Below, in pieces: positions 1 to 54,989 of a stretch of 54,989 nt of DNA. Source of the stretch: a virus; IMG/VR virus record IMGVR_UViG_3300012351_000011, positions 1-54,989 of that record. One strand, written 5' to 3'. The position numbers were made by a program, and so were the translations under genes. The stretch's first letter is position 1. Each line of letters opens with the position of its first letter. Under the pieces are notes generated by a model. The model saw only the letters and a program-made list of their open reading frames with translations. It made no database searches and had not been told where the DNA came from.

Positions 1-1
1 G

Positions 2-55
2 AATGGGCTGAAAACATTTCAGCCCGACACAATCACGGTTACGGCAACACATTAA
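2..55 (+). CDS. 3' end of a tail-fibre/baseplate (BppU-like) protein, partial
   Basis: An open frame runs in from the window edge and stops at TAA 53-55, leaving 17 residues that end in ...DTITVTATH. This resembles the C-terminal beta strand of the BppU-type N-terminal domain that starts at 54762. It lies just upstream of the endolysin, where a last tail gene is expected. I infer that it is the missing end of the 54762 gene. The two pieces are one frame apart if the window ends are joined directly, so some bases must be missing. A perfect 9-bp hairpin (GGGCTGAAA, arms 5-13 and 17-25) lies inside it. Confidence 0.5.
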   Translation, partial: NGLKTFQPDTITVTATH

Positions 56-72
56 AGAAAGAGAGGCGAGGT

Positions 73-1050
73 ATGCCTGTTTTAGAAGGGTTTGTAATGG
101 TGTCACAATTGACAACCATTACAGAAGACGGACTACCAAATAAAGATGCTCCATACGAATGTGTGGCCGCTTCGTTGTGCGCTGGAGCTATGTATCTCAA
201 TGGTATCAAGCAGATAGGTGGGAAATATACACCTGACTGGTTCAAAGACCAGGCATATGGCGAAGATTACATGGGTGGTACCGCTGCAAGGAACTACATC
301 GATGTGTGTAAACAGTTAGGCGTGAAGCTTTATCCGCTGAATGGCAATCCTGGTCAGCTAGTGAAGTTTATTCATGACCAGTTAGCGCAAAAACACCCCG
401 TTATAGTAACGGTTCCTGATGTCTACGTTCCCAGTAGCTATGGATGGACACATGTTCTGTGCGCTTGTGGCGACAGCACTGGTATTATCACTTGCCTTGA
501 TCCTTACATCGGAAAACCTCTTACTCGCTCAGACCAAGAATGGATTAATCTTCTACTCGACAATGAGATATGGATTTTACAAAAGGAGGATGAAGTGCTT
601 TCAATCGACCTCAACACGCCCGGCATCTCGAATTACTTTACGCTCGTCAATGGTGACCAATGGCAGTGTAAACAAACTCAGAAGATTATTCACGGTGCTA
701 TTCTTGCGGAATATTGCAGATATGGTGGTGCTGGCCTATGTGGTTTAACGCATCTAGGCTTGCCAGTGTCAGGAGAAATAGCCATACCTAACGCATCACC
801 GTGTGTGAAGCAATTTTTCGAACGTGGTGTCTTGATTTGGGACCCTAATCACTCTATCGACAATCCCCCTGGAGCAGACAACGTGTACACCGCTCATCTG
901 TACGGTGGCCAGGGTGAAGACCCCCGAGTTGCTGAGATGAAAGCGCAAATCGACCAACTCAAACAACAGCTTGCTAATCAGCCACAACCGGACCCTGCAC
1001 CACTGAACGCAATTCACCAAATTCAAACGCTCGTGGCACCGTTTAAATAA
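73..1050 (+). CDS. Endolysin: C39-like cysteine peptidase plus LGFP-like wall-binding region
   Basis: The 325-residue protein has an N-terminal papain-fold C39-like domain with a plausible catalytic set: Cys30 in YECVAAS, His127 in GWTHVL, Asp143 in CLDPY. Residues 205-265 contain GLTHLGLPVSGE followed by FFERGVLIWDP, the pattern of LGFP cell-wall-binding repeats. A short coiled coil follows near 287-301, then a Pro-rich tail. Such proteins cut peptide cross-links in peptidoglycan at the end of infection. It sits between the tail gene and a holin-like gene, as a lysis cassette would. The start at 73 follows a purine-rich GAGGCGAGG; an in-frame ATG at 97 is possible. It could instead be a virion-associated peptidase. 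Confidence 0.7.
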   Translation: MPVLEGFVMVSQLTTITEDGLPNKDAPYECVAASLCAGAMYLNGIKQIGGKYTPDWFKDQAYGEDYMGGTAARNYIDVCKQLGVKLYPLNGNPGQLVKFIHDQLAQKHPVIVTVPDVYVPSSYGWTHVLCACGDSTGIITCLDPYIGKPLTRSDQEWINLLLDNEIWILQKEDEVLSIDLNTPGISNYFTLVNGDQWQCKQTQKIIHGAILAEYCRYGGAGLCGLTHLGLPVSGEIAIPNASPCVKQFFERGVLIWDPNHSIDNPPGADNVYTAHLYGGQGEDPRVAEMKAQIDQLKQQLANQPQPDPAPLNAIHQIQTLVAPFK

Positions 1051-1084
1051 GTCTTGTGCAACGGCTTATTAACTTTTAGAACAT

Positions 1085-1363
1085 TTATTCATAGTTAGGC
1101 CATGCGGTGATGTCTGGAACCTTTGCGGCAACTTCTTTCATGAAGAGTCTTTCAAGATCAACAGGAGCGATATTCCAGACGGCATGTAGTACCAGATCAT
1201 AGGCACGCTCGGCAATAATTTGTTTAATCAGGCGTGTTTTCCGCTGTTCAATCGTATCCTGAATTCTGGCATTGCTCAAATCAAGAAGATCATTCTTATT
1301 CAGTTCTTGCATAAGAAGTTCAGCAAAGCCTTGAAAATGTTCTTTACGTTCTTGTTCGTCCAT
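1085..1363 (-). CDS. Small helical protein of unknown function
   Basis: This 92-residue, charged, mostly helical protein (MDEQERKEHF...) is convergent with the endolysin. The start at 1363 is preceded by AAGGA at good distance. I do not recognise the family. The same frame stays open upstream to 1669 and encodes a hydrophobic start (MIYFLLCVILL...) antisense to the next gene, so a longer membrane-anchored form cannot be excluded. Confidence 0.5.
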   Translation of the reverse strand: MDEQERKEHFQGFAELLMQELNKNDLLDLSNARIQDTIEQRKTRLIKQIIAERAYDLVLHAVWNIAPVDLERLFMKEVAAKVPDITAWPNYE

Positions 1364-1424
1364 CGTAGTTTCCTTTTTTAGAAAGGTGTGTGCCCCTTTC
1401 CCCTGCGCAGTAGATAGTAATACG

Positions 1425-1441
1425 ATAGAGTAAAACTCTAT
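1425..1441. promoter_or_regulatory. Palindromic operator candidate
   Basis: ATAGAGT-AAA-ACTCTAT is a perfect inverted repeat with a 3-base centre. It lies between the (-) gene at 1085-1363 and the (+) holin-like gene, where a regulator could act on either. Confidence 0.3.
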
Positions 1442-1574
1442 TGGTTGAGGGGAATCAGGGCGCGGTAGACCAGTGATCAACGGAAATCTACTACTAACTT
1501 TTCCCGTGTCCTGTTTTCTGGAGTGCCACACCAAAGCACCGCAAAGTAGTATAACACAAAGGAGAAAGTATATC

Positions 1575-2276
1575 ATGAATTTACCACCCATGACGCAAAA
1601 CCAGAAGCTTATTCTGTCGTTTCTTGCCTCGACAGCAGGAGCTGCAGCGTCAGCAGGAATAGCGGCCATCGTGCAAGCGTATACTCAACAGGGGCTTGAT
1701 ATCCCTGTACTTATCAATGTGGGGCTCCTGGCCTTCTTTGCGTTCTTTGGGCCGGCTCTCAAGAATTATGTGCCAGGTCATATTCAGCAGATCTTACAGG
1801 CATCTGTTGATACAGCGGCCATGTATCGCAACGCTGCGCAACAATCACAACAGGCTCATGCCGCGCTGACGCAAACCGTTCAGACACTCTCCAAAGTGGC
1901 ACAACAACAGGCTGCATCACCTGCTCAACCCTTGCAAGGGAGTGCGCAACCTGCTGCTAGCGGTTCTGTTCAGTTGAATTTTCCTACTAACACCAGTGCG
2001 GCCAATAATTGGATGTTGGACAAACCTGCTCCACAACCCTTGCAAGGGACAGTACCACAGGGACAGGGGCAATACACGTTCACGCCGCCAGTACGTCCCA
2101 CGCCAGTACAGCCTCAACCTATCACGTTTCCAGCGGTACGACCGCCAATGGAGAGTATCAATATGGCACAAACACCAGTTGATGTTTCGCAGCAGGACAC
2201 ACAGTATCAAAGCGCGGCATTGCCGCCAGATCTTCACTTTGGCGATTCGGCACTTATTCCACAAGTGAATAAATAA
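1575..2276 (+). CDS. Holin-like membrane protein with Gln/Pro-rich tail
   Basis: The 233-residue protein has two hydrophobic segments (about residues 11-36 and 42-65) and then a long, low-complexity Gln/Ala/Pro-rich cytoplasmic region. The ATG at 1575 is preceded by GGAGAAAG. Position right after the endolysin and two membrane helices fit a holin, but the 150-residue tail is much longer than usual. Two copies of the dispersed palindrome lie in the tail and each is read as PLQG. It could instead be a structural or membrane-scaffold protein. Confidence 0.55.
   Translation: MNLPPMTQNQKLILSFLASTAGAAASAGIAAIVQAYTQQGLDIPVLINVGLLAFFAFFGPALKNYVPGHIQQILQASVDTAAMYRNAAQQSQQAHAALTQTVQTLSKVAQQQAASPAQPLQGSAQPAASGSVQLNFPTNTSAANNWMLDKPAPQPLQGTVPQGQGQYTFTPPVRPTPVQPQPITFPAVRPPMESINMAQTPVDVSQQDTQYQSAALPPDLHFGDSALIPQVNK
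1929..1940. repeat. Dispersed palindrome, copy 1
   Basis: CCCTTGCAAGGG inside the holin-like gene, read as PLQG. Confidence 0.9.
2037..2048. repeat. Dispersed palindrome, copy 2
   Basis: CCCTTGCAAGGG inside the holin-like gene, again read as PLQG. Confidence 0.9.
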
Positions 2277-2278
2277 AG

Positions 2279-2313
2279 CAACCTTTAATAACATTTCCAG
2301 TTATTAAAGGTTG
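2279..2313 (+). terminator. Perfect 14-bp hairpin after the lysis genes
   Basis: CAACCTTTAATAAC pairs perfectly with 2300-2313 across a 7-base loop, starting 3 bases after the stop codon. No U-run follows, so it may work as an RNA stabiliser or as part of a compound terminator with the next hairpin. Confidence 0.55.
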
Positions 2314-2334
2314 TGAGGGAAAACTTAAATAAAA

Positions 2335-2369
2335 AATACCCGCCTCTCACACGAAGCGGGTTACTTTTT
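2335..2369. terminator. Bidirectional intrinsic terminator
   Basis: ACCCGC and GCGGGT form a stem flanked by A-rich sequence on the left and TTACTTTTT on the right. It lies between convergent operons and could stop transcription from both sides. Confidence 0.6.
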
Positions 2370-2392
2370 ATGCTTACAGCCTGATATGTGTT

Positions 2393-2953
2393 TTAATTGC
2401 TACAATAAAAGACTGCATCAGGGTCTTGCAGCATCTCCGCAAACTTGATAAGTTCCTGATACCAGTTCTTATAGTGATCGAGCGTATGATGGTCAGGACG
2501 GTATTTACTTGAGAGGTCAAAGCAAGAATGTCCCAGGTATTGCATCGGGATACCAATATGCTCTATCTTCTCAAGGTGATACCGTACTATGCCCTCGAAG
2601 CTATACTGCTTGAACTCTTTTGATGATGACGGTGGCAATACGCTCAGGTAGGGTTGAATGAACTGCTCGAAGCTTTTCTCAGTAAACCAGAAGTAAGCAC
2701 GGTCAAGCATCATGATTACATCACCGAATCGCTTGACCACCTCTAAGAAAAGCGGCTTATCCACCTGCTCTGATTTGTCATAATTCCAATGATTGATGAC
2801 ATACCAGAGGCTTTTCTCCTCTACTGGCTCCCGTTCCATCGCATAGGCAAAGTTATCCTCTGCCCATTGGCATAATCCATAGGGATTGCGCAGCCAGTTC
2901 ATATCCATGCTCTCACCGGTACGTGCATTTGAAACGCCTATGTCTAAGCTCAT
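2393..2953 (-). CDS. Conserved-looking hypothetical protein (186 aa)
   Basis: A soluble protein rich in aromatic and acidic residues (MSLDIGVSNARTGESMDMNW...). The start at 2953 is set by AAGGAG eight bases upstream; the longer open frame to 3016 lacks a better site. It is the last gene of the leftward early operon. I do not recognise a domain. The CXXXXXXH-like residues near the C-terminus (GHSCFDL, RPDHHTLDHY) could bind metal, but this is weak. Confidence 0.6.
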   Translation of the reverse strand: MSLDIGVSNARTGESMDMNWLRNPYGLCQWAEDNFAYAMEREPVEEKSLWYVINHWNYDKSEQVDKPLFLEVVKRFGDVIMMLDRAYFWFTEKSFEQFIQPYLSVLPPSSSKEFKQYSFEGIVRYHLEKIEHIGIPMQYLGHSCFDLSSKYRPDHHTLDHYKNWYQELIKFAEMLQDPDAVFYCSN

Positions 2954-2981
2954 CCCATTCTCCTTAACCCCTTGCAGGGGG

Positions 2982-3185
2982 TTATGTGTTAATTTCATAT
3001 CGTATTTCAGCGTCATAGCCGGTCAATAAAAGCGATTCATAGGCTGGCAGCAAATGACCGTTTTTATCATGCCATCTAGGATGAGGATTACCTACCTGGT
3101 AGAACGGATTGGCTTCTACAAGCGCATCATTCCAGTTCAACCCTTCGTTCTTATTTATCATGCATACCAGCACTTCTTTGTTCAT
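2982..3185 (-). CDS. Small hypothetical protein (67 aa)
   Basis: A small soluble protein (MNKEVLVCMINKNEGLNW...) with a purine-rich ribosome site. Its start overlaps the stop of the upstream gene by ATGA, so translation is coupled. An imperfect copy of the palindrome (CCCCTTGCAGGGG) lies in the gap to the next gene. Function unknown. Confidence 0.55.
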   Translation of the reverse strand: MNKEVLVCMINKNEGLNWNDALVEANPFYQVGNPHPRWHDKNGHLLPAYESLLLTGYDAEIRYEINT

Positions 3186-3376
3186 TTGTTGATCTCTTCT
3201 TCTAGGATATCAAGCCATTCTCTGAGCGATGTGATACGGCGTAGTATCGCTTTCTTCTCTCTTTTTGCCGGCTTACCCTCTTGTTTTCTGAGGTTGTAGG
3301 AATAAGCGCGGTTTTTAATTTGATGAGCAAGAGAGAATATTTGAAAAGCCTGCTCAACTGCGTTCATAGCTCTCAT
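3182..3376 (-). CDS. Small basic helical protein (64 aa)
   Basis: A strongly basic, helical protein (SYNLRKQEGKPAKREKKAILRR...). Its start ATG shares one base with the sigma-factor stop codon (TAATG) and it overlaps the next gene by ATGA. It is therefore translated together with the sigma factor and may act with it, for example as a small regulator, but nothing in the sequence proves that. Confidence 0.55.
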   Translation of the reverse strand: MRAMNAVEQAFQIFSLAHQIKNRAYSYNLRKQEGKPAKREKKAILRRITSLREWLDILEEEINK

Positions 3377-4278
3377 TATATCATCGCCTCTTTTGCCAGT
3401 TCTCGCTCAAGTGGATATTTGAGCTTCCTTAATGCATCCTTCTCAATTTGCCGGATGCGTTCACGGCTCACCTTGAAATGCGCTCCACATTCAAGCAAGG
3501 TTGAAACGTCCTGTGGATCATCGGTTTTTGCTATACCAAACCTCATACGCAAGACAGCACGCTCACGCTTGCTCAGTACAGACATGGCACGCTCTATTTG
3601 CTGTTGTAGAGCGTGCTGATCGTCATCCTGGCCAGGCTGGGATATGTTCTCATCTATCAAGATATCACCAAGCGTGTTGTTTTCGTCAGTGCCAATCTCG
3701 CTATAGAGCGGCATATCCAAACTAGCGGTGTCTTCGCTGAGCAAGAGCATTTCATGTACTTCTGTTTCTGTCATGTTCACGAAGCTAGCAAGTTCTGATA
3801 GACTAGGCTCTCTTTCAAGTTTCGCTTCCAAGATGCCACGTTGCTTTTTGAGATGCTTGATATTGTCGAAGTAGTAAGACGGGACGTAGATCAGTCGTTG
3901 CTCATGTAGCGAGCGACTAATTGCCTGTCGTATCCACCATGTAGCGTATGTGCTGAACTTGTACCCCTTGCAAGGGTCGAACTTCTCAGCAGCACGCATC
4001 AGGCCGATATTTCCCTCTTGTATCAAGTCTAAGAAGTCAGCACCCGTACGCTTTGCGTAGCCACGCGCAAGAGCCACGACTAAGCGCAGGTTGGCTTCGA
4101 TCAAGCGTTGTTTGGCGGATTGGTCACCGGCTGCAATACCCCTTGCAAGGGTGACTTCTTGCTCAGCGGTCAAGAGAGGGTGCAAGTTGGTTTCGTTTAA
4201 GTATTGGTTTAAGCTGTCTTCTTTGAAGTCGTCTCCGAATTCTTTGATGTCGCGCGGTGTGATAGTTCGTCTTGGCAT
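3376..4278 (-). CDS. Sigma-70 family (primary-type) RNA polymerase sigma factor
   Basis: The 300-residue protein shows region 1.2 ([20 protein letters not shown]), region 2 ([13 protein letters not shown], then [32 protein letters not shown]), region 3 and a region 4 helix-turn-helix ([18 protein letters not shown]). This is the architecture of group 1/2 sigma factors and not of short ECF or T4-type late sigmas. The ATG at 4278 follows GAGAGGA; the frame stays open to 4326 but would overlap the upstream gene. Two palindrome copies fall in conserved parts (read as DPCKG and TLARG) without adding or removing residues. It probably redirects host polymerase to phage promoters. Confidence 0.9.
3964..3976. 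repeat. Dispersed palindrome, copy 3
   Basis: CCCCTTGCAAGGG in the sigma gene, read on (-) as PCKG within the conserved FDPxxGxKFSTYA stretch. Confidence 0.9.
4139..4151. repeat. Dispersed palindrome, copy 4
   Basis: CCCCTTGCAAGGG in the sigma gene, read on (-) as LARG between regions 1.2 and 2.1. Confidence 0.9.
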
Positions 4279-4301
4279 GGCTGATATGTCCTCTCTTCTG
4301 G

Positions 4302-4541
4302 CTAGATGAACTGGTTGATGTTCCATATCGGCACTGTGGCATTCGGTGACTCAACCGTCATTTCTTCGTGAAACCAATCACGTTTATCGCGTTCAAGCAA
4401 CTCTTTGTACAGTTTTTCGATAAGCTTATTGGTTTTTTTGACGTAACTACGAAACGTCATTAAAAGAATGAGGATGCATATTCCCCAACCGAGGACCATA
4501 ATCATTATGGGGATGAGTAGGTATTGTGGCATGAGTGGCAT
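4302..4541 (-). CDS. Small single-pass membrane protein (79 aa)
   Basis: One N-terminal hydrophobic helix (about residues 7-29, [20 protein letters not shown]) is followed by a basic cytoplasmic segment ([26 protein letters not shown]). It is the first of a run of small membrane proteins upstream of the sigma gene, in the same operon. Function unknown; early phage membrane proteins often alter host envelope or defence. Confidence 0.5.
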
Positions 4542-4557
4542 TGGTGTGTCTCACTTT

Positions 4558-4869
4558 CTATACAAATGCGTGAACAATAGCTCCAAGTCCAAGCGCAACC
4601 AGCGGAGAAAAGAAGCTATAACTAAGCGCTTGAATGAAAACCGCTGACGCGCTCTTATCTTTTGATTTAGAGCTTGATTGATCTGAGCCTGAATAAGTGA
4701 ACATATGTACCACCAGAGAGATACCGATAGCAAGAGCAATGCTAATCTGAGGCAGATGAAACGCAGGAACAAAAAACCATCCCCACAAAACAGAAAGAAC
4801 ATAGCCGCTCCAAATAGGACTAAGCACGAAAATGCCAACAATGGCTACTATCCAACCTAAAACCTTCAT
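4558..4869 (-). CDS. Multi-pass membrane protein (103 aa)
   Basis: Three or four hydrophobic segments are separated by a short Ser/Lys-rich polar loop (SGSDQSSSKSKDKS). The start at 4869 follows AAAGGGG. A second open frame over the same bases (4551-4841) is less likely because it lacks such a site. No family recognised. Confidence 0.6.
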   Translation of the reverse strand: MKVLGWIVAIVGIFVLSPIWSGYVLSVLWGWFFVPAFHLPQISIALAIGISLVVHMFTYSGSDQSSSKSKDKSASAVFIQALSYSFFSPLVALGLGAIVHAFV

Positions 4870-4892
4870 AGTTTTTCCCCTTTCTTTATCTC

Positions 4893-5099
4893 CTAAAATT
4901 GACTTTCACGTAAGACGCTATCAATTTGTGTGTTTATCTTGTGCTGGAAGTCCTGGTACAGCGTGTCTTTCAATCGTCTCTCTTGAGCCTGCTTGTCAAA
5001 CTGCTTGCAGGACAAGACTACCCAGATAAAAGCAGATACACTACTTACAATAGTAAGAGCGCCAATGGCGGCTAGAATATGGATGACAATGTTGTACAT
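4893..5099 (-). CDS. Small single-pass membrane protein (68 aa)
   Basis: An N-terminal membrane helix (IHILAAIGALTIVSSVSAFI) is followed by a charged coiled-coil-like tail (CKQFDKQAQERRLKDTLYQDF). AGGAG lies at ideal distance before the ATG and overlaps the end of the upstream gene. The topology matches the 4302-4541 protein, so the two may be related in job. Confidence 0.6.
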   Translation of the reverse strand: MYNIVIHILAAIGALTIVSSVSAFIWVVLSCKQFDKQAQERRLKDTLYQDFQHKINTQIDSVLRESQF

Positions 5100-5101
5100 G
5101 G

Positions 5102-5473
5102 TTATCTCCTGACAGGATGCAGATGGACTGCTCGGTGTATTTGTGTCTGAGGTCCTGTGTCCTGGTGATGCTCTTTTACGTAGGTTAAGAACCGTTGTCC
5201 TGGTACTTGCTGCATAGGTCCGGTGTTACGTTCTTCATGCAAGAGCGGATGCAATTTTGAGCTTGAAGGCGTCATTGACGCTCCACAAAATGCACAGAAA
5301 CGCGCATCGGGCGCGGTCGCTGGCAATTCGCACATGGGACACTTCATCAATGTCCAAGAGTGGCTTGCATGATATGAGTCAAGAAACTGGCGGAACGCTT
5401 CAAATTGACGATTGCGCCGACGAGCGGCTATCTGGGTGAATAATTGTGTAAAGAAATTTGGGCGCTTGTTCAT
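5102..5473 (-). CDS. Zinc-ribbon protein (123 aa)
   Basis: The middle of the protein has a paired knuckle, CPMC near residue 45 and CAFCG near residue 56, typical of a zinc ribbon. The N-terminus is basic (RRRNRQFEAF) and the C-terminus His/Arg-rich. Such small ribbons bind nucleic acids or partner proteins. A full palindrome copy lies just upstream and its AAGGGG may help ribosome binding. Confidence 0.6.
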   Translation of the reverse strand: MNKRPNFFTQLFTQIAARRRNRQFEAFRQFLDSYHASHSWTLMKCPMCELPATAPDARFCAFCGASMTPSSSKLHPLLHEERNTGPMQQVPGQRFLTYVKEHHQDTGPQTQIHRAVHLHPVRR

Positions 5474-5492
5474 CGTTGAATGCTCACTTTCT

Positions 5493-5506
5493 CCCCTTGC
5501 AAGGGG
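5493..5506. repeat. Dispersed palindrome, copy 5
   Basis: CCCCTTGCAAGGGG, the full 14-base form, in the gap between two (-) genes. Confidence 0.95.
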
Positions 5507-5516
5507 TGGCTATCGG

Positions 5517-5723
5517 CTACTTTTGCATCAGATCAAGCACCTGGCCAGCATATGGTTCATCCAGATTGATAACCACATACTGATTGTCCAGTGACTTGCC
5601 ATGAACAGAACGCCAGCCACGTACAATAGCCACCAATGTATTGAGAGTGGTTTGATTGTCTTCGCTCAAAGCATCCTCAATATCTGCTTTTTTGAGCACA
5701 AGAAATTTATCTTCTAGTTCCAT
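5517..5723 (-). CDS. Small acidic protein (68 aa)
   Basis: A soluble acidic protein (MELEDKFLVLKKADIEDALSE...) with AGGAAAGAGG before the start. Its pattern (conserved-looking LDEPYAGQVLDLM near the C-terminus) suggests a compact alpha/beta fold. I do not recognise it. Confidence 0.55.
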   Translation of the reverse strand: MELEDKFLVLKKADIEDALSEDNQTTLNTLVAIVRGWRSVHGKSLDNQYVVINLDEPYAGQVLDLMQK

Positions 5724-5741
5724 TGCTAAACCTCTTTCCTG

Positions 5742-5846
5742 CTAGCAGTCACACGTTCCACATTTCTCGCAACCACCGCACACACAGCGGCGATTGCCAC
5801 AACGACACCAACCCATGTCGAATAGGTGAAGGAGCTTGTGAAGCAT
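5742..5846 (-). CDS. Cysteine-rich microprotein (34 aa)
   Basis: A short frame encodes a hydrophobic/His-rich start (MLHKLLHLFDMGW) and then nine cysteines in the last 21 residues (CRCGNRRCVCGGCEKCGTCDC-type spacing). GGAGG lies eight bases before the ATG, which directly follows the stop of the upstream gene. This is a much better start signal than that of the competing hydrophobic frame (5726-5935). The dense CxC and CxxC pairs suggest a metal-binding knuckle. Function unknown. Confidence 0.55.
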   Translation of the reverse strand: MLHKLLHLFDMGWCRCGNRRCVCGGCEKCGTCDC

Positions 5847-6170
5847 TTATTTGGCCTCCATAATGCGCCGTGCGATAGCGCGTCCTTCTTCACAAAAGTT
5901 GCAATGGCACACATCCCCATTCCTGGCGACAACATGATCTTTCATGAAGGATTGAATCAATTCAAGCATTGCTGGGGCTTCAATAACGCCTGAAGGGACT
6001 GGTTGAGGCTGTCCAACTTTGCTATTAAGCAGTTCTGCCATGCAGTCATAGCAGAGCTTCTCTTTTGCATTGAGATGTTCCCATGCCACGCCCCAGTCTA
6101 CTTTGTCGGTATAGTTTTCTTTGCGTGCCTTCAAAAAGGCTTCATGGATATCTTGCGCGGTTATTGGCAT
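5847..6170 (-). CDS. Hypothetical protein with C-terminal CxC..C motif (107 aa)
   Basis: A helical protein (MPITAQDIHEAFLKARKENY...) with cysteines in CYDCM and in DVCHCNFCEEGRAIARR, which could bind zinc. The ATG at 6170 shares one base with the upstream nuclease stop (TGATG) and follows GGAGG, so the two genes are translationally coupled. Family not recognised. Confidence 0.6.
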   Translation of the reverse strand: MPITAQDIHEAFLKARKENYTDKVDWGVAWEHLNAKEKLCYDCMAELLNSKVGQPQPVPSGVIEAPAMLELIQSFMKDHVVARNGDVCHCNFCEEGRAIARRIMEAK

Positions 6171-6952
6171 CACTTCACCTCCATATCTCGAAAACATAAA
6201 TCTCTCATGGGACATTTTTTGGCGCGGCTATCATCCGGGGACTGGCATACTCTTGCAGGGAAAGGTTTGCCGTTCCTTGCAAGGGAAACATGACCTTTGA
6301 CGGCGTAGGCTCTATCGGTGTAGGGCTTTGAATACTTCGGGTCATGCTCTACTACCCAGAGTTTGAATTCACGACTGTCATTTTTGTTCACAATGAGGAT
6401 GATAGCGCGCTTTAATTCAAGTAAATGCATGTACAGCTGAGCTTGAAAAAACGCCTTGTTGACCGTTGTATTGGCTGTCATGGCCGTTACAAGGCTTGCA
6501 TCAGCTATCGGGTTATAGCTTTCCTGCTTCAACCCTTTAATCTCAACCACGTAGTGCATACCAAAGAAATTGAGAATGGCATCCGGGGAAAAGTACACGT
6601 TGCGCGTCTCATCGTAGTGAGTCAAGTCGAGCTCAGGTTGACCATTGTTCATGACCACATTCAAGTGATTTTTGAAGATCAACTGAAGCATCCGGTGAAT
6701 TTCCCAGCCATGCAAGAAGATGCTGTACTGTTTCCACTGCCAGTATTTCAGGTCCTCGGGTTGCACTTCATCGGGTTGCAATTGAGCCAACACGTAGCGC
6801 CGTGTACACCACTCGCTTTCATCAGATAATAAATTTGATGCGTGTGGGGGACCTGTGCGGAGTGGTTGTGAACCACCCCACGACAGGTAAGCGTCCTGGA
6901 TATCGAGCTTGATAAGCTCTTCAATGGTACGCAAACTAGAACTCGTGGTCAT
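6170..6952 (-). CDS. Cas4/RecB-like PD-(D/E)XK nuclease with four-cysteine cluster
   Basis: The 260-residue protein carries the nuclease core with Asp124 in FSPDAIL, Glu137 and Lys139 in VVEIKG, and a QAQLYMH motif at 170-176. One N-terminal cysteine (Cys49, EWCTRRY) and three near the C-terminus (Cys236, Cys247, Cys253) match the iron-sulphur arrangement of Cas4 and AddB-type nucleases. A single-strand or 5'-3' exonuclease role in phage recombination is likely. It overlaps by 17 bases the gene for an ssDNA-binding-like protein. No cas genes or repeat arrays are nearby, so a CRISPR role is unlikely. Confidence 0.8.
   Translation of the reverse strand: MTTSSSLRTIEELIKLDIQDAYLSWGGSQPLRTGPPHASNLLSDESEWCTRRYVLAQLQPDEVQPEDLKYWQWKQYSIFLHGWEIHRMLQLIFKNHLNVVMNNGQPELDLTHYDETRNVYFSPDAILNFFGMHYVVEIKGLKQESYNPIADASLVTAMTANTTVNKAFFQAQLYMHLLELKRAIILIVNKNDSREFKLWVVEHDPKYSKPYTDRAYAVKGHVSLARNGKPFPARVCQSPDDSRAKKCPMRDLCFRDMEVK
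6275..6285. repeat. Dispersed palindrome, copy 6
   Basis: CCTTGCAAGGG in the nuclease gene, read on (-) as SLAR. Confidence 0.85.
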
Positions 6953-7724
6953 CTTCTTGTGCTTTCGCTGGTTGAGCAGACGGTGTATTGGTGGAAGACT
7001 CACCAATAACTTTCGGAGGGCGCGCGTCAAGGATCATTTCACGAACAGCTTCACGTGAGGGAGTAGCGTTTTTGACTTCAGGATGCATGGGTGAAGGGTC
7101 GCGTCTGTCAGGAGTCAGTTTCTTTTCTTGTTGAACGCCGTGGCACTCCACAACAAAATCCATGGAACGGATGTCACGCGGCGCAATGTTTTCATCGGGG
7201 TCACCGCTGTGGACTCTGCGAATAGCCTTGTAAACAGGCTCAATAGCTCCAAAATTTTGAAGCTCCAGGATACGCATTCCGTTGATCGGCTTTTCTTCGC
7301 CATCTTCATTCTTGGTAGTCAAGGCAATCCAGGGTCCGTCCTTCTCGAATTGGTCCTTAATGCCGTACATCCAGGTTGGAAGCATCAAGCTTTTCTTCGC
7401 TTCCAATTCTCGTTTGCGCTTGCGGTCGGTTTCGGCTTCCGCTTGTTTGCACAATTGGCACGGTTTGCCAATCTCTTTGCCGCAAATCGCTTTCGTGTAG
7501 GCTTTCGTTGCATTGTCGTAAATTGAGTGGACAAGCATCAACAGTGCCTGGTCAAGTGCGTAAAGGGGGCGAAACGAGGTTTTTTGACCAACGGTTGCAG
7601 TTTGGCCGTTTTTTTTGGGACCAACGCTCAATGTAAGAAAAACAAACTTAAACGTACTGGATGCCGCTTGACGCTGTTCTTTTTCTTCATCCATTTCAGC
7701 TAAAACATCAATATTTGTCGCCAT
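6936..7724 (-). CDS. Probable ssDNA-binding/recombination protein with acidic tail
   Basis: The 262-residue protein has a possible zinc knuckle (ICGKEIGKPCQLC near residue 82), a mixed central domain and a disordered Pro/Ser-rich end that finishes in QEDDHEF. The acidic tip with terminal Phe resembles the partner-binding tails of single-strand binding proteins. It is first in the leftward operon and is followed by a nuclease, which fits a recombination pair. ATG 7724 follows AAGGA; the TTG at 7733 is too close to it. The assignment is inference from tail and neighbours. Confidence 0.5.
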   Translation of the reverse strand: MATNIDVLAEMDEEKEQRQAASSTFKFVFLTLSVGPKKNGQTATVGQKTSFRPLYALDQALLMLVHSIYDNATKAYTKAICGKEIGKPCQLCKQAEAETDRKRKRELEAKKSLMLPTWMYGIKDQFEKDGPWIALTTKNEDGEEKPINGMRILELQNFGAIEPVYKAIRRVHSGDPDENIAPRDIRSMDFVVECHGVQQEKKLTPDRRDPSPMHPEVKNATPSREAVREMILDARPPKVIGESSTNTPSAQPAKAQEDDHEF

Positions 7725-7779
7725 TGTCTTCAAGTTCCTTCTTTCTGTGTGTCAATTCACAACTTTTCAAAATGTGAGC

Positions 7780-7838
7780 GGTGAACAGGGGTTGTGTACA
7801 TGGAAGCGATGGAGGTCCTACCCTGTCTCCTGTTCACC
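7780..7838 (-). other. Leader hairpin of the leftward operon
   Basis: GGTGAACAGG (7780-7789) and CCTGTTCACC (7829-7838) are a perfect 10-bp inverted repeat with a 39-base loop. It lies in the 5' leader of the (-) operon between promoter and first gene and may control its translation or be a regulator site. Confidence 0.4.
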
Positions 7839-7851
7839 TTGCTCTTGTCGT

Positions 7852-7880
7852 ACTATACCATAGTCATTTTATCTTGTCAA
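7852..7880 (-). promoter_or_regulatory. Leftward early promoter
   Basis: On the (-) strand, TTGACA (7875-7880), a 17-base spacer and TATAGT (7852-7857) form a strong sigma-70 promoter for the operon starting at 7724. Confidence 0.75.
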
Positions 7881-7901
7881 TACTTTGCAATACTCTTGCA
7901 A
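7877..7901. promoter_or_regulatory. Shared 25-base control element (copy A)
   Basis: This stretch is identical to the reverse complement of 24516-24540. It is built from near-direct repeats of CAATACT-(C)TTTG type and overlaps both -35 boxes of the divergent promoters. It is a likely binding site for a phage regulator of both early loci. Confidence 0.7.
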
Positions 7902-7924
7902 ACTTATTGCTACAATGCTATACT
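7896..7924 (+). promoter_or_regulatory. Rightward early promoter
   Basis: TTGCAA (7896-7901), 17 bases, TATACT (7919-7924); it drives the replication operon that starts at 7955. The -35 box differs from TTGACA at two positions but is shared with promoters at 24516-24555 and 16708-16736. Confidence 0.75.
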
Positions 7925-7954
7925 AAGGTCACAATACGAAAGGAGGGAAGAAAC

Positions 7955-8242
7955 GTGAACGATCTACCGCCATTTCGCCGCTACGAAACCTTGCAGGGGG
8001 TTGAGTATGAAATGTTGAGCAGTTCAGGAAAGAGCTACTACACCGTGCCAATGGTCGGTTTAGTGGCCGCTGGTTGTGAATGCAGGTACAGCAAGTTCAA
8101 TCCAACCTGCAAACATCAGCAGGAAGCTGAGCGACAAGAGGCACTTTACCAGGGAGAACAGCAACCAGTAGAGCCTGCTAGCGGCATTGGCGAAAGAGGC
8201 TCTTTGAATTATGGGGATCGAGGATTTAGCTTGCTCAGGTAA
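7955..8242 (+). CDS. SWIM-type zinc protein (95 aa)
   Basis: A GTG start follows a very strong AAAGGAGGGAAG. The protein has a CxC-x8-CxH set (CECRYSKFNPTCKH), the signature of SWIM zinc fingers, which bind DNA or proteins. The rest is polar. It is the first gene of the rightward replication operon, so a role in replication or its regulation is plausible. A related C..C..CYH motif is found in the 17387-18061 protein. Confidence 0.6.
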   Translation: MNDLPPFRRYETLQGVEYEMLSSSGKSYYTVPMVGLVAAGCECRYSKFNPTCKHQQEAERQEALYQGEQQPVEPASGIGERGSLNYGDRGFSLLR

Positions 8243-8269
8243 CCCTTGCAAAGGGGAAAGGATAGAAAA

Positions 8270-9151
8270 ATGTTAATAGATGATCTTCTGTATATGTTAA
8301 AGCAGACAAAATACACCCTTCTTAGAGAAGGGGAGGCTACTTACGGACGTCTAATATCATCCGTCCGCTTTCAAATCGATAATGTTGCTAGGTATGCATA
8401 TGACTCCCTGCTTAGCATGGAAGATTCGGGAGAGAAAATCGGTGATATCAGGAGCCGCATACCTAATGTCGCACCACTTGCGCCCGCAATGTGGCTTGAG
8501 TTTGGGGGACTGGCAAAAGGAGCAGGGAAGCCAGCAACAAATCGATATGGATGCTTGATCTCAGTTGAATTAGACCAGAAGCATCATTTTGATATGCTTG
8601 GTATAAACGACATACCCGAAAATATACAGTGGATGTTTCGCACTCAATGTTTTGCTAAACTTTCTAATGAACTAAGTGTTATGAAATGGGCTCACTATAT
8701 AGGTGTTACTGATGAGGGTATCATTACATACCTTGCAAGAACATGGTCTAACGGGAGTGAGCAACCCACAATTAAAGCGGATTTGTACAATGAAACAATA
8801 GTTGCTCTCTTGGCAATTTGCTTTGCACACTGCAAGGGAACAGAGATTAAAGAACATCAACCATCTCGTCAAGTAAGCCGCGCATCAGAACGAGCAGGAA
8901 AGCCTGTTTTCACTTTCCACACTATTGATATTAATCCTTCTGCCAATGTTCTACGTGCTGAGGGCAACGTCTCCGAGAACGGACTAGCAAAAGCACTGCA
9001 TATCTGTCGAGGTCACTTTGCCCACTATACCACTGAAAAACCGCTCTTTGGAAAGTACACAGGCACTTTCTACCGTCCCATGCACGTGAGAGGCAATGCT
9101 GAGAAGGGAATTGCCGCCAAAGACTATCGCGTGCACCATCCCATTACATAG
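8270..9151 (+). CDS. Conserved phage protein with RGHF...LFGKYTG C-terminal motif (293 aa)
   Basis: A 293-residue soluble protein. Its C-terminal part (HICRGHFAHYT..., then LFGKYTGTFYRPMHVRGN) matches a motif I have seen at the end of many uncharacterised phage and plasmid proteins, but I cannot give a function. The start at 8270 follows AAAGGATAG; a near palindrome (CCCTTGCAAAGGGG) lies just upstream. Codon use and position are those of the replication operon. Confidence 0.6.
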   Translation: MLIDDLLYMLKQTKYTLLREGEATYGRLISSVRFQIDNVARYAYDSLLSMEDSGEKIGDIRSRIPNVAPLAPAMWLEFGGLAKGAGKPATNRYGCLISVELDQKHHFDMLGINDIPENIQWMFRTQCFAKLSNELSVMKWAHYIGVTDEGIITYLARTWSNGSEQPTIKADLYNETIVALLAICFAHCKGTEIKEHQPSRQVSRASERAGKPVFTFHTIDINPSANVLRAEGNVSENGLAKALHICRGHFAHYTTEKPLFGKYTGTFYRPMHVRGNAEKGIAAKDYRVHHPIT

Positions 9152-9199
9152 AAACCATTTCTCAACCAATCATCCATCTTTGAACACAACCAATATCCC

Positions 9200-9225
9200 A
9201 TGAAGCGGCATGTGAAGCGGCATGA
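9200..9225. repeat. Short tandem direct repeat
   Basis: TGAAGCGGCATG occurs twice in tandem in the 206-base gap between 9151 and 9358. Apart from this repeat I see only a weak possible promoter (TTGACG-N17-GACAAT near 9263) in the gap. Confidence 0.5.
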
Positions 9226-9357
9226 CGGCAAAGTGGTAATAGGGTGAAGAAACATCAACAAATTGACGCTTTTCTCCCTAGTCAAGACAATTCAAAAGTC
9301 AGTACACTTATGGATACCTCTTGAAAATGAACACCAAACAGTAAAGGATTACACGAT

Positions 9358-9816
9358 ATGTCCACTACCATACAAGACGATAAAACCATTGACACCCTCA
9401 CAATCACCCATGGGCCGCGCGCGTTTTACGCTGGGAGATGTGAATTGCCTCCAGGTATCAATGCCAGCTATCAACCCGGCAATGGTCGCAACCCAATTGT
9501 TGGCACAAAAGAACTTCACCAATTCAAAGATGACGCCGCTTTGTTGCTTTCCCAGGGGTATCATGACTGGGCTTTAATAAACGCTTTACGCGCGTCCAGG
9601 CGCAAAGTACCTCTACGCATGGAAATACATTTCTACTTCAAGTCACTTTGGCGATGTGACATTGACGGCGGCATTAAAGCCGTCATGGATGCTGTATTCA
9701 ACCGCTTAGGGCTAAATGACAACCTCGTGGTTGATCTGCACATAAGCAAAGAAGCCGATCCTGAAAACCCACGGGTTGAGGTCGAGGTGTATTGCTTTCT
9801 ATCGTCGTCTCATTAG
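9358..9816 (+). CDS. rusA: RusA-family Holliday junction resolvase
   Basis: The 152-residue protein carries the RusA core: the paired aspartates of WRCDIDGGIKAVMDAV (Asp101, Asp103) and a third acidic site in LNDNLVVDL (Asp121), with the terminal beta-rich RVEVEVYCF. RusA enzymes are dimers that cut four-way DNA junctions and are common in phage replication modules. The usual DxDN reads DIDG here, so one normally conserved Asn is replaced. AAAGGA lies upstream of the ATG. Confidence 0.85.
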   Translation: MSTTIQDDKTIDTLTITHGPRAFYAGRCELPPGINASYQPGNGRNPIVGTKELHQFKDDAALLLSQGYHDWALINALRASRRKVPLRMEIHFYFKSLWRCDIDGGIKAVMDAVFNRLGLNDNLVVDLHISKEADPENPRVEVEVYCFLSSSH

Positions 9817-9834
9817 CGCTTTGAGGATACTGTT

Positions 9835-10476
9835 ATGAGTTGTTATATCCAAAAATTAGAGCAAGTCAAGGATGGTTGGCATATCCGCTTTGGCGGGTCC
9901 AGCGACCACTTCTGGACAATGCTCTCCAATTTCAAGGCCGAGCAAAGACGCAGTAGCCAGGTGAATTGTTCTTATAATCCCAAGTTCTGTAATGGTCGTG
10001 GTGGATGGTTTTGCACTGACCATATCCTTGTTAAATATGGATTTGACTTTGAGAATTATATTGATATGCGTCAAAAAGCCGAGACGGCCTATACAGAAAA
10101 CGGCAAAGCTGAACAAGCCAAACATGAGAAAGAGGCCGAGGAAAAGCGCAAACGAGAGTGGCAAGAAGCGGCGGATCGGATGCGTGCGTGGGAGAAGCGC
10201 ACAGGAGAATGGGAACAAAGACAGCGTGAAGACCGCTCGTATTCATATCGACAGCCAACGCGGTCACCAGGGACGGCGCTGACATTGACTGAAGCAAAGG
10301 TTGAGTTGGGTTTGTCGTCATTGGCGCAACTCACCGAGAAAGAGGTCAAGAAAGCGTTCAGGCTTAAAGCCATGACTGTCCATCCTGACCATGGCGGTAC
10401 ACACGAGGGTATGGTGAGACTGAATCAGGCATACCAATTGGTGATGTTCCATGCGGTGAAAGTTGGTGTGAGATGA
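9835..10476 (+). CDS. J-domain (DnaJ-like) protein
   Basis: The 213-residue protein ends in a J domain (about 150-205) with the diagnostic His-Pro-Asp at 183-185 (TVHPDHGG). The middle (85-135) is a long, highly charged helix, and the N-terminus is a separate small domain with cysteines. J domains recruit Hsp70 (DnaK). It overlaps the helicase/primase gene by ATGA, so it may help load or dismantle replication complexes, as lambda replication depends on host DnaJ/DnaK. This last point is inference. Confidence 0.8.
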   Translation: MSCYIQKLEQVKDGWHIRFGGSSDHFWTMLSNFKAEQRRSSQVNCSYNPKFCNGRGGWFCTDHILVKYGFDFENYIDMRQKAETAYTENGKAEQAKHEKEAEEKRKREWQEAADRMRAWEKRTGEWEQRQREDRSYSYRQPTRSPGTALTLTEAKVELGLSSLAQLTEKEVKKAFRLKAMTVHPDHGGTHEGMVRLNQAYQLVMFHAVKVGVR

Positions 10477-12224
10477 CCACTTTCACCGAAGAAAAGACAT
10501 CCTCCACCAAAGAACAGCAGAATGGACACAATACGGCTTTTCAGCAAGACGCCAATGCTCGTGCGTATATACTGGCGCTAAAAGCTCATGAGAAGCCTGT
10601 TAGTACGCCAGATGTTGGCAAGTGGGCGCAGTGTATCGGACATCTTGTGAACGTCTACAATGAGGCTCCTGACACCATAGAATACGTCATTGTCGCCTTT
10701 ATTGGATCGGGGAAATACCCAGGGCTCAAAGAACTGCTTGCGAATGACCCCTTGCAGGGGAATATTCCGATAGAGGATGAAGACTACAGCGTGCCTCCAC
10801 TGCCTGATGATATCAAAGCCAATGAGGCGCGCGCTTCAGAGGCGAGTCCTACGCTGGATGCCATGATAAAGCTTCTGCAGTACTGGTGTACCAGGTCCTA
10901 CGATGGCTATCATGAGGCGGTAGCTTTGTTTGTGCTGGATGTGATAGCCGCTAGACGGCCTTTTCTTCCCTGGCGTAGTGGCATATGGACAAGCTTGTAT
11001 TTGATGCTTGTTGCCGATAGCACGACGCACGCTAAGACAGAAGCCGCAAGTTATGGCCGTAGGATTATTGAGGATTGCGGTCTTGGCTATTTGCTTTCCC
11101 CGGATGAAATAACACCGCAAAAGCTCATGAATAACATGACCGGGGAGAATGTTCCCAGAAACTACAACACAAAGGACCCTGACGGCAAAGAATATATTCG
11201 TCTAAAGCTTGCTTTTGCTGGCCAACGTGGCTGGTTATACGATGAGTTTGGAAACAAATTGCAGGAGATCATCACGGCCAAAGGCCATAATGCATACTTC
11301 TATGCGCTCTTGAAACAGTTGTATGACAACAAACAGACTTATGAATATGACACACTCACCAGGGACAATGAGCATATCAACATGCCGTATCTGTCCATTA
11401 TCGGAACGGCTACACCGGCCTGTCTGAAACCAATAGCATCCAAACAAAGCGCCGTGTGGACTGATGGTATGTTTGCCAGGATTGCGTTTATTGTGCCTCC
11501 CAAAGATGAATTAAAGCTCCAGTCAGCACCGCAAGAGCAATTCTTTGTGCCAAATGAGATACGAGACAAATTGGTCAAATGGCATCAAGAACTTGGCTTC
11601 CCCGATTGCGAGATTGTTGATACAGCAGAGCAAGAAGAGTTGATGGCAGAGGCGCATGGTGAAGATAAGAAAAAGAAAAAAGCGAACAGACAACCCTACG
11701 AGGTCAACCGTGGGGACTTGCCACAGCAGATCGTGACATGGACGCAGGATGTCTATAAGGCGCATGAAAGCTACTACGAGGCTCTTGCTACCCTGGCAAG
11801 GGATAGCGGGCTAGACGAACGCTTTAGAGCCACCTATGGCCGTTTACCAGATATGGCACTCAAGATAGCTATGTTGCTCTCCAGCCTGGAAAATAATGGA
11901 GACATTGACATGCGCCACTGGGCTAGAGGTCAGCAAATTACCGAGCACTGGCGCGCGAACTTTCATGAGTTGATTGCGCAGCTCTCGAATGATGAAGCGC
12001 GCGGCTTTGGTGAGATCCAGGACAAAATTCTTGAGGTCATCACCCAGAAACTGAAGGGCAAGAAAGCCAACTCATACACCATATCCCAACACGGTAGCAC
12101 GCTTCTCCGCAAGATCGGCTCTATCAAAGTGCGTGAAGTTCTGGATGAACTGGTCGCAGCGGGGAAACTGGAAATGGCTGGAAAAGGTAAAAGCGCACTC
12201 TATGGAATTCCTGGCAAGGGGTAA
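10473..12224 (+). CDS. DUF3987/YfjI-type replicative helicase-like ATPase with C-terminal winged helix
   Basis: The 583-residue protein contains the DUF3987-type core: a P-loop-like LMLVADSTTHAKT, then YDEFGNKLQE, YLSIIGTATPACL and DGMFARIAFI. The P-loop is degenerate compared with GxxGxGKT. The C-terminal 70 residues (KANSYTISQ...IGSIKVREVLDELV...GKGKSALYGI) form a winged helix that is clearly related to the stand-alone protein at 26344-26706. It probably acts in phage DNA replication with the primase at 14575. A palindrome variant (CCCCTTGCAGGGG) is at 10748. Confidence 0.65.
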   Translation: MTTFTEEKTSSTKEQQNGHNTAFQQDANARAYILALKAHEKPVSTPDVGKWAQCIGHLVNVYNEAPDTIEYVIVAFIGSGKYPGLKELLANDPLQGNIPIEDEDYSVPPLPDDIKANEARASEASPTLDAMIKLLQYWCTRSYDGYHEAVALFVLDVIAARRPFLPWRSGIWTSLYLMLVADSTTHAKTEAASYGRRIIEDCGLGYLLSPDEITPQKLMNNMTGENVPRNYNTKDPDGKEYIRLKLAFAGQRGWLYDEFGNKLQEIITAKGHNAYFYALLKQLYDNKQTYEYDTLTRDNEHINMPYLSIIGTATPACLKPIASKQSAVWTDGMFARIAFIVPPKDELKLQSAPQEQFFVPNEIRDKLVKWHQELGFPDCEIVDTAEQEELMAEAHGEDKKKKKANRQPYEVNRGDLPQQIVTWTQDVYKAHESYYEALATLARDSGLDERFRATYGRLPDMALKIAMLLSSLENNGDIDMRHWARGQQITEHWRANFHELIAQLSNDEARGFGEIQDKILEVITQKLKGKKANSYTISQHGSTLLRKIGSIKVREVLDELVAAGKLEMAGKGKSALYGIPGKG

Positions 12225-12256
12225 CACTGACTATGAGCTATAAGGAGTTTTAAATT

Positions 12257-13024
12257 ATGATTGTTTGGAGTTACGGCGGTGGAACACAAAGTATCGCTAT
12301 TGCTCTGCTTGTTGCTCAAGGCAAACTACCAAGGCCTGATCTCATTGTGTTTGCCGACACAGGCAGAGAAGCCACCGAAACTTTTGAGTGCACAGATCGA
12401 TATGTGGCTCCGCTCTTGGCCTCGGTAGATTTAACGATAGAGACGGCTGGCCATGAGTTGGCAAAGGTCGATATGTACGGCGGAAAAGACAAGGATACCT
12501 TACTTATCCCTGCATTCCATGAAACAGGAAAGCTATCTACCTTTTGCTCTAGTGAATGGAAAATGTACGTCATACGTCGGTTTATCCGCGCCAAAGGCAT
12601 CAAGCAGTGTATCAATTGGCTAGGTATCAGTACCGACGAGGTTGAGCGGTTGAAACCGTCAAATAAGCAGTGGATAGAAACACACTGGCCTCTATGCGGT
12701 ATGCCTGTCAGCGCAAATTATGGCATCCAAATGAACCGCGCTGATTGCCGCCAACTCATTCTCAATCAAGGATGGACTGAGCCACCTAAGTCTTCGTGTT
12801 GGATGTGTCCAAACAGGCGCAATCCACAATGGCAGCATCTCAAGATGCACTATCCCCAAGACTTTGCAAAAGCCGTCGCTCTCGACAAAGGCATCCGGGC
12901 AAGAGACACGCAAGGCGGCGTGTGGTTACATGAGTCGGGAAAACCGCTAGATGAAATTGATTTCTCAAAAGATGACAGCCAACCTGAATTGTTTGGTTGT
13001 GATAGCGGTCACTGCTTTGTGTGA
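12257..13024 (+). CDS. PAPS-reductase/PP-loop family protein
   Basis: The 255-residue protein starts with a PP-loop nucleotide site (SYGGGTQS, 5-12) and carries VFADTGREATETFE as in phosphoadenosine phosphosulphate reductase-like enzymes. The C-terminal half has a CWMCPNRR cysteine pair. Phage members are usually annotated as PAPS reductase, yet the true substrate is unknown. Sulphur transfer to DNA or RNA is possible by relation to DndC. AAGGAG precedes the ATG. Confidence 0.75.
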   Translation: MIVWSYGGGTQSIAIALLVAQGKLPRPDLIVFADTGREATETFECTDRYVAPLLASVDLTIETAGHELAKVDMYGGKDKDTLLIPAFHETGKLSTFCSSEWKMYVIRRFIRAKGIKQCINWLGISTDEVERLKPSNKQWIETHWPLCGMPVSANYGIQMNRADCRQLILNQGWTEPPKSSCWMCPNRRNPQWQHLKMHYPQDFAKAVALDKGIRARDTQGGVWLHESGKPLDEIDFSKDDSQPELFGCDSGHCFV

Positions 13025-13040
13025 CATTTACCATGCAAGG

Positions 13041-13215
13041 GTTTTGCATAGTAAGCAAAACAGAACCAGTAAAACACATAGAATTATGTCAACAATGCAA
13101 AATAAGCAACTATGCAATTATGCAAACATATAAAAGTATTAGGTATCTATTTGCATAGATATTACAGAAGAGAAAAACAGGAAAGTACCTTTTGCATAGT
13201 TGCATATTTGCAGAG
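13041..13215. other. Cluster of TTTGCATA-type repeats, possible origin or operator region
   Basis: The A/T-rich gap after the PAPS-like gene holds TTTGCATA or its complement at about 13042, 13119, 13150 and 13192, plus further TTGCAT/ATGCAA words. It also has a perfect hairpin, GTTTTGC (13041-13047) with GCAAAAC (13055-13061). Iteron-like repeats in both directions next to replication genes suggest a replication origin or a multi-site operator. Confidence 0.4.
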
Positions 13216-13225
13216 AAACACAGTA

Positions 13226-13239
13226 CCCCTTGCAAGGGG
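13226..13239. repeat. Dispersed palindrome, copy 7
   Basis: CCCCTTGCAAGGGG between the repeat cluster and the 13261 gene; the flanks extend the symmetry to 16 bases (A...T). Confidence 0.95.
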
Positions 13240-13260
13240 TAGAGAGAGGGAGATTGAACC

Positions 13261-13539
13261 ATGAATGAACTAGATGAGCATGGTCTTCATTTTGTGATGA
13301 GGCAGATTGACTACCATCATCAGGAAGCGAATCCATCTATGCCATCCGAGGAATATCTTGCGAAACATCGGACGGCACGCGATAGGCTGATCGAACAACT
13401 CAAAGCCCAGGGGAAGCGGGTTATCCTCGTCAAAGCCGATCATTTTGAAGAGTGCGGGCGGTACGTCTGCGAAGGTGACGATGGTGTCAACGGCTATGAC
13501 CCCTTGCCAGGAACAGTAACACTCGAAGAGGAAGCATAG
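13261..13539 (+). CDS. Hypothetical protein (92 aa)
   Basis: A small acidic protein (MNELDEHGLHFVMRQIDYHH...) preceded by GAGAGAGGGAGA. It has a short conserved-looking centre (KAQGKRVILVKADHFEECGRYV). No domain recognised. It opens a run of three short genes before the primase. Confidence 0.55.
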   Translation: MNELDEHGLHFVMRQIDYHHQEANPSMPSEEYLAKHRTARDRLIEQLKAQGKRVILVKADHFEECGRYVCEGDDGVNGYDPLPGTVTLEEEA

Positions 13540-13555
13540 ATAGGAGAAATAAACC

Positions 13556-13777
13556 ATGCAACAATCCATTGGAAAGTTATCACCTAGCGCGGCGCGGCTC
13601 TTACTGGCTTTCTTAACTCGAAAACCTGAAGACACATTTGATGAGATCATGTTGGTTTCAGGTATTGAGAGATATCAGGTTTTTATGAAAGCCAAACAAG
13701 AACTGGTAACGCTAGGCATCCTGACAGTGCAGGGTGATCAGCTTTTTCTAGCGCAAAATGAGCTTTGCAAGGGGTAG
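13556..13777 (+). CDS. Small winged-helix-like protein (73 aa)
   Basis: The pattern LSPSAARLLLAFLTRKPEDTFDEIMLVSGIERYQVFMKAKQ...LVTLGILTVQ fits a helix-turn-helix plus wing, as in MarR- or replication-associated winged helices. The protein ends at a half copy of the palindrome (TTTGCAAGGGG). Likely a DNA-binding regulator, unproven. Confidence 0.5.
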   Translation: MQQSIGKLSPSAARLLLAFLTRKPEDTFDEIMLVSGIERYQVFMKAKQELVTLGILTVQGDQLFLAQNELCKG

Positions 13778-13793
13778 AATAATCTTTGAAGAG

Positions 13794-13822
13794 TTGTGCA
13801 AAGTATTGAAAAGTGGTATAAT
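13794..13822 (+). promoter_or_regulatory. Early-type promoter
   Basis: TTGTGC (13794-13799), 17 bases, TATAAT (13817-13822). The bases around the -35 box are a diverged copy of the 25-base control element found at 7877 and 24516. Confidence 0.65.
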
Positions 13823-13842
13823 TGAGGCACTAAAAATGTTGA

Positions 13843-13872
13843 GCTAGAGCGGTGTTGGTCGCACCCTCTAGC
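13843..13872 (+). other. Leader hairpin before the HNH gene
   Basis: GCTAGAG-C-GGTG pairs with CACC-CTCTAGC around a 7-base loop, with one bulged base. It sits between promoter and ribosome site and could regulate translation. A hairpin of like design lies at 18497-18533. Confidence 0.45.
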
Positions 13873-13900
13873 GTGATGACAAGAAGGATTGGTTCTTATC

Positions 13901-14578
13901 ATGGATGATACTATACTCTCAAGTACCTCAAATAACAACCCCTTGAAACGTTGCTCGGCATGTGAAAAAGAGCTTCCAGCCACAACAGAGTTTTTTGGCA
14001 GTTCAAAAAAAGGCAAATATGGTTTACGCAGTTGGTGTAAAGCCTGTTGCCGCAAGAAAAGAAAAGCTTACCTCAGTTGCCCAGAAGTTCAAAAGCATAA
14101 CCATGATGTAAGGAAAACTTATCTTCAAAGACCTGATGCAAAAGAACGCGCTCGACTTGCAGAGCAAAAACGTCGTCAACGTCCAGAGGTAAGAGCCTAC
14201 CAGCAAAGTTATGAAAAAACAAAACGAACGCATTCTGGATACAGAGAAAAAGAACGAATACGATCCCGAACACGCTACTATCAACCCAATGGTAAAGAAA
14301 AAGCACTTGCGAAAAACCATACTCGCCGCGCTCGTAAGCTGAATAATGGAGGAACGCACACAGCACAAGATGTTCAGACTCAATATGAGCGGCAACGTGG
14401 TAAATGCTACTATTGCAAAACAAAGGTTGGTAAGAAATACCATGTCGATCACATCATACCCCTTGCAAGGGGAGGTTCTAACGGACCTGAGAATATTGTG
14501 ATAGCCTGCTCTACATGCAATCTTTCTAAGTGCGATAGACTTCCTCGCGAATGGCCTCAATGTGGGAGATTATTATGA
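13901..14578 (+). CDS. HNH endonuclease with N-terminal zinc ribbon
   Basis: The 225-residue protein has a CSAC...CKAC ribbon (18-49), a long basic linker of KxR repeats, and a C-terminal HNH domain (CYYC, HVDHIIPLARGG, NIVIACSTCN). It may be a homing-type or packaging-associated nuclease. It has its own promoter and hairpin leader, and stands inside the replication operon, as mobile HNH genes often do. The palindrome at 14459 codes for the PLARGG part of the HNH motif with no change in length. Confidence 0.8.
   Translation: MDDTILSSTSNNNPLKRCSACEKELPATTEFFGSSKKGKYGLRSWCKACCRKKRKAYLSCPEVQKHNHDVRKTYLQRPDAKERARLAEQKRRQRPEVRAYQQSYEKTKRTHSGYREKERIRSRTRYYQPNGKEKALAKNHTRRARKLNNGGTHTAQDVQTQYERQRGKCYYCKTKVGKKYHVDHIIPLARGGSNGPENIVIACSTCNLSKCDRLPREWPQCGRLL
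14459..14472. repeat. Dispersed palindrome, copy 8
   Basis: CCCCTTGCAAGGGG in the HNH gene, read as PLARGG inside the catalytic motif. Confidence 0.95.
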
Positions 14579-15942
14579 TAGATTTACACGACCTTATTGA
14601 ACAAAAGTCACCTGTTCGTCTTACTAAGGTTGCCAGTTCTCATAATGGAGAATGGGCCGGGAATTGCCCCTGGTGTTCAGGTACAGATCGCTTTAGGGTG
14701 TGGCCGTTCTCAACACGCAGTCATTATTGGTGCAGGGGCTGTAATAAAACTGGGGATGCAATTCAGTTCCTACGTGATTATTGTGATATGTCTTTTATCT
14801 CGGCTTGTCAGGAGCTGGGGATAGAACCAGGGGATACAATTTCCCACGAGGCACCGATGTTCTTTGACGAGGATGCTCCATGCGCCAAATGGCAAGAGAT
14901 GGCTAACCTGGTTGTCAAGTCAGCAGAGAATTACTTGTGGAGCAACAAGGCTCCGCACGCGCTAGAATACCTCATGAAGCGAGGCCTGAATGAAGAGACG
15001 ATACGCCGCGCTAGACTGGGTTATGTGCCACTGATGCCTGATGGCACGTGGTATCAACGCTCATTTGCTGACTGGGGACTGACTGATGAGATGCTATCCG
15101 AAAAGCAAAAAACCAAGGGAGGTGTGAAGATACCTCCAGGTATCCTCATTCCTTGGTACGCAGATCAACAAATATGGAAACTAGCTATCAAACGCTTTGA
15201 GGCTAAAGACGGTGAAATGTCGTACGGTCAAATCGTGGGGTCTAAGGACGCATTGTACAACGCAGACTCCCTTGCAAGGGGTAAACCATCGTTGTTAGTC
15301 GAGGGAGAGTTTGACGTGCTCTCAGCGGAGCAGGAGGCGCGCGACCTGGTTGCAACCATCGGCACCGGATCAACCGCCAAGGCGCGCATACCGCTGTGGA
15401 TCGCGCGCATGGCTAGCACTGCAAGTTTTGTATTGGTGAGTTTTGATAATGATGAGAATAGCGCAGGGGATAATGCAGCGGCTTTCTGGCTAGAAACACT
15501 CCCCAAATCTATGAGGTGGCTGCCATATGCTCATGATATTAACGACATGCTCAAAGAGGGCAAGTCTATCCGGCAATGGGTACAACTGGGATTGAGCCTG
15601 GCAATGGAAGAAAAGCCAACAGAGCAACCCTTGCAAGGGATACAGCAGGAAGAGCCGTTTATATGCTCTAAATGTGGCCTGGATCTCAATAACCCTGACA
15701 TTGATGCTCATATCGACCCACAAGGCGTATCTTATTGTGAAGCGTGCTGGAAGAAACAACAAACACCTGTTGCAGAACCACCTGCTGAACCAGCTACACC
15801 ATTCTATCCATGCTCTAAATGTGGCAAAGATACTATGAGGCATGAACCAGATGGGCTATGTTCTCAGTGCCACTGGGAAACGCTCACACAGTATTATCCA
15901 CCACAAACGCTACAAAATACATGGACTTCTTCCAGAAAATAA
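14575..15942 (+). CDS. DnaG-like primase: zinc finger, TOPRIM, C-terminal zinc ribbons
   Basis: The 455-residue protein begins with a CHC2-like zinc finger (CPWC at 31-34, CRGC at 53-56, then GDAIQFLRDY). A catalytic TOPRIM domain follows (LLVEGEFDVLSAEQE and the acidic SFDNDENSAGDNAA). Two C-terminal ribbons (CSKCGLDL...CEAC and CSKCGKD...CSQC) follow a Pro/Gln linker. It makes RNA primers at the phage fork with the DUF3987 protein. ATG 14575 overlaps the HNH stop by ATGA and follows GGGAG. Two palindromes lie in it, read in two different frames. Confidence 0.85.
   Translation: MIDLHDLIEQKSPVRLTKVASSHNGEWAGNCPWCSGTDRFRVWPFSTRSHYWCRGCNKTGDAIQFLRDYCDMSFISACQELGIEPGDTISHEAPMFFDEDAPCAKWQEMANLVVKSAENYLWSNKAPHALEYLMKRGLNEETIRRARLGYVPLMPDGTWYQRSFADWGLTDEMLSEKQKTKGGVKIPPGILIPWYADQQIWKLAIKRFEAKDGEMSYGQIVGSKDALYNADSLARGKPSLLVEGEFDVLSAEQEARDLVATIGTGSTAKARIPLWIARMASTASFVLVSFDNDENSAGDNAAAFWLETLPKSMRWLPYAHDINDMLKEGKSIRQWVQLGLSLAMEEKPTEQPLQGIQQEEPFICSKCGLDLNNPDIDAHIDPQGVSYCEACWKKQQTPVAEPPAEPATPFYPCSKCGKDTMRHEPDGLCSQCHWETLTQYYPPQTLQNTWTSSRK
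15269..15281. repeat. Dispersed palindrome, copy 9
   Basis: CCCTTGCAAGGGG in the primase gene, read as SLARG before the TOPRIM motif. Confidence 0.9.
15628..15639. repeat. Dispersed palindrome, copy 10
   Basis: CCCTTGCAAGGG in the primase gene, read as PLQG in the linker. Confidence 0.9.
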
Positions 15943-15984
15943 GAGAAATAGGGGATATATTCCTACGGTATGAGTTCCCCTTGT

Positions 15985-16020
15985 TTGCTTTTGTACTACA
16001 TTTCTGTATAATGTAGTACA
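15985..16020 (+). promoter_or_regulatory. Promoter with overlapping palindromic operator
   Basis: TTGCTT (15985-15990), 16 bases, TATAAT (16007-16012). The arms TGTACTACATT (15992-16002) and AATGTAGTACA (16010-16020) form a perfect inverted repeat covering spacer and -10. A repressor bound there would block the promoter of the 16090 gene, perhaps its own product. Confidence 0.65.
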
Positions 16021-16089
16021 GGAGATGGTAACATTGCAAGACATTTGTAAGCTTTTGCAAACATCATTTCAGCAAGGAAGGAGATATCT

Positions 16090-16383
16090 ATGCCAGTTAT
16101 TATTGAAGAAAATGGTCAGAAGGAGGAATTTTTAACCATCGGAGAAGCCTGCGAGTACTTGAAGATCACTAGTCAGACGCTGAGAGTACGCGCCAAAGCG
16201 CTTGGTATTAAGCAATATCGCCAGGACATTGCGCCAAATTTGCGCTACTACAAGAAAAAGGACCTGGATGAGATGAAACGGATGCGCCAGGTGGAAGATG
16301 ATGACGATGTAGAAGAGAACGACAATAACGACGGCCACAAACCACCGTCAAAGACAAAAGCCAAAGCAAAGAAAACACAATAA
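16090..16383 (+). CDS. MerR/excisionase-type helix-turn-helix protein (97 aa)
   Basis: Residues 13-60 (FLTIGEACEYLKITSQTLRV...LRYYKKKDLDEM) are a MerR/HTH_17-type DNA-binding unit as in excisionases. The tail is first acidic (DDDDVEENDND) and then Lys-rich. AAGGAAGGAG precedes the ATG. It has its own operator-containing promoter and is followed by a terminator, so it is a monocistronic regulator candidate. Confidence 0.7.
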   Translation: MPVIIEENGQKEEFLTIGEACEYLKITSQTLRVRAKALGIKQYRQDIAPNLRYYKKKDLDEMKRMRQVEDDDDVEENDNNDGHKPPSKTKAKAKKTQ

Positions 16384-16388
16384 AAAAT

Positions 16389-16418
16389 GGCTCCTGGTTG
16401 TCTCTCTGACCAGGAGCC
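16389..16418. terminator. Hairpin terminator
   Basis: GGCTCCTGGT and ACCAGGAGCC form a perfect 10-bp stem with a 10-base loop just after the 16090 gene; an A-run on its left would also serve the convergent (-) gene. Confidence 0.65.
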
Positions 16419-16444
16419 CGGCTCGGGGCTCTCTCATTGTGCTA

Positions 16445-16645
16445 TTAGCTTGATTTTTCTTCTTGCTGATCTTCCTGCCGATCTTCTCGTACCGGGGACA
16501 GTCCCCATTTCCAAATCGATAAAACAGTTTTCCATTTTTCCAGTATATCCGGGGGACATGTCCCTCCAATAATTTCAATTCCCTCGCTACCTTCACAAAT
16601 GCCAATTTCCCCCATAGATACTGAACGAGCTATACACCGTTTCAT
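16445..16645 (-). CDS. Hypothetical small protein (66 aa)
   Basis: The frame MKRCIARSVSMGEIGICEGSEG... is preceded by AGGAACTGATAGGATC and lies downstream of a good (-) promoter at 16708-16736. It ends in a charged Glu/Gln tail. Two palindromes (GGGGAC-A-GTCCCC at 16494 and GGGACATGTCCC at 16553) lie in it. They may mean that the segment is regulatory and not coding. I am unsure it is translated. Confidence 0.35.
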   Translation of the reverse strand: MKRCIARSVSMGEIGICEGSEGIEIIGGTCPPDILEKWKTVLSIWKWGLSPVREDRQEDQQEEKSS

Positions 16646-16707
16646 GATCCTATCAGTTCCTTCCCTAAAAATAGGACTTCCCCCCTTTTGGAAATGTCCG
16701 TTTGGTT

Positions 16708-16736
16708 ATTATACTGAATTCTTCAATACATTGCAA
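16708..16736 (-). promoter_or_regulatory. Early-type promoter, (-) strand
   Basis: On (-): TTGCAA (16731-16736), 17 bases, TATAAT (16708-16713). It has the same -35 box as the divergent early promoters and reads into 16645-16445. Confidence 0.6.
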
Positions 16737-16838
16737 GACTTCTCTATGCAAAGTTACACTTACAATTGGTTAGTTGCCGAAAGCACAGAAGTATACAGAT
16801 AATAAGTCCATATAAATAAAACAGGTTGAAAAATAATA

Positions 16839-16872
16839 AAACGCTGACTACTCGGTTCATAGCCAGCATTTT
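16839..16872. terminator. Terminator after the 16903 gene
   Basis: A stem of AAAcGCTGaCTA with its partner (two mismatches) and T-runs on both sides lies just past the stop of the (-) gene. The remainder of 16646-16902 holds only this and the promoter. Confidence 0.45.
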
Positions 16873-16902
16873 TACTGATGAGATTAAGATCGTATTAAGG
16901 TT

Positions 16903-17295
16903 TTACTTGTCGCGGATAAGCGCTAGCACATCATCCCTGCGTAAGAGCTTTGCCAACGCACGTACTTTTTGTGGACTCAGGTAGATGAATTTTTGCTGCT
17001 CGGGAGGAAGATCAACATTATCCACTATAGTCAGGCCACCCTGCACATCCAAGTCAGCATAGGTTGTGTTGTACAAACATTTTGAGAAGACAATTTCAAT
17101 CATATTTGACACCTCTTCTACTTTTCGATAGCGTTCGATGTACGAGGGGACTGACTGGAGCTCTTGCCAGGCAAAGTAGGATGGCAAACAAGAATTGCCA
17201 ACATAGACCGGACCTCCCTCGAAACTGACATCAGTGGCTTTGTCGAGCTCGACAGGATGTCCACAGACCAGACACGTAACAATGGTTCCTTCCAT
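16903..17295 (-). CDS. Hypothetical protein with N-terminal zinc knuckle (130 aa)
   Basis: The protein opens with CLVCGHPVELD and has a later Cys (GNSCLPSYF), which could bind zinc. The C-terminal half (LSPQKVRALAKLLRRDDVLALIRD) is helical. ATG 17295 follows AAAGGA; the frame further upstream lacks a site. It follows 17387-18061 in one operon. Family unknown. Confidence 0.6.
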   Translation of the reverse strand: MEGTIVTCLVCGHPVELDKATDVSFEGGPVYVGNSCLPSYFAWQELQSVPSYIERYRKVEEVSNMIEIVFSKCLYNTTYADLDVQGGLTIVDNVDLPPEQQKFIYLSPQKVRALAKLLRRDDVLALIRDK

Positions 17296-17338
17296 TGTGA
17301 TATCCTTTCTTTGTGCTAACTTATTTGGTTGCACACGT

Positions 17339-17379
17339 ATCGGGAAGCAAGAGCAATTGGACGGCGCATGCTTCCCGAT
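17339..17379 (-). other. Inverted repeat between two (-) genes
   Basis: ATCGGGAAGC (17339-17348) and GCTTCCCGAT (17370-17379) make a perfect 10-bp stem with a 21-base loop. It may be an internal terminator or a processing site between two (-) genes. Confidence 0.45.
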
Positions 17380-17386
17380 GGTTTAT

Positions 17387-18061
17387 TTATCGCGCCAAAC
17401 AGAACGCGCCACGCTCAACTTTGACTGTTTGACCGTTCATAATGGCGTCAATTTGAGACTGCCAACCCTTGCCACGAACGCGCTCTTCATATGTCACGTC
17501 CCACTCAGCTTGCATTTTGTTGTACGCCTCGGTCATCTTATTGAGAGAATTGAGGCAAGGATCGTCAATTTGCGAAGCTAAGCGCTTTGTGCCATTCGGC
17601 ATCACTACCCAAACGGGCTCCTGCTGGCGATAATCGTATTTGGCGAACATCATTTCAAACATTGTCACTTTGTTGATGAGCTTTACGGCTTTGCTCTCGT
17701 AAGAAGGCTCATCAGCACCCTTGCAAGGGGTAGAAGCGGATTGGCTGTTGCCGCTGACCTCTTTGTACAGAGGACCATCAGGAGTGCTCCAATCCTCTTG
17801 TTGGCGATGAGGGGTAACTTTCGCACTGCAAGGGGTAGAAGCGGCTTTGCGGGCCGCCTCCACTTTTTCGCATCCAGTGCGATGATAGCAGTTGCCATGG
17901 GAAGGGCATCCATTGCAGCTAACTGCTTTGCCATTGAAGAGGCAGGTTGTGTACTGGTCGACACCATTGGAACTGCGAACGAGGTAACAAACTTTGCGAG
18001 GATCATTTTTGAATTGGATGCGAGCGATGATTGTAACGGTTTTGGTGGCTACTGTTGTCAT
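17387..18061 (-). CDS. Zinc-binding SWIM-like protein (224 aa)
   Basis: An N-terminal strand-rich part ends in a cysteine cluster, CNGCPSHGNCYHRTGC (about 47-62). Its C-x2-C-x5-C-x-H spacing is close to SWIM fingers and like that of the 7955 protein. The C-terminal part (KAVKLINKVTMFEMMFAKYDY...) is helical. The start at 18061 follows AGGAG. It is transcribed away from the Xre gene at 18256, sharing the operator-rich region between them. Probably a nucleic-acid-binding protein. Confidence 0.6.
   Translation of the reverse strand: MTTVATKTVTIIARIQFKNDPRKVCYLVRSSNGVDQYTTCLFNGKAVSCNGCPSHGNCYHRTGCEKVEAARKAASTPCSAKVTPHRQQEDWSTPDGPLYKEVSGNSQSASTPCKGADEPSYESKAVKLINKVTMFEMMFAKYDYRQQEPVWVVMPNGTKRLASQIDDPCLNSLNKMTEAYNKMQAEWDVTYEERVRGKGWQSQIDAIMNGQTVKVERGAFCLAR
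17718..17730. repeat. Dispersed palindrome, copy 11
   Basis: CCCTTGCAAGGGG in the 17387 gene, read on (-) as PCKG. A half copy follows at 17826. Confidence 0.9.
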
Positions 18062-18107
18062 GGTATTTATCTCCTTTGAAATAACTTGTTTTTGTTTACA
18101 CATATAT

Positions 18108-18127
18108 ATTAACACGAATGTGTTAAT
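18108..18127. promoter_or_regulatory. Palindromic operator candidate of the Xre regulator
   Basis: ATTAACAC-N4-GTGTTAAT, a perfect inverted repeat in the divergent region. Further TTTACACA words (about 18094, 18139) and a GAGTTTT/AAAACTC pair (near 18150-18174) surround it. Confidence 0.55.
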
Positions 18128-18192
18128 ATGTCAATAGGTTTACACACGAGTTTTAACATCAACGTAAAAACTCATATATGTTGACGTTTTCA

Positions 18193-18221
18193 TTGACATG
18201 CTAGCATTAAAATGCTATTAT
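18193..18221 (+). promoter_or_regulatory. Promoter of the Xre regulator gene
   Basis: TTGACA (18193-18198), 17 bases, TATTAT (18216-18221), 35 bases before the ATG at 18256. Confidence 0.7.
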
Positions 18222-18255
18222 GTTAGTGTAGAAATTATTTTTGAGAGGAGCGCAA

Positions 18256-18492
18256 ATGGCAAAATTAAAAATTAAGGAAATTGCAGAGGCCAAGGGTATC
18301 AAGCAATCTCACTTACAAATAACAGCGGCGGTAACTCCCCCATTGCTCAATCGCTATTGGAACAACAAGACAGGCACTGTTGACCTGTCCGAATTAGAAA
18401 AGATAGCAACGGCATTAGGGGTAAAGCCTGGAGAGTTAATTATTCCTGATGCTGAATACACAGAAGCAGGAGATCTAGAAAACGCGGCGTAG
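18256..18492 (+). CDS. Xre/Cro-type regulator (78 aa)
   Basis: A single helix-turn-helix domain: KIKEIAEAKGIKQSHLQ, then LSELEKIATALGVKPGELI. It is a paralogue of the 31374-31577 protein (similar start and same end). GAGAGGAG precedes the ATG at 18256; the TTG at 18241 is too early. Repressor or Cro-like role in the lysis-lysogeny choice is likely but not shown. Confidence 0.8.
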   Translation: MAKLKIKEIAEAKGIKQSHLQITAAVTPPLLNRYWNNKTGTVDLSELEKIATALGVKPGELIIPDAEYTEAGDLENAA

Positions 18493-18496
18493 CCTG

Positions 18497-18533
18497 GGCT
18501 AGCGGCGTGAATTGGAACCTCTCACCGCTAGCC
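18497..18533 (+). other. Hairpin between the Xre and nuclease genes
   Basis: GGCTAGCG pairs with CGCTAGCC (8 bp) and GTGA with TCAC inside it. It resembles the leader hairpin at 13843 in sequence and layout and may control the downstream nuclease gene. Confidence 0.4.
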
Positions 18534-18565
18534 GCAGACCCATTGTAATTATAGCATAGGAGAAT

Positions 18566-19054
18566 ATGGAAACCATGACTGATATTATTGATTTTTTTGC
18601 TAGCGCTCAGGCTGTTGATGCAAATACAGGCGAAATAAACCAAGAACTTACCAGTAGCTTCAATCGCATGTTTCAACGCGTTAAAGATTTTAATGAACAG
18701 CATCCAGCATCACCTGCCAAGAACTGTAGACCTCCCAAAAATGAAAAATCGCTAGAAGCTACTTTTGGAGAATATCTCAAAAAACAAGGTATTTCCGTTT
18801 CTCATCAAGTGATTTGTGATGCTGGTATTGCGGATATTGTAACGCCAGACGCAATTTATGAAATCAAGGATACGCTTGATCGAGAAGCCATTTTCAGCGC
18901 CATAGGCCAAGTTAGTATCTATCGCCAACAAATTAACCCTACGGCAAAAGCATTTGTTGTTGGTCGACCCTTTCCGATGGCAGAAAAAGCAAAAGACGCT
19001 ATCACAACTGCTGCTGCTGCATTAGGCGTAGAAATCATATTCTGGGAACAATAA
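18566..19054 (+). CDS. PD-(D/E)XK nuclease-fold protein (162 aa)
   Basis: The C-terminal half has the core of this fold: ADIVTPDAIYEIKDTLDREAI, with the Asp, Glu and Lys in order, then SAIGQVSIYRQQ and FVVGRPF. This is like restriction-enzyme-type and DUF-type nucleases. The N-terminus is polar. AGGAG is 3 bases before ATG 18566 and 12 before ATG 18575, so the second start is also possible. It may be a defence, exclusion or DNA-processing nuclease linked to the Xre gene upstream. Confidence 0.65.
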   Translation: METMTDIIDFFASAQAVDANTGEINQELTSSFNRMFQRVKDFNEQHPASPAKNCRPPKNEKSLEATFGEYLKKQGISVSHQVICDAGIADIVTPDAIYEIKDTLDREAIFSAIGQVSIYRQQINPTAKAFVVGRPFPMAEKAKDAITTAAAALGVEIIFWEQ

Positions 19055-19107
19055 AATAAAATACACAACAAACCGTCCCCCTGCTCGGCAACAACTCATT
19101 GAGTGAG

Positions 19108-19119
19108 CCTTGCAAGGGG
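19108..19119. repeat. Dispersed palindrome, copy 12
   Basis: CCTTGCAAGGGG between convergent genes; followed by CTTTTGTCTTT it may help terminate transcription. Confidence 0.85.
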
Positions 19120-19128
19120 CTTTTGTCT

Positions 19129-19848
19129 TTACTTAAACTCTTGTACCTCAATAGTCCAGGGTATACCAGCAAACACTTTGAGGTAGACATCCCCTCCCTG
19201 ATGCTCCTCGCTGCTATCGCTGGTAACTTTGTTGGCTGCGCAATTGCCGCTCACATCTCCCGCATAGGATGACGTTCCATCGCTATTATGAACATTGATC
19301 CCGATAAACCCTTCCACGCCGTAATTATTTCTTGCATCACATGTCCAGTTGATGCGCCAATTATCTGGCACACTGAAAATAGGCGTCTGTTTATCGCCAG
19401 TGCCAGTGAACTTGTGCGTGGTTACCCATTTTGCCGGTGCCTGGGTAGGTGCAGGCGTGCTTGTTGGTATGGATGTATTGAGTGTGGCAGTAGGTACTGA
19501 CACAGTGCCTCCTGCATTGTTCGTAGCTGCTATCTGGGCGCTATTGGTCGCAGAGGTGGTGTCTGTCGTCTGTGTTGTTGTACTGGTAGACTTGTTTCCA
19601 TTGGCGGCATAAGATATCAGTCCACAAAGTAAGAAAATGCCACACAGAAGCGTGATAAGCCACACCGGCATACAGCCATATTTGCGTTTCCAAATAGATG
19701 GTTGTTGAGGCGGCGGAGGTGGCATCTGCTGATAGGGTGAATATTGCGTGTACTGTGGTGGCAACTGGCCTGATTGTTGTGGATATTGTGTGTGTTGAGG
19801 TGGTAGCTGCCACTCTGGTTGATCGTTTGGCGGTTGAGGATAGGACAT
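19129..19848 (-). CDS. Membrane-anchored surface protein of Ktedonobacteria type
   Basis: The 239-residue protein starts with 50 Pro/Gln/Tyr-rich residues, then a helix (MPVWLITLLCGIFLLCGLI), a Thr/Ser/Pro linker and an outer beta domain (TGTGDKQTPIF...WRINWTCDA...GGDVYLKV...WTIEVQEF). I know this layout from many Ktedonobacteria surface lipoprotein-like proteins, so it may be acquired from the host. Displayed during lysogeny, it could alter the cell surface or block other phages; this is inference. RBS is weak (AGAGAAAAG). Confidence 0.65.
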   Translation of the reverse strand: MSYPQPPNDQPEWQLPPQHTQYPQQSGQLPPQYTQYSPYQQMPPPPPQQPSIWKRKYGCMPVWLITLLCGIFLLCGLISYAANGNKSTSTTTQTTDTTSATNSAQIAATNNAGGTVSVPTATLNTSIPTSTPAPTQAPAKWVTTHKFTGTGDKQTPIFSVPDNWRINWTCDARNNYGVEGFIGINVHNSDGTSSYAGDVSGNCAANKVTSDSSEEHQGGDVYLKVFAGIPWTIEVQEFK

Positions 19849-19954
19849 GGACTTTTCTCTCTTTCTTCTAGCAACATAGAAATAATGATGTACTTTAATA
19901 TACAACGCTTTACATTCACTATGCTACTTTTGATGAGAAAGACGCCTTATTGCT

Positions 19955-20044
19955 CTATTCATCGCGCCAATTGCGCAGTAGCCAGATCGCCAGTGCAAGA
20001 AACGCCAGAACCACTAGTATTGATGCAGGAAGCCACAAGTCCAT
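19955..20044 (-). CDS. Tiny membrane peptide (29 aa)
   Basis: The frame encodes MDLWLPAS, a hydrophobic helix of about 16 residues and a charged end RNWRDE. GGGGA stands upstream. It lies between a possible (-) promoter (TATACT near 20086) and the surface-protein gene. One membrane helix with a charged C-terminus is typical of small phage membrane peptides and type I toxins. Function unknown. Confidence 0.45.
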   Translation of the reverse strand: MDLWLPASILVVLAFLALAIWLLRNWRDE

Positions 20045-20161
20045 AGTAGATAGTTCCCCTTACTTCTCAAACAAATATGTCACTCAGTATAGCACTTCCC
20101 TTGCAAGAGTTTGACACACTGTTCAAAACATAGCGTAGGCTTTACAGGATGAGCAAGAGGT

Positions 20162-20219
20162 GCCACAATGACTAACAGACAGTAGATGGAGTGATCTACT
20201 GTCTGTTAGTCATTGTGGC
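20162..20219. repeat. Perfect 26-bp inverted repeat, 6-base loop
   Basis: Arms 20162-20187 and 20194-20219 are exact complements (start GCCACAATGACT). It lies 7 bases past the stop of the (-) gene at 20227. There is no U-run. It could be a strong RNA hairpin for 3'-end protection, RNase III processing or protein binding. Confidence 0.9.
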
Positions 20220-20226
20220 GCGATAT

Positions 20227-20460
20227 TTAGCTATTGGCGTTGTTCTTTAGCACAACCAGGCCAGGATGATTGAGAATGTCCATCATTTCTGTGTTTGTGG
20301 CTTCGACGAGCGTAAGAATGTTGCCGTGTCTGCTGTCTACTAACTCGACACGCCACCATGTACCATTGTGAAATACAAAGCTACCCTCTAATGCAGAGGT
20401 GCTTAGTTGCCCTTGTTTGAGTGCAGACTTCTCAATCCGTTTGTCGATATTATCTTCCAT
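20227..20460 (-). CDS. Hypothetical protein (77 aa)
   Basis: A small protein (MEDNIDKRIEKSALKQGQ...) with a beta-rich centre (GSFVFHNGTWWRVELVDS). GGGAGATG precedes the ATG. It is the last gene of the (-) accessory operon and is followed by the perfect hairpin. Not recognised. Confidence 0.55.
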   Translation of the reverse strand: MEDNIDKRIEKSALKQGQLSTSALEGSFVFHNGTWWRVELVDSRHGNILTLVEATNTEMMDILNHPGLVVLKNNANS

Positions 20461-20488
20461 TTGACATCTCCCTTTCTTATTTGCTCTA

Positions 20489-20581
20489 TTATATTCCACA
20501 GAGCCACATGATAGCCTGGGTGACTGCCAGCGAAAGCAACATTAAAAAGATGATGATGAGCAGGTGCAGTTTCCAGGTCAT
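20489..20581 (-). CDS. Tiny membrane peptide (30 aa)
   Basis: The frame begins MTWKLH, continues as one hydrophobic helix of about 20 residues and ends MWLCGI. Its ATG overlaps the stop of the upstream gene by ATGA, so it is translationally coupled. It is the second of three such peptides in this operon. Confidence 0.5.
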   Translation of the reverse strand: MTWKLHLLIIIFLMLLSLAVTQAIMWLCGI

Positions 20582-20958
20582 AGGGTTCCCTGCTCATAGT
20601 CCTCTATGACCTGGCGGCCTACTGGCGACTCTCGCATGAAATTCAAGATGTCATCATAGGTGTGTGTATCGCCTTCACTTTCGCACATCCTGCCGGCGTA
20701 AAAGAGCTTTTCGTACAGCGTGCGGATCTCTTCTTTCATCTGCTGCTCTGTGTTCGTATAGGTATTTGTGATGCGCTGCACCTCTTTATTTTCCTTGACA
20801 ATATAGCTTCTCATAGCGCCAATATGGCCACTCCATCCCTGCTCATCATAGAACTGATAAACCTTGGTTCGCGCAACACTTGCGCTCGGTGCCATAACCG
20901 CGAAAATCAACACGTCATTAATGGTATCGTCTTCAGCTAGGACAATGTATTGTCGCAT
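20578..20958 (-). CDS. Hypothetical protein (126 aa)
   Basis: An alpha/beta N-terminus (MRQYIVLAEDDTINDVLIFAVMAPSASVARTKVYQFYDEQG) is followed by a helical charged part. AAGGAGG precedes the ATG at 20958. The start resembles small phage proteins that I cannot name. It is flanked by tiny membrane peptides on both sides. Confidence 0.6.
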   Translation of the reverse strand: MRQYIVLAEDDTINDVLIFAVMAPSASVARTKVYQFYDEQGWSGHIGAMRSYIVKENKEVQRITNTYTNTEQQMKEEIRTLYEKLFYAGRMCESEGDTHTYDDILNFMRESPVGRQVIEDYEQGTL

Positions 20959-20972
20959 CACTATTCCTCCTT

Positions 20973-21071
20973 TTACCATACCCCTATGATCTTGTAGATA
21001 GCCATCAGCAGTAGGAAGCTCACCAGAATGGCAGTTGCGAGCTGCCATCGCTCATCACAACATCGTTTCAT
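20973..21071 (-). CDS. Tiny membrane peptide (32 aa)
   Basis: MKRCCDERWQ is followed by a hydrophobic helix of about 20 residues ending IIGVW. Its ATG overlaps the upstream stop by ATGA. With the peptides at 20489 and 19955 it makes a series in one region. Confidence 0.5.
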   Translation of the reverse strand: MKRCCDERWQLATAILVSFLLLMAIYKIIGVW

Positions 21072-21403
21072 CGGTTCAACTCCAAACGCAAGGCACTAAT
21101 ACGCTCAATATCTTCCTTTGGCAGTTTGGCACATGTTAAGCAGTAGTATTCACCGTTAATTGTCGTTTGGTTCAGATGATCGTCGCAGATGTTTCGGCCA
21201 CAACAAGGGCATTCAAACACATCATTGGACATCGTGTCGCAGTCACAGACGAGCTGACCAATAACCTCCCCTGCTTTGTTGAATATTGACTCCATGTACT
21301 GACAGCACAAAGGAGCATCTTCCGCAGGTGCTTCCATGACAACAACGGTATAGGTTTTCTTTGGCGGTTTCTCGATCTCGTAAAAGGCTTTTCTTTCACT
21401 CAT
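21068..21403 (-). CDS. Zinc-binding protein (111 aa)
   Basis: The protein contains CDC, CPCCGRNICDDH and CLTC, a cross-braced, RING/treble-clef-like set of Cys and His residues (about 70-105). ATG 21403 overlaps the upstream stop by ATGA and has GGAGG 12 bases before it. Likely an adaptor or nucleic-acid-binding protein. Confidence 0.6.
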   Translation of the reverse strand: MSERKAFYEIEKPPKKTYTVVVMEAPAEDAPLCCQYMESIFNKAGEVIGQLVCDCDTMSNDVFECPCCGRNICDDHLNQTTINGEYYCLTCAKLPKEDIERISALRLELNR

Positions 21404-21621
21404 TTTGTTGGCCATCCTCCCTCGTAGCGCGTATTGCCTGTTGTCTCGTTGAAGATACGCACATAGGCCACACGCCGCTTTGATGTTTCTGCTATTTCTT
21501 GCTTGTATATTTCAATGCCTATCCGTCCCTCAATGTGCTCTTTGTGCGTGATGTAGTTCCCAACAGCGTCTAGCATCCGCACAGTAAACAGATGCTTCCC
21601 CCCAAATGTTCTCTTAGCCAT
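21400..21621 (-). CDS. Hypothetical protein (73 aa)
   Basis: A small basic beta-rich protein (MAKRTFGGKHLFTVRMLDAVGNYITHKEH...). GAGAGGA precedes ATG 21621, which overlaps the end of the upstream SANT-like gene by 8 bases. Not recognised. Confidence 0.55.
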   Translation of the reverse strand: MAKRTFGGKHLFTVRMLDAVGNYITHKEHIEGRIGIEIYKQEIAETSKRRVAYVRIFNETTGNTRYEGGWPTK

Positions 21622-22264
21622 ATTTTTCCTCTCGTAGTGAGCCCAACCCACCCGATAATAATTCAACCATCCATAACCAGTCGCAACGACGTGGGTCAAT
21701 TTCTAATGGATGATTGACAACAAGATCTCTGATCGCTGAGTCAGTAAAGAGCCACATGTCGCCGCCTTGCTGTTCTGTGCGTTCACTTTGGCGGCGCTTG
21801 CCTTTGATCCAACCGCGATCTAACCACCGCTCAACTTTGTGATGATCGCAGCCCAGACCCAAACACAAACCACGCATGGTATAGCCCTCTTGGGTCTTGT
21901 TCACACCTATCCTCTTGGCTTTTAAGTGAACAGCGGTTTTTGTCCTGCCGAGGTGCTTGGCGATATCCCCCAGGCTCTTTCTGTGCAAATTGCGCTCAAG
22001 ATATGCTTCATCCTCTTCTGTCCAACGCGGTTCTTTTTGCCTGGCCAGGCCCAACTCACGGCCCCACTTCCTGATCACGTGCCGAGGATAACCCGGGAAA
22101 TAGTGCATCAGTTCGTCAATGGTTTCTGTGCGACCGTCGTAGCGTTCGAGCAAGATACGACGTTGCGAGTCAGAGAGGAAGTATTTCTGCTGAATGCCGC
22201 CACGGTGAATGCCTACGCGTTTTGCGCCAACCTGCTCTAAAGTCATGAGTGGTTGTACCATCAT
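21614..22264 (-). CDS. SANT/Myb-like and helix-turn-helix DNA-binding protein (216 aa)
   Basis: The central part reads RWTEEDEAYLERNLHRKSLGDIAKHLGRTKTAVHLKAKRIGV, a SANT/Myb-like helix triplet common in phage regulators. The preceding block (LLERYDGRTETIDELMHYFPGYPRHVIRKWGRELG) is a second helix-turn-helix, and a third putative one follows (MRGLCLGLGCDHHKVERWLDRGWI). Three DNA-binding units suggest a transcription or replication regulator. Its start overlaps the upstream stop by ATGA. Confidence 0.75.
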   Translation of the reverse strand: MMVQPLMTLEQVGAKRVGIHRGGIQQKYFLSDSQRRILLERYDGRTETIDELMHYFPGYPRHVIRKWGRELGLARQKEPRWTEEDEAYLERNLHRKSLGDIAKHLGRTKTAVHLKAKRIGVNKTQEGYTMRGLCLGLGCDHHKVERWLDRGWIKGKRRQSERTEQQGGDMWLFTDSAIRDLVVNHPLEIDPRRCDWLWMVELLSGGLGSLREEKYG

Positions 22265-22548
22265 GCGGTTACCTCCACTTTCGTTTCAAAATGCAGTCCA
22301 AACACGGTGACACCGCCTGGACAGAACGACAAAACCGCCAAGCCGTCAACAAGCATATTCATGGCGCGCGTAGTTGTGTCTTTTTCTCGATAGAGAATGG
22401 CATCCCCATGTGAGCCGAGATACTCAGAATATTCCGTGCGGATACGCGCAAAGTCCAGGTCAGAAGGTCCGTCTTGTTGCTGATATTCCCAAATGCGCAG
22501 TGGCACGCATAATTCCAGATGCATACGCAATAATTCATCATTGCTCAT
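22261..22548 (-). CDS. Hypothetical protein (95 aa)
   Basis: The protein MSNDELLRMHLELCVPLRIWEYQQ... has AAGGAG upstream and overlaps both neighbours by ATGA, so helicase, this protein and the SANT protein are made from one coupled message. No domain recognised. Confidence 0.6.
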   Translation of the reverse strand: MSNDELLRMHLELCVPLRIWEYQQQDGPSDLDFARIRTEYSEYLGSHGDAILYREKDTTTRAMNMLVDGLAVLSFCPGGVTVFGLHFETKVEVTA

Positions 22549-24224
22549 ACTGCCGCGCTCCTTGCTTCTTTGGCTTTGCGCCACTTCTCAAAAGACTGAT
22601 AGGCAACATCTAGCATGTCAGCAGCTTCACCTTTTGTTACCGTCTCTGGGTTGTATTGGAAGTTGAACCGGCGCTGGTACTTTGCCAGTTTTTCGAGTTG
22701 AGTTTCTGTCGCTGAGTCCTGTCTCCATGCTGCATTTCTGTCGATAAGTTTGACTGACTTCGCATCTGACAAGAGCATGCGTGCTTTACGTTCCGCCTGG
22801 CCCTGAGCCCAGTCAAGCGGCATGTATTCATTGCTCCACCATTGCATCTCGAAACGTGGCGCTAGTCGAGCGGCAACACGATAATAGCCGTCAATTTCAG
22901 ATGAGGGGATAAGCGCAATACGATGCTTTTCTTGTCCAACTTCCAGCACGAATTTACCGTCTGAACGGGACTGCCAATTGAGACGCGCTAGCACATTGAT
23001 GGTGATATCCTGATCTCGCTTCACATCGATCTTGCGTTCGCGCTTTTCACGTACTGCAACCTCTTTGCGCTCTTTCGCTTCAAGCAAGGTTTCACCGTCT
23101 TGCAGGTCAACACCTGTTACCCTTGCAAGGGATTGAGGCTCTAGCCTGTGATTGAGTACGTTGTCAGTGGCATCAAGAATAAGCGCATCTGTTTTTGTGG
23201 GAGCAAGGCGCAATATTCTGCCAATACATTGCGCATAGAGACTACGGGACTTGGTAGGACGCGCCATAATAGCGCATGAGAGGAAGATATACCGGCCTTC
23301 ATCCTCATCATAAGATGTTTCAGCGTCGTACCCTTCTGTGAAGACCTGGCAGTTACACAACACGCGATATTTGCCCGTCTCAAAATCTTTGAGGATTGCT
23401 GATCGATTTGGCGTTTTACCAGACACAGCAACCGCTTTTACACCTGCCTCATTAAATGCATCTGCCAGATGGTCAGCATGATTGATATCCACTGTGAAGG
23501 CCATAGCTTGACGATCTGAAGCGTGTTCCAGATACCCTTCAACAATCTTTCGATTGCGTTCAGGCGTATCAATCTTCTCTGCCAGTTCTTTAACCTGGTA
23601 ATCGCCTTCTTTGGTATGCAGGCCGTCAAGAGATGTCCCTGTTTTGATAGCTACGGCTTTGACATTGGTGAGATACCCCTGCTCTACGCCGTCTAGGATT
23701 GATACAGTGTGTACTGACTCACCAAACAGGTCATCATTGGTTATCCTGTCCATACGGTCATCAGTGGCCGTACAGCCAAGCTTAAAAGCATCTTCTAGCT
23801 GAGCTAGAACTTTGCCGTATTCGTTGCCAGAATGCGCGTGGTGAACTTCATCCACAATAACCAGGCCAAAGCCAAAGTGCTTTAAGTTTTTCAAGTGGTT
23901 AGGCCGCGCAATGGTCTGAATACTGGCTACTGTGATTGGATGACCCCAATCCTGATAGCCACCTCCAACTTTGCCGATTTGCGCATCAGGATCGATGTAA
24001 CGATACTTTTGCGCAGCCTGGGTCAGCAACTCGTCACGATGTGCGATTATCAGGACATTTGTATTTGTGCGCTTCCTGATCTCAACCGCAATGGCACTGA
24101 AGCAAACAGTTTTACCCAGTCCTGTCGCATGAACAAATTTCGCTTTCCCCTTAGGGTTATCTTTATGTATACTCAGGACGCGATCCCTCGTCGCAACCTG
24201 ATAATCTCTCAACTCTACCTGCAT
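22545..24224 (-). CDS. SF2 helicase (RadD/UvsW-like)
   Basis: The 559-residue protein has the Q-like start LRDYQVATRD, Walker A ATGLGKT (33-39), DEVH (125-128), TATDDR (152-157) and motif VI QCIGRILR (332-339). The C-terminal 200 residues have a charged segment and an extra helical domain. Such enzymes unwind branched DNA in repair, recombination-dependent replication or restart. A palindrome copy at 23120 is read as SLAR. Confidence 0.85.
   Translation of the reverse strand: MQVELRDYQVATRDRVLSIHKDNPKGKAKFVHATGLGKTVCFSAIAVEIRKRTNTNVLIIAHRDELLTQAAQKYRYIDPDAQIGKVGGGYQDWGHPITVASIQTIARPNHLKNLKHFGFGLVIVDEVHHAHSGNEYGKVLAQLEDAFKLGCTATDDRMDRITNDDLFGESVHTVSILDGVEQGYLTNVKAVAIKTGTSLDGLHTKEGDYQVKELAEKIDTPERNRKIVEGYLEHASDRQAMAFTVDINHADHLADAFNEAGVKAVAVSGKTPNRSAILKDFETGKYRVLCNCQVFTEGYDAETSYDEDEGRYIFLSCAIMARPTKSRSLYAQCIGRILRLAPTKTDALILDATDNVLNHRLEPQSLARVTGVDLQDGETLLEAKERKEVAVREKRERKIDVKRDQDITINVLARLNWQSRSDGKFVLEVGQEKHRIALIPSSEIDGYYRVAARLAPRFEMQWWSNEYMPLDWAQGQAERKARMLLSDAKSVKLIDRNAAWRQDSATETQLEKLAKYQRRFNFQYNPETVTKGEAADMLDVAYQSFEKWRKAKEARSAAV
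23120..23131. repeat. Dispersed palindrome, copy 13
   Basis: CCCTTGCAAGGG in the helicase gene, read on (-) as SLARV. Confidence 0.9.
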
Positions 24225-24248
24225 AACAAAAGCTCTCTTCCCTGAAAA

Positions 24249-24455
24249 CTACTGCACCTCGACCATTTTTGTACTTTCATCTATATGCCGGTCAAACGAC
24301 GATTGCTTGACACGGTATGGTCCGGTATCGCCATTGGTCCGAAACGCCTCTATTTTGCCTTTCCTGATTTTCCGCAGGACCGTGATCGGCTTTATCTTGA
24401 GGAAAGCGGCGACCTCTTTCACCGTGTAAATTCTCTCCTGCTCTGCTGTAACCAT
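24249..24455 (-). CDS. Excisionase/MerR-type helix-turn-helix protein (68 aa)
   Basis: YTVKEVAAFLKIKPITVLRKIRKGKIEAFRTNG... is the HTH_17/excisionase fold. It is the first gene of the helicase operon, reading away from the control element at 24516. It may be the excisionase partner of the integrase, or the regulator of the divergent promoters. AAAGGG stands before ATG 24455. Confidence 0.75.
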   Translation of the reverse strand: MVTAEQERIYTVKEVAAFLKIKPITVLRKIRKGKIEAFRTNGDTGPYRVKQSSFDRHIDESTKMVEVQ

Positions 24456-24492
24456 GTGAATTCCCTTTCTTTGTTCCAACTGCTCTTGTGTT

Positions 24493-24521
24493 AGTATAGC
24501 ATTGTCTTGCTATGATTGCAA
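24493..24521 (-). promoter_or_regulatory. Leftward early promoter
   Basis: On (-): TTGCAA (24516-24521), 17 bases, TATACT (24493-24498); it drives the 24455-20489 operon. Confidence 0.75.
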
Positions 24522-24540
24522 GAGTATTGCAAAGTATTGA
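24516..24540. promoter_or_regulatory. Shared 25-base control element (copy B)
   Basis: Exact reverse complement of 7877-7901. It covers both -35 boxes of divergent promoters here too. Confidence 0.75.
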
Positions 24541-24555
24541 TAAGTGAGCTATACT
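24527..24555 (+). promoter_or_regulatory. Rightward early promoter
   Basis: TTGCAA (24527-24532), 17 bases, TATACT (24550-24555), reading into 24592. Confidence 0.75.
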
Positions 24556-24591
24556 AAGAACAGGTAAACCAATTAAGAAAAGGAGATGTCT

Positions 24592-24834
24592 ATGCCACTA
24601 TCTGAAGATTTTGTCGCAAAGAGGCGTGCTGAAATTAACAATGCCGCTGAAACGTATGTCAGCACACTCTTTACCTACATGCAATGTCTGGATATGAGCA
24701 CCGAGAACGGCGTGAGTACCGGACATGGCATTGTCAACATAGTTGAGCAGATCCGCAAAATGCAGGATGCTCTCAACAAGCCTACTGAAAACCTCACTCG
24801 ACCAGAACGCAAAGACGCATTTGGACGCCGTTAA
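24592..24834 (+). CDS. Small helical protein (80 aa)
   Basis: MPLSEDFVAKRRAEINNAAETYVSTLFTYM... is an amphipathic helical protein with AAAGGAG upstream of ATG 24592. First gene of a short rightward operon from the shared control element. Function unknown. Confidence 0.6.
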   Translation: MPLSEDFVAKRRAEINNAAETYVSTLFTYMQCLDMSTENGVSTGHGIVNIVEQIRKMQDALNKPTENLTRPERKDAFGRR

Positions 24835-24854
24835 CCACACAGAAAGGAAACACC

Positions 24855-25511
24855 ATGACCATCGAATTTTTACATGAGATGCACGAGACCGATAATCATC
24901 ACGCTATGGCCCGGCTGGATGGAGAATACGAAGGCGGTCATGTCCGCGAGTCGTTTGTCCACCTGAAACCTCATTCTGTCAAGCTTCATCGCCTCAGTAG
25001 CTACAGCGAAAATGATAGCTTCCACATGACCGCTACAGAAGCTGATGCATTTGTTGAAGCGTGGCTAGCCTTCAAAGCCAACACTGAACAGTGGCTACAG
25101 ATCGAAGCCGAAAAGAAAGCACGCGCCGAGCAGGCCGAACAATCACGCCAGTTATCAGTGTGGAAACAGGTAGAAGAGTTGGCGCAAAGCATTCCAGGGT
25201 TGGAGATTATCGCTAGGGAAGAAGATGTTTGGGATGAAGATGACCAAACTGGCACTACTACGGCGTGGGAAGTATTGCATCGCGCACTTGGCCGAGGCAA
25301 CAAATACCTGTACAGTGCTGACCAGGTGATGCTGGAGGTACAAGGACTCATCGAAGAATATAACCAGCACCTTCAGCACCTTGAAAACATCGAGGAAGCA
25401 AACTGGAACAATTGGTGGCCAGCTTATATCGAAACTGCAAAACAGTTCCTCGCCACTCATCGCGCACATCAAACAAACAGAACATCTCCCCTGGTTGAAA
25501 CAAACGCATAG
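24855..25511 (+). CDS. Hypothetical helical protein (218 aa)
   Basis: An N-terminal beta-rich part (MTIEFLHEMHETDNHHAMARLDGEYEG...) leads into a long charged helix (about 75-105) and further acidic helices with many Trp residues. AGAAAGGA precedes the ATG. No match recalled. Co-transcribed with 24592. Confidence 0.6.
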   Translation: MTIEFLHEMHETDNHHAMARLDGEYEGGHVRESFVHLKPHSVKLHRLSSYSENDSFHMTATEADAFVEAWLAFKANTEQWLQIEAEKKARAEQAEQSRQLSVWKQVEELAQSIPGLEIIAREEDVWDEDDQTGTTTAWEVLHRALGRGNKYLYSADQVMLEVQGLIEEYNQHLQHLENIEEANWNNWWPAYIETAKQFLATHRAHQTNRTSPLVETNA

Positions 25512-25516
25512 CATAA

Positions 25517-25529
25517 CCCTTGCAAGGGG
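25517..25529. repeat. Dispersed palindrome, copy 14
   Basis: CCCTTGCAAGGGG six bases after the stop of the 24855 gene. Confidence 0.9.
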
Positions 25530-25592
25530 TAGAGAAGGAGGTGCAACACTCAGCTAAAACAGTGCTGGATGACAACTGAATACTGGAGCTAC

Positions 25593-25638
25593 GAGCGGTC
25601 AGACGGATATACATTTGACCGCTCAACTTTGATATACT
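25593..25638 (+). promoter_or_regulatory. Inverted repeat and extended -10 promoter
   Basis: GAGCGGTCA (25593-25601) and TGACCGCTC (25616-25624) are a perfect repeat just before TGATATACT (25630-25638), an extended -10 box. A regulator bound to the repeat would control the 25686 gene. Confidence 0.45.
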
Positions 25639-25685
25639 GACTGTCAAGAGAAGATGTGAACACTATTGAGAGAGGAAATACACAA

Positions 25686-26063
25686 ATGAACGAAGCAACA
25701 CAACGCGCAATGGCTGAGCTTATCAAAGCTGTCGAGAAACAGTATGGCCCGGTTGAGTACATAACCATGTGCCAGCCATTTGAGGAAAGCGCTTATTTCA
25801 AACGCATGGCCGGTTTGCCAACGATGAAACGCCGTTCATCACGGCGCGGCCAGGTCCAGGCCAAACGCGCACGACTCGGTTTGCCGGTGGATGGCAAAGT
25901 GAAACCGTTCATGTGGAGCGGAGAACTACACAAGCCAACTCGCAAACAATGTTACGAAGCAGCTCTGCAAGCTGACAGAATGATACGATCTTACTCTATG
26001 CTGGGAAATGCAGAGACTGAGCGGCAGTATCTCATACAAAGCTGGATAGGAATGATGATATAA
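25686..26063 (+). CDS. Hypothetical basic protein (125 aa)
   Basis: MNEATQRAMAELIKAVEKQYGPVEY... has a very basic centre (MKRRSSRRGQVQAKRARLGL) that may contact nucleic acid. AGAGAGGAA precedes the ATG. It is monocistronic: own promoter, strong terminator at 26084. Function unknown. Confidence 0.6.
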   Translation: MNEATQRAMAELIKAVEKQYGPVEYITMCQPFEESAYFKRMAGLPTMKRRSSRRGQVQAKRARLGLPVDGKVKPFMWSGELHKPTRKQCYEAALQADRMIRSYSMLGNAETERQYLIQSWIGMMI

Positions 26064-26083
26064 TAAACATTGACCTGCGACCA

Positions 26084-26131
26084 AACAAAAAGCCTCTAAC
26101 TTACTCCCATTTCAGTTAGAGGCTTTTTGTT
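26084..26131 (+). terminator. Strong intrinsic terminator
   Basis: AACAAAAAGCCTCTAAC pairs perfectly over 17 bp with its partner at 26115-26131 (14-base loop), and the right arm contains TTTTTGTTGTT. Confidence 0.9.
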
Positions 26132-26237
26132 GTTGCTGTTCAGGATCAAGAGCTTCTTGTTGGTCCGCTACAGACAGTATAGCCGTTTGACGGAAACCTT
26201 GCAAGAGTTGGAATATGTTTTGAAGTACTATGCACGA

Positions 26238-26266
26238 TTGCGCAGAGTCTTGAAACGTGCTATACT
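26238..26266 (+). promoter_or_regulatory. Early-type promoter
   Basis: TTGCGC (26238-26243), 17 bases, TATACT (26261-26266). CTTGCAAGAGTT upstream (26199) resembles part of the 25-base control element. Confidence 0.65.
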
Positions 26267-26283
26267 GTGGCTATACGACGTTT

Positions 26284-26314
26284 GATGCATGGTTAGCTAA
26301 AATAACCATGCATC
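26284..26314 (+). other. Perfect 12-bp leader hairpin
   Basis: GATGCATGGTTA and TAACCATGCATC flank a 7-base loop between promoter and ribosome site of the 26344 gene. Confidence 0.6.
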
Positions 26315-26343
26315 TGATAAAACCTGATTAGGAGGCTCTATCA

Positions 26344-26706
26344 ATGGATACTGTATCACCTTCTGAATTAACCTTACAAGAGCAGATCAACTTGTTACGA
26401 AAACGGGTAGAGGCACTCGAAAAACGACCAGAGCACAAGAAGCGCAAGAAAACGTGGGCAAAACTGCCTCCGCTTACCCCTGAAGAAGAGAAACAGGCTA
26501 AATCTCTCATTCTGCCAGTCCTGAAAAGTTTGCCAAAGGGTAAAATGGTCAATTCGTACTTTATCTCTCAGCAAAAGATCCAGCTCAGGAGACTCGGCTC
26601 CGTCAAAGTACGCAACCGCCTGGAGGAACTTATCAGTTTGACTCCCGATTTTATCAAGAAAGAAGGAAAAGGCAAAACCACGCTCTATTGTCTCAATAAA
26701 GAGTAA
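26344..26706 (+). CDS. Stand-alone winged-helix protein related to the helicase C-terminus (120 aa)
   Basis: An N-terminal coiled coil (LQEQINLLRKRVEALEKR) is followed by a basic stretch and a winged helix (VNSYFISQQ...LGSVKVRNRLEELI...GKGKTTLYCL). This last part aligns with residues ~515-580 of the 10473-12224 protein. It might dimerise and compete for or extend the same DNA or protein contacts. It has its own promoter, leader hairpin and terminator. Confidence 0.65.
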   Translation: MDTVSPSELTLQEQINLLRKRVEALEKRPEHKKRKKTWAKLPPLTPEEEKQAKSLILPVLKSLPKGKMVNSYFISQQKIQLRRLGSVKVRNRLEELISLTPDFIKKEGKGKTTLYCLNKE

Positions 26707-26724
26707 CCCTGTATCACAAACAAG

Positions 26725-26759
26725 AAAGAGACTGGCGATTAACTTTTGCCAGTCTCTTT
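26725..26759 (+). terminator. Intrinsic terminator
   Basis: AAAGAGACTGGC and GCCAGTCTCTTT pair perfectly and are followed by TTATTG. Confidence 0.85.
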
Positions 26760-26810
26760 TTATTGTGCCTTGCAGGGGGTAGTGTGAGTGGAATTACACA
26801 AGATGACCGG

Positions 26811-27173
26811 ATACATAGATGGAGACTTTATTCAAATTGGTTTGAAGAGTATGCTTAAAATATAAGATAGCTTGACAAGCCACTTTATAGCGTATCTATG
26901 TATGACATGTATATCTTTTGCTTAATAAGCTATATAAGCAAATATATATATTCTTTGGGTAAGTAATTGAATAGATATCTCTATTCTTTCTATCTATGTA
27001 TGGGTATGCATACTACCCCCTGCAAGGGATAGAAATATTTTTAACAATATCTTTTAAGCATCCCTATACATAAATAGGAAAAATAGAAAATAATATGCAC
27101 TGCCTCACCCAAAGAAAAAGGACTATAGCATAGTAAGCTTTTTTTGCTTTGTGGCGCATAGTCTACATAGATA
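26811..27173. repeat. Possible integrase arm-type sites
   Basis: The word ATCTATGTA occurs four times: 26811-26820 and 27163-27173 (reverse), 26893-26904 and 26991-27002 (forward, both TATCTATGTATG). This A/T-rich, gene-free region precedes the tRNA-derived sequence and the integrase, as attP arm sites do. Nothing else is seen in 26760-27300 except two near copies of the palindrome (26767, 27016) and copy 15. Confidence 0.4.
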
Positions 27174-27274
27174 TGTTGTGATGTCGCTTCTCATCCTGAT
27201 CTCTGTTTTAAGCATCCTCAAGAACTTACTGAGCAAAATTTTAACTGTTTTGCTCACCTGCATAGATCCCTCTA

Positions 27275-27286
27275 CCCCTTGCAAGG
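27275..27286. repeat. Dispersed palindrome, copy 15
   Basis: CCCCTTGCAAGG in the non-coding attachment region. Confidence 0.85.
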
Positions 27287-27305
27287 TATGACTAATCGAT
27301 GTGAA

Positions 27306-27350
27306 GTTCCTGTAGCGAAAGTGGATAGAGCGTCGGTCTTCGGAACCGTA
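27306..27350 (+). tRNA. tRNA-Arg 5' half (fragment, anticodon TCG)
   Basis: The sequence follows a tRNA-Arg from position 1 to the anticodon stem: acceptor arm GTTCCTG, then TA, a D-arm with GTGGATAGAGCG, and the anticodon loop CTTCGGA (27338-27344, anticodon TCG). No T-arm or 3' acceptor follows. It is therefore a relic or a captured fragment and not a working gene. Confidence 0.55.
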
Positions 27351-27514
27351 AGTATGGTATACTTCAGATAACTGTGTTATACTTCTTCTATGTCCATGCA
27401 TTAGGTTTTTGAGGTGATACGCAGTAGGTTGAGGCAGACAGGCAATAGGTTTATGTCTTTTTGACAAGAAACACTTTTTCTAAGACGGCTCTACAAGCCA
27501 TTTCCCTTTAAAAG

Positions 27515-27556
27515 TGTTCCCGACAGGAATCGAACCTGCGCACTCGGTTCCGGAGA
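27515..27556 (-). other. tRNA-Arg 3' half; likely attP core
   Basis: Read on (-), the sequence runs from an anticodon loop of CTCCGGA type (anticodon CCG) through stem ACCGA and T-arm GCAGGTTCGATTCCTG to acceptor CGGGAAC and discriminator A. The 5' half is absent. A tRNA 3' end next to an integrase gene is the classic attP core, which rebuilds the host tRNA on integration. The host target would be a tRNA-Arg gene. Confidence 0.65.
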
Positions 27557-27624
27557 CATACCTAACATTACCTCGGCTTCTCAAGCCAGTTTACCCCTAT
27601 TGCTGTAGTTGACGCACTCTGTTT

Positions 27625-27637
27625 CCCTTGCAAGGGG
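27625..27637. repeat. Dispersed palindrome, copy 16
   Basis: CCCTTGCAAGGGG directly before the integrase start; its right arm AAGGGGG serves as ribosome site. Confidence 0.9.
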
Positions 27638-27642
27638 GCTAT

Positions 27643-28695
27643 GTGGCAAAACGAAAAGTACAAGAACGCTTGTTTGTTGCTATCCCTGTCCAGGAAGCGG
27701 TCGCCAGTTTTCTGGCATCAACGCATGTCAAACGCTTGATGCCAAACACCCAAACTGAGTACACGTCAGAACTGGGTACTTTTGCGAACTGGTGCGCAGG
27801 TCAACATGTCACGCTCGACCAGGTGAACGCGAAACAGGTTGACTTGTTTCTTGAACACATCAGATCGACGCACAAACCGCACCAGGTACACAGGAAAGAA
27901 GTCTCCAGCTATACCCTTGCAGGGATGACTCGGGTGATAAAAACGTTTCTCAATTGGTGCTTAGACGACGAAGAGTACAGCAAGCATGTCAAAGCCGATG
28001 TCGTCAGGCGTATCAAAAAGCCTCGGGTGATCAAGACCATTATCGAAACATTCACACCTGTGCAAATAGAAGCGTTATTTGCAGCCTGCGCCAAAGAGGA
28101 AAGCGATCACTTGCGTCTGCGAGATCGGGCCATTATCGCGCTTCTGTTGGACACTGGCATACGTGCGAATGAGCTATGCACTTTGACCATTGCCAATGTT
28201 GACCTATCGCCTGGAGACGCGCACATCAAGATATTAGGTAAAGGAAACAAGTGGGGTGAAGTTGGCATGGGCTCAGAATGTCGCAAGCTGATGAGCCAAT
28301 ACTTGCGCAAGTTTCGAGAGCCAACATTGGAAGATGAAATCAGAAGGGGGACACAAGGCAAGAAGCTGTCAGATCAGCAAGAGCGAAGACTGAAGAGAAA
28401 CTTGCAAGAGACAACGCCATTTTTTATGAACAGAAACGGCCAGTCGCTGACAACAAACGGCCTGGGCAGAATTGTTGCTCGTCTGGGTGAATGGGCCAAT
28501 ATCGAAGGTGTGCGATGTAGTCCTCACACCCTGCGTCATACATTCGCTGCCATGTTCATGCGTAATGGAGGGGATATTTACACGCTGTCAAAGCTCCTGC
28601 GTCATAGTTCGGTGAAGGTCACCGAGGACTATCTGAAGTCCATCCAGCAATGGGAAGCGCGCAAGAGCAGTAAATCTGTACTGGATAATTTGTAG
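27643..28695 (+). CDS. int: Tyrosine recombinase (phage integrase)
   Basis: The 350-residue protein has an N-terminal SAM-like core-binding domain (about 15-115) and a catalytic domain with Arg174 (TGIRANEL), His295 and Arg298 (HTLRHTFA), His321 (LLRHSS) and Tyr330 (TEDYL). It joins phage and host DNA at the adjacent tRNA-derived site. I chose GTG 27643, which follows AAGGGGG at 4 bases; the TTG at 27628 lies within the palindrome itself. Convergent or same-strand excisionase candidates are at 24249 and 16090. Confidence 0.9.
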   Translation: MAKRKVQERLFVAIPVQEAVASFLASTHVKRLMPNTQTEYTSELGTFANWCAGQHVTLDQVNAKQVDLFLEHIRSTHKPHQVHRKEVSSYTLAGMTRVIKTFLNWCLDDEEYSKHVKADVVRRIKKPRVIKTIIETFTPVQIEALFAACAKEESDHLRLRDRAIIALLLDTGIRANELCTLTIANVDLSPGDAHIKILGKGNKWGEVGMGSECRKLMSQYLRKFREPTLEDEIRRGTQGKKLSDQQERRLKRNLQETTPFFMNRNGQSLTTNGLGRIVARLGEWANIEGVRCSPHTLRHTFAAMFMRNGGDIYTLSKLLRHSSVKVTEDYLKSIQQWEARKSSKSVLDNL

Positions 28696-28868
28696 TGTGG
28701 AACACTTCCCGCCTGTGTGCGACCACAAGCAGGAAGCTAGCACATTCCCATGGCACTGTAAGAGACGATGGGAACGGCTATAGCTATTGTAGCACAACAA
28801 TGTAGCTCTTCCCTATCGCCTCGACTCGTAAGTGTTTTTATCAAGAGAGTTGAGGAAAGGAAATTTTC

Positions 28869-29984
28869 ATGGCTGGCTTAAAGATGCCAAAGAAACTGAG
28901 CAAGGGAAGCATTATCTTGTTTGTCTTAGCAGCGGCAATAACAGGGTTCACTTCCCTGAAAACCATTGATCTGCTCAAATTCACAATGTCAGGTGATGAA
29001 GAAGCTTTTGCCTGGTTTGGTTGGGCGTGTTTTGAAGGTGGTTTAGCTGCCTGGATCTTCTTTAGTGGTTCAGGCGCGCGGCGTGATCAGCGCACCATTG
29101 CCACGTTGATGGTCTGGTTTAATCTCATTGCTGTAGCCGCTGCTTTCATTACTGATACGGTGCTTGTCGTTGGGCGTAAAGGCGACTTAGCGATTGATCA
29201 GGGTGTGCTCACCTGGATTGTTATCATTGCCGTCAGCATTGTAGTGATTGCGAACCTCGTAGCTGTTGTTGGCACGCATCAGCTAGACCCCGATACTCGC
29301 AAGCGTATCAAGGATGAAGAGTACCAGGAAGCGCTGGATGAAGCACAAGAGGCGGCAGAGCACGCTATTGAGATTGAACGGCTCAAGCAGATCACGAAAA
29401 ATGCTGCGGCTATTGCGCCTCACATTGGTTACCAGCAAGGTATGGACTGGACACAACAGATGTACAACCGCTTTGCGTTGCCAGGTATGGCGCAGTCCCC
29501 TTCCCTACCATCACCGCAAGTAGTGCAGTCACAACAACAACCCGCGCAAGGGCCTGCGCCATATAAAATGTCACCTGAGCTTCTAGCTCAGGTGCGGGTG
29601 ACATCACCAGGCACGTTTATGCAGCAGGAAAAGCCGTCATTCTTTGGCAAGATTGGCAACATGTTTACAGGCAAACAGGAATCACAACCTGATAACGTTA
29701 TGTCAAGTGATAAGTCTAGCACATCTGTTCAACCTGTTGCACAAGAGCCATTTTTTACTGAACAATATACTATGGAGGACTTGAGAAGGCAGCTACGGGA
29801 AAATCCGCCAGTTGGTATGCAAGGTTGGCTCAACCTGTATCACGAAAGTGGAGATGATGCTGTGATGACCTTTGCTGATTTCATAAAGCAGATGAAGGAG
29901 TCGACATCCAGCCCTTTACAATCACCCCAAATGACACCGGCCAATCACGAGGGGATCAGCAGTCAGAACGGCCATCAGAAGTAG
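28869..29984 (+). CDS. Membrane protein with four helices and a long cytoplasmic tail (371 aa)
   Basis: Four hydrophobic segments occur at about 13-31, 47-66, 79-100 and 113-137. A charged coiled coil (EEYQEALDEAQEAAEHAIEIERL) and a Gln/Ser/Pro-rich tail follow. AGGAAAGGAAA precedes the ATG. It is first in a short operon between integrase and the Xre gene, where lysogenic-conversion or DNA-transfer-type genes may lie. No family recalled. Confidence 0.6.
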   Translation: MAGLKMPKKLSKGSIILFVLAAAITGFTSLKTIDLLKFTMSGDEEAFAWFGWACFEGGLAAWIFFSGSGARRDQRTIATLMVWFNLIAVAAAFITDTVLVVGRKGDLAIDQGVLTWIVIIAVSIVVIANLVAVVGTHQLDPDTRKRIKDEEYQEALDEAQEAAEHAIEIERLKQITKNAAAIAPHIGYQQGMDWTQQMYNRFALPGMAQSPSLPSPQVVQSQQQPAQGPAPYKMSPELLAQVRVTSPGTFMQQEKPSFFGKIGNMFTGKQESQPDNVMSSDKSSTSVQPVAQEPFFTEQYTMEDLRRQLRENPPVGMQGWLNLYHESGDDAVMTFADFIKQMKESTSSPLQSPQMTPANHEGISSQNGHQK

Positions 29985-29989
29985 AGGGT

Positions 29990-30068
29990 GAAAATGTTAA
30001 CGTTGGCGGCCAAATGTTAACGGAAAATGTTAATGTTGAGGCGGAAAATGTTAACGTTAACATTTTCC
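29990..30068. repeat. Cluster of AAAATGTTAAC repeats ending in a 26-bp palindrome
   Basis: Copies start at about 29990, 30012, 30022 and 30043. The last is a perfect palindrome (30043-30068) made of GGAAAATGTTAAC and its complement. Copies in the reverse direction follow at 30667 and 30688. The repeats cover the start of the 30014 gene and also create an 8-codon leader frame (29994-30020). They look like operator or iteron sites. Confidence 0.6.
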
Positions 30069-30439
30069 CAGAGCAGTCAGAACCTCTTGTATTTCCAGTC
30101 ATGGAGTACGAGGGTTCTGGCAAAAAAGAGCTTGGATTTGTAGAAGTTGTCTACATGCTCCAATTGCGATACGACAAATGTAAAACCGATGAAGAGAGAG
30201 CGAATCCACAAAAAGGAGTATGGTTTTATGAGCGAACAGACCAGATGCGACGGCATTTCAAGCGAAGCTATCCAGAATACTTTGCCTCAATCGACGACTT
30301 CACCGCTGCTCGAAAGCGAAGAGAACGAGCAGAAGAGGCAAAACGAGTTAAAGGAGAGCGTATCAAGCGAGGACGAACAGCAGGGAGAATTCCAGCCGTC
30401 CGACCTGGAATTACTGACATTTCAGCCTATCGGAAGTGA
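30014..30439 (+). CDS. Basic hypothetical protein (141 aa), overlapping the next gene
   Basis: The N-terminus is repetitive (ENVNVEAENVNVNIF) because it is coded by the GTTAAC repeats. The core (LGFVEVVYMLQLRYDKCKT...FYERTDQMRRHFKRSYPEYF) looks like a folded domain, and the end is very basic (RKRRERAEEAKRVKGERIKR). It overlaps a tiny leader frame at its start and the 30228 gene by 212 bases in another frame. Function unknown; perhaps a DNA-binding protein. Confidence 0.5.
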   Translation: MLTENVNVEAENVNVNIFPEQSEPLVFPVMEYEGSGKKELGFVEVVYMLQLRYDKCKTDEERANPQKGVWFYERTDQMRRHFKRSYPEYFASIDDFTAARKRRERAEEAKRVKGERIKRGRTAGRIPAVRPGITDISAYRK

Positions 30440-30653
30440 GGTGTCTGTCAGCGTCTGGGATGCCACGCCTGAGCAGTTTGATACATATGTTCGCAAGTTC
30501 GCTAAAGGCTTCAAGAACGTCAATACGGAGGTGTGGCCTCATGCTGATAGGCTGCACTTCCTCAATCAACTGTATCAATACTGCCAGGATCGATGGTTGG
30601 TTTTTCCATTTGCCGGTTGTCACAAGCTCAAGAATGATGCTGTAAATGAGTAG
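30228..30653 (+). CDS. Hypothetical protein with acidic N-terminus (141 aa)
   Basis: AAAGGAG precedes the ATG, which lies inside the 30014 gene. The overlapped N-terminal half is acidic and Glu/Gln/Ser-rich (ESEENEQKRQNELKESV). The unique C-terminal half (VSVSVWDATPEQFDTYVRKFAKGFKNVNTEVWPHADRLHFLNQLY) looks like a folded domain. The overlap thus codes for a basic tail in one frame and an acidic one in the other. Confidence 0.55.
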   Translation: MSEQTRCDGISSEAIQNTLPQSTTSPLLESEENEQKRQNELKESVSSEDEQQGEFQPSDLELLTFQPIGSEVSVSVWDATPEQFDTYVRKFAKGFKNVNTEVWPHADRLHFLNQLYQYCQDRWLVFPFAGCHKLKNDAVNE

Positions 30654-30699
30654 TGTTAATATCTGGCGTTAACATTTTACAGGAGGTATTAACATTTTT

Positions 30700-30840
30700 A
30701 TGCAACAATGTGAACGTTGCGGGCGCAAAGGTGAGACCCAGACCGTCGAAACAAAGGACGGCAAACAAATCGGGCGCATGTGTGCCAAGTGCATCAAGAT
30801 CGTTATCCGGCCAAATACAGCTTGGCAGGTAAAGCGATAG
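30700..30840 (+). CDS. Small zinc-ribbon protein (46 aa)
   Basis: The frame has CERCG near the start and CAKC in the middle, a four-cysteine ribbon, and a basic end (IRPNTAWQVKR). AGGAGG lies 13 bases before the ATG, separated by a reverse copy of the GTTAAC-type repeat, so binding there could affect its translation. Confidence 0.55.
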   Translation: MQQCERCGRKGETQTVETKDGKQIGRMCAKCIKIVIRPNTAWQVKR

Positions 30841-30886
30841 ATAACAAGTTTTATGTCAACTAGTCAAAAAAGGAAGAAACTTAACC

Positions 30887-31309
30887 ATGAAGAAACTCAT
30901 TATCGTTGCAATTCTTACCATCGTTCTGTGTATCGGCATAGCGCATATTGCCTCGCCTCCAGTCAGGGCCGCGCAAGTTACAGCGCAAACGACAAATGTT
31001 GTGCTGTTCAAGTGGATACAGAAGGGGAGCGGTAGTACGCTTCTTACGGACACAAGCGGCTATGCCAGTGGCTGGCACACAGTTTTCTGGTGTACAGGTG
31101 GCTTCAATGACGTGGCTACGATCACTGAATATGACAATATCACGACGCCTCCCACGCCGTTGTATACCGCGCGCTATCATTGCGACGGTGGCAAGCATTA
31201 CCATCTGGAGGCGAATTCGTTGTCATACGAGAGCTGGAGTGTCACTGAGCGTTTGCGCGACACCACGACTTTGAAGGCGATAGGCCAGTGTGTAGTAGGC
31301 TCCTGTTGA
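30887..31309 (+). CDS. Secreted protein with signal peptide (140 aa)
   Basis: A clear signal peptide (MKKLIIVAILTIVLCIGIAHIA...VRAA) is followed by a beta-rich domain with four cysteines (FWCTGG, YHCDGG, GQCVVGSC), probably disulphide-bonded outside the cell. AGGAAGAAAC precedes the ATG. A strong terminator follows. As it lies between the integrase and the Xre gene, lysogenic conversion of the host surface is possible. Confidence 0.65.
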   Translation: MKKLIIVAILTIVLCIGIAHIASPPVRAAQVTAQTTNVVLFKWIQKGSGSTLLTDTSGYASGWHTVFWCTGGFNDVATITEYDNITTPPTPLYTARYHCDGGKHYHLEANSLSYESWSVTERLRDTTTLKAIGQCVVGSC

Positions 31310-31331
31310 CCTGGTAGAAGTCAGATAGAGC

Positions 31332-31370
31332 AAGAGGACCTGGAATTGCTAAGTGTTTCCAGGTCCTCTT
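31332..31370. terminator. Bidirectional intrinsic terminator
   Basis: AAGAGGACCTGGAA and TTCCAGGTCCTCTT form a perfect 14-bp stem with an 11-base loop between convergent genes; TTCTT follows on the (+) side. Confidence 0.9.
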
Positions 31371-31373
31371 TTC

Positions 31374-31577
31374 TTACTCTTCCGCGCTTTCAACCAACTC
31401 CGAGACATCAACCCCCAGCGCTTTCGCCAGTCTATCAAGTGTGTTGAGCGTAACATTTGGCGTAGGCTCACGAAATATCTTTTGAATGCCTTTGATATCG
31501 ATCCCTGTCAGTTTAGATAGCTTCCTCTGACTAATCCCTTTAGCTTGTGCAATCTCCTTTACCTTCAGCCGTACCAT
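31374..31577 (-). CDS. Xre/CI-type repressor candidate (67 aa)
   Basis: One helix-turn-helix domain: KVKEIAQAKGISQRKLSKLTGIDIKGIQKIF, then LDRLAKALGVDVSELV. It is a paralogue of the 18256 protein. It is transcribed away from the late-operon promoter and shares with it an intergenic region with inverted repeats, so it may set lysogeny or late expression. Confidence 0.8.
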   Translation of the reverse strand: MVRLKVKEIAQAKGISQRKLSKLTGIDIKGIQKIFREPTPNVTLNTLDRLAKALGVDVSELVESAEE

Positions 31578-31584
31578 CTCTCTT

Positions 31585-31641
31585 TATGCTCATTTCTTTA
31601 TATTTCAGGTGTTGTTATATAACACCCATATGCATGAGCAT
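31585..31641. promoter_or_regulatory. Operator candidates upstream of the Xre gene
   Basis: TGTTATATAACA (within GGTGTTGTTATATAACACC) is a perfect palindrome, and TATGCTCAT (about 31585) is mirrored by ATGAGCATA (about 31633). These are likely sites for the 31374 protein. Confidence 0.5.
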
Positions 31642-31711
31642 AGACGGTATGTGCCTCCACGGCATATAAACACATGGGAATTAGTACCAAGGAGGCATAG
31701 ATACCAACAGA

Positions 31712-31740
31712 TTGTCTTTTATGTAAAGTTGCGCTATACT
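31712..31740 (+). promoter_or_regulatory. Late-operon promoter
   Basis: TTGTCT (31712-31717), 17 bases, TATACT (31735-31740). A second possible promoter, TTGTTT-N18-TATACT, lies at 31818-31847. Confidence 0.6.
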
Positions 31741-31780
31741 AAGAGTAGCGTTCTGATGGCATGGACATCTCCGGACTAGA

Positions 31781-31826
31781 CAAGCATCTTGCTCCCCCTT
31801 ACCCCTTGCAAGGTGCTTGTTTTTTA
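31781..31826 (+). terminator. Leader terminator before the late genes
   Basis: CAAGCATCTTGC pairs with GCAAGGTGCTTG (one G-T pair) and is followed by six T. Transcripts from the 31712 promoter would stop here and give an RNA of about 80 bases unless antitermination occurs. One palindrome copy (31802) forms part of the right arm. Confidence 0.7.
31802..31813. repeat. Dispersed palindrome, copy 17
   Basis: CCCCTTGCAAGG within the leader terminator. Confidence 0.85.
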
Positions 31827-31831
31827 TATAA

Positions 31832-32161
31832 GTGACGAGTTATACTGTTGTACAGACAACCTTTACTTATGTCAACTTGGGGAAAACTTTGATCAAACCA
31901 GACGCCAAGCTTTCAATTCAGCGTATCTCGCTCAAACATATTCAATGTACTGAGTACCAGGAGCGATATCCTGAGAAGCTTCTGCTCTATGTTAAGCTTT
32001 TGAAAGAGCATCCAGGGGAATACGCTGGTTTGTTATTTGTCAAGCCATCGGGTACACATGCTGGGATGTTTGAACTCTTAGATGGACATCATAAATTTTG
32101 TGCAAGTATCTTAACAGGTCGTCCTGATGTCCTGTGTGTAGTGATTGAGGAGCCATTATGA
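31832..32161 (+). CDS. ParB/Srx-type nuclease-fold protein
   Basis: The 109-residue protein has the ParB N-terminal domain pattern: IQRISLKHI, then GLLFVKPS and FELLDGHHKFCASIL, where DGHHK equals the GxxR/ERxxA-type motif region. It lacks the helix-turn-helix and dimer parts of true ParB. Such short forms stand before phage terminases and may act in DNA processing. GTG 31832 lies in the second possible promoter, so TTG 31889 (GGGG seven bases upstream) may be the true start. Confidence 0.65.
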   Translation: MTSYTVVQTTFTYVNLGKTLIKPDAKLSIQRISLKHIQCTEYQERYPEKLLLYVKLLKEHPGEYAGLLFVKPSGTHAGMFELLDGHHKFCASILTGRPDVLCVVIEEPL

Positions 32162-32757
32162 GCGATACACTACAAGGGCATCCATGGGATCGGCAAAAAG
32201 ATGAGAATGGCAAACTTGAGCCTATGTTGTGGTGGAGGCGTTTTGAGATATATCGTTTGCTTGCTCCTGTGCGCACAATGACGCTGGCCTATCGTACAGA
32301 AGTGCCTGATACAGATCGTAAATTTGCTCCTACTCGTTGGTATATGAACGCAAAACAGTGGAAGTGGGATGAACGCGCGTCGGCGTGGGATAAGTTTCAG
32401 GCAGAAGAGCTTGAAAAACAGATAGCGGCAGAACAAAAGAGGATATTCAATCGGCAATATGCGCTTATTCATAAACGTGTCAAAGCACTGAACAAGCTTG
32501 CCAAGAAGCTTGAAGCGTATATGGAGGATGAAAATAATATCTGGCTACCCGATGTGAAAAGCATCGGCACAGGTCCTTCAGCAGAGCGTGTTGACCTTAT
32601 CAAATTTAACGATGCATTGATAAGCGAATACCGTGCGACGTTTGCCGATTTAGCCGCTGAACTGGGACATCGCATTAAGAAGACAAAAATGGATGTGTCA
32701 GTCACTCCCAAAGAGTACGTTGGCATCTCGGAAGATGAAGAAGGGAGTGAGCCTTGA
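32158..32757 (+). CDS. Terminase small subunit-like protein
   Basis: The 199-residue protein has an N-terminal region rich in Trp (MLWWRRFEIYRLL...KQWKWDERASAWDKFQ), a long charged helix and an acidic end. Size, the Trp-rich helix-turn-helix-like start and its position directly before the large terminase (1-base overlap) support the small subunit that selects phage DNA. ATGA overlap with the ParB-like gene. Confidence 0.65.
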   Translation: MSDTLQGHPWDRQKDENGKLEPMLWWRRFEIYRLLAPVRTMTLAYRTEVPDTDRKFAPTRWYMNAKQWKWDERASAWDKFQAEELEKQIAAEQKRIFNRQYALIHKRVKALNKLAKKLEAYMEDENNIWLPDVKSIGTGPSAERVDLIKFNDALISEYRATFADLAAELGHRIKKTKMDVSVTPKEYVGISEDEEGSEP

Positions 32758-34109
32758 TGGTAGCAGTTCCCTCTTATTCATCTCGACCAAATCTCAAAGT
32801 GTTATCACGTCCGAAAGAACGGCGCGCATATCAGCCATTTGGCGCAGCTCGTCAAGCCTGGCGTTCTGCTCGTCGAGAATGTTTGCTTGTGGGTCCGGCA
32901 AATACTGGCAAATCCAGAGCACTGCTTGAAAAGCTCCATTATTGTGCTGATAAGTATCCTGGCATACGTGGTTTGATGGTACGTAAGACACGTAAGAGCC
33001 TGACACAATCGGCCATGGTTACCTATGAGCAAAAGGTTCTCCCCGAGGGATGGCTTGATAGCCTTATTCATTTCAACACCACTGATCAGCAGTATGAATA
33101 TCCGAACGGCAGTATCATTGCCGTTGCCGGGATGGATGACCCTGACAAGATTCAGTCTTCTGAGTGGGACATGATCTATGTGCAGGAAGCAACAGAACTG
33201 AATGAAGAAGACTGGGAGATCATGACAAAATGTTTGCGTAACAAAGTCATGCGTTACCAGCAACTCATTGCTGACTGCAACCCTTCGTATCCTACGCATT
33301 GGCTCAAGAAACGCTGTGACCGTGGCGCAACGCTCATGCTTTACTCCCGGCATGAAGACAACCCAACATTCACGCCTGAAGATCAGGCAACCCTCGACGC
33401 ACTAACAGGCGTGCGTAAAAAGCGATTGAGAGATGGGATATGGGCCGCTGCTGAAGGCATAGTGTATGAAGAGTGGGACCCAGCTATCCACCTGGTTGAT
33501 CGTTCTGATATTCCCTTCAGATGGCCGCGCTACTGGGTCCTGGATTTTGGCTTCCGTCATCCATTTTGCTTACAGTGGTGGGCAGAACAGCCTGACGGTG
33601 AATTGGTACGCTATCGAGAAATTTACATGACACAGCGACTGGTAGAAGAGCACGCGAAACTTGCGATGAAATTGAGTGCAGGTGAACCTCGGCCAGTGGC
33701 AATTATTTGCGATTCAGCAGATGCCGAAGGGCGTGCGACCTTTCAAAAGCATACCGGCTATGACACTGTTCCTGCACAGAAAGCCATTAGCATGGGTATT
33801 CAGGATGTGCAGTCTCGATTACGTGTACAACGCAATAAAAAGCCAGGTGTGCGCTTTATGCGCGATAGCCTGGTTGAACGCGATCCATGGCTTGAAAGCA
33901 AAAAAATGCCAATGTGTACAGAAGAAGAATTTGAAAGTTATGTGTGGAATGAGGACAACGGGCGTAAAAAGGGTGAAGAGCCGGTAGACAAGGACAATCA
34001 CGGCATGGACTGTTTGAGGTATCTTTGCCGCTACAAAGAGGGCGGCCAGGACATTGACGAACTTGACGAAGAAACCGCAAGTGCGATTAGTGGATACATG
34101 GGATATTAG
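32757..34109 (+). CDS. terL: Terminase large subunit
   Basis: The 450-residue protein has the packaging ATPase (Walker A GPANTGKS at 46-53; Walker B MIYVQEATE) and the RNase H-like nuclease with acidic sites in LDFGFRHPF, ICDSADAEG and DNHGMDCLRY. It pumps DNA into the prohead and cuts the concatemer. The start at 32757 shares its A with the upstream TGA and follows GGGAG. Confidence 0.95.
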   Translation: MVAVPSYSSRPNLKVLSRPKERRAYQPFGAARQAWRSARRECLLVGPANTGKSRALLEKLHYCADKYPGIRGLMVRKTRKSLTQSAMVTYEQKVLPEGWLDSLIHFNTTDQQYEYPNGSIIAVAGMDDPDKIQSSEWDMIYVQEATELNEEDWEIMTKCLRNKVMRYQQLIADCNPSYPTHWLKKRCDRGATLMLYSRHEDNPTFTPEDQATLDALTGVRKKRLRDGIWAAAEGIVYEEWDPAIHLVDRSDIPFRWPRYWVLDFGFRHPFCLQWWAEQPDGELVRYREIYMTQRLVEEHAKLAMKLSAGEPRPVAIICDSADAEGRATFQKHTGYDTVPAQKAISMGIQDVQSRLRVQRNKKPGVRFMRDSLVERDPWLESKKMPMCTEEEFESYVWNEDNGRKKGEEPVDKDNHGMDCLRYLCRYKEGGQDIDELDEETASAISGYMGY

Positions 34110-34119
34110 GAGAATTTAT

Positions 34120-34584
34120 ATGTCAGTTAGTAAAAATACAGTAAATATTTTACAGCATAAACGGCTTGTAGCTTCATATATGGAGCGTGTTGTCAGCGAT
34201 CTTACCAAACGTGCTATAGAGCACGATGATACGAAGTTTGGGCCTGAAGAGTTTGACGCCTACGAGGAAGCGCTTCCAAAGTTTGAAGTAGTCGAATATG
34301 GCTCGGAGGAATACAAGCAAGTTTGCCGTGATATCAAACCGGCTATTCAGCATCATGTCACATCCAGCCGACACCACCCGGAATACTTTGGTGATGCTGG
34401 AATCAATGGCATGAACCTTATTGACCTGCTTGAAATGACGTGTGACTGGGTTGCAGCATCTCAAAGAGGCGGGGGGAATAAAGATGATCTGATCAAAGGG
34501 CTCGAGATCAACAAAAAGCGATTTGGTATCAGTGACCAGCTTTTCGAGATCATCAAGAACACTGTTGCTGACTTGAAGCAGTAA
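34120..34584 (+). CDS. DUF5662-like phage protein
   Basis: The 154-residue protein shows HKRLVASYM near the start, EHDDTKFGPEEFDAY, HHVTSSRHHPEYF and LIDLLEMTCDWVAAS. This His/Asp-rich helical pattern is that of DUF5662 phage proteins and recalls HD-type metal sites. Role unknown; it sits between terminase and portal. AGGAG precedes the ATG. Confidence 0.65.
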   Translation: MSVSKNTVNILQHKRLVASYMERVVSDLTKRAIEHDDTKFGPEEFDAYEEALPKFEVVEYGSEEYKQVCRDIKPAIQHHVTSSRHHPEYFGDAGINGMNLIDLLEMTCDWVAASQRGGGNKDDLIKGLEINKKRFGISDQLFEIIKNTVADLKQ

Positions 34585-34598
34585 CCCCTTGCAAGGGG
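34585..34598. repeat. Dispersed palindrome, copy 18
   Basis: CCCCTTGCAAGGGG immediately after the TAA of the 34120 gene. Confidence 0.95.
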
Positions 34599-34619
34599 AA
34601 ATTGATAGGATATTAGAAC

Positions 34620-36239
34620 ATGGGATTACTTGGAGGACTTATGCAATGGGGTAGCGCCGGGGTAACCGGTTTTCAAGCAGGTCTAGCGGCAGCTCGGAGA
34701 GTATTTGAAGACCCACAGACCGCCTATCAGCAGCAATACTTCCGCACGCGTGTTGCTGAATACTCGCTCTTGTGGGCCTACTACAACAATTCCATGTTCG
34801 ATAAGTCCATTGGCTACTTGAACAACTGGACAACCTACCGCACATTTGCGCTGTACAAATCGAACTACAATCTCTACAGAAATATCCGCCTGATATACAA
34901 CCCTACACGCCGACTTGTGGACTTTTACGCAGGTGCCATTTACCCAGGTGTTCTCAGTGAAGATGGTTCAGATTTGCCTGATAGCGTACCTCTTGCTGTT
35001 CCCTTTGCAGAGGACACGGACGACGCGCTGAAGGATGCCATAGCGCAATTCTGGGCATGGTCAAACTGGCAAAGCAAAAAAGCCGTTCAGGTCAGATATG
35101 GCGCAGCTCTTGGCAGTGTTCTCATCGAGATTTGCGACGATTTGGATAGAGGCAAAGTGACCGCTGAAATCATCTGGCCTGGTTTTGTCACAAACTTGCG
35201 TTTGGACTCAGCAGGCAACGTCAAATCTTACTGGATAGAGTACCTGGCACGTGATCAGAATGGTTCATACACCTATCGCAAAGAAGTGGACCTTGACTCG
35301 TTCCGATACTTCAAGGACAATCAGCCATTTGACTACTCAGAGACCGGTGCAGGTGCTGTTGTAGAGAACCCATATGGCTTTATCCCAGCGGTGTGGATAC
35401 AACACATCAATGTCGGTGGAGATCATGGCAGCGCGGCTATATCAGGCTCAATGGGCAAGATCGACGAACTGAACAACCTTGTATCGCATGTCCATGACCA
35501 AATACACAAGAAAATCGGCGCTCCCTTGGTGATGTGGTCCGATGGAAGTGTTCAGAGTCTGTTTAACAACAAAAAGCGTGGTTCAACAGAGGATTTCGAC
35601 GTGCCTACAACTGATCAGGAAAATGTGCTTGTGCTCAAAGGGCCTGCAGGTGGAGGAATTGACCATTTAGCCGGGGATCTGAACCTTGCCGATAGCGCCG
35701 TCTACATGGATAAGCTCTTGGGAGAGATAGAACAAGATCATCCTGAACTTGTGTTTTACAAAGAATTGCGAGGCATGTCACAAGTCACAGGACCAGCTGC
35801 AAGTCGCTTAGTTGGAGATGTTGCATCGCGTGTGGCTGAAGTCATGGCGAATTATGACCAGGCAAACATTTCCCTCTTCAGAATGGCTGTAGCGATCGCT
35901 GGTTTTCGTGCCAATAGTGGCGCCTGGGGACCGTTAAACAGGCAACAGCAAAAGTTTACACCGTTTGACTTGTACTCTTATGAGCGCGGCGACCTCGACA
36001 TAGCAATTATGCCGCGTCCATTGCTGACACCAACCAAATCGGAAGTAGCACAGGAAAAGACAGCCATGTGGACAGGTGTAAAGATGGCAGTGGACGCAGG
36101 CGCGACGCTCGAATTCGTCCTGCGTGACGAAGGGTATACCGATGAAGAACTGACCGAGCTGGGGAATGCAAAAATGCAGCAAATTCAGCGTGATCAGATG
36201 TTAAGCCAAGAGGATACTATACCTCAAATGATGCAATGA
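34620..36239 (+). CDS. Portal protein
   Basis: The 539-residue protein has the portal layout: N-terminal clip/wing (YLNNWTTYRTFALYKSN...IRLIYNPTRRLVDFYAGAIYPG), a central part (WIQHINVGGDHGSAAISGSMGKIDELNNLVSHV) and the C-terminal crown with TKSEVAQEKTAMWTGVKMAVDAGATLEFVLRDEGYTDEEL. Twelve copies form the DNA gate at one capsid vertex. Size and position after the terminase are as expected. Confidence 0.85.
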   Translation: MGLLGGLMQWGSAGVTGFQAGLAAARRVFEDPQTAYQQQYFRTRVAEYSLLWAYYNNSMFDKSIGYLNNWTTYRTFALYKSNYNLYRNIRLIYNPTRRLVDFYAGAIYPGVLSEDGSDLPDSVPLAVPFAEDTDDALKDAIAQFWAWSNWQSKKAVQVRYGAALGSVLIEICDDLDRGKVTAEIIWPGFVTNLRLDSAGNVKSYWIEYLARDQNGSYTYRKEVDLDSFRYFKDNQPFDYSETGAGAVVENPYGFIPAVWIQHINVGGDHGSAAISGSMGKIDELNNLVSHVHDQIHKKIGAPLVMWSDGSVQSLFNNKKRGSTEDFDVPTTDQENVLVLKGPAGGGIDHLAGDLNLADSAVYMDKLLGEIEQDHPELVFYKELRGMSQVTGPAASRLVGDVASRVAEVMANYDQANISLFRMAVAIAGFRANSGAWGPLNRQQQKFTPFDLYSYERGDLDIAIMPRPLLTPTKSEVAQEKTAMWTGVKMAVDAGATLEFVLRDEGYTDEELTELGNAKMQQIQRDQMLSQEDTIPQMMQ

Positions 36240-36251
36240 TAGGAGAAAACA

Positions 36252-36575
36252 GTGGAAGGTAGTACCGATAAACTCATGAAGGAACTTCAATCGGTAAAAA
36301 GGGAACGTTTGTTACATGGTGAGTGGCTGCCAGAGAAGGATGAAATAAGTTCTCTCAAAAGGCCAGAGACTCAACCGATTGCAGTGTCTCGTGACTGGGA
36401 AAAGCTGAGCAAAGAACAGCAGCAAGATGTACAAAACTTACGTGATCGTATGGGTCAACATCTTATTGCAGAAGCTGAGTCATTTTACAAACAGCATCCT
36501 GAACTTCAGTTGACCTGGAGCTTCACGCTGGATGCGCTTATTCGTGGCAATCATGATTCCCTTGCAAGGGAGTAG
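36252..36575 (+). CDS. Hypothetical protein (107 aa)
   Basis: A charged helical protein from GTG 36252 (AGGAG six bases before). It has ...EKLSKEQQQDVQNLRDRMGQHLIAEAESFYKQHPELQL... and ends SLARE, coded by a palindrome copy right before the stop. It may be a small head or scaffold helper; not recognised. Confidence 0.55.
   Translation: MEGSTDKLMKELQSVKRERLLHGEWLPEKDEISSLKRPETQPIAVSRDWEKLSKEQQQDVQNLRDRMGQHLIAEAESFYKQHPELQLTWSFTLDALIRGNHDSLARE
36559..36570. repeat. Dispersed palindrome, copy 19
   Basis: CCCTTGCAAGGG over the last codons of the 36252 gene (SLARE-stop). Confidence 0.9.
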
Positions 36576-36592
36576 AAAGCGAGAAAACAATT

Positions 36593-36850
36593 ATGGCATT
36601 TGGACTTGAACATGAGCCGGTAGCAGGTGAGCCGGATTTAATGGTACAAACAAAAACCTTGCGTGTGAGCATTGACAGTGACATCAAAGAAGCGCAACGC
36701 CTTGCTGCGCGTATCGCACGTGGCACAGGCGGGCGCAATGTGGCTCTGTGTATCACTCACCTGGAAGATGCAAAGATGCGTCTAGGCATGGCGCTAGGTG
36801 ACTTTGGGCACAAATTGCCTGAAGAATATCGAGACGAGGCAGCACAGTAG
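36593..36850 (+). CDS. Acb2/Tad1-hairpin-like small protein (85 aa)
   Basis: After a short start, the protein reads IDSDIKEAQRLAARIARGTGG then RNVALCITHLEDAKMRLGMALGDFG. This two-helix pattern, with the A-x-T-x-LE-x-A-x-M-x-LG core, is like the helical hairpin domain of Acb2/Tad1 proteins, which bind cyclic nucleotides and block CBASS or Thoeris defence. Many phages keep such a gene among head genes. The match is from memory of the pattern and is tentative. Confidence 0.45.
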   Translation: MAFGLEHEPVAGEPDLMVQTKTLRVSIDSDIKEAQRLAARIARGTGGRNVALCITHLEDAKMRLGMALGDFGHKLPEEYRDEAAQ

Positions 36851-36871
36851 ATAAGAAAGCGAGAAAATACC

Positions 36872-37036
36872 ATGGGTGGAAAGCCAAGCCAGGGTACACC
36901 GGCAGATAAAAGGCTTGCGCAAAACAAGCCTTCCACTACCAACAAACCAGCGGCCACGCCGGGAGTGCATCAGGAGAAGTTCAACCAGGAACGGGAGCGA
37001 CAGGTAAAAGGTGGCGTCACAACCAAACAAAGTTAA
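36872..37036 (+). CDS. Small Pro/Lys/Gln-rich protein (54 aa)
   Basis: MGGKPSQGTPADKRLAQNKP... is polar and probably disordered, ending in a charged helix (HQEKFNQERERQVKGG). It fits between the Acb2-like and 37011 genes. Weak ribosome site (GAAAGCGAG). Function unknown. Confidence 0.45.
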   Translation: MGGKPSQGTPADKRLAQNKPSTTNKPAATPGVHQEKFNQERERQVKGGVTTKQS

Positions 37037-37208
37037 GAAACAACCGAAAAAGCCGCTCGGATCTCCAATTTCTTGGAGCGATGAGGACCTGGACACCCTT
37101 GCAAGGGTAGCACCGTCTGACCTGAAAGCGGCGGCGGCGCTTTGGAAAAATGAAGCACCCAAACCCCTTGCAAGGCTCTTAGAAGCTCAGGTAGAGGAGA
37201 CGAAATGA
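37011..37208 (+). CDS. Small hypothetical protein (65 aa)
   Basis: From GTG 37011, inside the end of the previous gene. The protein is basic at first (KVKKQPKKPLG) and then has DEDLDTLARVAPSDLKAAAALWKNEAPKPLARLLEAQ. Both LAR parts are coded by palindrome copies 67 bases apart. Its stop overlaps the next start (ATGA). The domain resembles small helical phage head proteins, unnamed. Confidence 0.55.
   Translation: MASQPNKVKKQPKKPLGSPISWSDEDLDTLARVAPSDLKAAAALWKNEAPKPLARLLEAQVEETK
37096..37107. repeat. Dispersed palindrome, copy 20
   Basis: CCCTTGCAAGGG in the 37011 gene, read as TLARV. Confidence 0.9.
37164..37175. repeat. Dispersed palindrome, copy 21
   Basis: CCCCTTGCAAGG in the 37011 gene, read as PLARL. 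Confidence 0.85.
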
Positions 37209-37567
37209 TAACAAACATTAGCGCACATGCGACATCTTTGCTCATTTGGGGAATTGTTATACACTTAATCGTCGACTGGTTGTTCCAAAATGATTGGATG
37301 GCAAAATATAAGTCAAATTTGCGTCATCCAGCGGCCTATGTTCATAGCGGTATCCATTTTATTGGCTTATTGCTGATTTTCCCGCTGTTTATTGCTCTGC
37401 TTATCGCTGTTATTCACCTTTTGATTGATACACGTGTTCCATTGGTATGGTGGAGAAGCTTTTTCAGGCAGACGCAAGAGGGACCGGCAGCATTGCATGT
37501 TGCCATGTGGGGAGACCAGGTGCTTCACATTGTTGTGTTGGCTATTGTAGCGTTGGTGATTGGATAG
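37205..37567 (+). CDS. DUF3307-like membrane protein
   Basis: The 120-residue protein has three or four membrane helices and the DUF3307 pattern: IVDWLFQNDWMAKYKS, HSGIHFIG, HLLIDTRVPLVWW and DQVLHIVVL. Such proteins occur in bacteria and phages without known function. It is an unusual insert among head genes. Confidence 0.7.
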   Translation: MITNISAHATSLLIWGIVIHLIVDWLFQNDWMAKYKSNLRHPAAYVHSGIHFIGLLLIFPLFIALLIAVIHLLIDTRVPLVWWRSFFRQTQEGPAALHVAMWGDQVLHIVVLAIVALVIG

Positions 37568-37571
37568 CTAT

Positions 37572-37793
37572 ATGGATGAATGTACGCATAAAGAGTTTGA
37601 AGCATCTGTGGCAGTTAACCGAATTGAGGATATAGGGCGGTTTGCAGCCGATGTTCGTATTGTTTGCTGTGAATGCAAAACACCATTTTACTTTTTAGGC
37701 TTACCTGGAGGCATTCATATTGACCATCCAACTGTTTCGGTTGACGCTACTGAAGCACGTTTACCGATTGCACCGTTGCAAAGCGAGAACTGA
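37572..37793 (+). CDS. Small CxxC phage protein (73 aa)
   Basis: CCECKTPFYFLGLPGGI...PTVSVDATEARLPIAP is a pattern I have seen in phage head regions; the Cys residues may bind zinc. ATG 37572 is chosen because the TTG at 37560 overlaps the previous gene. Function unknown. Confidence 0.6.
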   Translation: MDECTHKEFEASVAVNRIEDIGRFAADVRIVCCECKTPFYFLGLPGGIHIDHPTVSVDATEARLPIAPLQSEN

Positions 37794-37796
37794 TAG

Positions 37797-38405
37797 ATGC
37801 CTGACCTTTCCCAGTACGTCTATGATCCACGCACGAGGCGCTATCGCAACACCGTCTCAGGTCAATTTGTGACTGCAAAGTCAGTGCGGTTCGCAGTAGA
37901 TACCATCATCGACGCTGAAACCGTCAAAGTTCGTGACATTGCGCAGCGTCTCATAGATGGCCAAATCAACCTTGCAGAGTGGCAAATTCAGACGACAAGC
38001 TTGCTCAAAACGCTCTATGTTGCCATGGGGATAGCGGCTAATGGAGGTTTTGAGAATACAAGCAACTCTGATCTTGGTTATCTTGGCTCACTCATCAAAG
38101 AGCAGTACAAATTCTTGCGCAACTTTGCCAATGACATCAAACAGGGACGGCAAGCGTTAGATGGGACACTCCTTGCAAGGGCCGAGCTCTACAGTCAGGC
38201 CTCGCGCGGAATTTACTCTGATATGGTGACACGAGCGGCCAAATTAGGCGGCATGTCAGAAGCTAAAAGGGCACTTGGGATTGCAGATCACTGCTCAACA
38301 TGCCTTTCACAAGCCGCTTTAGGCTGGCAAAGTATCGATAATGTACTTCCAATTGGAGATGCTGAATGTTTATCAAATTGTAGATGTGACCTTATTTTCA
38401 GGTAG
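37797..38405 (+). CDS. Phage head morphogenesis (SPP1 gp7/MuF-like) protein
   Basis: The 202-residue protein ends with AKRALGIADHCSTCLSQAALGWQSIDNVLPIGDAECLSNCRCDLIFR. This is the Cys-rich C-terminal motif of gp7/MuF minor head proteins that enter the head beside the portal. The N-terminal part is helical. Palindrome copy 22 is read as LLARAEL. Confidence 0.75.
   Translation: MPDLSQYVYDPRTRRYRNTVSGQFVTAKSVRFAVDTIIDAETVKVRDIAQRLIDGQINLAEWQIQTTSLLKTLYVAMGIAANGGFENTSNSDLGYLGSLIKEQYKFLRNFANDIKQGRQALDGTLLARAELYSQASRGIYSDMVTRAAKLGGMSEAKRALGIADHCSTCLSQAALGWQSIDNVLPIGDAECLSNCRCDLIFR
38171..38181. repeat. Dispersed palindrome, copy 22
   Basis: CCTTGCAAGGG in the head morphogenesis gene, read as LAR. 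Confidence 0.85.
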
Positions 38406-38409
38406 AAAT

Positions 38410-38613
38410 ATGAGTGAAAGTATTGTTGGCCGGAGATGCAGGGGATGTGGCAATGAGATATATGAGCACATTGGAGGTTTTTGTCAGCAGTGCTGGGAGA
38501 AGTCGAAACGGTTAAAAGGCACAAAGAAACCTTCTTTCCAGCGTGAAGTTGTTTTGAGTGCGTCATTTGCTGAAGCACTCGTAAGATATTCTACATACAG
38601 AAAAAGGAAATAA
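38410..38613 (+). CDS. Small zinc-ribbon protein (67 aa)
   Basis: CRGCGNEIYEHIGGFCQQC is a CxxC-x10-CxxC ribbon; the tail is basic (KSKRLKGTKKPSFQ). Start at 38410, four bases after the head gene. Probably a nucleic-acid or protein adaptor. Confidence 0.6.
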   Translation: MSESIVGRRCRGCGNEIYEHIGGFCQQCWEKSKRLKGTKKPSFQREVVLSASFAEALVRYSTYRKRK

Positions 38614-38617
38614 TGTT

Positions 38618-39070
38618 ATGCCAGATTTAGAAGAAGTAGTATTTCAGGCGTTGGGTGAAGCAAGTATGTGCTGGGGTGAGACGCCAAAGGGTGTGTTTGA
38701 CGGTGCCAACGCAAAGCGTATAGGTGATGAATTGCTCAAAGCGGTAAAGGAGCCTGTAAATGCTGCTTATACCGAACGCAATATGTGTGTTGCTCTTCTG
38801 GCTCAATACGCTCAGTGGTTTGGTCACAAAGTTGGTATTAAGCAGCATGTAGGCGAGGACTGGGAAGATGAGTGGAGAAATGTTTTGTTTATCGATCTGC
38901 CAACAGGTCAAGTATCCTGGCATCTCCACAAAGATGAACTGGTCAATTTCCCAGATATACAGTCGTATGATGGTGAGTGGGACGGCCATACTACAGAAGA
39001 AAAATATGAGCGTGTAAAGAAATTCATTCATCTGGGCAAAGCATCACGCGGTTTAAGCTTTACCAAATAA
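38618..39070 (+). CDS. Conserved-type phage hypothetical protein (150 aa)
   Basis: The protein has CVALLAQYAQWFGHKVGIKQHVGEDW, NVLFIDLPTGQVSWHLHKDEL and YDGEWDGHTTEEKYERVKKFI. The W-H..D and WDGH-x-T-x-EKY motifs recur in phage and bacterial proteins, but no function is known to me. It precedes the scaffold gene. AAAAGGAAA precedes the ATG. Confidence 0.6.
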   Translation: MPDLEEVVFQALGEASMCWGETPKGVFDGANAKRIGDELLKAVKEPVNAAYTERNMCVALLAQYAQWFGHKVGIKQHVGEDWEDEWRNVLFIDLPTGQVSWHLHKDELVNFPDIQSYDGEWDGHTTEEKYERVKKFIHLGKASRGLSFTK

Positions 39071-39129
39071 CTCTTGACTTCTCAACATCTTGTACATATG
39101 TCTTGACATGACCCGAAAGGAATAGTATT

Positions 39130-39723
39130 ATGTCTAGTAATAACCCAGCAAATAGTTCTGATCCACAAGGCCAGACGCCCAACGATCAGAACCCTCCGGG
39201 CCAGGCGCCCAACTCAAACGGTCAGGCACCGAATGAGACTTCAAATGTTTCTACCGAAGATTTGTTGCGCCAAATTAAAGAGTTGCGCAGCGAAAACGCT
39301 TCTCATCGCAAAAAGACTCAAGAGCAAGCGACGGCAGCCCAGGCGGCTGAACAGCAACGCTTGAAAGAGCAAGGCGAATATAAGCAGCTTGCTGAAACGC
39401 ACGAAGCGCGTGTCAAGCAACTTGAACCAGTTGAAACCAGTTACAAAGCTTTGTCAGAGCGCGTCAATGCGCAAATCGACACGCAAATTAAGGATTGGCC
39501 TGCTGAAGTGAAGAGTCTTGTTCCATCCAGTGAAACGCCGGTTGAACAGCGTCTTGAACAGCTTGAACGATTGCGCCCACTTGTAGACAAACTGCAACTT
39601 CAAGCCAAAGGCACACAACGAGGCAATAGTCCTAATCCGCCTGCAACCGGTCAGGTTGGAGACCCGGCAACACACGAGGAAAACGTCAAGAAGCTTCGTC
39701 GAAGCGGAATGTACGGATTTTAA
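39130..39723 (+). CDS. Capsid scaffolding protein
   Basis: The 197-residue protein has a disordered Gln/Pro/Asn-rich start, a central coiled coil (LLRQIKELRSENASHRKKTQEQA...KQLAETHEARVKQL) and a basic C-terminal helix (EENVKKLRRSGMYGF). This is a typical scaffold that guides capsid assembly and leaves before packaging. It stands right before the decoration and capsid genes. Confidence 0.8.
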   Translation: MSSNNPANSSDPQGQTPNDQNPPGQAPNSNGQAPNETSNVSTEDLLRQIKELRSENASHRKKTQEQATAAQAAEQQRLKEQGEYKQLAETHEARVKQLEPVETSYKALSERVNAQIDTQIKDWPAEVKSLVPSSETPVEQRLEQLERLRPLVDKLQLQAKGTQRGNSPNPPATGQVGDPATHEENVKKLRRSGMYGF

Positions 39724-39747
39724 CACACATAAAGGAGCCATGAACAT

Positions 39748-40146
39748 ATGGCCGCGATAAGCAAAAGTGGAACCCCTTCAATTTCCACACCCTTAGTTTC
39801 TCCTGAGCAGCGTCTTAGTGGCCTGTTAGCGGGAGAGGCCATAGCCGCTGGTGATGCGTGCTATATCAACTCAGCAGACAATAAACTCTATCGTTCAACA
39901 GGTGCCGCTGCTAATGCCGCTGCCCAGGTTGACGGCTTTGCAGCGACCTCTGCCGCTATTGGTGAGGCATTATCCATCTACTTCGGAATTAATTTCCGCT
40001 ATGGCGCTGGACTCACACCGGGAACGTCGCTGTTTCTCAGCGGTACAACCCCAGGTGGGCTCGACACTGCCGCCAGTACAGGTGGAACCGTCGTCATAGC
40101 GCGTACCATGGACGACACGCGCATCTACGTGCGTAAGAGCTACTAA
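39748..40146 (+). CDS. Head decoration protein (DUF2190-like)
   Basis: The 132-residue protein is rich in Ala and Gly and beta strands: GLLAGEAIAAGDACYINSADNKLYRS, VDGFAATSAAIGEALSIYF, GLTPGTSLFLSGTTPGGLDT. This matches DUF2190-type or lambda D-like capsid decoration proteins. Located between scaffold and major capsid genes. Confidence 0.7.
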   Translation: MAAISKSGTPSISTPLVSPEQRLSGLLAGEAIAAGDACYINSADNKLYRSTGAAANAAAQVDGFAATSAAIGEALSIYFGINFRYGAGLTPGTSLFLSGTTPGGLDTAASTGGTVVIARTMDDTRIYVRKSY

Positions 40147-40183
40147 AAATGTGCCGATAGCACAAGAAAGGTAACCCAAGAAG

Positions 40184-41236
40184 ATGGCATACGGCACATT
40201 ACAAATTCTCGATACGCTTGCCGCAAACCGGACGTTTATTGCGAACTACGGTGAAGACAATGCGTACCGAGCAATTCAAGCGTTTCTCGACGCACACAAT
40301 GAGATCGTCGGCATGATGCTTGATGACCTCGTAGAGACCACTACAGACCGCCTACGCCGCTACGGTGGTGTTGACACCATGACCATGATCGAAGGCGATG
40401 AGTTTTCAACACCTGATGTTCAAAAGGTCCTCCCGGGCGTAAACGTCGGTTTTCCTCTGCGCCTGTTCCAGCTTGGCTTGCAGTGGACAACCAAATACTT
40501 CCAAACGCACACCGTGGCAGAATTGGCTGGCCAGGTAAATGCCGCCATGACTGCTGACGCGCGAAGAATTCAATCTGAATTGAAACGAGCAATCTTTACC
40601 CCGACCAATAACACCGCGTACATTGATAGGCTGGTTGACAATCTCAACCTTCCCATTCGCGCTCTGCTGAACGCTGACGGAACGCAAATCCCGGCTGACC
40701 CCTTCGGTAACACGTTCAACCCGGCCACTCATACGCACTATCTGGGAGCTGCTGCATGGGCTGCCGCTGACCTGACCGCGCTCATTAACACGGTGCTAGA
40801 GCACTACAACGAAGGTGGCATCAAGGTCTATATCAATCAGGCGCAAGAAGCCGCTGTACGTGGATTTGCAGGTTTTACCGCATACGTTGACAGTCGTATC
40901 ATTACAGCGACTACGCAGTCTATTGGACAAGAGCCATTAGACCTGATGAACGTCTACAACCGCGCTATTGGCGTGTTTGGCGCGGCTGAAGTATGGGTCA
41001 AACCATGGGTGATTGCGAACTATGTATTCGCATTCAATCCCAATCAGCGCAAGCCATTGGCCATGCGCACACGCGATAATACCCCGACCGGACTGCGTAT
41101 CGCCGCTGAATACGATGAATATCCGCTGCACGCCAAATTTATGGAGCGTGAATTCGGCCTGGGTGTCCAGGAGCGCCAAAACGGGGCCATTTTGCAAACA
41201 AATAACGCCACATATACTGTTCCTGCATCTTTCTAA
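40184..41236 (+). CDS. Major capsid protein
   Basis: The 350-residue protein begins MAYGTLQILDTLAANRTFIANYGEDNAYRAIQ, has a long helix around 40-60 and ends with LHAKFMEREFGLGVQERQNGAILQTNNATYTVP, as in HK97-fold capsid proteins. Position after scaffold and decoration genes supports it. AAAGG stands upstream and a stem-loop follows. Confidence 0.85.
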   Translation: MAYGTLQILDTLAANRTFIANYGEDNAYRAIQAFLDAHNEIVGMMLDDLVETTTDRLRRYGGVDTMTMIEGDEFSTPDVQKVLPGVNVGFPLRLFQLGLQWTTKYFQTHTVAELAGQVNAAMTADARRIQSELKRAIFTPTNNTAYIDRLVDNLNLPIRALLNADGTQIPADPFGNTFNPATHTHYLGAAAWAAADLTALINTVLEHYNEGGIKVYINQAQEAAVRGFAGFTAYVDSRIITATTQSIGQEPLDLMNVYNRAIGVFGAAEVWVKPWVIANYVFAFNPNQRKPLAMRTRDNTPTGLRIAAEYDEYPLHAKFMEREFGLGVQERQNGAILQTNNATYTVPASF

Positions 41237-41245
41237 TCCTGATAT

Positions 41246-41273
41246 AAGTGGCTATATACCCGTATAGCCGCTT
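41246..41273 (+). other. Stem-loop after the capsid gene
   Basis: AAGTGGCTATA and TATAGCCGCTT pair over 11 bp (one G-T) with a 6-base loop, 9 bases after the stop. No U-run, so it probably stabilises or processes the abundant capsid mRNA. Confidence 0.6.
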
Positions 41274-41310
41274 ACATCATACTTTCTTCTAAGAGAAGGA
41301 GATATCTGAT

Positions 41311-41487
41311 ATGGCAGATAAAGCAAACGATCAGCAACCTACCGAAGCTGAGAAGCAAAAAGCGCTTGCTGAAGCCAATGCTCAGGCGCAAGCAAACCGA
41401 CTTGATGAGACGCGGCCAGGTGGTTACTACATTGTGAACGGAAAAGCCGTCGATGCTGAAGGCAACGAAATCAAGGATAAGAAATAA
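41311..41487 (+). CDS. Small charged protein (58 aa)
   Basis: MADKANDQQPTEAEKQKALAE... is a helical, Ala/Gln/Lys-rich start followed by a short strand pair (GGYYIVNGKAVDAEGNEI). AGAAGGAGA precedes the ATG. Such proteins follow capsid genes in many phages; function unknown. Confidence 0.6.
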   Translation: MADKANDQQPTEAEKQKALAEANAQAQANRLDETRPGGYYIVNGKAVDAEGNEIKDKK

Positions 41488-41490
41488 CCT

Positions 41491-41925
41491 GTGGATAGAA
41501 CCACTGCCACCAACTACCTGAGCAATGAATATGCTGAACTGGCGACTGATGCCAAATTTACAACGCAGCAAACCAGTACAGCGTATTCAACCGCGCTGGA
41601 TATGGCTTTGCGGTTTCTTGGCTATCAGGAGAGCGATTTAGCTACAGCAGATGTTCAAGCGCCAATTCTGAGTTACATTGCCTTGATGAACTACTTCACG
41701 CTGAAGCGCTTTTCACGCTTGCTCTCAATTCGTTTCGATGTCGAGATTACCGGCGCGTTGAAAGCGTCGAGATCGCAAGCATTTGCGCAAGTGGAAAAGC
41801 TCTTGATAGATGCTGAAATGGAGTGTATCAACCTTGGCTTTCAAGTTGGTGGGATCTCAAGTTTTCAAATGGGACGTATCACGCTCGACTTCATGGAACC
41901 TGATAGCTTGGGAGGAACGTTCTAA
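41491..41925 (+). CDS. Head-tail connector (adaptor) protein
   Basis: From GTG 41491 the 144-residue protein is helical (LSNEYAELATDAKFTTQQTSTAYSTALDMALRFLGY, then ILSYIALMNYFTLKRFSRLLSIRFDV). The layout matches connector proteins that bind under the portal (HK97 gp6/SPP1 gp15-like). Position and size agree; family match is inferred. Confidence 0.6.
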   Translation: MDRTTATNYLSNEYAELATDAKFTTQQTSTAYSTALDMALRFLGYQESDLATADVQAPILSYIALMNYFTLKRFSRLLSIRFDVEITGALKASRSQAFAQVEKLLIDAEMECINLGFQVGGISSFQMGRITLDFMEPDSLGGTF

Positions 41926-42318
41926 ATGGCTTTGTTCACGGATACTGACCTCCAGGGTTTCAGCGATTTAGCGCAAGATTTAGCGCTCAAGGACACATGT
42001 GACATCTTGCGTGAAACCGATGGTGCAGATGACGGGTCAGGCGGCAATGCTCCTACATGGCCTGCCGCACTGACTGGTATCCCTTGCATCGTAGTTGATG
42101 GAGGCCGTAAGCCCGCTGAACAGCTGTTGGCTATGAAACTGGTTGGCAAAGTCATGAAAACCATCAGTTTGCCGCGCCAAACCGATGTGAGAGGCACGGA
42201 TCGTATCAGTGTCACGTCAGGAAACTCATTTAACACAGCCATTTATCACATTATCGATGTGGAAGACCCAACGACGTATGAAGTATTGAGACGGGTATCA
42301 GTGTGGAGGGAGAAATAG
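41926..42318 (+). CDS. Head closure/stopper protein
   Basis: The 130-residue protein contains DTCDILRETDG, IPCIVVDGGRKPAEQ and TISLPRQTDVRGTDRISVT...YHIIDVEDP, the beta-barrel pattern of SPP1 gp16-like stopper proteins. The ATG directly follows the TAA of the adaptor gene. Confidence 0.65.
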   Translation: MALFTDTDLQGFSDLAQDLALKDTCDILRETDGADDGSGGNAPTWPAALTGIPCIVVDGGRKPAEQLLAMKLVGKVMKTISLPRQTDVRGTDRISVTSGNSFNTAIYHIIDVEDPTTYEVLRRVSVWREK

Positions 42319-42320
42319 CC

Positions 42321-42518
42321 ATGAAACTGCCAAAGGGAATAAAGATCACACAAGCGTCTGATCAGAGCAAAGCACAAGCAGGTCACATGATGTTCAATAT
42401 CAAAATTGCAAAATGGTACATCCCTGTTTTGTTTGTAAAGGCTCTGTGGAACCATGAAATACCGCTCCGACACTGGCCTTTAGCTATCTACAGGTACTAC
42501 ACCAGGAAGGGTAAATAA
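42321..42518 (+). CDS. Small basic protein (65 aa)
   Basis: MKLPKGIKITQASDQSKAQ... with an aromatic C-terminal half (WYIPVLFVKALWNHEIPLRHWPLAIYRYY). GGAGGGAG precedes ATG 42321. One amphipathic or membrane-near helix is possible. Not recognised; lies between neck genes. Confidence 0.5.
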   Translation: MKLPKGIKITQASDQSKAQAGHMMFNIKIAKWYIPVLFVKALWNHEIPLRHWPLAIYRYYTRKGK

Positions 42519-42521
42519 GCC

Positions 42522-42926
42522 ATGGCAGACGGAATCACTATTGACATTCTAGGCAACAAAGCCATTTTAGATAATCTCGACAAGTTTTGTGAAGAGTTGC
42601 AAGAGAAGGCCATTGCTAAGACCGTTGACGCTGGCTACATGGCACTTGATTTGGCGAATGAGCGTACACCTGTTGGCACAAAATCATATGTGCATGAGGA
42701 TGAAGTGCATCCTGGCTATCTCAAATCTCGTAACCAGCTTACTGTCAACCGTGAAGGACCTCAGGTTGATGTGACTGTCAGCAATGACGCTCCGTATAGC
42801 ATCCCAGTGATTTTGGGGCATCACACAAGAAGTGGTTCATGGGTAGATCCACAAGATTTCCTAACGCCTTCATTCGATGACGCAGGCAGATGGTTAGAAG
42901 GTGAATTGAAAGGGTTAATGCGATGA
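42522..42926 (+). CDS. HK97 gp10-like neck/tail completion protein
   Basis: The 134-residue protein has the gp10 pattern: AILDNLDKFCEELQEKAIAKTVDAGYMALDLANERTPVGT, LKSRNQLTV and the C-terminal PQDFLTPSFDDAGRWLEGEL. These proteins link head and tail tube. Overlaps the next gene by ATGA. Confidence 0.75.
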   Translation: MADGITIDILGNKAILDNLDKFCEELQEKAIAKTVDAGYMALDLANERTPVGTKSYVHEDEVHPGYLKSRNQLTVNREGPQVDVTVSNDAPYSIPVILGHHTRSGSWVDPQDFLTPSFDDAGRWLEGELKGLMR

Positions 42927-43096
42927 ATATACAAGAAGTGCAAATACTAGAAGACAACAGGCGGCCATATCTGACGCACGTTAAGGCTTTCCAGCCAACG
43001 GTTGTGAGTGTGGTTTCTCTGGCAAGTGAGACGAGCCGCCAGATGAAAGAAGACAACCGGAAACGGCAAGTAGAAGCGCTCAAGAAGCGTAAGTAG
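42923..43096 (+). CDS. Small charged protein (57 aa)
   Basis: MNIQEVQILEDNRRPYLTHV... ends in a basic helix (SRQMKEDNRKRQVEALKKRK). It overlaps the stop of the gp10-like gene by ATGA and so is translationally coupled. Unknown role in neck assembly. Confidence 0.55.
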   Translation: MNIQEVQILEDNRRPYLTHVKAFQPTVVSVVSLASETSRQMKEDNRKRQVEALKKRK

Positions 43097-43111
43097 AGGT
43101 CATATCCAGAA

Positions 43112-43558
43112 ATGGCACAGCCGTTCAACGAAGTCCAGACTGCCATTGTTACTGCTTTGCGTGCTGATGTTCCTGTGCGAACATCTCTACCAGGCTCACA
43201 ATCGCCAAATTGGAACATTCTTGACCATGTGCCAGCAACGCAAATCTATCCTTATATCTACGTCGGAGACATTCAAGGGGCAATAGGCTCTACCCTTGCA
43301 ATGGGGCCAAATGGCAAAGCTACAGATTTATTGGTGACACTGCACATTTTCAGCCAATATAACGGGTGGAAAGAAGTGCAGGGAATAGTAAGCGCTATCG
43401 ACAATGTGCTCAATGAGAAAAATTTAGCTTTAGCTAATGGCTTTACCTGGTTCTTTTGCTTATTTGATAATTTTATCCCAGTCCCTGAAGACGATCAGGG
43501 AATAAACGATATCACACGGCATGGAGCCTTGCGTTACCGGATAAAAACCCAAGGCTAA
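43112..43558 (+). CDS. Tail terminator/completion protein (DUF3168-like)
   Basis: The 148-residue protein has VQTAIVTALRADVPV, YPYIYVGDIQ, DLLVTLHIFSQYNGWKEVQGIVSAIDNVLN and HGALRYRIKTQG. This is the alpha/beta pattern of gpU- or DUF3168-type proteins that cap the tail tube. Position before the tube genes agrees. Confidence 0.75.
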   Translation: MAQPFNEVQTAIVTALRADVPVRTSLPGSQSPNWNILDHVPATQIYPYIYVGDIQGAIGSTLAMGPNGKATDLLVTLHIFSQYNGWKEVQGIVSAIDNVLNEKNLALANGFTWFFCLFDNFIPVPEDDQGINDITRHGALRYRIKTQG

Positions 43559-43571
43559 CCCCTTGCAAGGG
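43559..43571. repeat. Dispersed palindrome, copy 23
   Basis: CCCCTTGCAAGGG immediately after the TAA of the tail terminator gene. Confidence 0.9.
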
Positions 43572-43620
43572 TTACATTTGTACACACGACTTATCAACAG
43601 GTTGACAGGAGAACGAATCA

Positions 43621-44025
43621 ATGGCGCAAACCGCAGGATTTAACGGCCTATTAAAACTCTCAACAACACCTTCGCCTACAACTACTATTGGTCAATTAAA
43701 GGACGCTCAGCAGCAACTAGCGGCTGATATGTACGATGTCACCTTCATGGGTGATAGGGCCAAGGATTTTTTGAGCGGCCTCTATGGTGGCACCATTCCG
43801 GCTAAATGTAACTACGACAAAACCGATTCAGTGCAGACCGTGGCGGAAGCGGCGTTCTTTGCTGGTACATTGCTGTACTACATCTTCTCACCATCGAACG
43901 GGGCGGCTAATACCAACTATGCAGGGACGCTGTACGTTGCGAACTGGAATGTGCATGACCCGGTGAACAACGTGGTTGAGATTGACGCGACGTTCCAAAT
44001 AACCGGGGCAATCACAGTCAGTTGA
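43621..44025 (+). CDS. Tail tube protein 1
   Basis: The 134-residue protein starts MAQTAGFNGLLKLSTTP and ends VVEIDATFQITGAITVS, with YDVTFMGDRAKDFLSGLYGG in the middle. These are the beta-barrel features of siphovirus tube proteins. It has the same beginning and end as the next protein. GACAGGAGAA precedes the ATG. Confidence 0.7.
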   Translation: MAQTAGFNGLLKLSTTPSPTTTIGQLKDAQQQLAADMYDVTFMGDRAKDFLSGLYGGTIPAKCNYDKTDSVQTVAEAAFFAGTLLYYIFSPSNGAANTNYAGTLYVANWNVHDPVNNVVEIDATFQITGAITVS

Positions 44026-44054
44026 TTTCTGTCCTGAATTGGAGGGACTAATCC

Positions 44055-44711
44055 ATGGCACAGCTTGCTGGTTTCCAAGGGCAGGTGCTCATCACACAAA
44101 CGCCCAACGTGGCTATCTCGAACCAGTTGCTACAGGACTCAGGTGATCACACCACATTCACCGTCAAAGTGGTCGATGCGGCAAAACGCTACTGGGATGA
44201 CACAACCGCGTTCGTCTTCCAAACGTCACCAGATGGTACTACATGGACGACGGTTGCACCCGCATCTGTCAAGTACGTGGGAGGTAGTGTCACATTCCCA
44301 GCGGCAGTCACAGGCGCTACGCCGTCAGCGCGAGTCAGTAGCGGCGCGTACTGGCCTTACTCGACGATGCTTGAGGTCACTGACTGGAAATTCAGTGGCC
44401 AGCGTCTCATGAAAGATGTCACCAGCATGAAAGGGCCTGGCAGCACTGACAGGTCGAAGGCGTTCATACCACTTCAGTTAACAGGCAACATGTCGCTCAA
44501 CAAATGGTGGCAAACAGAATTGGCAGAGGTGACTGGCTTCCTCAATTTGATCACCACAGGGGCAAGAACGGTCTTGTCGCTTGTGACACCTGCTAACAAC
44601 AGGTATGAGGGCTATGTCTTTATGAAAACCGGTGCTACCCATATTCCAGTAGCGGACGTGGTAGACCGCGCTCTACAGTTCCAAATCACCGGCAACTTCT
44701 ATGGCAACTAA
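44055..44711 (+). CDS. Tail tube protein 2 / major tail protein
   Basis: The 218-residue protein starts MAQLAGFQGQVLITQTP and ends ALQFQITGNFYGN, like tube protein 1. It has a longer N-terminal part (FTVKVVDAAKRYWDDTTAFVFQTSPDGTTWTTV, a beta-sandwich-like piece) and a tube core (DWKFSGQRLMKDVTSMKGPG). It is probably the main tube subunit or a decorated variant. Confidence 0.75.
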   Translation: MAQLAGFQGQVLITQTPNVAISNQLLQDSGDHTTFTVKVVDAAKRYWDDTTAFVFQTSPDGTTWTTVAPASVKYVGGSVTFPAAVTGATPSARVSSGAYWPYSTMLEVTDWKFSGQRLMKDVTSMKGPGSTDRSKAFIPLQLTGNMSLNKWWQTELAEVTGFLNLITTGARTVLSLVTPANNRYEGYVFMKTGATHIPVADVVDRALQFQITGNFYGN

Positions 44712-44739
44712 TCACTAAAAAGAAAGTGAAATATCACCT

Positions 44740-45150
44740 ATGCAATTTAATGCACAATCGGCACGAAATTATCTGAGCAACCGCAAACGAGCGACCAAAG
44801 ATATTGATACTCCCTGGTGGTCAGAAAAAGACGCCGATGGTAACGAGATCGGCCTCCAGGGACATGTACAAATCAGGAAGCTTTCAGCGGGGGAAGGCTT
44901 TGATGTCGATAAGATTGAGGATGATGGACAGCGCGGCGCATTCATCCTCTCAAAAGCGCTCATCTTGAAAGATACAGGAGAGCCGTTGTTTGAAGCTACT
45001 GGCCTGAGCATGACCCTGGATATCGACCTGGATGCTTCACGCAAACTGGCCTATGAGATCAAGGTGTTCAATGGTCTCATTCCTGGCGCGTTTGAGGAAA
45101 AAAAAGAGAGTTCGAGTCAAGCGCCCGAAAGCGTACCGTCTACGAACTAG
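44740..45150 (+). CDS. Tail assembly chaperone, short form (gpG-like)
   Basis: The 136-residue protein follows the tube genes and precedes the tape measure, the place of G-type chaperones. Its codons 120-122 (GAA AAA AAA before GAG) give a run of eight A at 45098-45105. The zero frame continues to 45150 and makes the short form. Confidence 0.8.
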   Translation: MQFNAQSARNYLSNRKRATKDIDTPWWSEKDADGNEIGLQGHVQIRKLSAGEGFDVDKIEDDGQRGAFILSKALILKDTGEPLFEATGLSMTLDIDLDASRKLAYEIKVFNGLIPGAFEEKKESSSQAPESVPSTN

Positions 45151-45266
45151 CTTTGTTGCTGCATAAGAGTGCAGCGGAAATCTGGGAACTGGATAACACT
45201 GAAATCATTGAGTGGTTAGCCTTCCTGCAACTAAAAGCGCAACCGAAAGAAGAAACTGAGCAATGA
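44740..45266 (+). CDS. Tail assembly chaperone, -1 frameshift form (gpGT-like)
   Basis: A -1 shift on the A8 run (about 45105) enters a frame that stays open to TGA 45264-45266. It adds about 53 residues, among them VYELALLLHKSAAEIWELD and IIEWLAFLQLKAQP, the typical T-domain that binds the tape measure protein. The stop overlaps the tape measure start (ATGA). Conserved programmed shifts at this place are known in long-tailed phages; here the fused product is inferred from the frame and slippery run. Confidence 0.8.
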
Positions 45267-47896
45267 GCACAACGCTCGGAGATGCCAACGTCAAATTTGG
45301 CGCGGACCTATCTGGATTTACAGCCGGTATTGCCACTGCAAAGGGGCAGATGACCGGCTTTTCTGACAGTGTGTCTAGCGCCATGCGAGATGTTGCCTCT
45401 GCTCAGCAAAAGGCCAGTGAAGCTGCCAAACAACTGGAATTAGCGCAATCGAACGCGGCTCTTGCATTCAAAAAAGCCTACGATATGGCTATATCTGGCA
45501 AAGCTTCAGATGAACAACTTGCAGTAGCGCAGGCACAGGCCGCTGTATCCGCTGAAAAAGTGTCAGCCGCTCAGTTGAACGTTGTGTCTGCTGAAGAGAA
45601 AGCAGCAAACGCGGCGCGACAGCTTGCCGAAAGTCAACAGCAAGAAGCACAATCCGGGGATAGAGCCGCGCAATCGGAAAATGAGCTTGCATCTGCCAGT
45701 AGTCACGCTTCTGAGTCCTCTAGCGGTTTCGGCTTTTCTCTGGGAGGTCTTGTTGGGAAGGTCATGGACTTTGGAAGCAAGATCGGCATGACCATCTTTG
45801 GCGTGCAAAGTTTCATTCAGACCGTAGGGGGCATAGCAAACGCTTTCATTGCGCCAAATGCCTCAATGGAGCAAACAAAAACAGCGTTTACAAGCCTGCT
45901 TGGCGGCTCCCAAGCTGCACAAGCTGAACTGGATAAGCTAGTCAAATTTGCCGCTGACACGCCCTTCGAGTTTCCTGCTCTAGCAGAAGCTGACCAGAAA
46001 TTAATAGCTTTCCAATTCACCACGAAACAGACACAACCTCTACTCACAGCCATAGGTGATGCTCTCTCAGGACTGGGCAAGAATACCCCTGCTTATTTAT
46101 CGCAAGTGGTTGATGTGTTCGGACAAATGCACGCAGCGGGCAAGATCCAGACACAAGACCTCATGCAACTCACGAGCGTTGGTATCAATGGCTTCCAGAT
46201 GCTTGCAGACGGTATGCATCTGACTGTACCTCAAGTCAAAGATCTCGTCACAAAGGGCCTCATTCCTGCTGACAAGGGCATCGAATTGCTACGTCAAGGC
46301 ATGGAGAAGACGTTCGGCGGTGGTATGCAAAAGCAAAGCGAGACGTTCAACGGGTTGATGTCTACGCTATCAGATAATATCGGGGGCGCATGGCGGGCGT
46401 TCACGGGTCCGCTATTCGACAAAGCGAAAGAGGGCCTGACTGAACTGGGTAAGCTGGTGTCGTCGCCTGATTTCCAGAAATTTGCGAAGACACTGGGTGA
46501 GGATGTAGGCCGGGCGCTAGATGACATCGGACAATTTGTTGAGCATGATGTAGCACCTGCACTGTCAAAACTTGGAGAGCTATTTCATACCGCACAACAG
46601 GACTGGCAAGATTTCACGTCGCATATTGACTTCAAAGATATCAAAAGCTCGCTTGGGGTATTCAGCAAAGCATTTCAGGATGACATTCTCACGCCGCTTG
46701 GCAAGATTTCTGACGATATATTTAAGCCATTGGCTGATAGCTTTAAAAATGTTGATTTCAGCCAACTGGGAAAGCTCTTCAGTCAGGATGTGATTAGCGG
46801 GCTCAACCAGGGAAGCAAGCTTCTGGGAGATGTCGGGAAGTATCTGAAGGAGGATATAGAGCCTGCTGTCAAGAGTGTTGTGCCAAAATTTGAGGATCTA
46901 GCTCATACATTTGGACACGACGTTGCTCCTGCCCTAGCTGATATCTCGGAAAAAGGTGGCAAGGTCGTCAAGGACATATTTGAGCGTCTAGCACCTGTCC
47001 TGAAGGATCTAGGTCCGGATACGATCAAGTTTGCCGGGGCATTGGCGAAGGATTTATCTGATGCTCTGAAGATCGTAACGCCAGAAATCAAGGATGCTAC
47101 CCTTGCAGTTCTGGATTTTGCTGATAAAATCTCAAATCGCGTGTCACCGGCAATCAATGAGATGTGGGCCGGGCTGAATGACCCATCCATGCAGCCAATA
47201 TGGGCGGGTATATGGGCATTCTTTTCTGATACAGTGAAGACTACATGGGACACCATAGACGGCATAGTCAGAATTGGCTGGTCGCTACTGTCTGGGCAAA
47301 TTCTCCTTGGGTTGGATATCCTCAGTGGAAACTGGGGGCAAGCCTGGCAAGATTTGAAGGATATGCTCTCTGGCGTCTGGGATGGCATTCGTGTTGCAAC
47401 CAAAGACGGCATGGGGAAGGTCATAGACGCCATTGAAGGGCAATATGACCGTACTTTTAACGCGATGACCGGGCCATTTGGGGACGCCTACAGGCAAATC
47501 CGCGCCTGGTTGGAGGATATCCGCAGACTTTGGGACCAATCAAAGCCGACCGCTCTGGATGAGTCTACACCTGGACCAAAAGGTTCAAGTGGTGACTTTG
47601 GCGGCGGCGGCGGCTCAGTCAAAGGCTTTGCCAGTGGCGGCTCAAACATCCCCGCTGGCCGCTACAAGGTTGGTGAAGGTGGCTGGGAATTTATGGATGT
47701 GCCTGGCGGCTCTAACATCTACAATCACGCGCAAAGTATGAACATGGCTAATACACCCTTGCAAGGGAATAATCATCCTGTCGTAGTCGAGAACCATGTA
47801 CATATTTATCTCGACGGTCAAGAGATGACCGACATCATCATGTCTAGCGCTATGACTCGTATCCTTGGGCATGGGCCGGTCAGGAGCACGATATGA
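45263..47896 (+). CDS. Tape measure protein
   Basis: The 877-residue protein has a long N-terminal coiled coil (about 40-150, Ala/Gln/Glu-rich), a hydrophobic stretch (GLVGKVMDFGSKIGMTIFGV), a tail-tape-measure core (TAFTSLLGGSQAAQAELDKLVKFAADTPFEFPALAEAD...) and repeated helices with FxxDV-type motifs. A Gly-rich C-terminus follows. By the usual 1.5 A per residue, the tail would be roughly 130 nm. Palindrome copy 24 is near its end. Confidence 0.9.
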   Translation: MSTTLGDANVKFGADLSGFTAGIATAKGQMTGFSDSVSSAMRDVASAQQKASEAAKQLELAQSNAALAFKKAYDMAISGKASDEQLAVAQAQAAVSAEKVSAAQLNVVSAEEKAANAARQLAESQQQEAQSGDRAAQSENELASASSHASESSSGFGFSLGGLVGKVMDFGSKIGMTIFGVQSFIQTVGGIANAFIAPNASMEQTKTAFTSLLGGSQAAQAELDKLVKFAADTPFEFPALAEADQKLIAFQFTTKQTQPLLTAIGDALSGLGKNTPAYLSQVVDVFGQMHAAGKIQTQDLMQLTSVGINGFQMLADGMHLTVPQVKDLVTKGLIPADKGIELLRQGMEKTFGGGMQKQSETFNGLMSTLSDNIGGAWRAFTGPLFDKAKEGLTELGKLVSSPDFQKFAKTLGEDVGRALDDIGQFVEHDVAPALSKLGELFHTAQQDWQDFTSHIDFKDIKSSLGVFSKAFQDDILTPLGKISDDIFKPLADSFKNVDFSQLGKLFSQDVISGLNQGSKLLGDVGKYLKEDIEPAVKSVVPKFEDLAHTFGHDVAPALADISEKGGKVVKDIFERLAPVLKDLGPDTIKFAGALAKDLSDALKIVTPEIKDATLAVLDFADKISNRVSPAINEMWAGLNDPSMQPIWAGIWAFFSDTVKTTWDTIDGIVRIGWSLLSGQILLGLDILSGNWGQAWQDLKDMLSGVWDGIRVATKDGMGKVIDAIEGQYDRTFNAMTGPFGDAYRQIRAWLEDIRRLWDQSKPTALDESTPGPKGSSGDFGGGGGSVKGFASGGSNIPAGRYKVGEGGWEFMDVPGGSNIYNHAQSMNMANTPLQGNNHPVVVENHVHIYLDGQEMTDIIMSSAMTRILGHGPVRSTI
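47756..47767. repeat. Dispersed palindrome, copy 24
   Basis: CCCTTGCAAGGG near the end of the tape measure gene, read as PLQG. Confidence 0.9.
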
Positions 47897-50800
47897 CAAC
47901 GGCCTTAGCGACTTATGGTAACCAAACGCCCTCATCTACCCTTGCAATGGCAGATCAGGCGGTCAACACCAATACAGGCACAACCACAAGCGCACCTACA
48001 ACGCTCATCGGCACATCGACAGGCTATGGTGAGATACCGGCCAATGGAACAGCAGCGGCGTGGCCTGCTCTGGGTAGCCTCCCGGCTCAAAGCAGCAAGG
48101 GCTGGTTGTACGACACCACAAGTCTTGAATTTCAGCAATTTATAGCGGGCAATTGGCAGTGGCTAGACAGGGTAAAAATCAGCGTAGGAACGGCTACCGC
48201 TGATTTGATCGTCCGGTTCTCGAAATATAATGCCGGTGTTTATACCACTTTAGGCGTGATCACGCTTTCTGGACAATCGCTAAACACAACCATAACTCAA
48301 TTTACCAGTGCTCTTACCGCTCTTGGTGTCTTTAATTTCCCGAATGCGGGCGATAAGCTCTACATCGATAGATTTGCGAACATCACGACAAATGGTTCAG
48401 GTTCAGGCGCGGCCACGCTCAGTTTACAAAGTTGTAATAATGCGGGCCTGGGTCGCGCCAATAATGCAGAGTTGCGCAGTCCTGGCTATCAGCCTATGCC
48501 GATCTTGGCAACATCTCCAACTTCTCTATCATTTAGCGCTACAGCAGGGGGCGCTAGTCCAGCGAGTCAGAATAGCACGCTCTCAGAGACGGCTGGCACT
48601 GGAAGCGCCTGGACTTCCTCTATCAGCTATGGTAGTGGTTCAGGATGGTTAGGCATATCTCCTACATCTGACACATTAACCGGGTCGGGAAGTGAACCGA
48701 TATCTTTCACCTGCACTACCGGGGCGCTTACAGCAGGGACGTACACGGCTACAGTGACCTTCACAGCCTCTAATGGTGGTAAAACAGCCACGGTCAATGT
48801 CACGTTTATAGTGGCACCTGCACCAACGGGCCTGACTGTGCTCGTCGCTGGCAATCCGATTAATCTGGCGTATAGCTCATGGAAACTCACGAAACAAATT
48901 GATCAGCAAGACCGTTGCGTATTGACTGTGATTGATACGACTGGGACGGCCAATTTCACCAAATTCCAGACCGTTCAGGTGAACGACTCGATCCAGGGTA
49001 CACTCTGGACTGGATATATCAATAATCCGGTCTCGACGAAGCTTCCCGGCAATGCTCACCGCCTATGGGCGCTTGACTGCACTGATCAAATCTTGCTTGC
49101 GCACAATCGCACAAGCAATAAGATTTACGCTAATCAGTATGCTGGCACGATCTTTGCAGATCAGATACAGCGGTATCTTGCATCAGAAGGCATCACCGGG
49201 GCATTTGCCTTGCGTTGGGATGAGCTACAAACAGACTTCGCAGCGGGGACACTCACCAATGTCATAGCCGCTGCCAACTTCCATGATGCGAACAGTGGAG
49301 ATGGAGATCTCGAGCTTTCCCTTGCAGGGGCTGATGTCTCTTACAGCGACGGCGGCATTATCTCAAGCACAACGAAATGCCTGAAGTTGACAGGTACCGC
49401 TGTATCAGGTGTCACAAACCCGTATGTCTATCGCAAAATCTGGACAGGCTCTCAACTCATCGCTACAGGTGACTCACTGGAATATGATGTGTTTATTAGT
49501 AGCACATCGCCGCAAATCATAGCCGGGGTTGATTTCGTTTGCACAGACGGAACAACATTTCGAGATAGTCCAGACGCCGGTACAGATGCGCAGGGTATAC
49601 TGCCACACCCAAAGAATGACTTGGCTGGTCTGGCAAATGATACATGGTATCATCGCGGCTTTGGTGTCGCAGGGGCCCTCATCGGGAAGACAATCAGCTA
49701 CGTGACTGTTGTACTTGAGGGTGATAACCCTGGCACGTACACGGCGTTTTTTAGGAATATTTATTGGAAGAACGGCGCGACGACTAAGCAGATTTTCTCG
49801 GATGACACCTCTTATGTCATCTCTCAGGTTTCAGGCGGTCCTACTGTCAATTTGACAGTAGCCGTGAATGGCTACAGCAATGTGTCTTTAATCATCGTGC
49901 AGGCGTATGACAATGTGACCAATGCAGTAACCACGCACTCTATAGACGCCGCTAAAATTGTGAAAGGCTCGGTTATCAGTTGGGTCACCGGCAATGCTGG
50001 AGGTACATCAGGTGTGGCTACAGGCGCTGTAGCTACTCTGGAGACATCTATTGATAATGGTGTCACATGGCAACTGGCGACCAGTGGAAGCGCTATCCCT
50101 AATCTCTTGCCAGGGATGGCTATAGCCGGTCGCTCTCTCCAGTATCGTCGCAATGTGAAACTTGGAAATGACCCAACGGTCGCGAATTATTTTGTCTCGA
50201 CAAAACTTGTCGTCTATTCTTCGTACAACGCGACAAAGAGCGATGTAGTAAGCACTACGAGCACACAAGCGAACTTTAATGCTGGCACTTTGACCAATAC
50301 AAAGTCACTTGTGGCCGGTGGATTAACGCTCAATGGCTTTTCTAGAAACTGGAATGACACAGACTATAGCAGTCAAACGGTCTTTGGCGGCGGTGGTGGA
50401 CCATTTCAAGCTATTCTCAACAAGCAGATTTACCTCAATGTTCTAAGCGGGAATGACGTGCGTTCACGCTTGGATTTTGTCGGCACATGGCAAGATTTCA
50501 CCGCTGAAGTCGATGTGCAAGTACAACCAAATATGGTCATTGGCCTGTGCTACAGGACTACAGGCTGGCAGAATAACAATGACACGTATGCTTACTCAGC
50601 GGACATCAACACAACCTCTATCAATCTTGGGAGAGGGACAAATTTAGCGACAGGCGCGGGCGCGCGTACCTCCATAGCAGGAGTCGCGGCGGCATTTGTG
50701 GCGGGTTCCTGGCATCGCTTGAAAGTGGTTGTTTCTGGATCCAATCACAAAGTCTACGTCGATGATGTGCTCTATCTCAACGCGACTGATGCCACGTTCC

Positions 50801-52998
50801 TCGCCGCGGGTAACATCGGCCTCAGATATTTCAACAATACTGGCAGTGTGCAGAGCGGCTACTTTGACAACTTTGGCGTTGTGGCTAATCTCACTGGCAC
50901 ATGGCAAAGTCCAGCGATTTCTATTGCAGCGGCTACGACGTATGGGAACTCGCTTGTCGAGTGGGACACGCTTCAAACGCCTAATGCAACGTTTATCACG
51001 GCGCAGGCATCCATTAATGGCGGCTCAACCTGGCAAGACGTGACGAACGGCGGCGCTATCCCAAATCTCACACCTGGCCAATCCCTCGCAGGGGTGAATG
51101 TGCTCATCAAGTTCACACTCACTGCTAACAATGCGCCTGTACAGCCAACATTAGGGGCGGTGACGATATGGGTACTTGGACAATTCAACGCATCAGGGAC
51201 ACGTATATCGCCTGTGCTCTCCCTTGCAGGGGTTGGTAGGGCCGGAAGTGCATTGGTGAATTGGAACGCTTTACAGCCGACAAATACGAGCGTGCTTGTC
51301 GATACGTCGATAGATAATCAGGTTTCATGGCAGAATGTTGCGAGTCCAGGGAACGCTATTGCTGGTATCAACCTGCAACCTGCTCCAACGGTGGATACGT
51401 TCGCAACGAATACAAGCGCGAACTACACCTCGACTTTCGGGCCAAGCGGAAATGCTGCAACATGGACCTATGACACGGCTAATAGCAGGCTTACAGCGAC
51501 AGGAGGCAACCGTTCTGTTTTTCTTTACAACAGTCTGACAGCAACGGATGTAGACCTGTTGTGTGATATGGATCAGAGCGACGCGGGCGGTCTGGTGTGG
51601 CGCTGGATTGATGCAAACAATTATTATGAGATCAGTATTCAGGATGCATCGAATGGCAATCCAAACCAATTGACGCTTTTCAAGACGCTTGCAGGCGTGC
51701 GTGCACAACTTGCGCAGACGCTTTCGATCAGCTTCCCACATAACACACCTCATCGTTTCAGAGTGACCATGCTGGGGGGTGTGATCACCTGCTATATGGA
51801 TAATGTTCAGGTGTTGACTTTCACTGATGGCTCTCCCCTTGCAGGGGGTCAGTGTGGCTTGCGAGATGGCATCAATGCCGGTTTTGCGACTGCACGCTTC
51901 TATCAACTCAGAATACAGCCACAAGGGGACGATGTAAGCGCGAAGACGCTGTACACGCGTCAACGGTTGAACTCGACAGACCCAACCGCTACACCTGCAC
52001 TGCTTGACATTCAAGCGTTTGTGTCAGGGCCTTCCATTGGAGTGGGTGCGCTTGTTCCAAGTCGAGATTATACGCTCACCTATGTAAGCGACAACTTGCA
52101 GGATTTGAACACGCAATCAAACTATTGGTGGAACATCAAGCAGACCAAAGAAGCCGAGTTCAGGCCACGTAGCGCAACCCCTGCACCGTGGCCTTTGGCG
52201 CAAGCCAATCAGAGCGTACAAACAGCCGGTCAGAAGATCGGTGATGTGCTCTACGAAAATTTGAGCGTAAGAAATAGCGCAGACCTGTACAGAAACAGGC
52301 AAATCTTGAAGGGTGTGCAGGCAACTCAGGTATTCAGCAAAAACTTCATCGGGGATGGCTCATCAACATCCTGGACATTAGACTTCGCGGTAGCACCGGG
52401 AACCATACCGACGTTCAAGTTGAACAATCAAGCTGTTTCGATTGGCGTGCAGGGTGATAGTGGCAAGCAATTTTACTACCAACCAGGTGGAACGGGAATT
52501 ACTGCTGATGGCTCTGTAACAACGCTGGTAGGGACTGACACTCTGAGCGTGAGTTACACTGGGATATTCACGACATCGGTTACCAGGAACAATACAGGCG
52601 GGTTCCCTGGCACTCTCTCGCAGGCACAACTCTATGTCATGATGGGCGGCTCTGGCATTGTCGAGAACGTTCTCGATGTGACTGCGCTCAATCTCAATGT
52701 GCCTGCTGCACAAGCGTATGGTGATCAGCTCTTGCAGCTCTACGGCGTCATGGGGCAAATCTTGACCTTCAAGACGCTACGACAAGGACTAGCACCGGGG
52801 CAACAATTGCCGGTCTTTATTCCAGAGAAGAACATCAACAATGTGCAATTCCTGGTATCGCAAGTCGAGATCACAGCGACGTATGGCCTGGATGTGAGTA
52901 ACAATCCCATCGCGCTGTACTGGTATGCGGTTACGGCGCTCACCGGGCCAAACTTGGGCAATTGGTTGAGGCTCTTTGCTAATGGATTAAGTAAATAG
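47893..52998 (+). CDS. Giant distal tail protein with BACON-like and LamG-like domains (1701 aa)
   Basis: The N-terminal 200 residues are a beta domain. Then follow a BACON-like Ig domain (PTSLSFSATAGGASPASQ...GWLGISPTSDTL), a hub-like part (GLTVLVAGNPINLAYSSWKLTKQIDQQD...WTGYINNPV) and carbohydrate-binding jelly rolls (WQDFTAEVDVQVQPNMVIGLCYRT and LVWRWIDANNYYEISIQDASN). Repeated units (SLVEWDTLQTPN, ALVNWNALQPTN, each followed by a xxSIDN/xxSINGG-W motif) and a C-terminal tail-hub part follow. It overlaps the tape measure gene by ATGA. It probably joins Dit/Tal and receptor binding in one chain. Palindrome variants TTGCAGGGG recur. Confidence 0.7.
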   Translation: MTTALATYGNQTPSSTLAMADQAVNTNTGTTTSAPTTLIGTSTGYGEIPANGTAAAWPALGSLPAQSSKGWLYDTTSLEFQQFIAGNWQWLDRVKISVGTATADLIVRFSKYNAGVYTTLGVITLSGQSLNTTITQFTSALTALGVFNFPNAGDKLYIDRFANITTNGSGSGAATLSLQSCNNAGLGRANNAELRSPGYQPMPILATSPTSLSFSATAGGASPASQNSTLSETAGTGSAWTSSISYGSGSGWLGISPTSDTLTGSGSEPISFTCTTGALTAGTYTATVTFTASNGGKTATVNVTFIVAPAPTGLTVLVAGNPINLAYSSWKLTKQIDQQDRCVLTVIDTTGTANFTKFQTVQVNDSIQGTLWTGYINNPVSTKLPGNAHRLWALDCTDQILLAHNRTSNKIYANQYAGTIFADQIQRYLASEGITGAFALRWDELQTDFAAGTLTNVIAAANFHDANSGDGDLELSLAGADVSYSDGGIISSTTKCLKLTGTAVSGVTNPYVYRKIWTGSQLIATGDSLEYDVFISSTSPQIIAGVDFVCTDGTTFRDSPDAGTDAQGILPHPKNDLAGLANDTWYHRGFGVAGALIGKTISYVTVVLEGDNPGTYTAFFRNIYWKNGATTKQIFSDDTSYVISQVSGGPTVNLTVAVNGYSNVSLIIVQAYDNVTNAVTTHSIDAAKIVKGSVISWVTGNAGGTSGVATGAVATLETSIDNGVTWQLATSGSAIPNLLPGMAIAGRSLQYRRNVKLGNDPTVANYFVSTKLVVYSSYNATKSDVVSTTSTQANFNAGTLTNTKSLVAGGLTLNGFSRNWNDTDYSSQTVFGGGGGPFQAILNKQIYLNVLSGNDVRSRLDFVGTWQDFTAEVDVQVQPNMVIGLCYRTTGWQNNNDTYAYSADINTTSINLGRGTNLATGAGARTSIAGVAAAFVAGSWHRLKVVVSGSNHKVYVDDVLYLNATDATFLAAGNIGLRYFNNTGSVQSGYFDNFGVVANLTGTWQSPAISIAAATTYGNSLVEWDTLQTPNATFITAQASINGGSTWQDVTNGGAIPNLTPGQSLAGVNVLIKFTLTANNAPVQPTLGAVTIWVLGQFNASGTRISPVLSLAGVGRAGSALVNWNALQPTNTSVLVDTSIDNQVSWQNVASPGNAIAGINLQPAPTVDTFATNTSANYTSTFGPSGNAATWTYDTANSRLTATGGNRSVFLYNSLTATDVDLLCDMDQSDAGGLVWRWIDANNYYEISIQDASNGNPNQLTLFKTLAGVRAQLAQTLSISFPHNTPHRFRVTMLGGVITCYMDNVQVLTFTDGSPLAGGQCGLRDGINAGFATARFYQLRIQPQGDDVSAKTLYTRQRLNSTDPTATPALLDIQAFVSGPSIGVGALVPSRDYTLTYVSDNLQDLNTQSNYWWNIKQTKEAEFRPRSATPAPWPLAQANQSVQTAGQKIGDVLYENLSVRNSADLYRNRQILKGVQATQVFSKNFIGDGSSTSWTLDFAVAPGTIPTFKLNNQAVSIGVQGDSGKQFYYQPGGTGITADGSVTTLVGTDTLSVSYTGIFTTSVTRNNTGGFPGTLSQAQLYVMMGGSGIVENVLDVTALNLNVPAAQAYGDQLLQLYGVMGQILTFKTLRQGLAPGQQLPVFIPEKNINNVQFLVSQVEITATYGLDVSNNPIALYWYAVTALTGPNLGNWLRLFANGLSK

Positions 52999-53011
52999 AG
53001 AAAATATAAAA

Positions 53012-53365
53012 ATGCAACAACCTTCGCAACAAAATTATAACGAATTGATCATTCGTCAATTAGATCGGCTTGAAGAGCGCACGCGCAACATTGTTACGCG
53101 CTCTGACCTGGAAGCTTTACGCAAGGAACTGGTGACTCATGATTCGTTTGAGCCACAAATGAACGCACTCAAAAACCAGATTATGCGTGTGAATGAGGAC
53201 CGTATCGAGGATAGAAAAGACCTGAACAAACGCATAGACGATATGGAGACAGAGCAATTGAGCAAGCAAGATCGCTTGTGGATACGCCTTGGACAGGGAG
53301 CTGCTTTCGCTGCGTTTGCACTAGCTCTCTTCGAGTTCTTAACGCATTTACGACTAGCCCCTTGA
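53012..53365 (+). CDS. XhlA-like coiled-coil protein with C-terminal membrane helix
   Basis: The 117-residue protein is a heptad coiled coil (LIIRQLDRLEERTRNIVTRSDLEALRK... to about 90) and one C-terminal membrane helix (GAAFAAFALALFEFL). This is the layout of XhlA/haemolysin-type proteins near phage lysis genes. With the next small membrane protein it could form a holin pair. Confidence 0.65.
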   Translation: MQQPSQQNYNELIIRQLDRLEERTRNIVTRSDLEALRKELVTHDSFEPQMNALKNQIMRVNEDRIEDRKDLNKRIDDMETEQLSKQDRLWIRLGQGAAFAAFALALFEFLTHLRLAP

Positions 53366-53378
53366 AAGGAGGATACAT

Positions 53379-53513
53379 ATGTCACACGATCTCATACAAC
53401 TACTCGCAACCCTTTTATTTTTCATTGTCTTTATTGAGTCATTTATTGTCTTGACAATTTATATTGGTCAAACTCTCTACCGCTTCTGGAAAGCAAGCAG
53501 AGACAAAGAGTAG
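53379..53513 (+). CDS. Small holin-like membrane protein (44 aa)
   Basis: The frame encodes MSHDLIQLLATLLFFIVFIE..., one strong membrane helix of about 27 residues, and a basic end (RFWKASRDKE). AAAGGAGG at ideal distance precedes the ATG. Directly after the XhlA-like gene, it is a good second lysis-membrane candidate. Confidence 0.6.
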   Translation: MSHDLIQLLATLLFFIVFIESFIVLTIYIGQTLYRFWKASRDKE

Positions 53514-53539
53514 AAAGAAAAGAAGAGGAAGCATAGAAC

Positions 53540-54760
53540 ATGCAACCTGATAACCCCTACGGTGTCACATGCGCCATTAACGATGCGACATCGCTCTTGC
53601 ACGCACAAGCCATTTTCGACGCGGTAACGCTTGGCCTTGGCTGGATACGCTTACAGCGAGATGCAAGCTTAATTTGGGTCAACCAGAGTGACCCCACTTC
53701 TGCATGGAGTTGGAACACGCTCGACGATGCTGTATCACGCTGTAAAGCCGCTGGTTTGCATGTGTCGTTTGTGCTTCGCGCTATGCCAAGTTGGGCGTTT
53801 GGGCCGGGAAACCCGAATAGCGCACAGACAACCACACAACCAACGTACGTTGCTGATCCTGCTGTAGCCGCTCAATTTGCCGGGGCTGTAGCAGCACGCT
53901 ACAACGGTGTGTTCAGCATTCCCGGCTATGGTCCCCTTGCATTGGACGCTATCGAATGTGGCAACGAAGAATACGACTCGGTGTTTGTGTCAGGAGCTAC
54001 GCGCGGGCTCTATAATTCTCCCTATTCAATCTACAATGGCCTCACAACCGTTGATAGCAATCATCAGCCTGCTAGAGATCCACATTTCTATGCGCCAATC
54101 CTCAAAGCCGAGTCAGCGGCTATTCGCGCTAATCATCCTCAGTGCAAAGTAGGGATGTGCGCTCTGTGGTGGTTCTACAAAGAGAACTACACGTACTTTC
54201 TGCAAGGGATGTACGATGAGGGATGTCTGGGCAAGTTCGATTTTGCCAATGTTCATTTTTATAGCAATACATGGGACCCGATGACACCTTCAGGGGGCGG
54301 TGTCACCGTGCATACTCCTGGTTTTGTGGATATGTGGACAAATCTGAAGAATGTCATGGCCGCCAATGGAGACGCCGGGCGGCAAGTATGGTTGACTGAA
54401 ATTGGATGGGGTACAACCACGCAAGGGGGCGGTATTGATTGTGATGAGTCGACACAAGCAGCAAGATATCAGGAAGTGCTTGACTCAGCGAGAACAAGTA
54501 AAGTGCTTTCTAAACTGTTCTTCTTTACGCTCAGTGGCTACGTCAAACCGTCTGCACAGGTCGATACTGGCAGTTTGGTGCAAGGTGGCACATCTGGATG
54601 GAGATACCTGGCAGCGTTTACGACGATCAAGAACAACATCACCAGTTATCCATTTTGGTCGCTGCTCTATCCCAAATCGCTGTCAATGGTCGCTAGCGAT
54701 GGCAAACTTGCTATGGTCGCGAGCGATGGCAATTTACCCTTGAGGGAGGTGAGTCCTTAA
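53540..54760 (+). CDS. Tail-associated glycoside hydrolase (TIM barrel)
   Basis: The 406-residue protein has a GH-A clan layout: strand 1-2 (LGLGWIRLQRDASLIW), a Trp-rich centre, the acid/base in DAIECGNEEYD and the nucleophile in VWLTEIGWG. GFVDMWTNLKNVMAANG lies between them. The end carries a short duplicated MVASDGKLA/MVASDGNLP. It probably breaks a host surface or spore-wall polysaccharide during entry. Exact GH family cannot be set here. It follows the lysis-like genes and precedes the last tail gene. Confidence 0.7.
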   Translation: MQPDNPYGVTCAINDATSLLHAQAIFDAVTLGLGWIRLQRDASLIWVNQSDPTSAWSWNTLDDAVSRCKAAGLHVSFVLRAMPSWAFGPGNPNSAQTTTQPTYVADPAVAAQFAGAVAARYNGVFSIPGYGPLALDAIECGNEEYDSVFVSGATRGLYNSPYSIYNGLTTVDSNHQPARDPHFYAPILKAESAAIRANHPQCKVGMCALWWFYKENYTYFLQGMYDEGCLGKFDFANVHFYSNTWDPMTPSGGGVTVHTPGFVDMWTNLKNVMAANGDAGRQVWLTEIGWGTTTQGGGIDCDESTQAARYQEVLDSARTSKVLSKLFFFTLSGYVKPSAQVDTGSLVQGGTSGWRYLAAFTTIKNNITSYPFWSLLYPKSLSMVASDGKLAMVASDGNLPLREVSP

Positions 54761-54761
54761 T

Positions 54762-54989
54762 ATGCCTATAACTACGTATGTGGGTGATACGGGTACACCG
54801 TTCAAGTTCCCACTGACATTAGTCGATGGTTCAAAGCCAAATTTAACCGGCTTTACCAATGCGAACTTCCAATTGCATCTATTCCAGGCTCCAACCACCG
54901 TCAAGATTTGCTCAGGTGGAACGTGGTCAATTGTTGATGGTCCTGGAGGGATATGCCAGTATCAGCCAGTGGCCGCTGACCTGGATACA
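54762..54989 (+). CDS. BppU-like baseplate/fibre protein N-terminus, partial
   Basis: The 76 visible residues (MPITTYVGDTGTPFKFPLTLVDGSKPNLTGFTNANFQLHLF...) match the start of BppU-type N-terminal domains, which attach receptor-binding proteins to the tail. GGGAGGTGA stands upstream. The frame is cut by the window end. The last part is probably the frame at 2-55. Confidence 0.65.
   Translation, partial: MPITTYVGDTGTPFKFPLTLVDGSKPNLTGFTNANFQLHLFQAPTTVKICSGGTWSIVDGPGGICQYQPVAADLDT

Follow-up and report, generated by a model that had tools for sequence, protein, structure and literature searches.

The repeat element and its divergent promoters

The window, which is the whole stretch of DNA that was analyzed, corresponds to the 54,989 bp virus record IMGVR_UViG_3300012351_000011. 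It encodes an integrase, primases, a helicase, a terminase, a major head protein, and tape-measure proteins, and judging from this gene content it is a temperate tailed phage. Its presumed host taxonomy, Chloroflexota, comes from its relatives only. At two distant loci, hereafter sites A and B, the window carries a 25-bp element (TCAATACTTTGCAATACTCTTGCAA), and the reverse-complement relationship originally noted for the two copies is exact: 7877-7901 (plus strand, site A) is identical to the reverse complement of 24516-24540 (site B). With up to 3 mismatches allowed, the window has just these two matches, and none appeared at the same tolerance when it was dinucleotide-shuffled 100 times. Neither exact nor near-exact copies were found in the viral contigs and genome contigs searched.

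Both copies lie between divergent promoters, which are predicted here from matches to a sigma-70-like consensus (TTGnnn-17-TATAnT). At site A, the leftward promoter (7852..7880, minus strand; TTGACA at 7880-7875, a 17-bp spacer, and TATAGT at 7857-7852) would drive an operon containing genes 6936-7733 and 6170-7030 (minus strand), while the rightward promoter (7896..7924, plus strand; TTGCAA at 7896-7901, a 17-bp spacer, and TATACT at 7919-7924) would drive the primase genes in an operon extending from 7955 to about 15.9 kb (plus strand). At site B, the predicted leftward promoter (24493..24521, minus strand; TTGCAA at 24521-24516, a 17-bp spacer, and TATACT at 24498-24493) precedes a minus-strand operon containing an HTH_17 gene and the helicase gene, and the rightward promoter (24527..24555, plus strand; TTGCAA at 24527-24532, a 17-bp spacer, and TATACT at 24550-24555) precedes a plus-strand operon beginning at 24586. 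The claim that the element overlies the -35 boxes of two diverging promoters at both loci likewise holds, as three of these boxes are covered entirely and the box of the leftward site A promoter is covered in 4 of its 6 bases.

Several other features were encountered within the rightward site A operon. Its first gene (7955-8242) encodes CxC...CxH residues like those of a SWIM zinc finger, and a Pfam search of its product returned no hit. The protein is kept in the related phage G008 (60% identity), and the same residues can be recognized by eye in the first gene to the right of site 1 of the G288 prophage (both described below). Further along this replication operon, a gene of the phosphoadenosine phosphosulfate reductase family (12257-13024; PHROG 424, 2.7e-34) is followed by a non-coding stretch (13034-13213) with roughly eleven TGCA/AGCAA words (ATGCAA, TTTGCATA). 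These words are iteron-like and possibly mark a replication origin.

The 25-mer forms the central part of an extended array of direct repeats, in which a unit of about 10 bp (GCAATACTNT) recurs every 10-11 bp. The near-tandem CAATACT words previously noticed in the element are indeed present, but they are two units of this longer phased array. Read in the direction of the element, the site A array is TCAATACTTT / GCAATACTCTT / GCAAACTTATT, with its units 10-11 bp apart; it spans 7877..7907 (plus strand; units TCAATACTTT at 7877, GCAATACTCT at 7887, and GCAAACTTAT at 7898) and contains the entire element. Site B exhibits an array of this kind on the opposite strand (24510..24540, minus strand; units TCAATACTTT, GCAATACTCT, and GCAATCATAG), again containing the element. 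The unit model for the window was built from both sites, which score 36.4 (A) and 36.5 (B) as its training sites. The likeness between A and B reaches beyond the element to 54 nt at 85% (7873-7926 and 24491-24544) and pairs the rightward site A promoter with the leftward site B promoter, -10 box included. Given that both the -35 and -10 boxes fall within these 54 nt, A and B might be viewed as duplicated or gene-converted strong promoters, with the common sequence reflecting a promoter consensus and having no operator role. However, the longest stretch of identity covers the -35 boxes and the DNA between them, not the spacer or the -10 region.

Further arrays in the window and among related phages

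Under the same unit model, random 200-bp stretches score a median of 1.8, with 95th and 99th percentiles of 10.8 and 14.0. The diverged copy noted at 13784-13807 is supported. This array, site C (13780..13809, minus strand; TCAATACTTT GCACAACTCT TCAAAGATTA), matches over 36 nt at 81% and ranks third in the window. Its 3-unit score is 22.9 (the maxima of 60 shuffles average 16.4, with an sd of 2.4, and go up to 24.6), and its four-unit score of 23.4 lies above all 60 shuffles (largest 19.3). A search for promoters at site C found only one, on the plus strand beneath the array (13794-13822, TTGTGC-17-TATAAT). In contrast, the partial copy proposed at 26199 (site D) does not rise above background, as its array score of 7.2 is below the random 95th percentile, although a TTGCAA-17-TATACT promoter does exist there. 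Two weak candidates are both situated near a second HTH_17 gene, which begins at 16090. One lies before this gene (16036..16066, plus strand; GCAAGACATT GTAAGCTTTT GCAAACATCA) and scores 15.1, i.e. about the random 99th percentile and under the whole-window shuffle maximum. The other is a tentative array-like stretch (16713..16742, plus strand; score 13.9) over a leftward TTGCAA-17-TATAAT promoter (16736). Sites A and B together would reach four transcription units and site C would add one more, whereas no array is present at site D or at the promoters around 18.2 kb and 31.7 kb. Control of all early operons by one regulator, as proposed, thus goes beyond what these arrays indicate, while the interpretation with the best support is that the divergent early operons of A and B have a regulator in common.

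A primase search identified the phage G008 (IMGVR_UViG_3300026320_000006; 55,572 bp), whose primase is 55% identical and which is collinear with the window over much of the early region. Its divergent promoters at 41506 (minus)/41522 (plus), beside the ortholog of 7955, and at 1763 (minus)/1789 (plus), beside the HTH_17 and helicase orthologs, are the counterparts of the site A and site B pairs, respectively. Both G008 copies carry CTTGTCAATACTTTTGA and TTGACAACTTTTCATGACAATGCTATACT, which are unlike the sequences of the window, and they match each other almost fully, save that in one of them the halves are set further apart by 10 bp, or one helical turn. Site A of the window and that of G008 are alike at 75%. 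A search of genome contigs pointed to a Chloroflexota center, and 400 Chloroflexota genomes were searched, yielding prophage-like relatives with primases 31-38% identical. In the G288 prophage, scanning for divergent promoters gave two pairs and no others, one at the primase operon (site 1, 20753/20789) and one at the HTH_17/helicase operon (site 2, 28369/28405), which are alike over 95 nt at 78%. The AACT units at both sites occur in a single 10-bp phase and a single orientation, with no AGTT. A model derived from one site recovers the other plus a third array, located in the interval that separates the integrase stop from a second HTH_17-like gene; unit models with a spacing of 8, 9, 11, or 12 fail. 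In G343, arrays of the unit TAACWATGNT occupy two places on contig 45, near 1.2-1.7 kb. A model built from these two loci gives its top score by a wide margin, 37.3 (null mean 12.5, max 23.8), to the DNA immediately preceding the primase operon of contig 35, followed by both edges of site B (24.8 and 22.4; null max 17.8). As the G343 arrays are split between two contigs, a single prophage is assumed.

In the suggested search for the motif in related phages, the layout recurs in G008, G288, and G343, whereas the exact 25-mer is absent and each phage has its own unit. In all four phages, the unit sequence is private to the phage and common to the loci within it. The relatives also have arrays before the second HTH_17 gene, where the version in the window is weak. 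Such a two-place layout with a phage-specific unit in three other phages is difficult to account for unless some factor binds in trans. The recurrence of two-locus sharing in three further phages, whose sequences differ, together with an array in G288 that lies away from the A and B positions, also renders promoter duplication or gene conversion highly improbable.

Among the more distant records, the terminase-related G002-G007, which are mostly structural-gene relatives, lack the element at up to 3 mismatches, and no common repeat was found when comparing the operon starts of G337a. In further genomes of the class, the relatives of the helicase are not directly preceded by an HTH_17 gene and seem to be chromosomal. 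G133 was rejected as an example of the same system, since its dispersed repeat is different. This repeat, CAACTTAAGAATAAGAACTTAAGA, is present in at least a dozen copies, including a tandem block of 60-bp period, in a region that resembles a prophage and contains a primase relative (L067 and its neighbors, concatenated 11555-40354).

The strongest self-match lag is 10 in all four genomes (combined z of 5.2, 5.7, 5.8, and 4.3), part of the sites in this test having been picked with the phasing in view. An unselected test employed fixed 80-bp windows, with promoter pairs picked by position only. The sites then yielded z values of 2.7, 2.5, 4.5, 3.5, 1.5, 3.5, and 0.3 (average 2.6), versus a mean of 0.21 (sd 0.94) for 72 other promoters of these genomes. 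The lowest values came from G343 site B (z 0.3) and G288 site 1 (z 1.5), and the spread relative to the controls indicates that 10-bp phasing is general, but uneven in strength between sites. AT-rich, helically phased units could in principle serve a host regulator or nucleoid protein, as phased repeats can be coated by host proteins, or they could simply reflect the intrinsic curvature of phased AT-rich tracts, in which case a phage protein would be unnecessary. We consider this quite improbable, because the unit differs among related phages and yet is common within each, the 72 other promoters are without 10-bp phasing, and curvature requires no common unit.

Candidate binding proteins and a model for early control

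The products of 16090, 18256, 24249, and 31374 had been proposed as candidate binders, and the sequence evidence favors 24249, followed by 16090, over the other two. The first gene to the left of site B (24249..24479, minus strand) encodes a 72-76 aa HTH_17 protein (BldC/Xis-like wHTH; HTH_17 8.4e-10), and in 4 of 4 phages site B is separated from the helicase gene by an HTH_17-type gene. The HTH_17 proteins of G288 and G343 are, however, just 26-29% identical to that of the window. The second HTH_17 protein (16090..16383, plus strand; 97 aa) matches HTH_17 at the gathering score (27.0 bits). When a profile of the four HTH_17 proteins was compared with the PDB, it matched BldC (6ama) at 5.7e-6 and Pukovnik Xis weakly. 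Similarly, the AlphaFold2 model of the 24249-24479 product (pLDDT 83) best matches the fold of BldC-DNA complexes, then that of mycobacteriophage Pukovnik Xis, with lower matches to RacA, a P2 DNA-binding protein (4lhf, which we take to be P2 Cox), and RdfS. The 24249-24479 product would therefore appear to be the best candidate binder, with the 16090 product as an alternative or additional one.

The remaining two candidates are Cro/CI-like HTH_26 genes (18241-18492, originally listed as 18256, and 31374-31577), with relatives in G008, G288, and G133. In phage lambda, the operator for CI and Cro is found between back-to-back early promoters and over their -35 boxes, as are sites A and B, and a lysogenic repressor is required by a temperate phage. 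Furthermore, a 17-bp dyad (TTGCAA-N5-TTGCAA) is visible inside the element at sites A and B, and one of the G343 arrays adjoins an ORF that by eye resembles a Cro/CI-type regulator. Accordingly, one could envision a lambda-type immunity operator, with one of the HTH_26 proteins bound to the dyad as a dimer. Nevertheless, we regard this as unlikely. The dyad is damaged at site C, where the direct-repeat unit persists, and no such palindrome was seen in G288, whose units face one way. The stretches upstream of the two HTH_26 genes are without an array (scores of 4.9 and 1.5, within the random range given above), and the 18.1-kb region carries a different palindrome, TTAACACGAATGTGTTAA. The lambda sites are also palindromic and bound by dimeric HTH proteins, whereas those of the window are direct repeats at two loci. 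Mycobacteriophage stoperators, which are many dispersed asymmetric repressor sites, are likewise unlike the window, with its mere two copies at up to 3 mismatches.

Instead, the arrays probably constitute a multi-unit phased operator over two divergent promoter pairs, likely bound by the small HTH_17 protein acting as an autoregulated Apl/Cox-like repressor, a reading in which we place moderate confidence. The direct repeats of about 10 bp, one turn apart, would form an operator across the -35 boxes of both divergent pairs. The 24249-24479 protein, with or instead of the 16090 product, would bind the units cooperatively and head-to-tail with one monomer on each, in the manner of BldC, Apl, Cox, and Xis, and the resulting protein coat would shut RNA polymerase out of both promoters together. 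Early expression would be on and then damped, providing Cro/Apl-like control over four operons. We infer both the binding of the arrays by an HTH_17 protein and repression as its outcome; since the promoter of the HTH_17 gene itself lies inside site B, the protein presumably represses its own synthesis as well.

Several parallels exist with Apl of coliphage 186, which, like P2 Cox, is a recombination directionality factor as well as a repressor of early promoters. Apl binds cooperatively to direct repeats that are spaced 10-11 bp apart and overlap the early promoters, and both promoters of the pair are repressed (PMC7498355). Like Apl and P2 Cox, the 24249-24479 product is a small wHTH phage protein of the HTH_17/excisionase type, and like the Apl sites, the arrays of the window and its relatives consist of direct repeats 10-11 bp apart that overlap early promoters (here consensus-predicted). 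However, Apl also binds att, whereas the window is without an array at its inferred attP. In addition, the candidate binder gene is within the helicase operon, unlike apl and cox, and the promoters of 186 and P2 face each other to form one switch, while those of the window are back-to-back at two places. BldC of Streptomyces binds head-to-tail on direct repeats of variable number (PMC5859096), with about one turn per protomer in the longer site (PMC5859096; PMC11963761), and is the top profile and fold match (HTH_17, MerR-like wHTH). In contrast, BldC is a chromosomal developmental regulator with the consensus AATTnnnnC, whereas the window units read GCAATACTNT. Pukovnik Xis and RdfS share the HTH_17-type fold, and RdfS of ICEMlSymR7A binds to the promoter of its own gene and represses it (PMC11963761), but both proteins are defined by prophage or ICE excision, a role for which the window protein presents no evidence.

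A more speculative extension, which we consider conceivable but doubtful, is that the master early switch in a Chloroflexota temperate phage family is a filament protein of the BldC/Xis type in place of a CI/Cro dimer, acting on two or more divergent promoter regions through helically phased arrays, with the private unit setting immunity specificity. If true, the Apl/Cox control mode, i.e. a filament on phased repeats over early promoters, would reach a poorly studied phylum and would widen from one switch to several operons. As the units vary among relatives while the layout is constant, these phages would provide a ready series for following co-change between a wHTH filament protein and its low-specificity sites.

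The likely attachment region and other repeats

Upstream of the integrase gene, the stretch 27517-27570 resembles by eye a tRNA 3'-fragment and is likely attP. Similar tRNA-fragment-like stretches are found upstream of int in G008 (L014, about 5060-5110) and G288 (L060, about 18740-18800), while ARAGORN called no tRNA in the window. The best array score in the inferred attP/integrase region (26777-27627) is 8.9, which is below the random 95th percentile, and due to this lack of an array the 24249 protein is not classified as an excisionase. An att role for the third array of G288 was dropped as well, given that attP looks to be a tRNA fragment lying on the opposite side of int and the integrase region of the window scores low.

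Two other repeats were apparent in the window. One is a perfect inverted repeat (20162-20219; 26 nt, loop of 6 nt) with no T-run after it. The other is the palindrome CCCTTGCAAGGG, present in 18 exact copies between 1929 and 47767 (0.003 expected from base composition), which lie within and between genes, some right after stop codons. G008 has no exact copy, and similar CCCTTGCAGGGG sequences are present there. Of the 19 genomic copies in G288, 17 are inside a 44-kb prophage region; the 13 copies in G337 are all confined to two prophage-like stretches, one of which, 19 kb long, contains 10. The reversed control gave 0-1 in these genomes. This clustering demonstrates that CCCTTGCAAGGG is phage-borne in G288 and G337, rather than host-wide.
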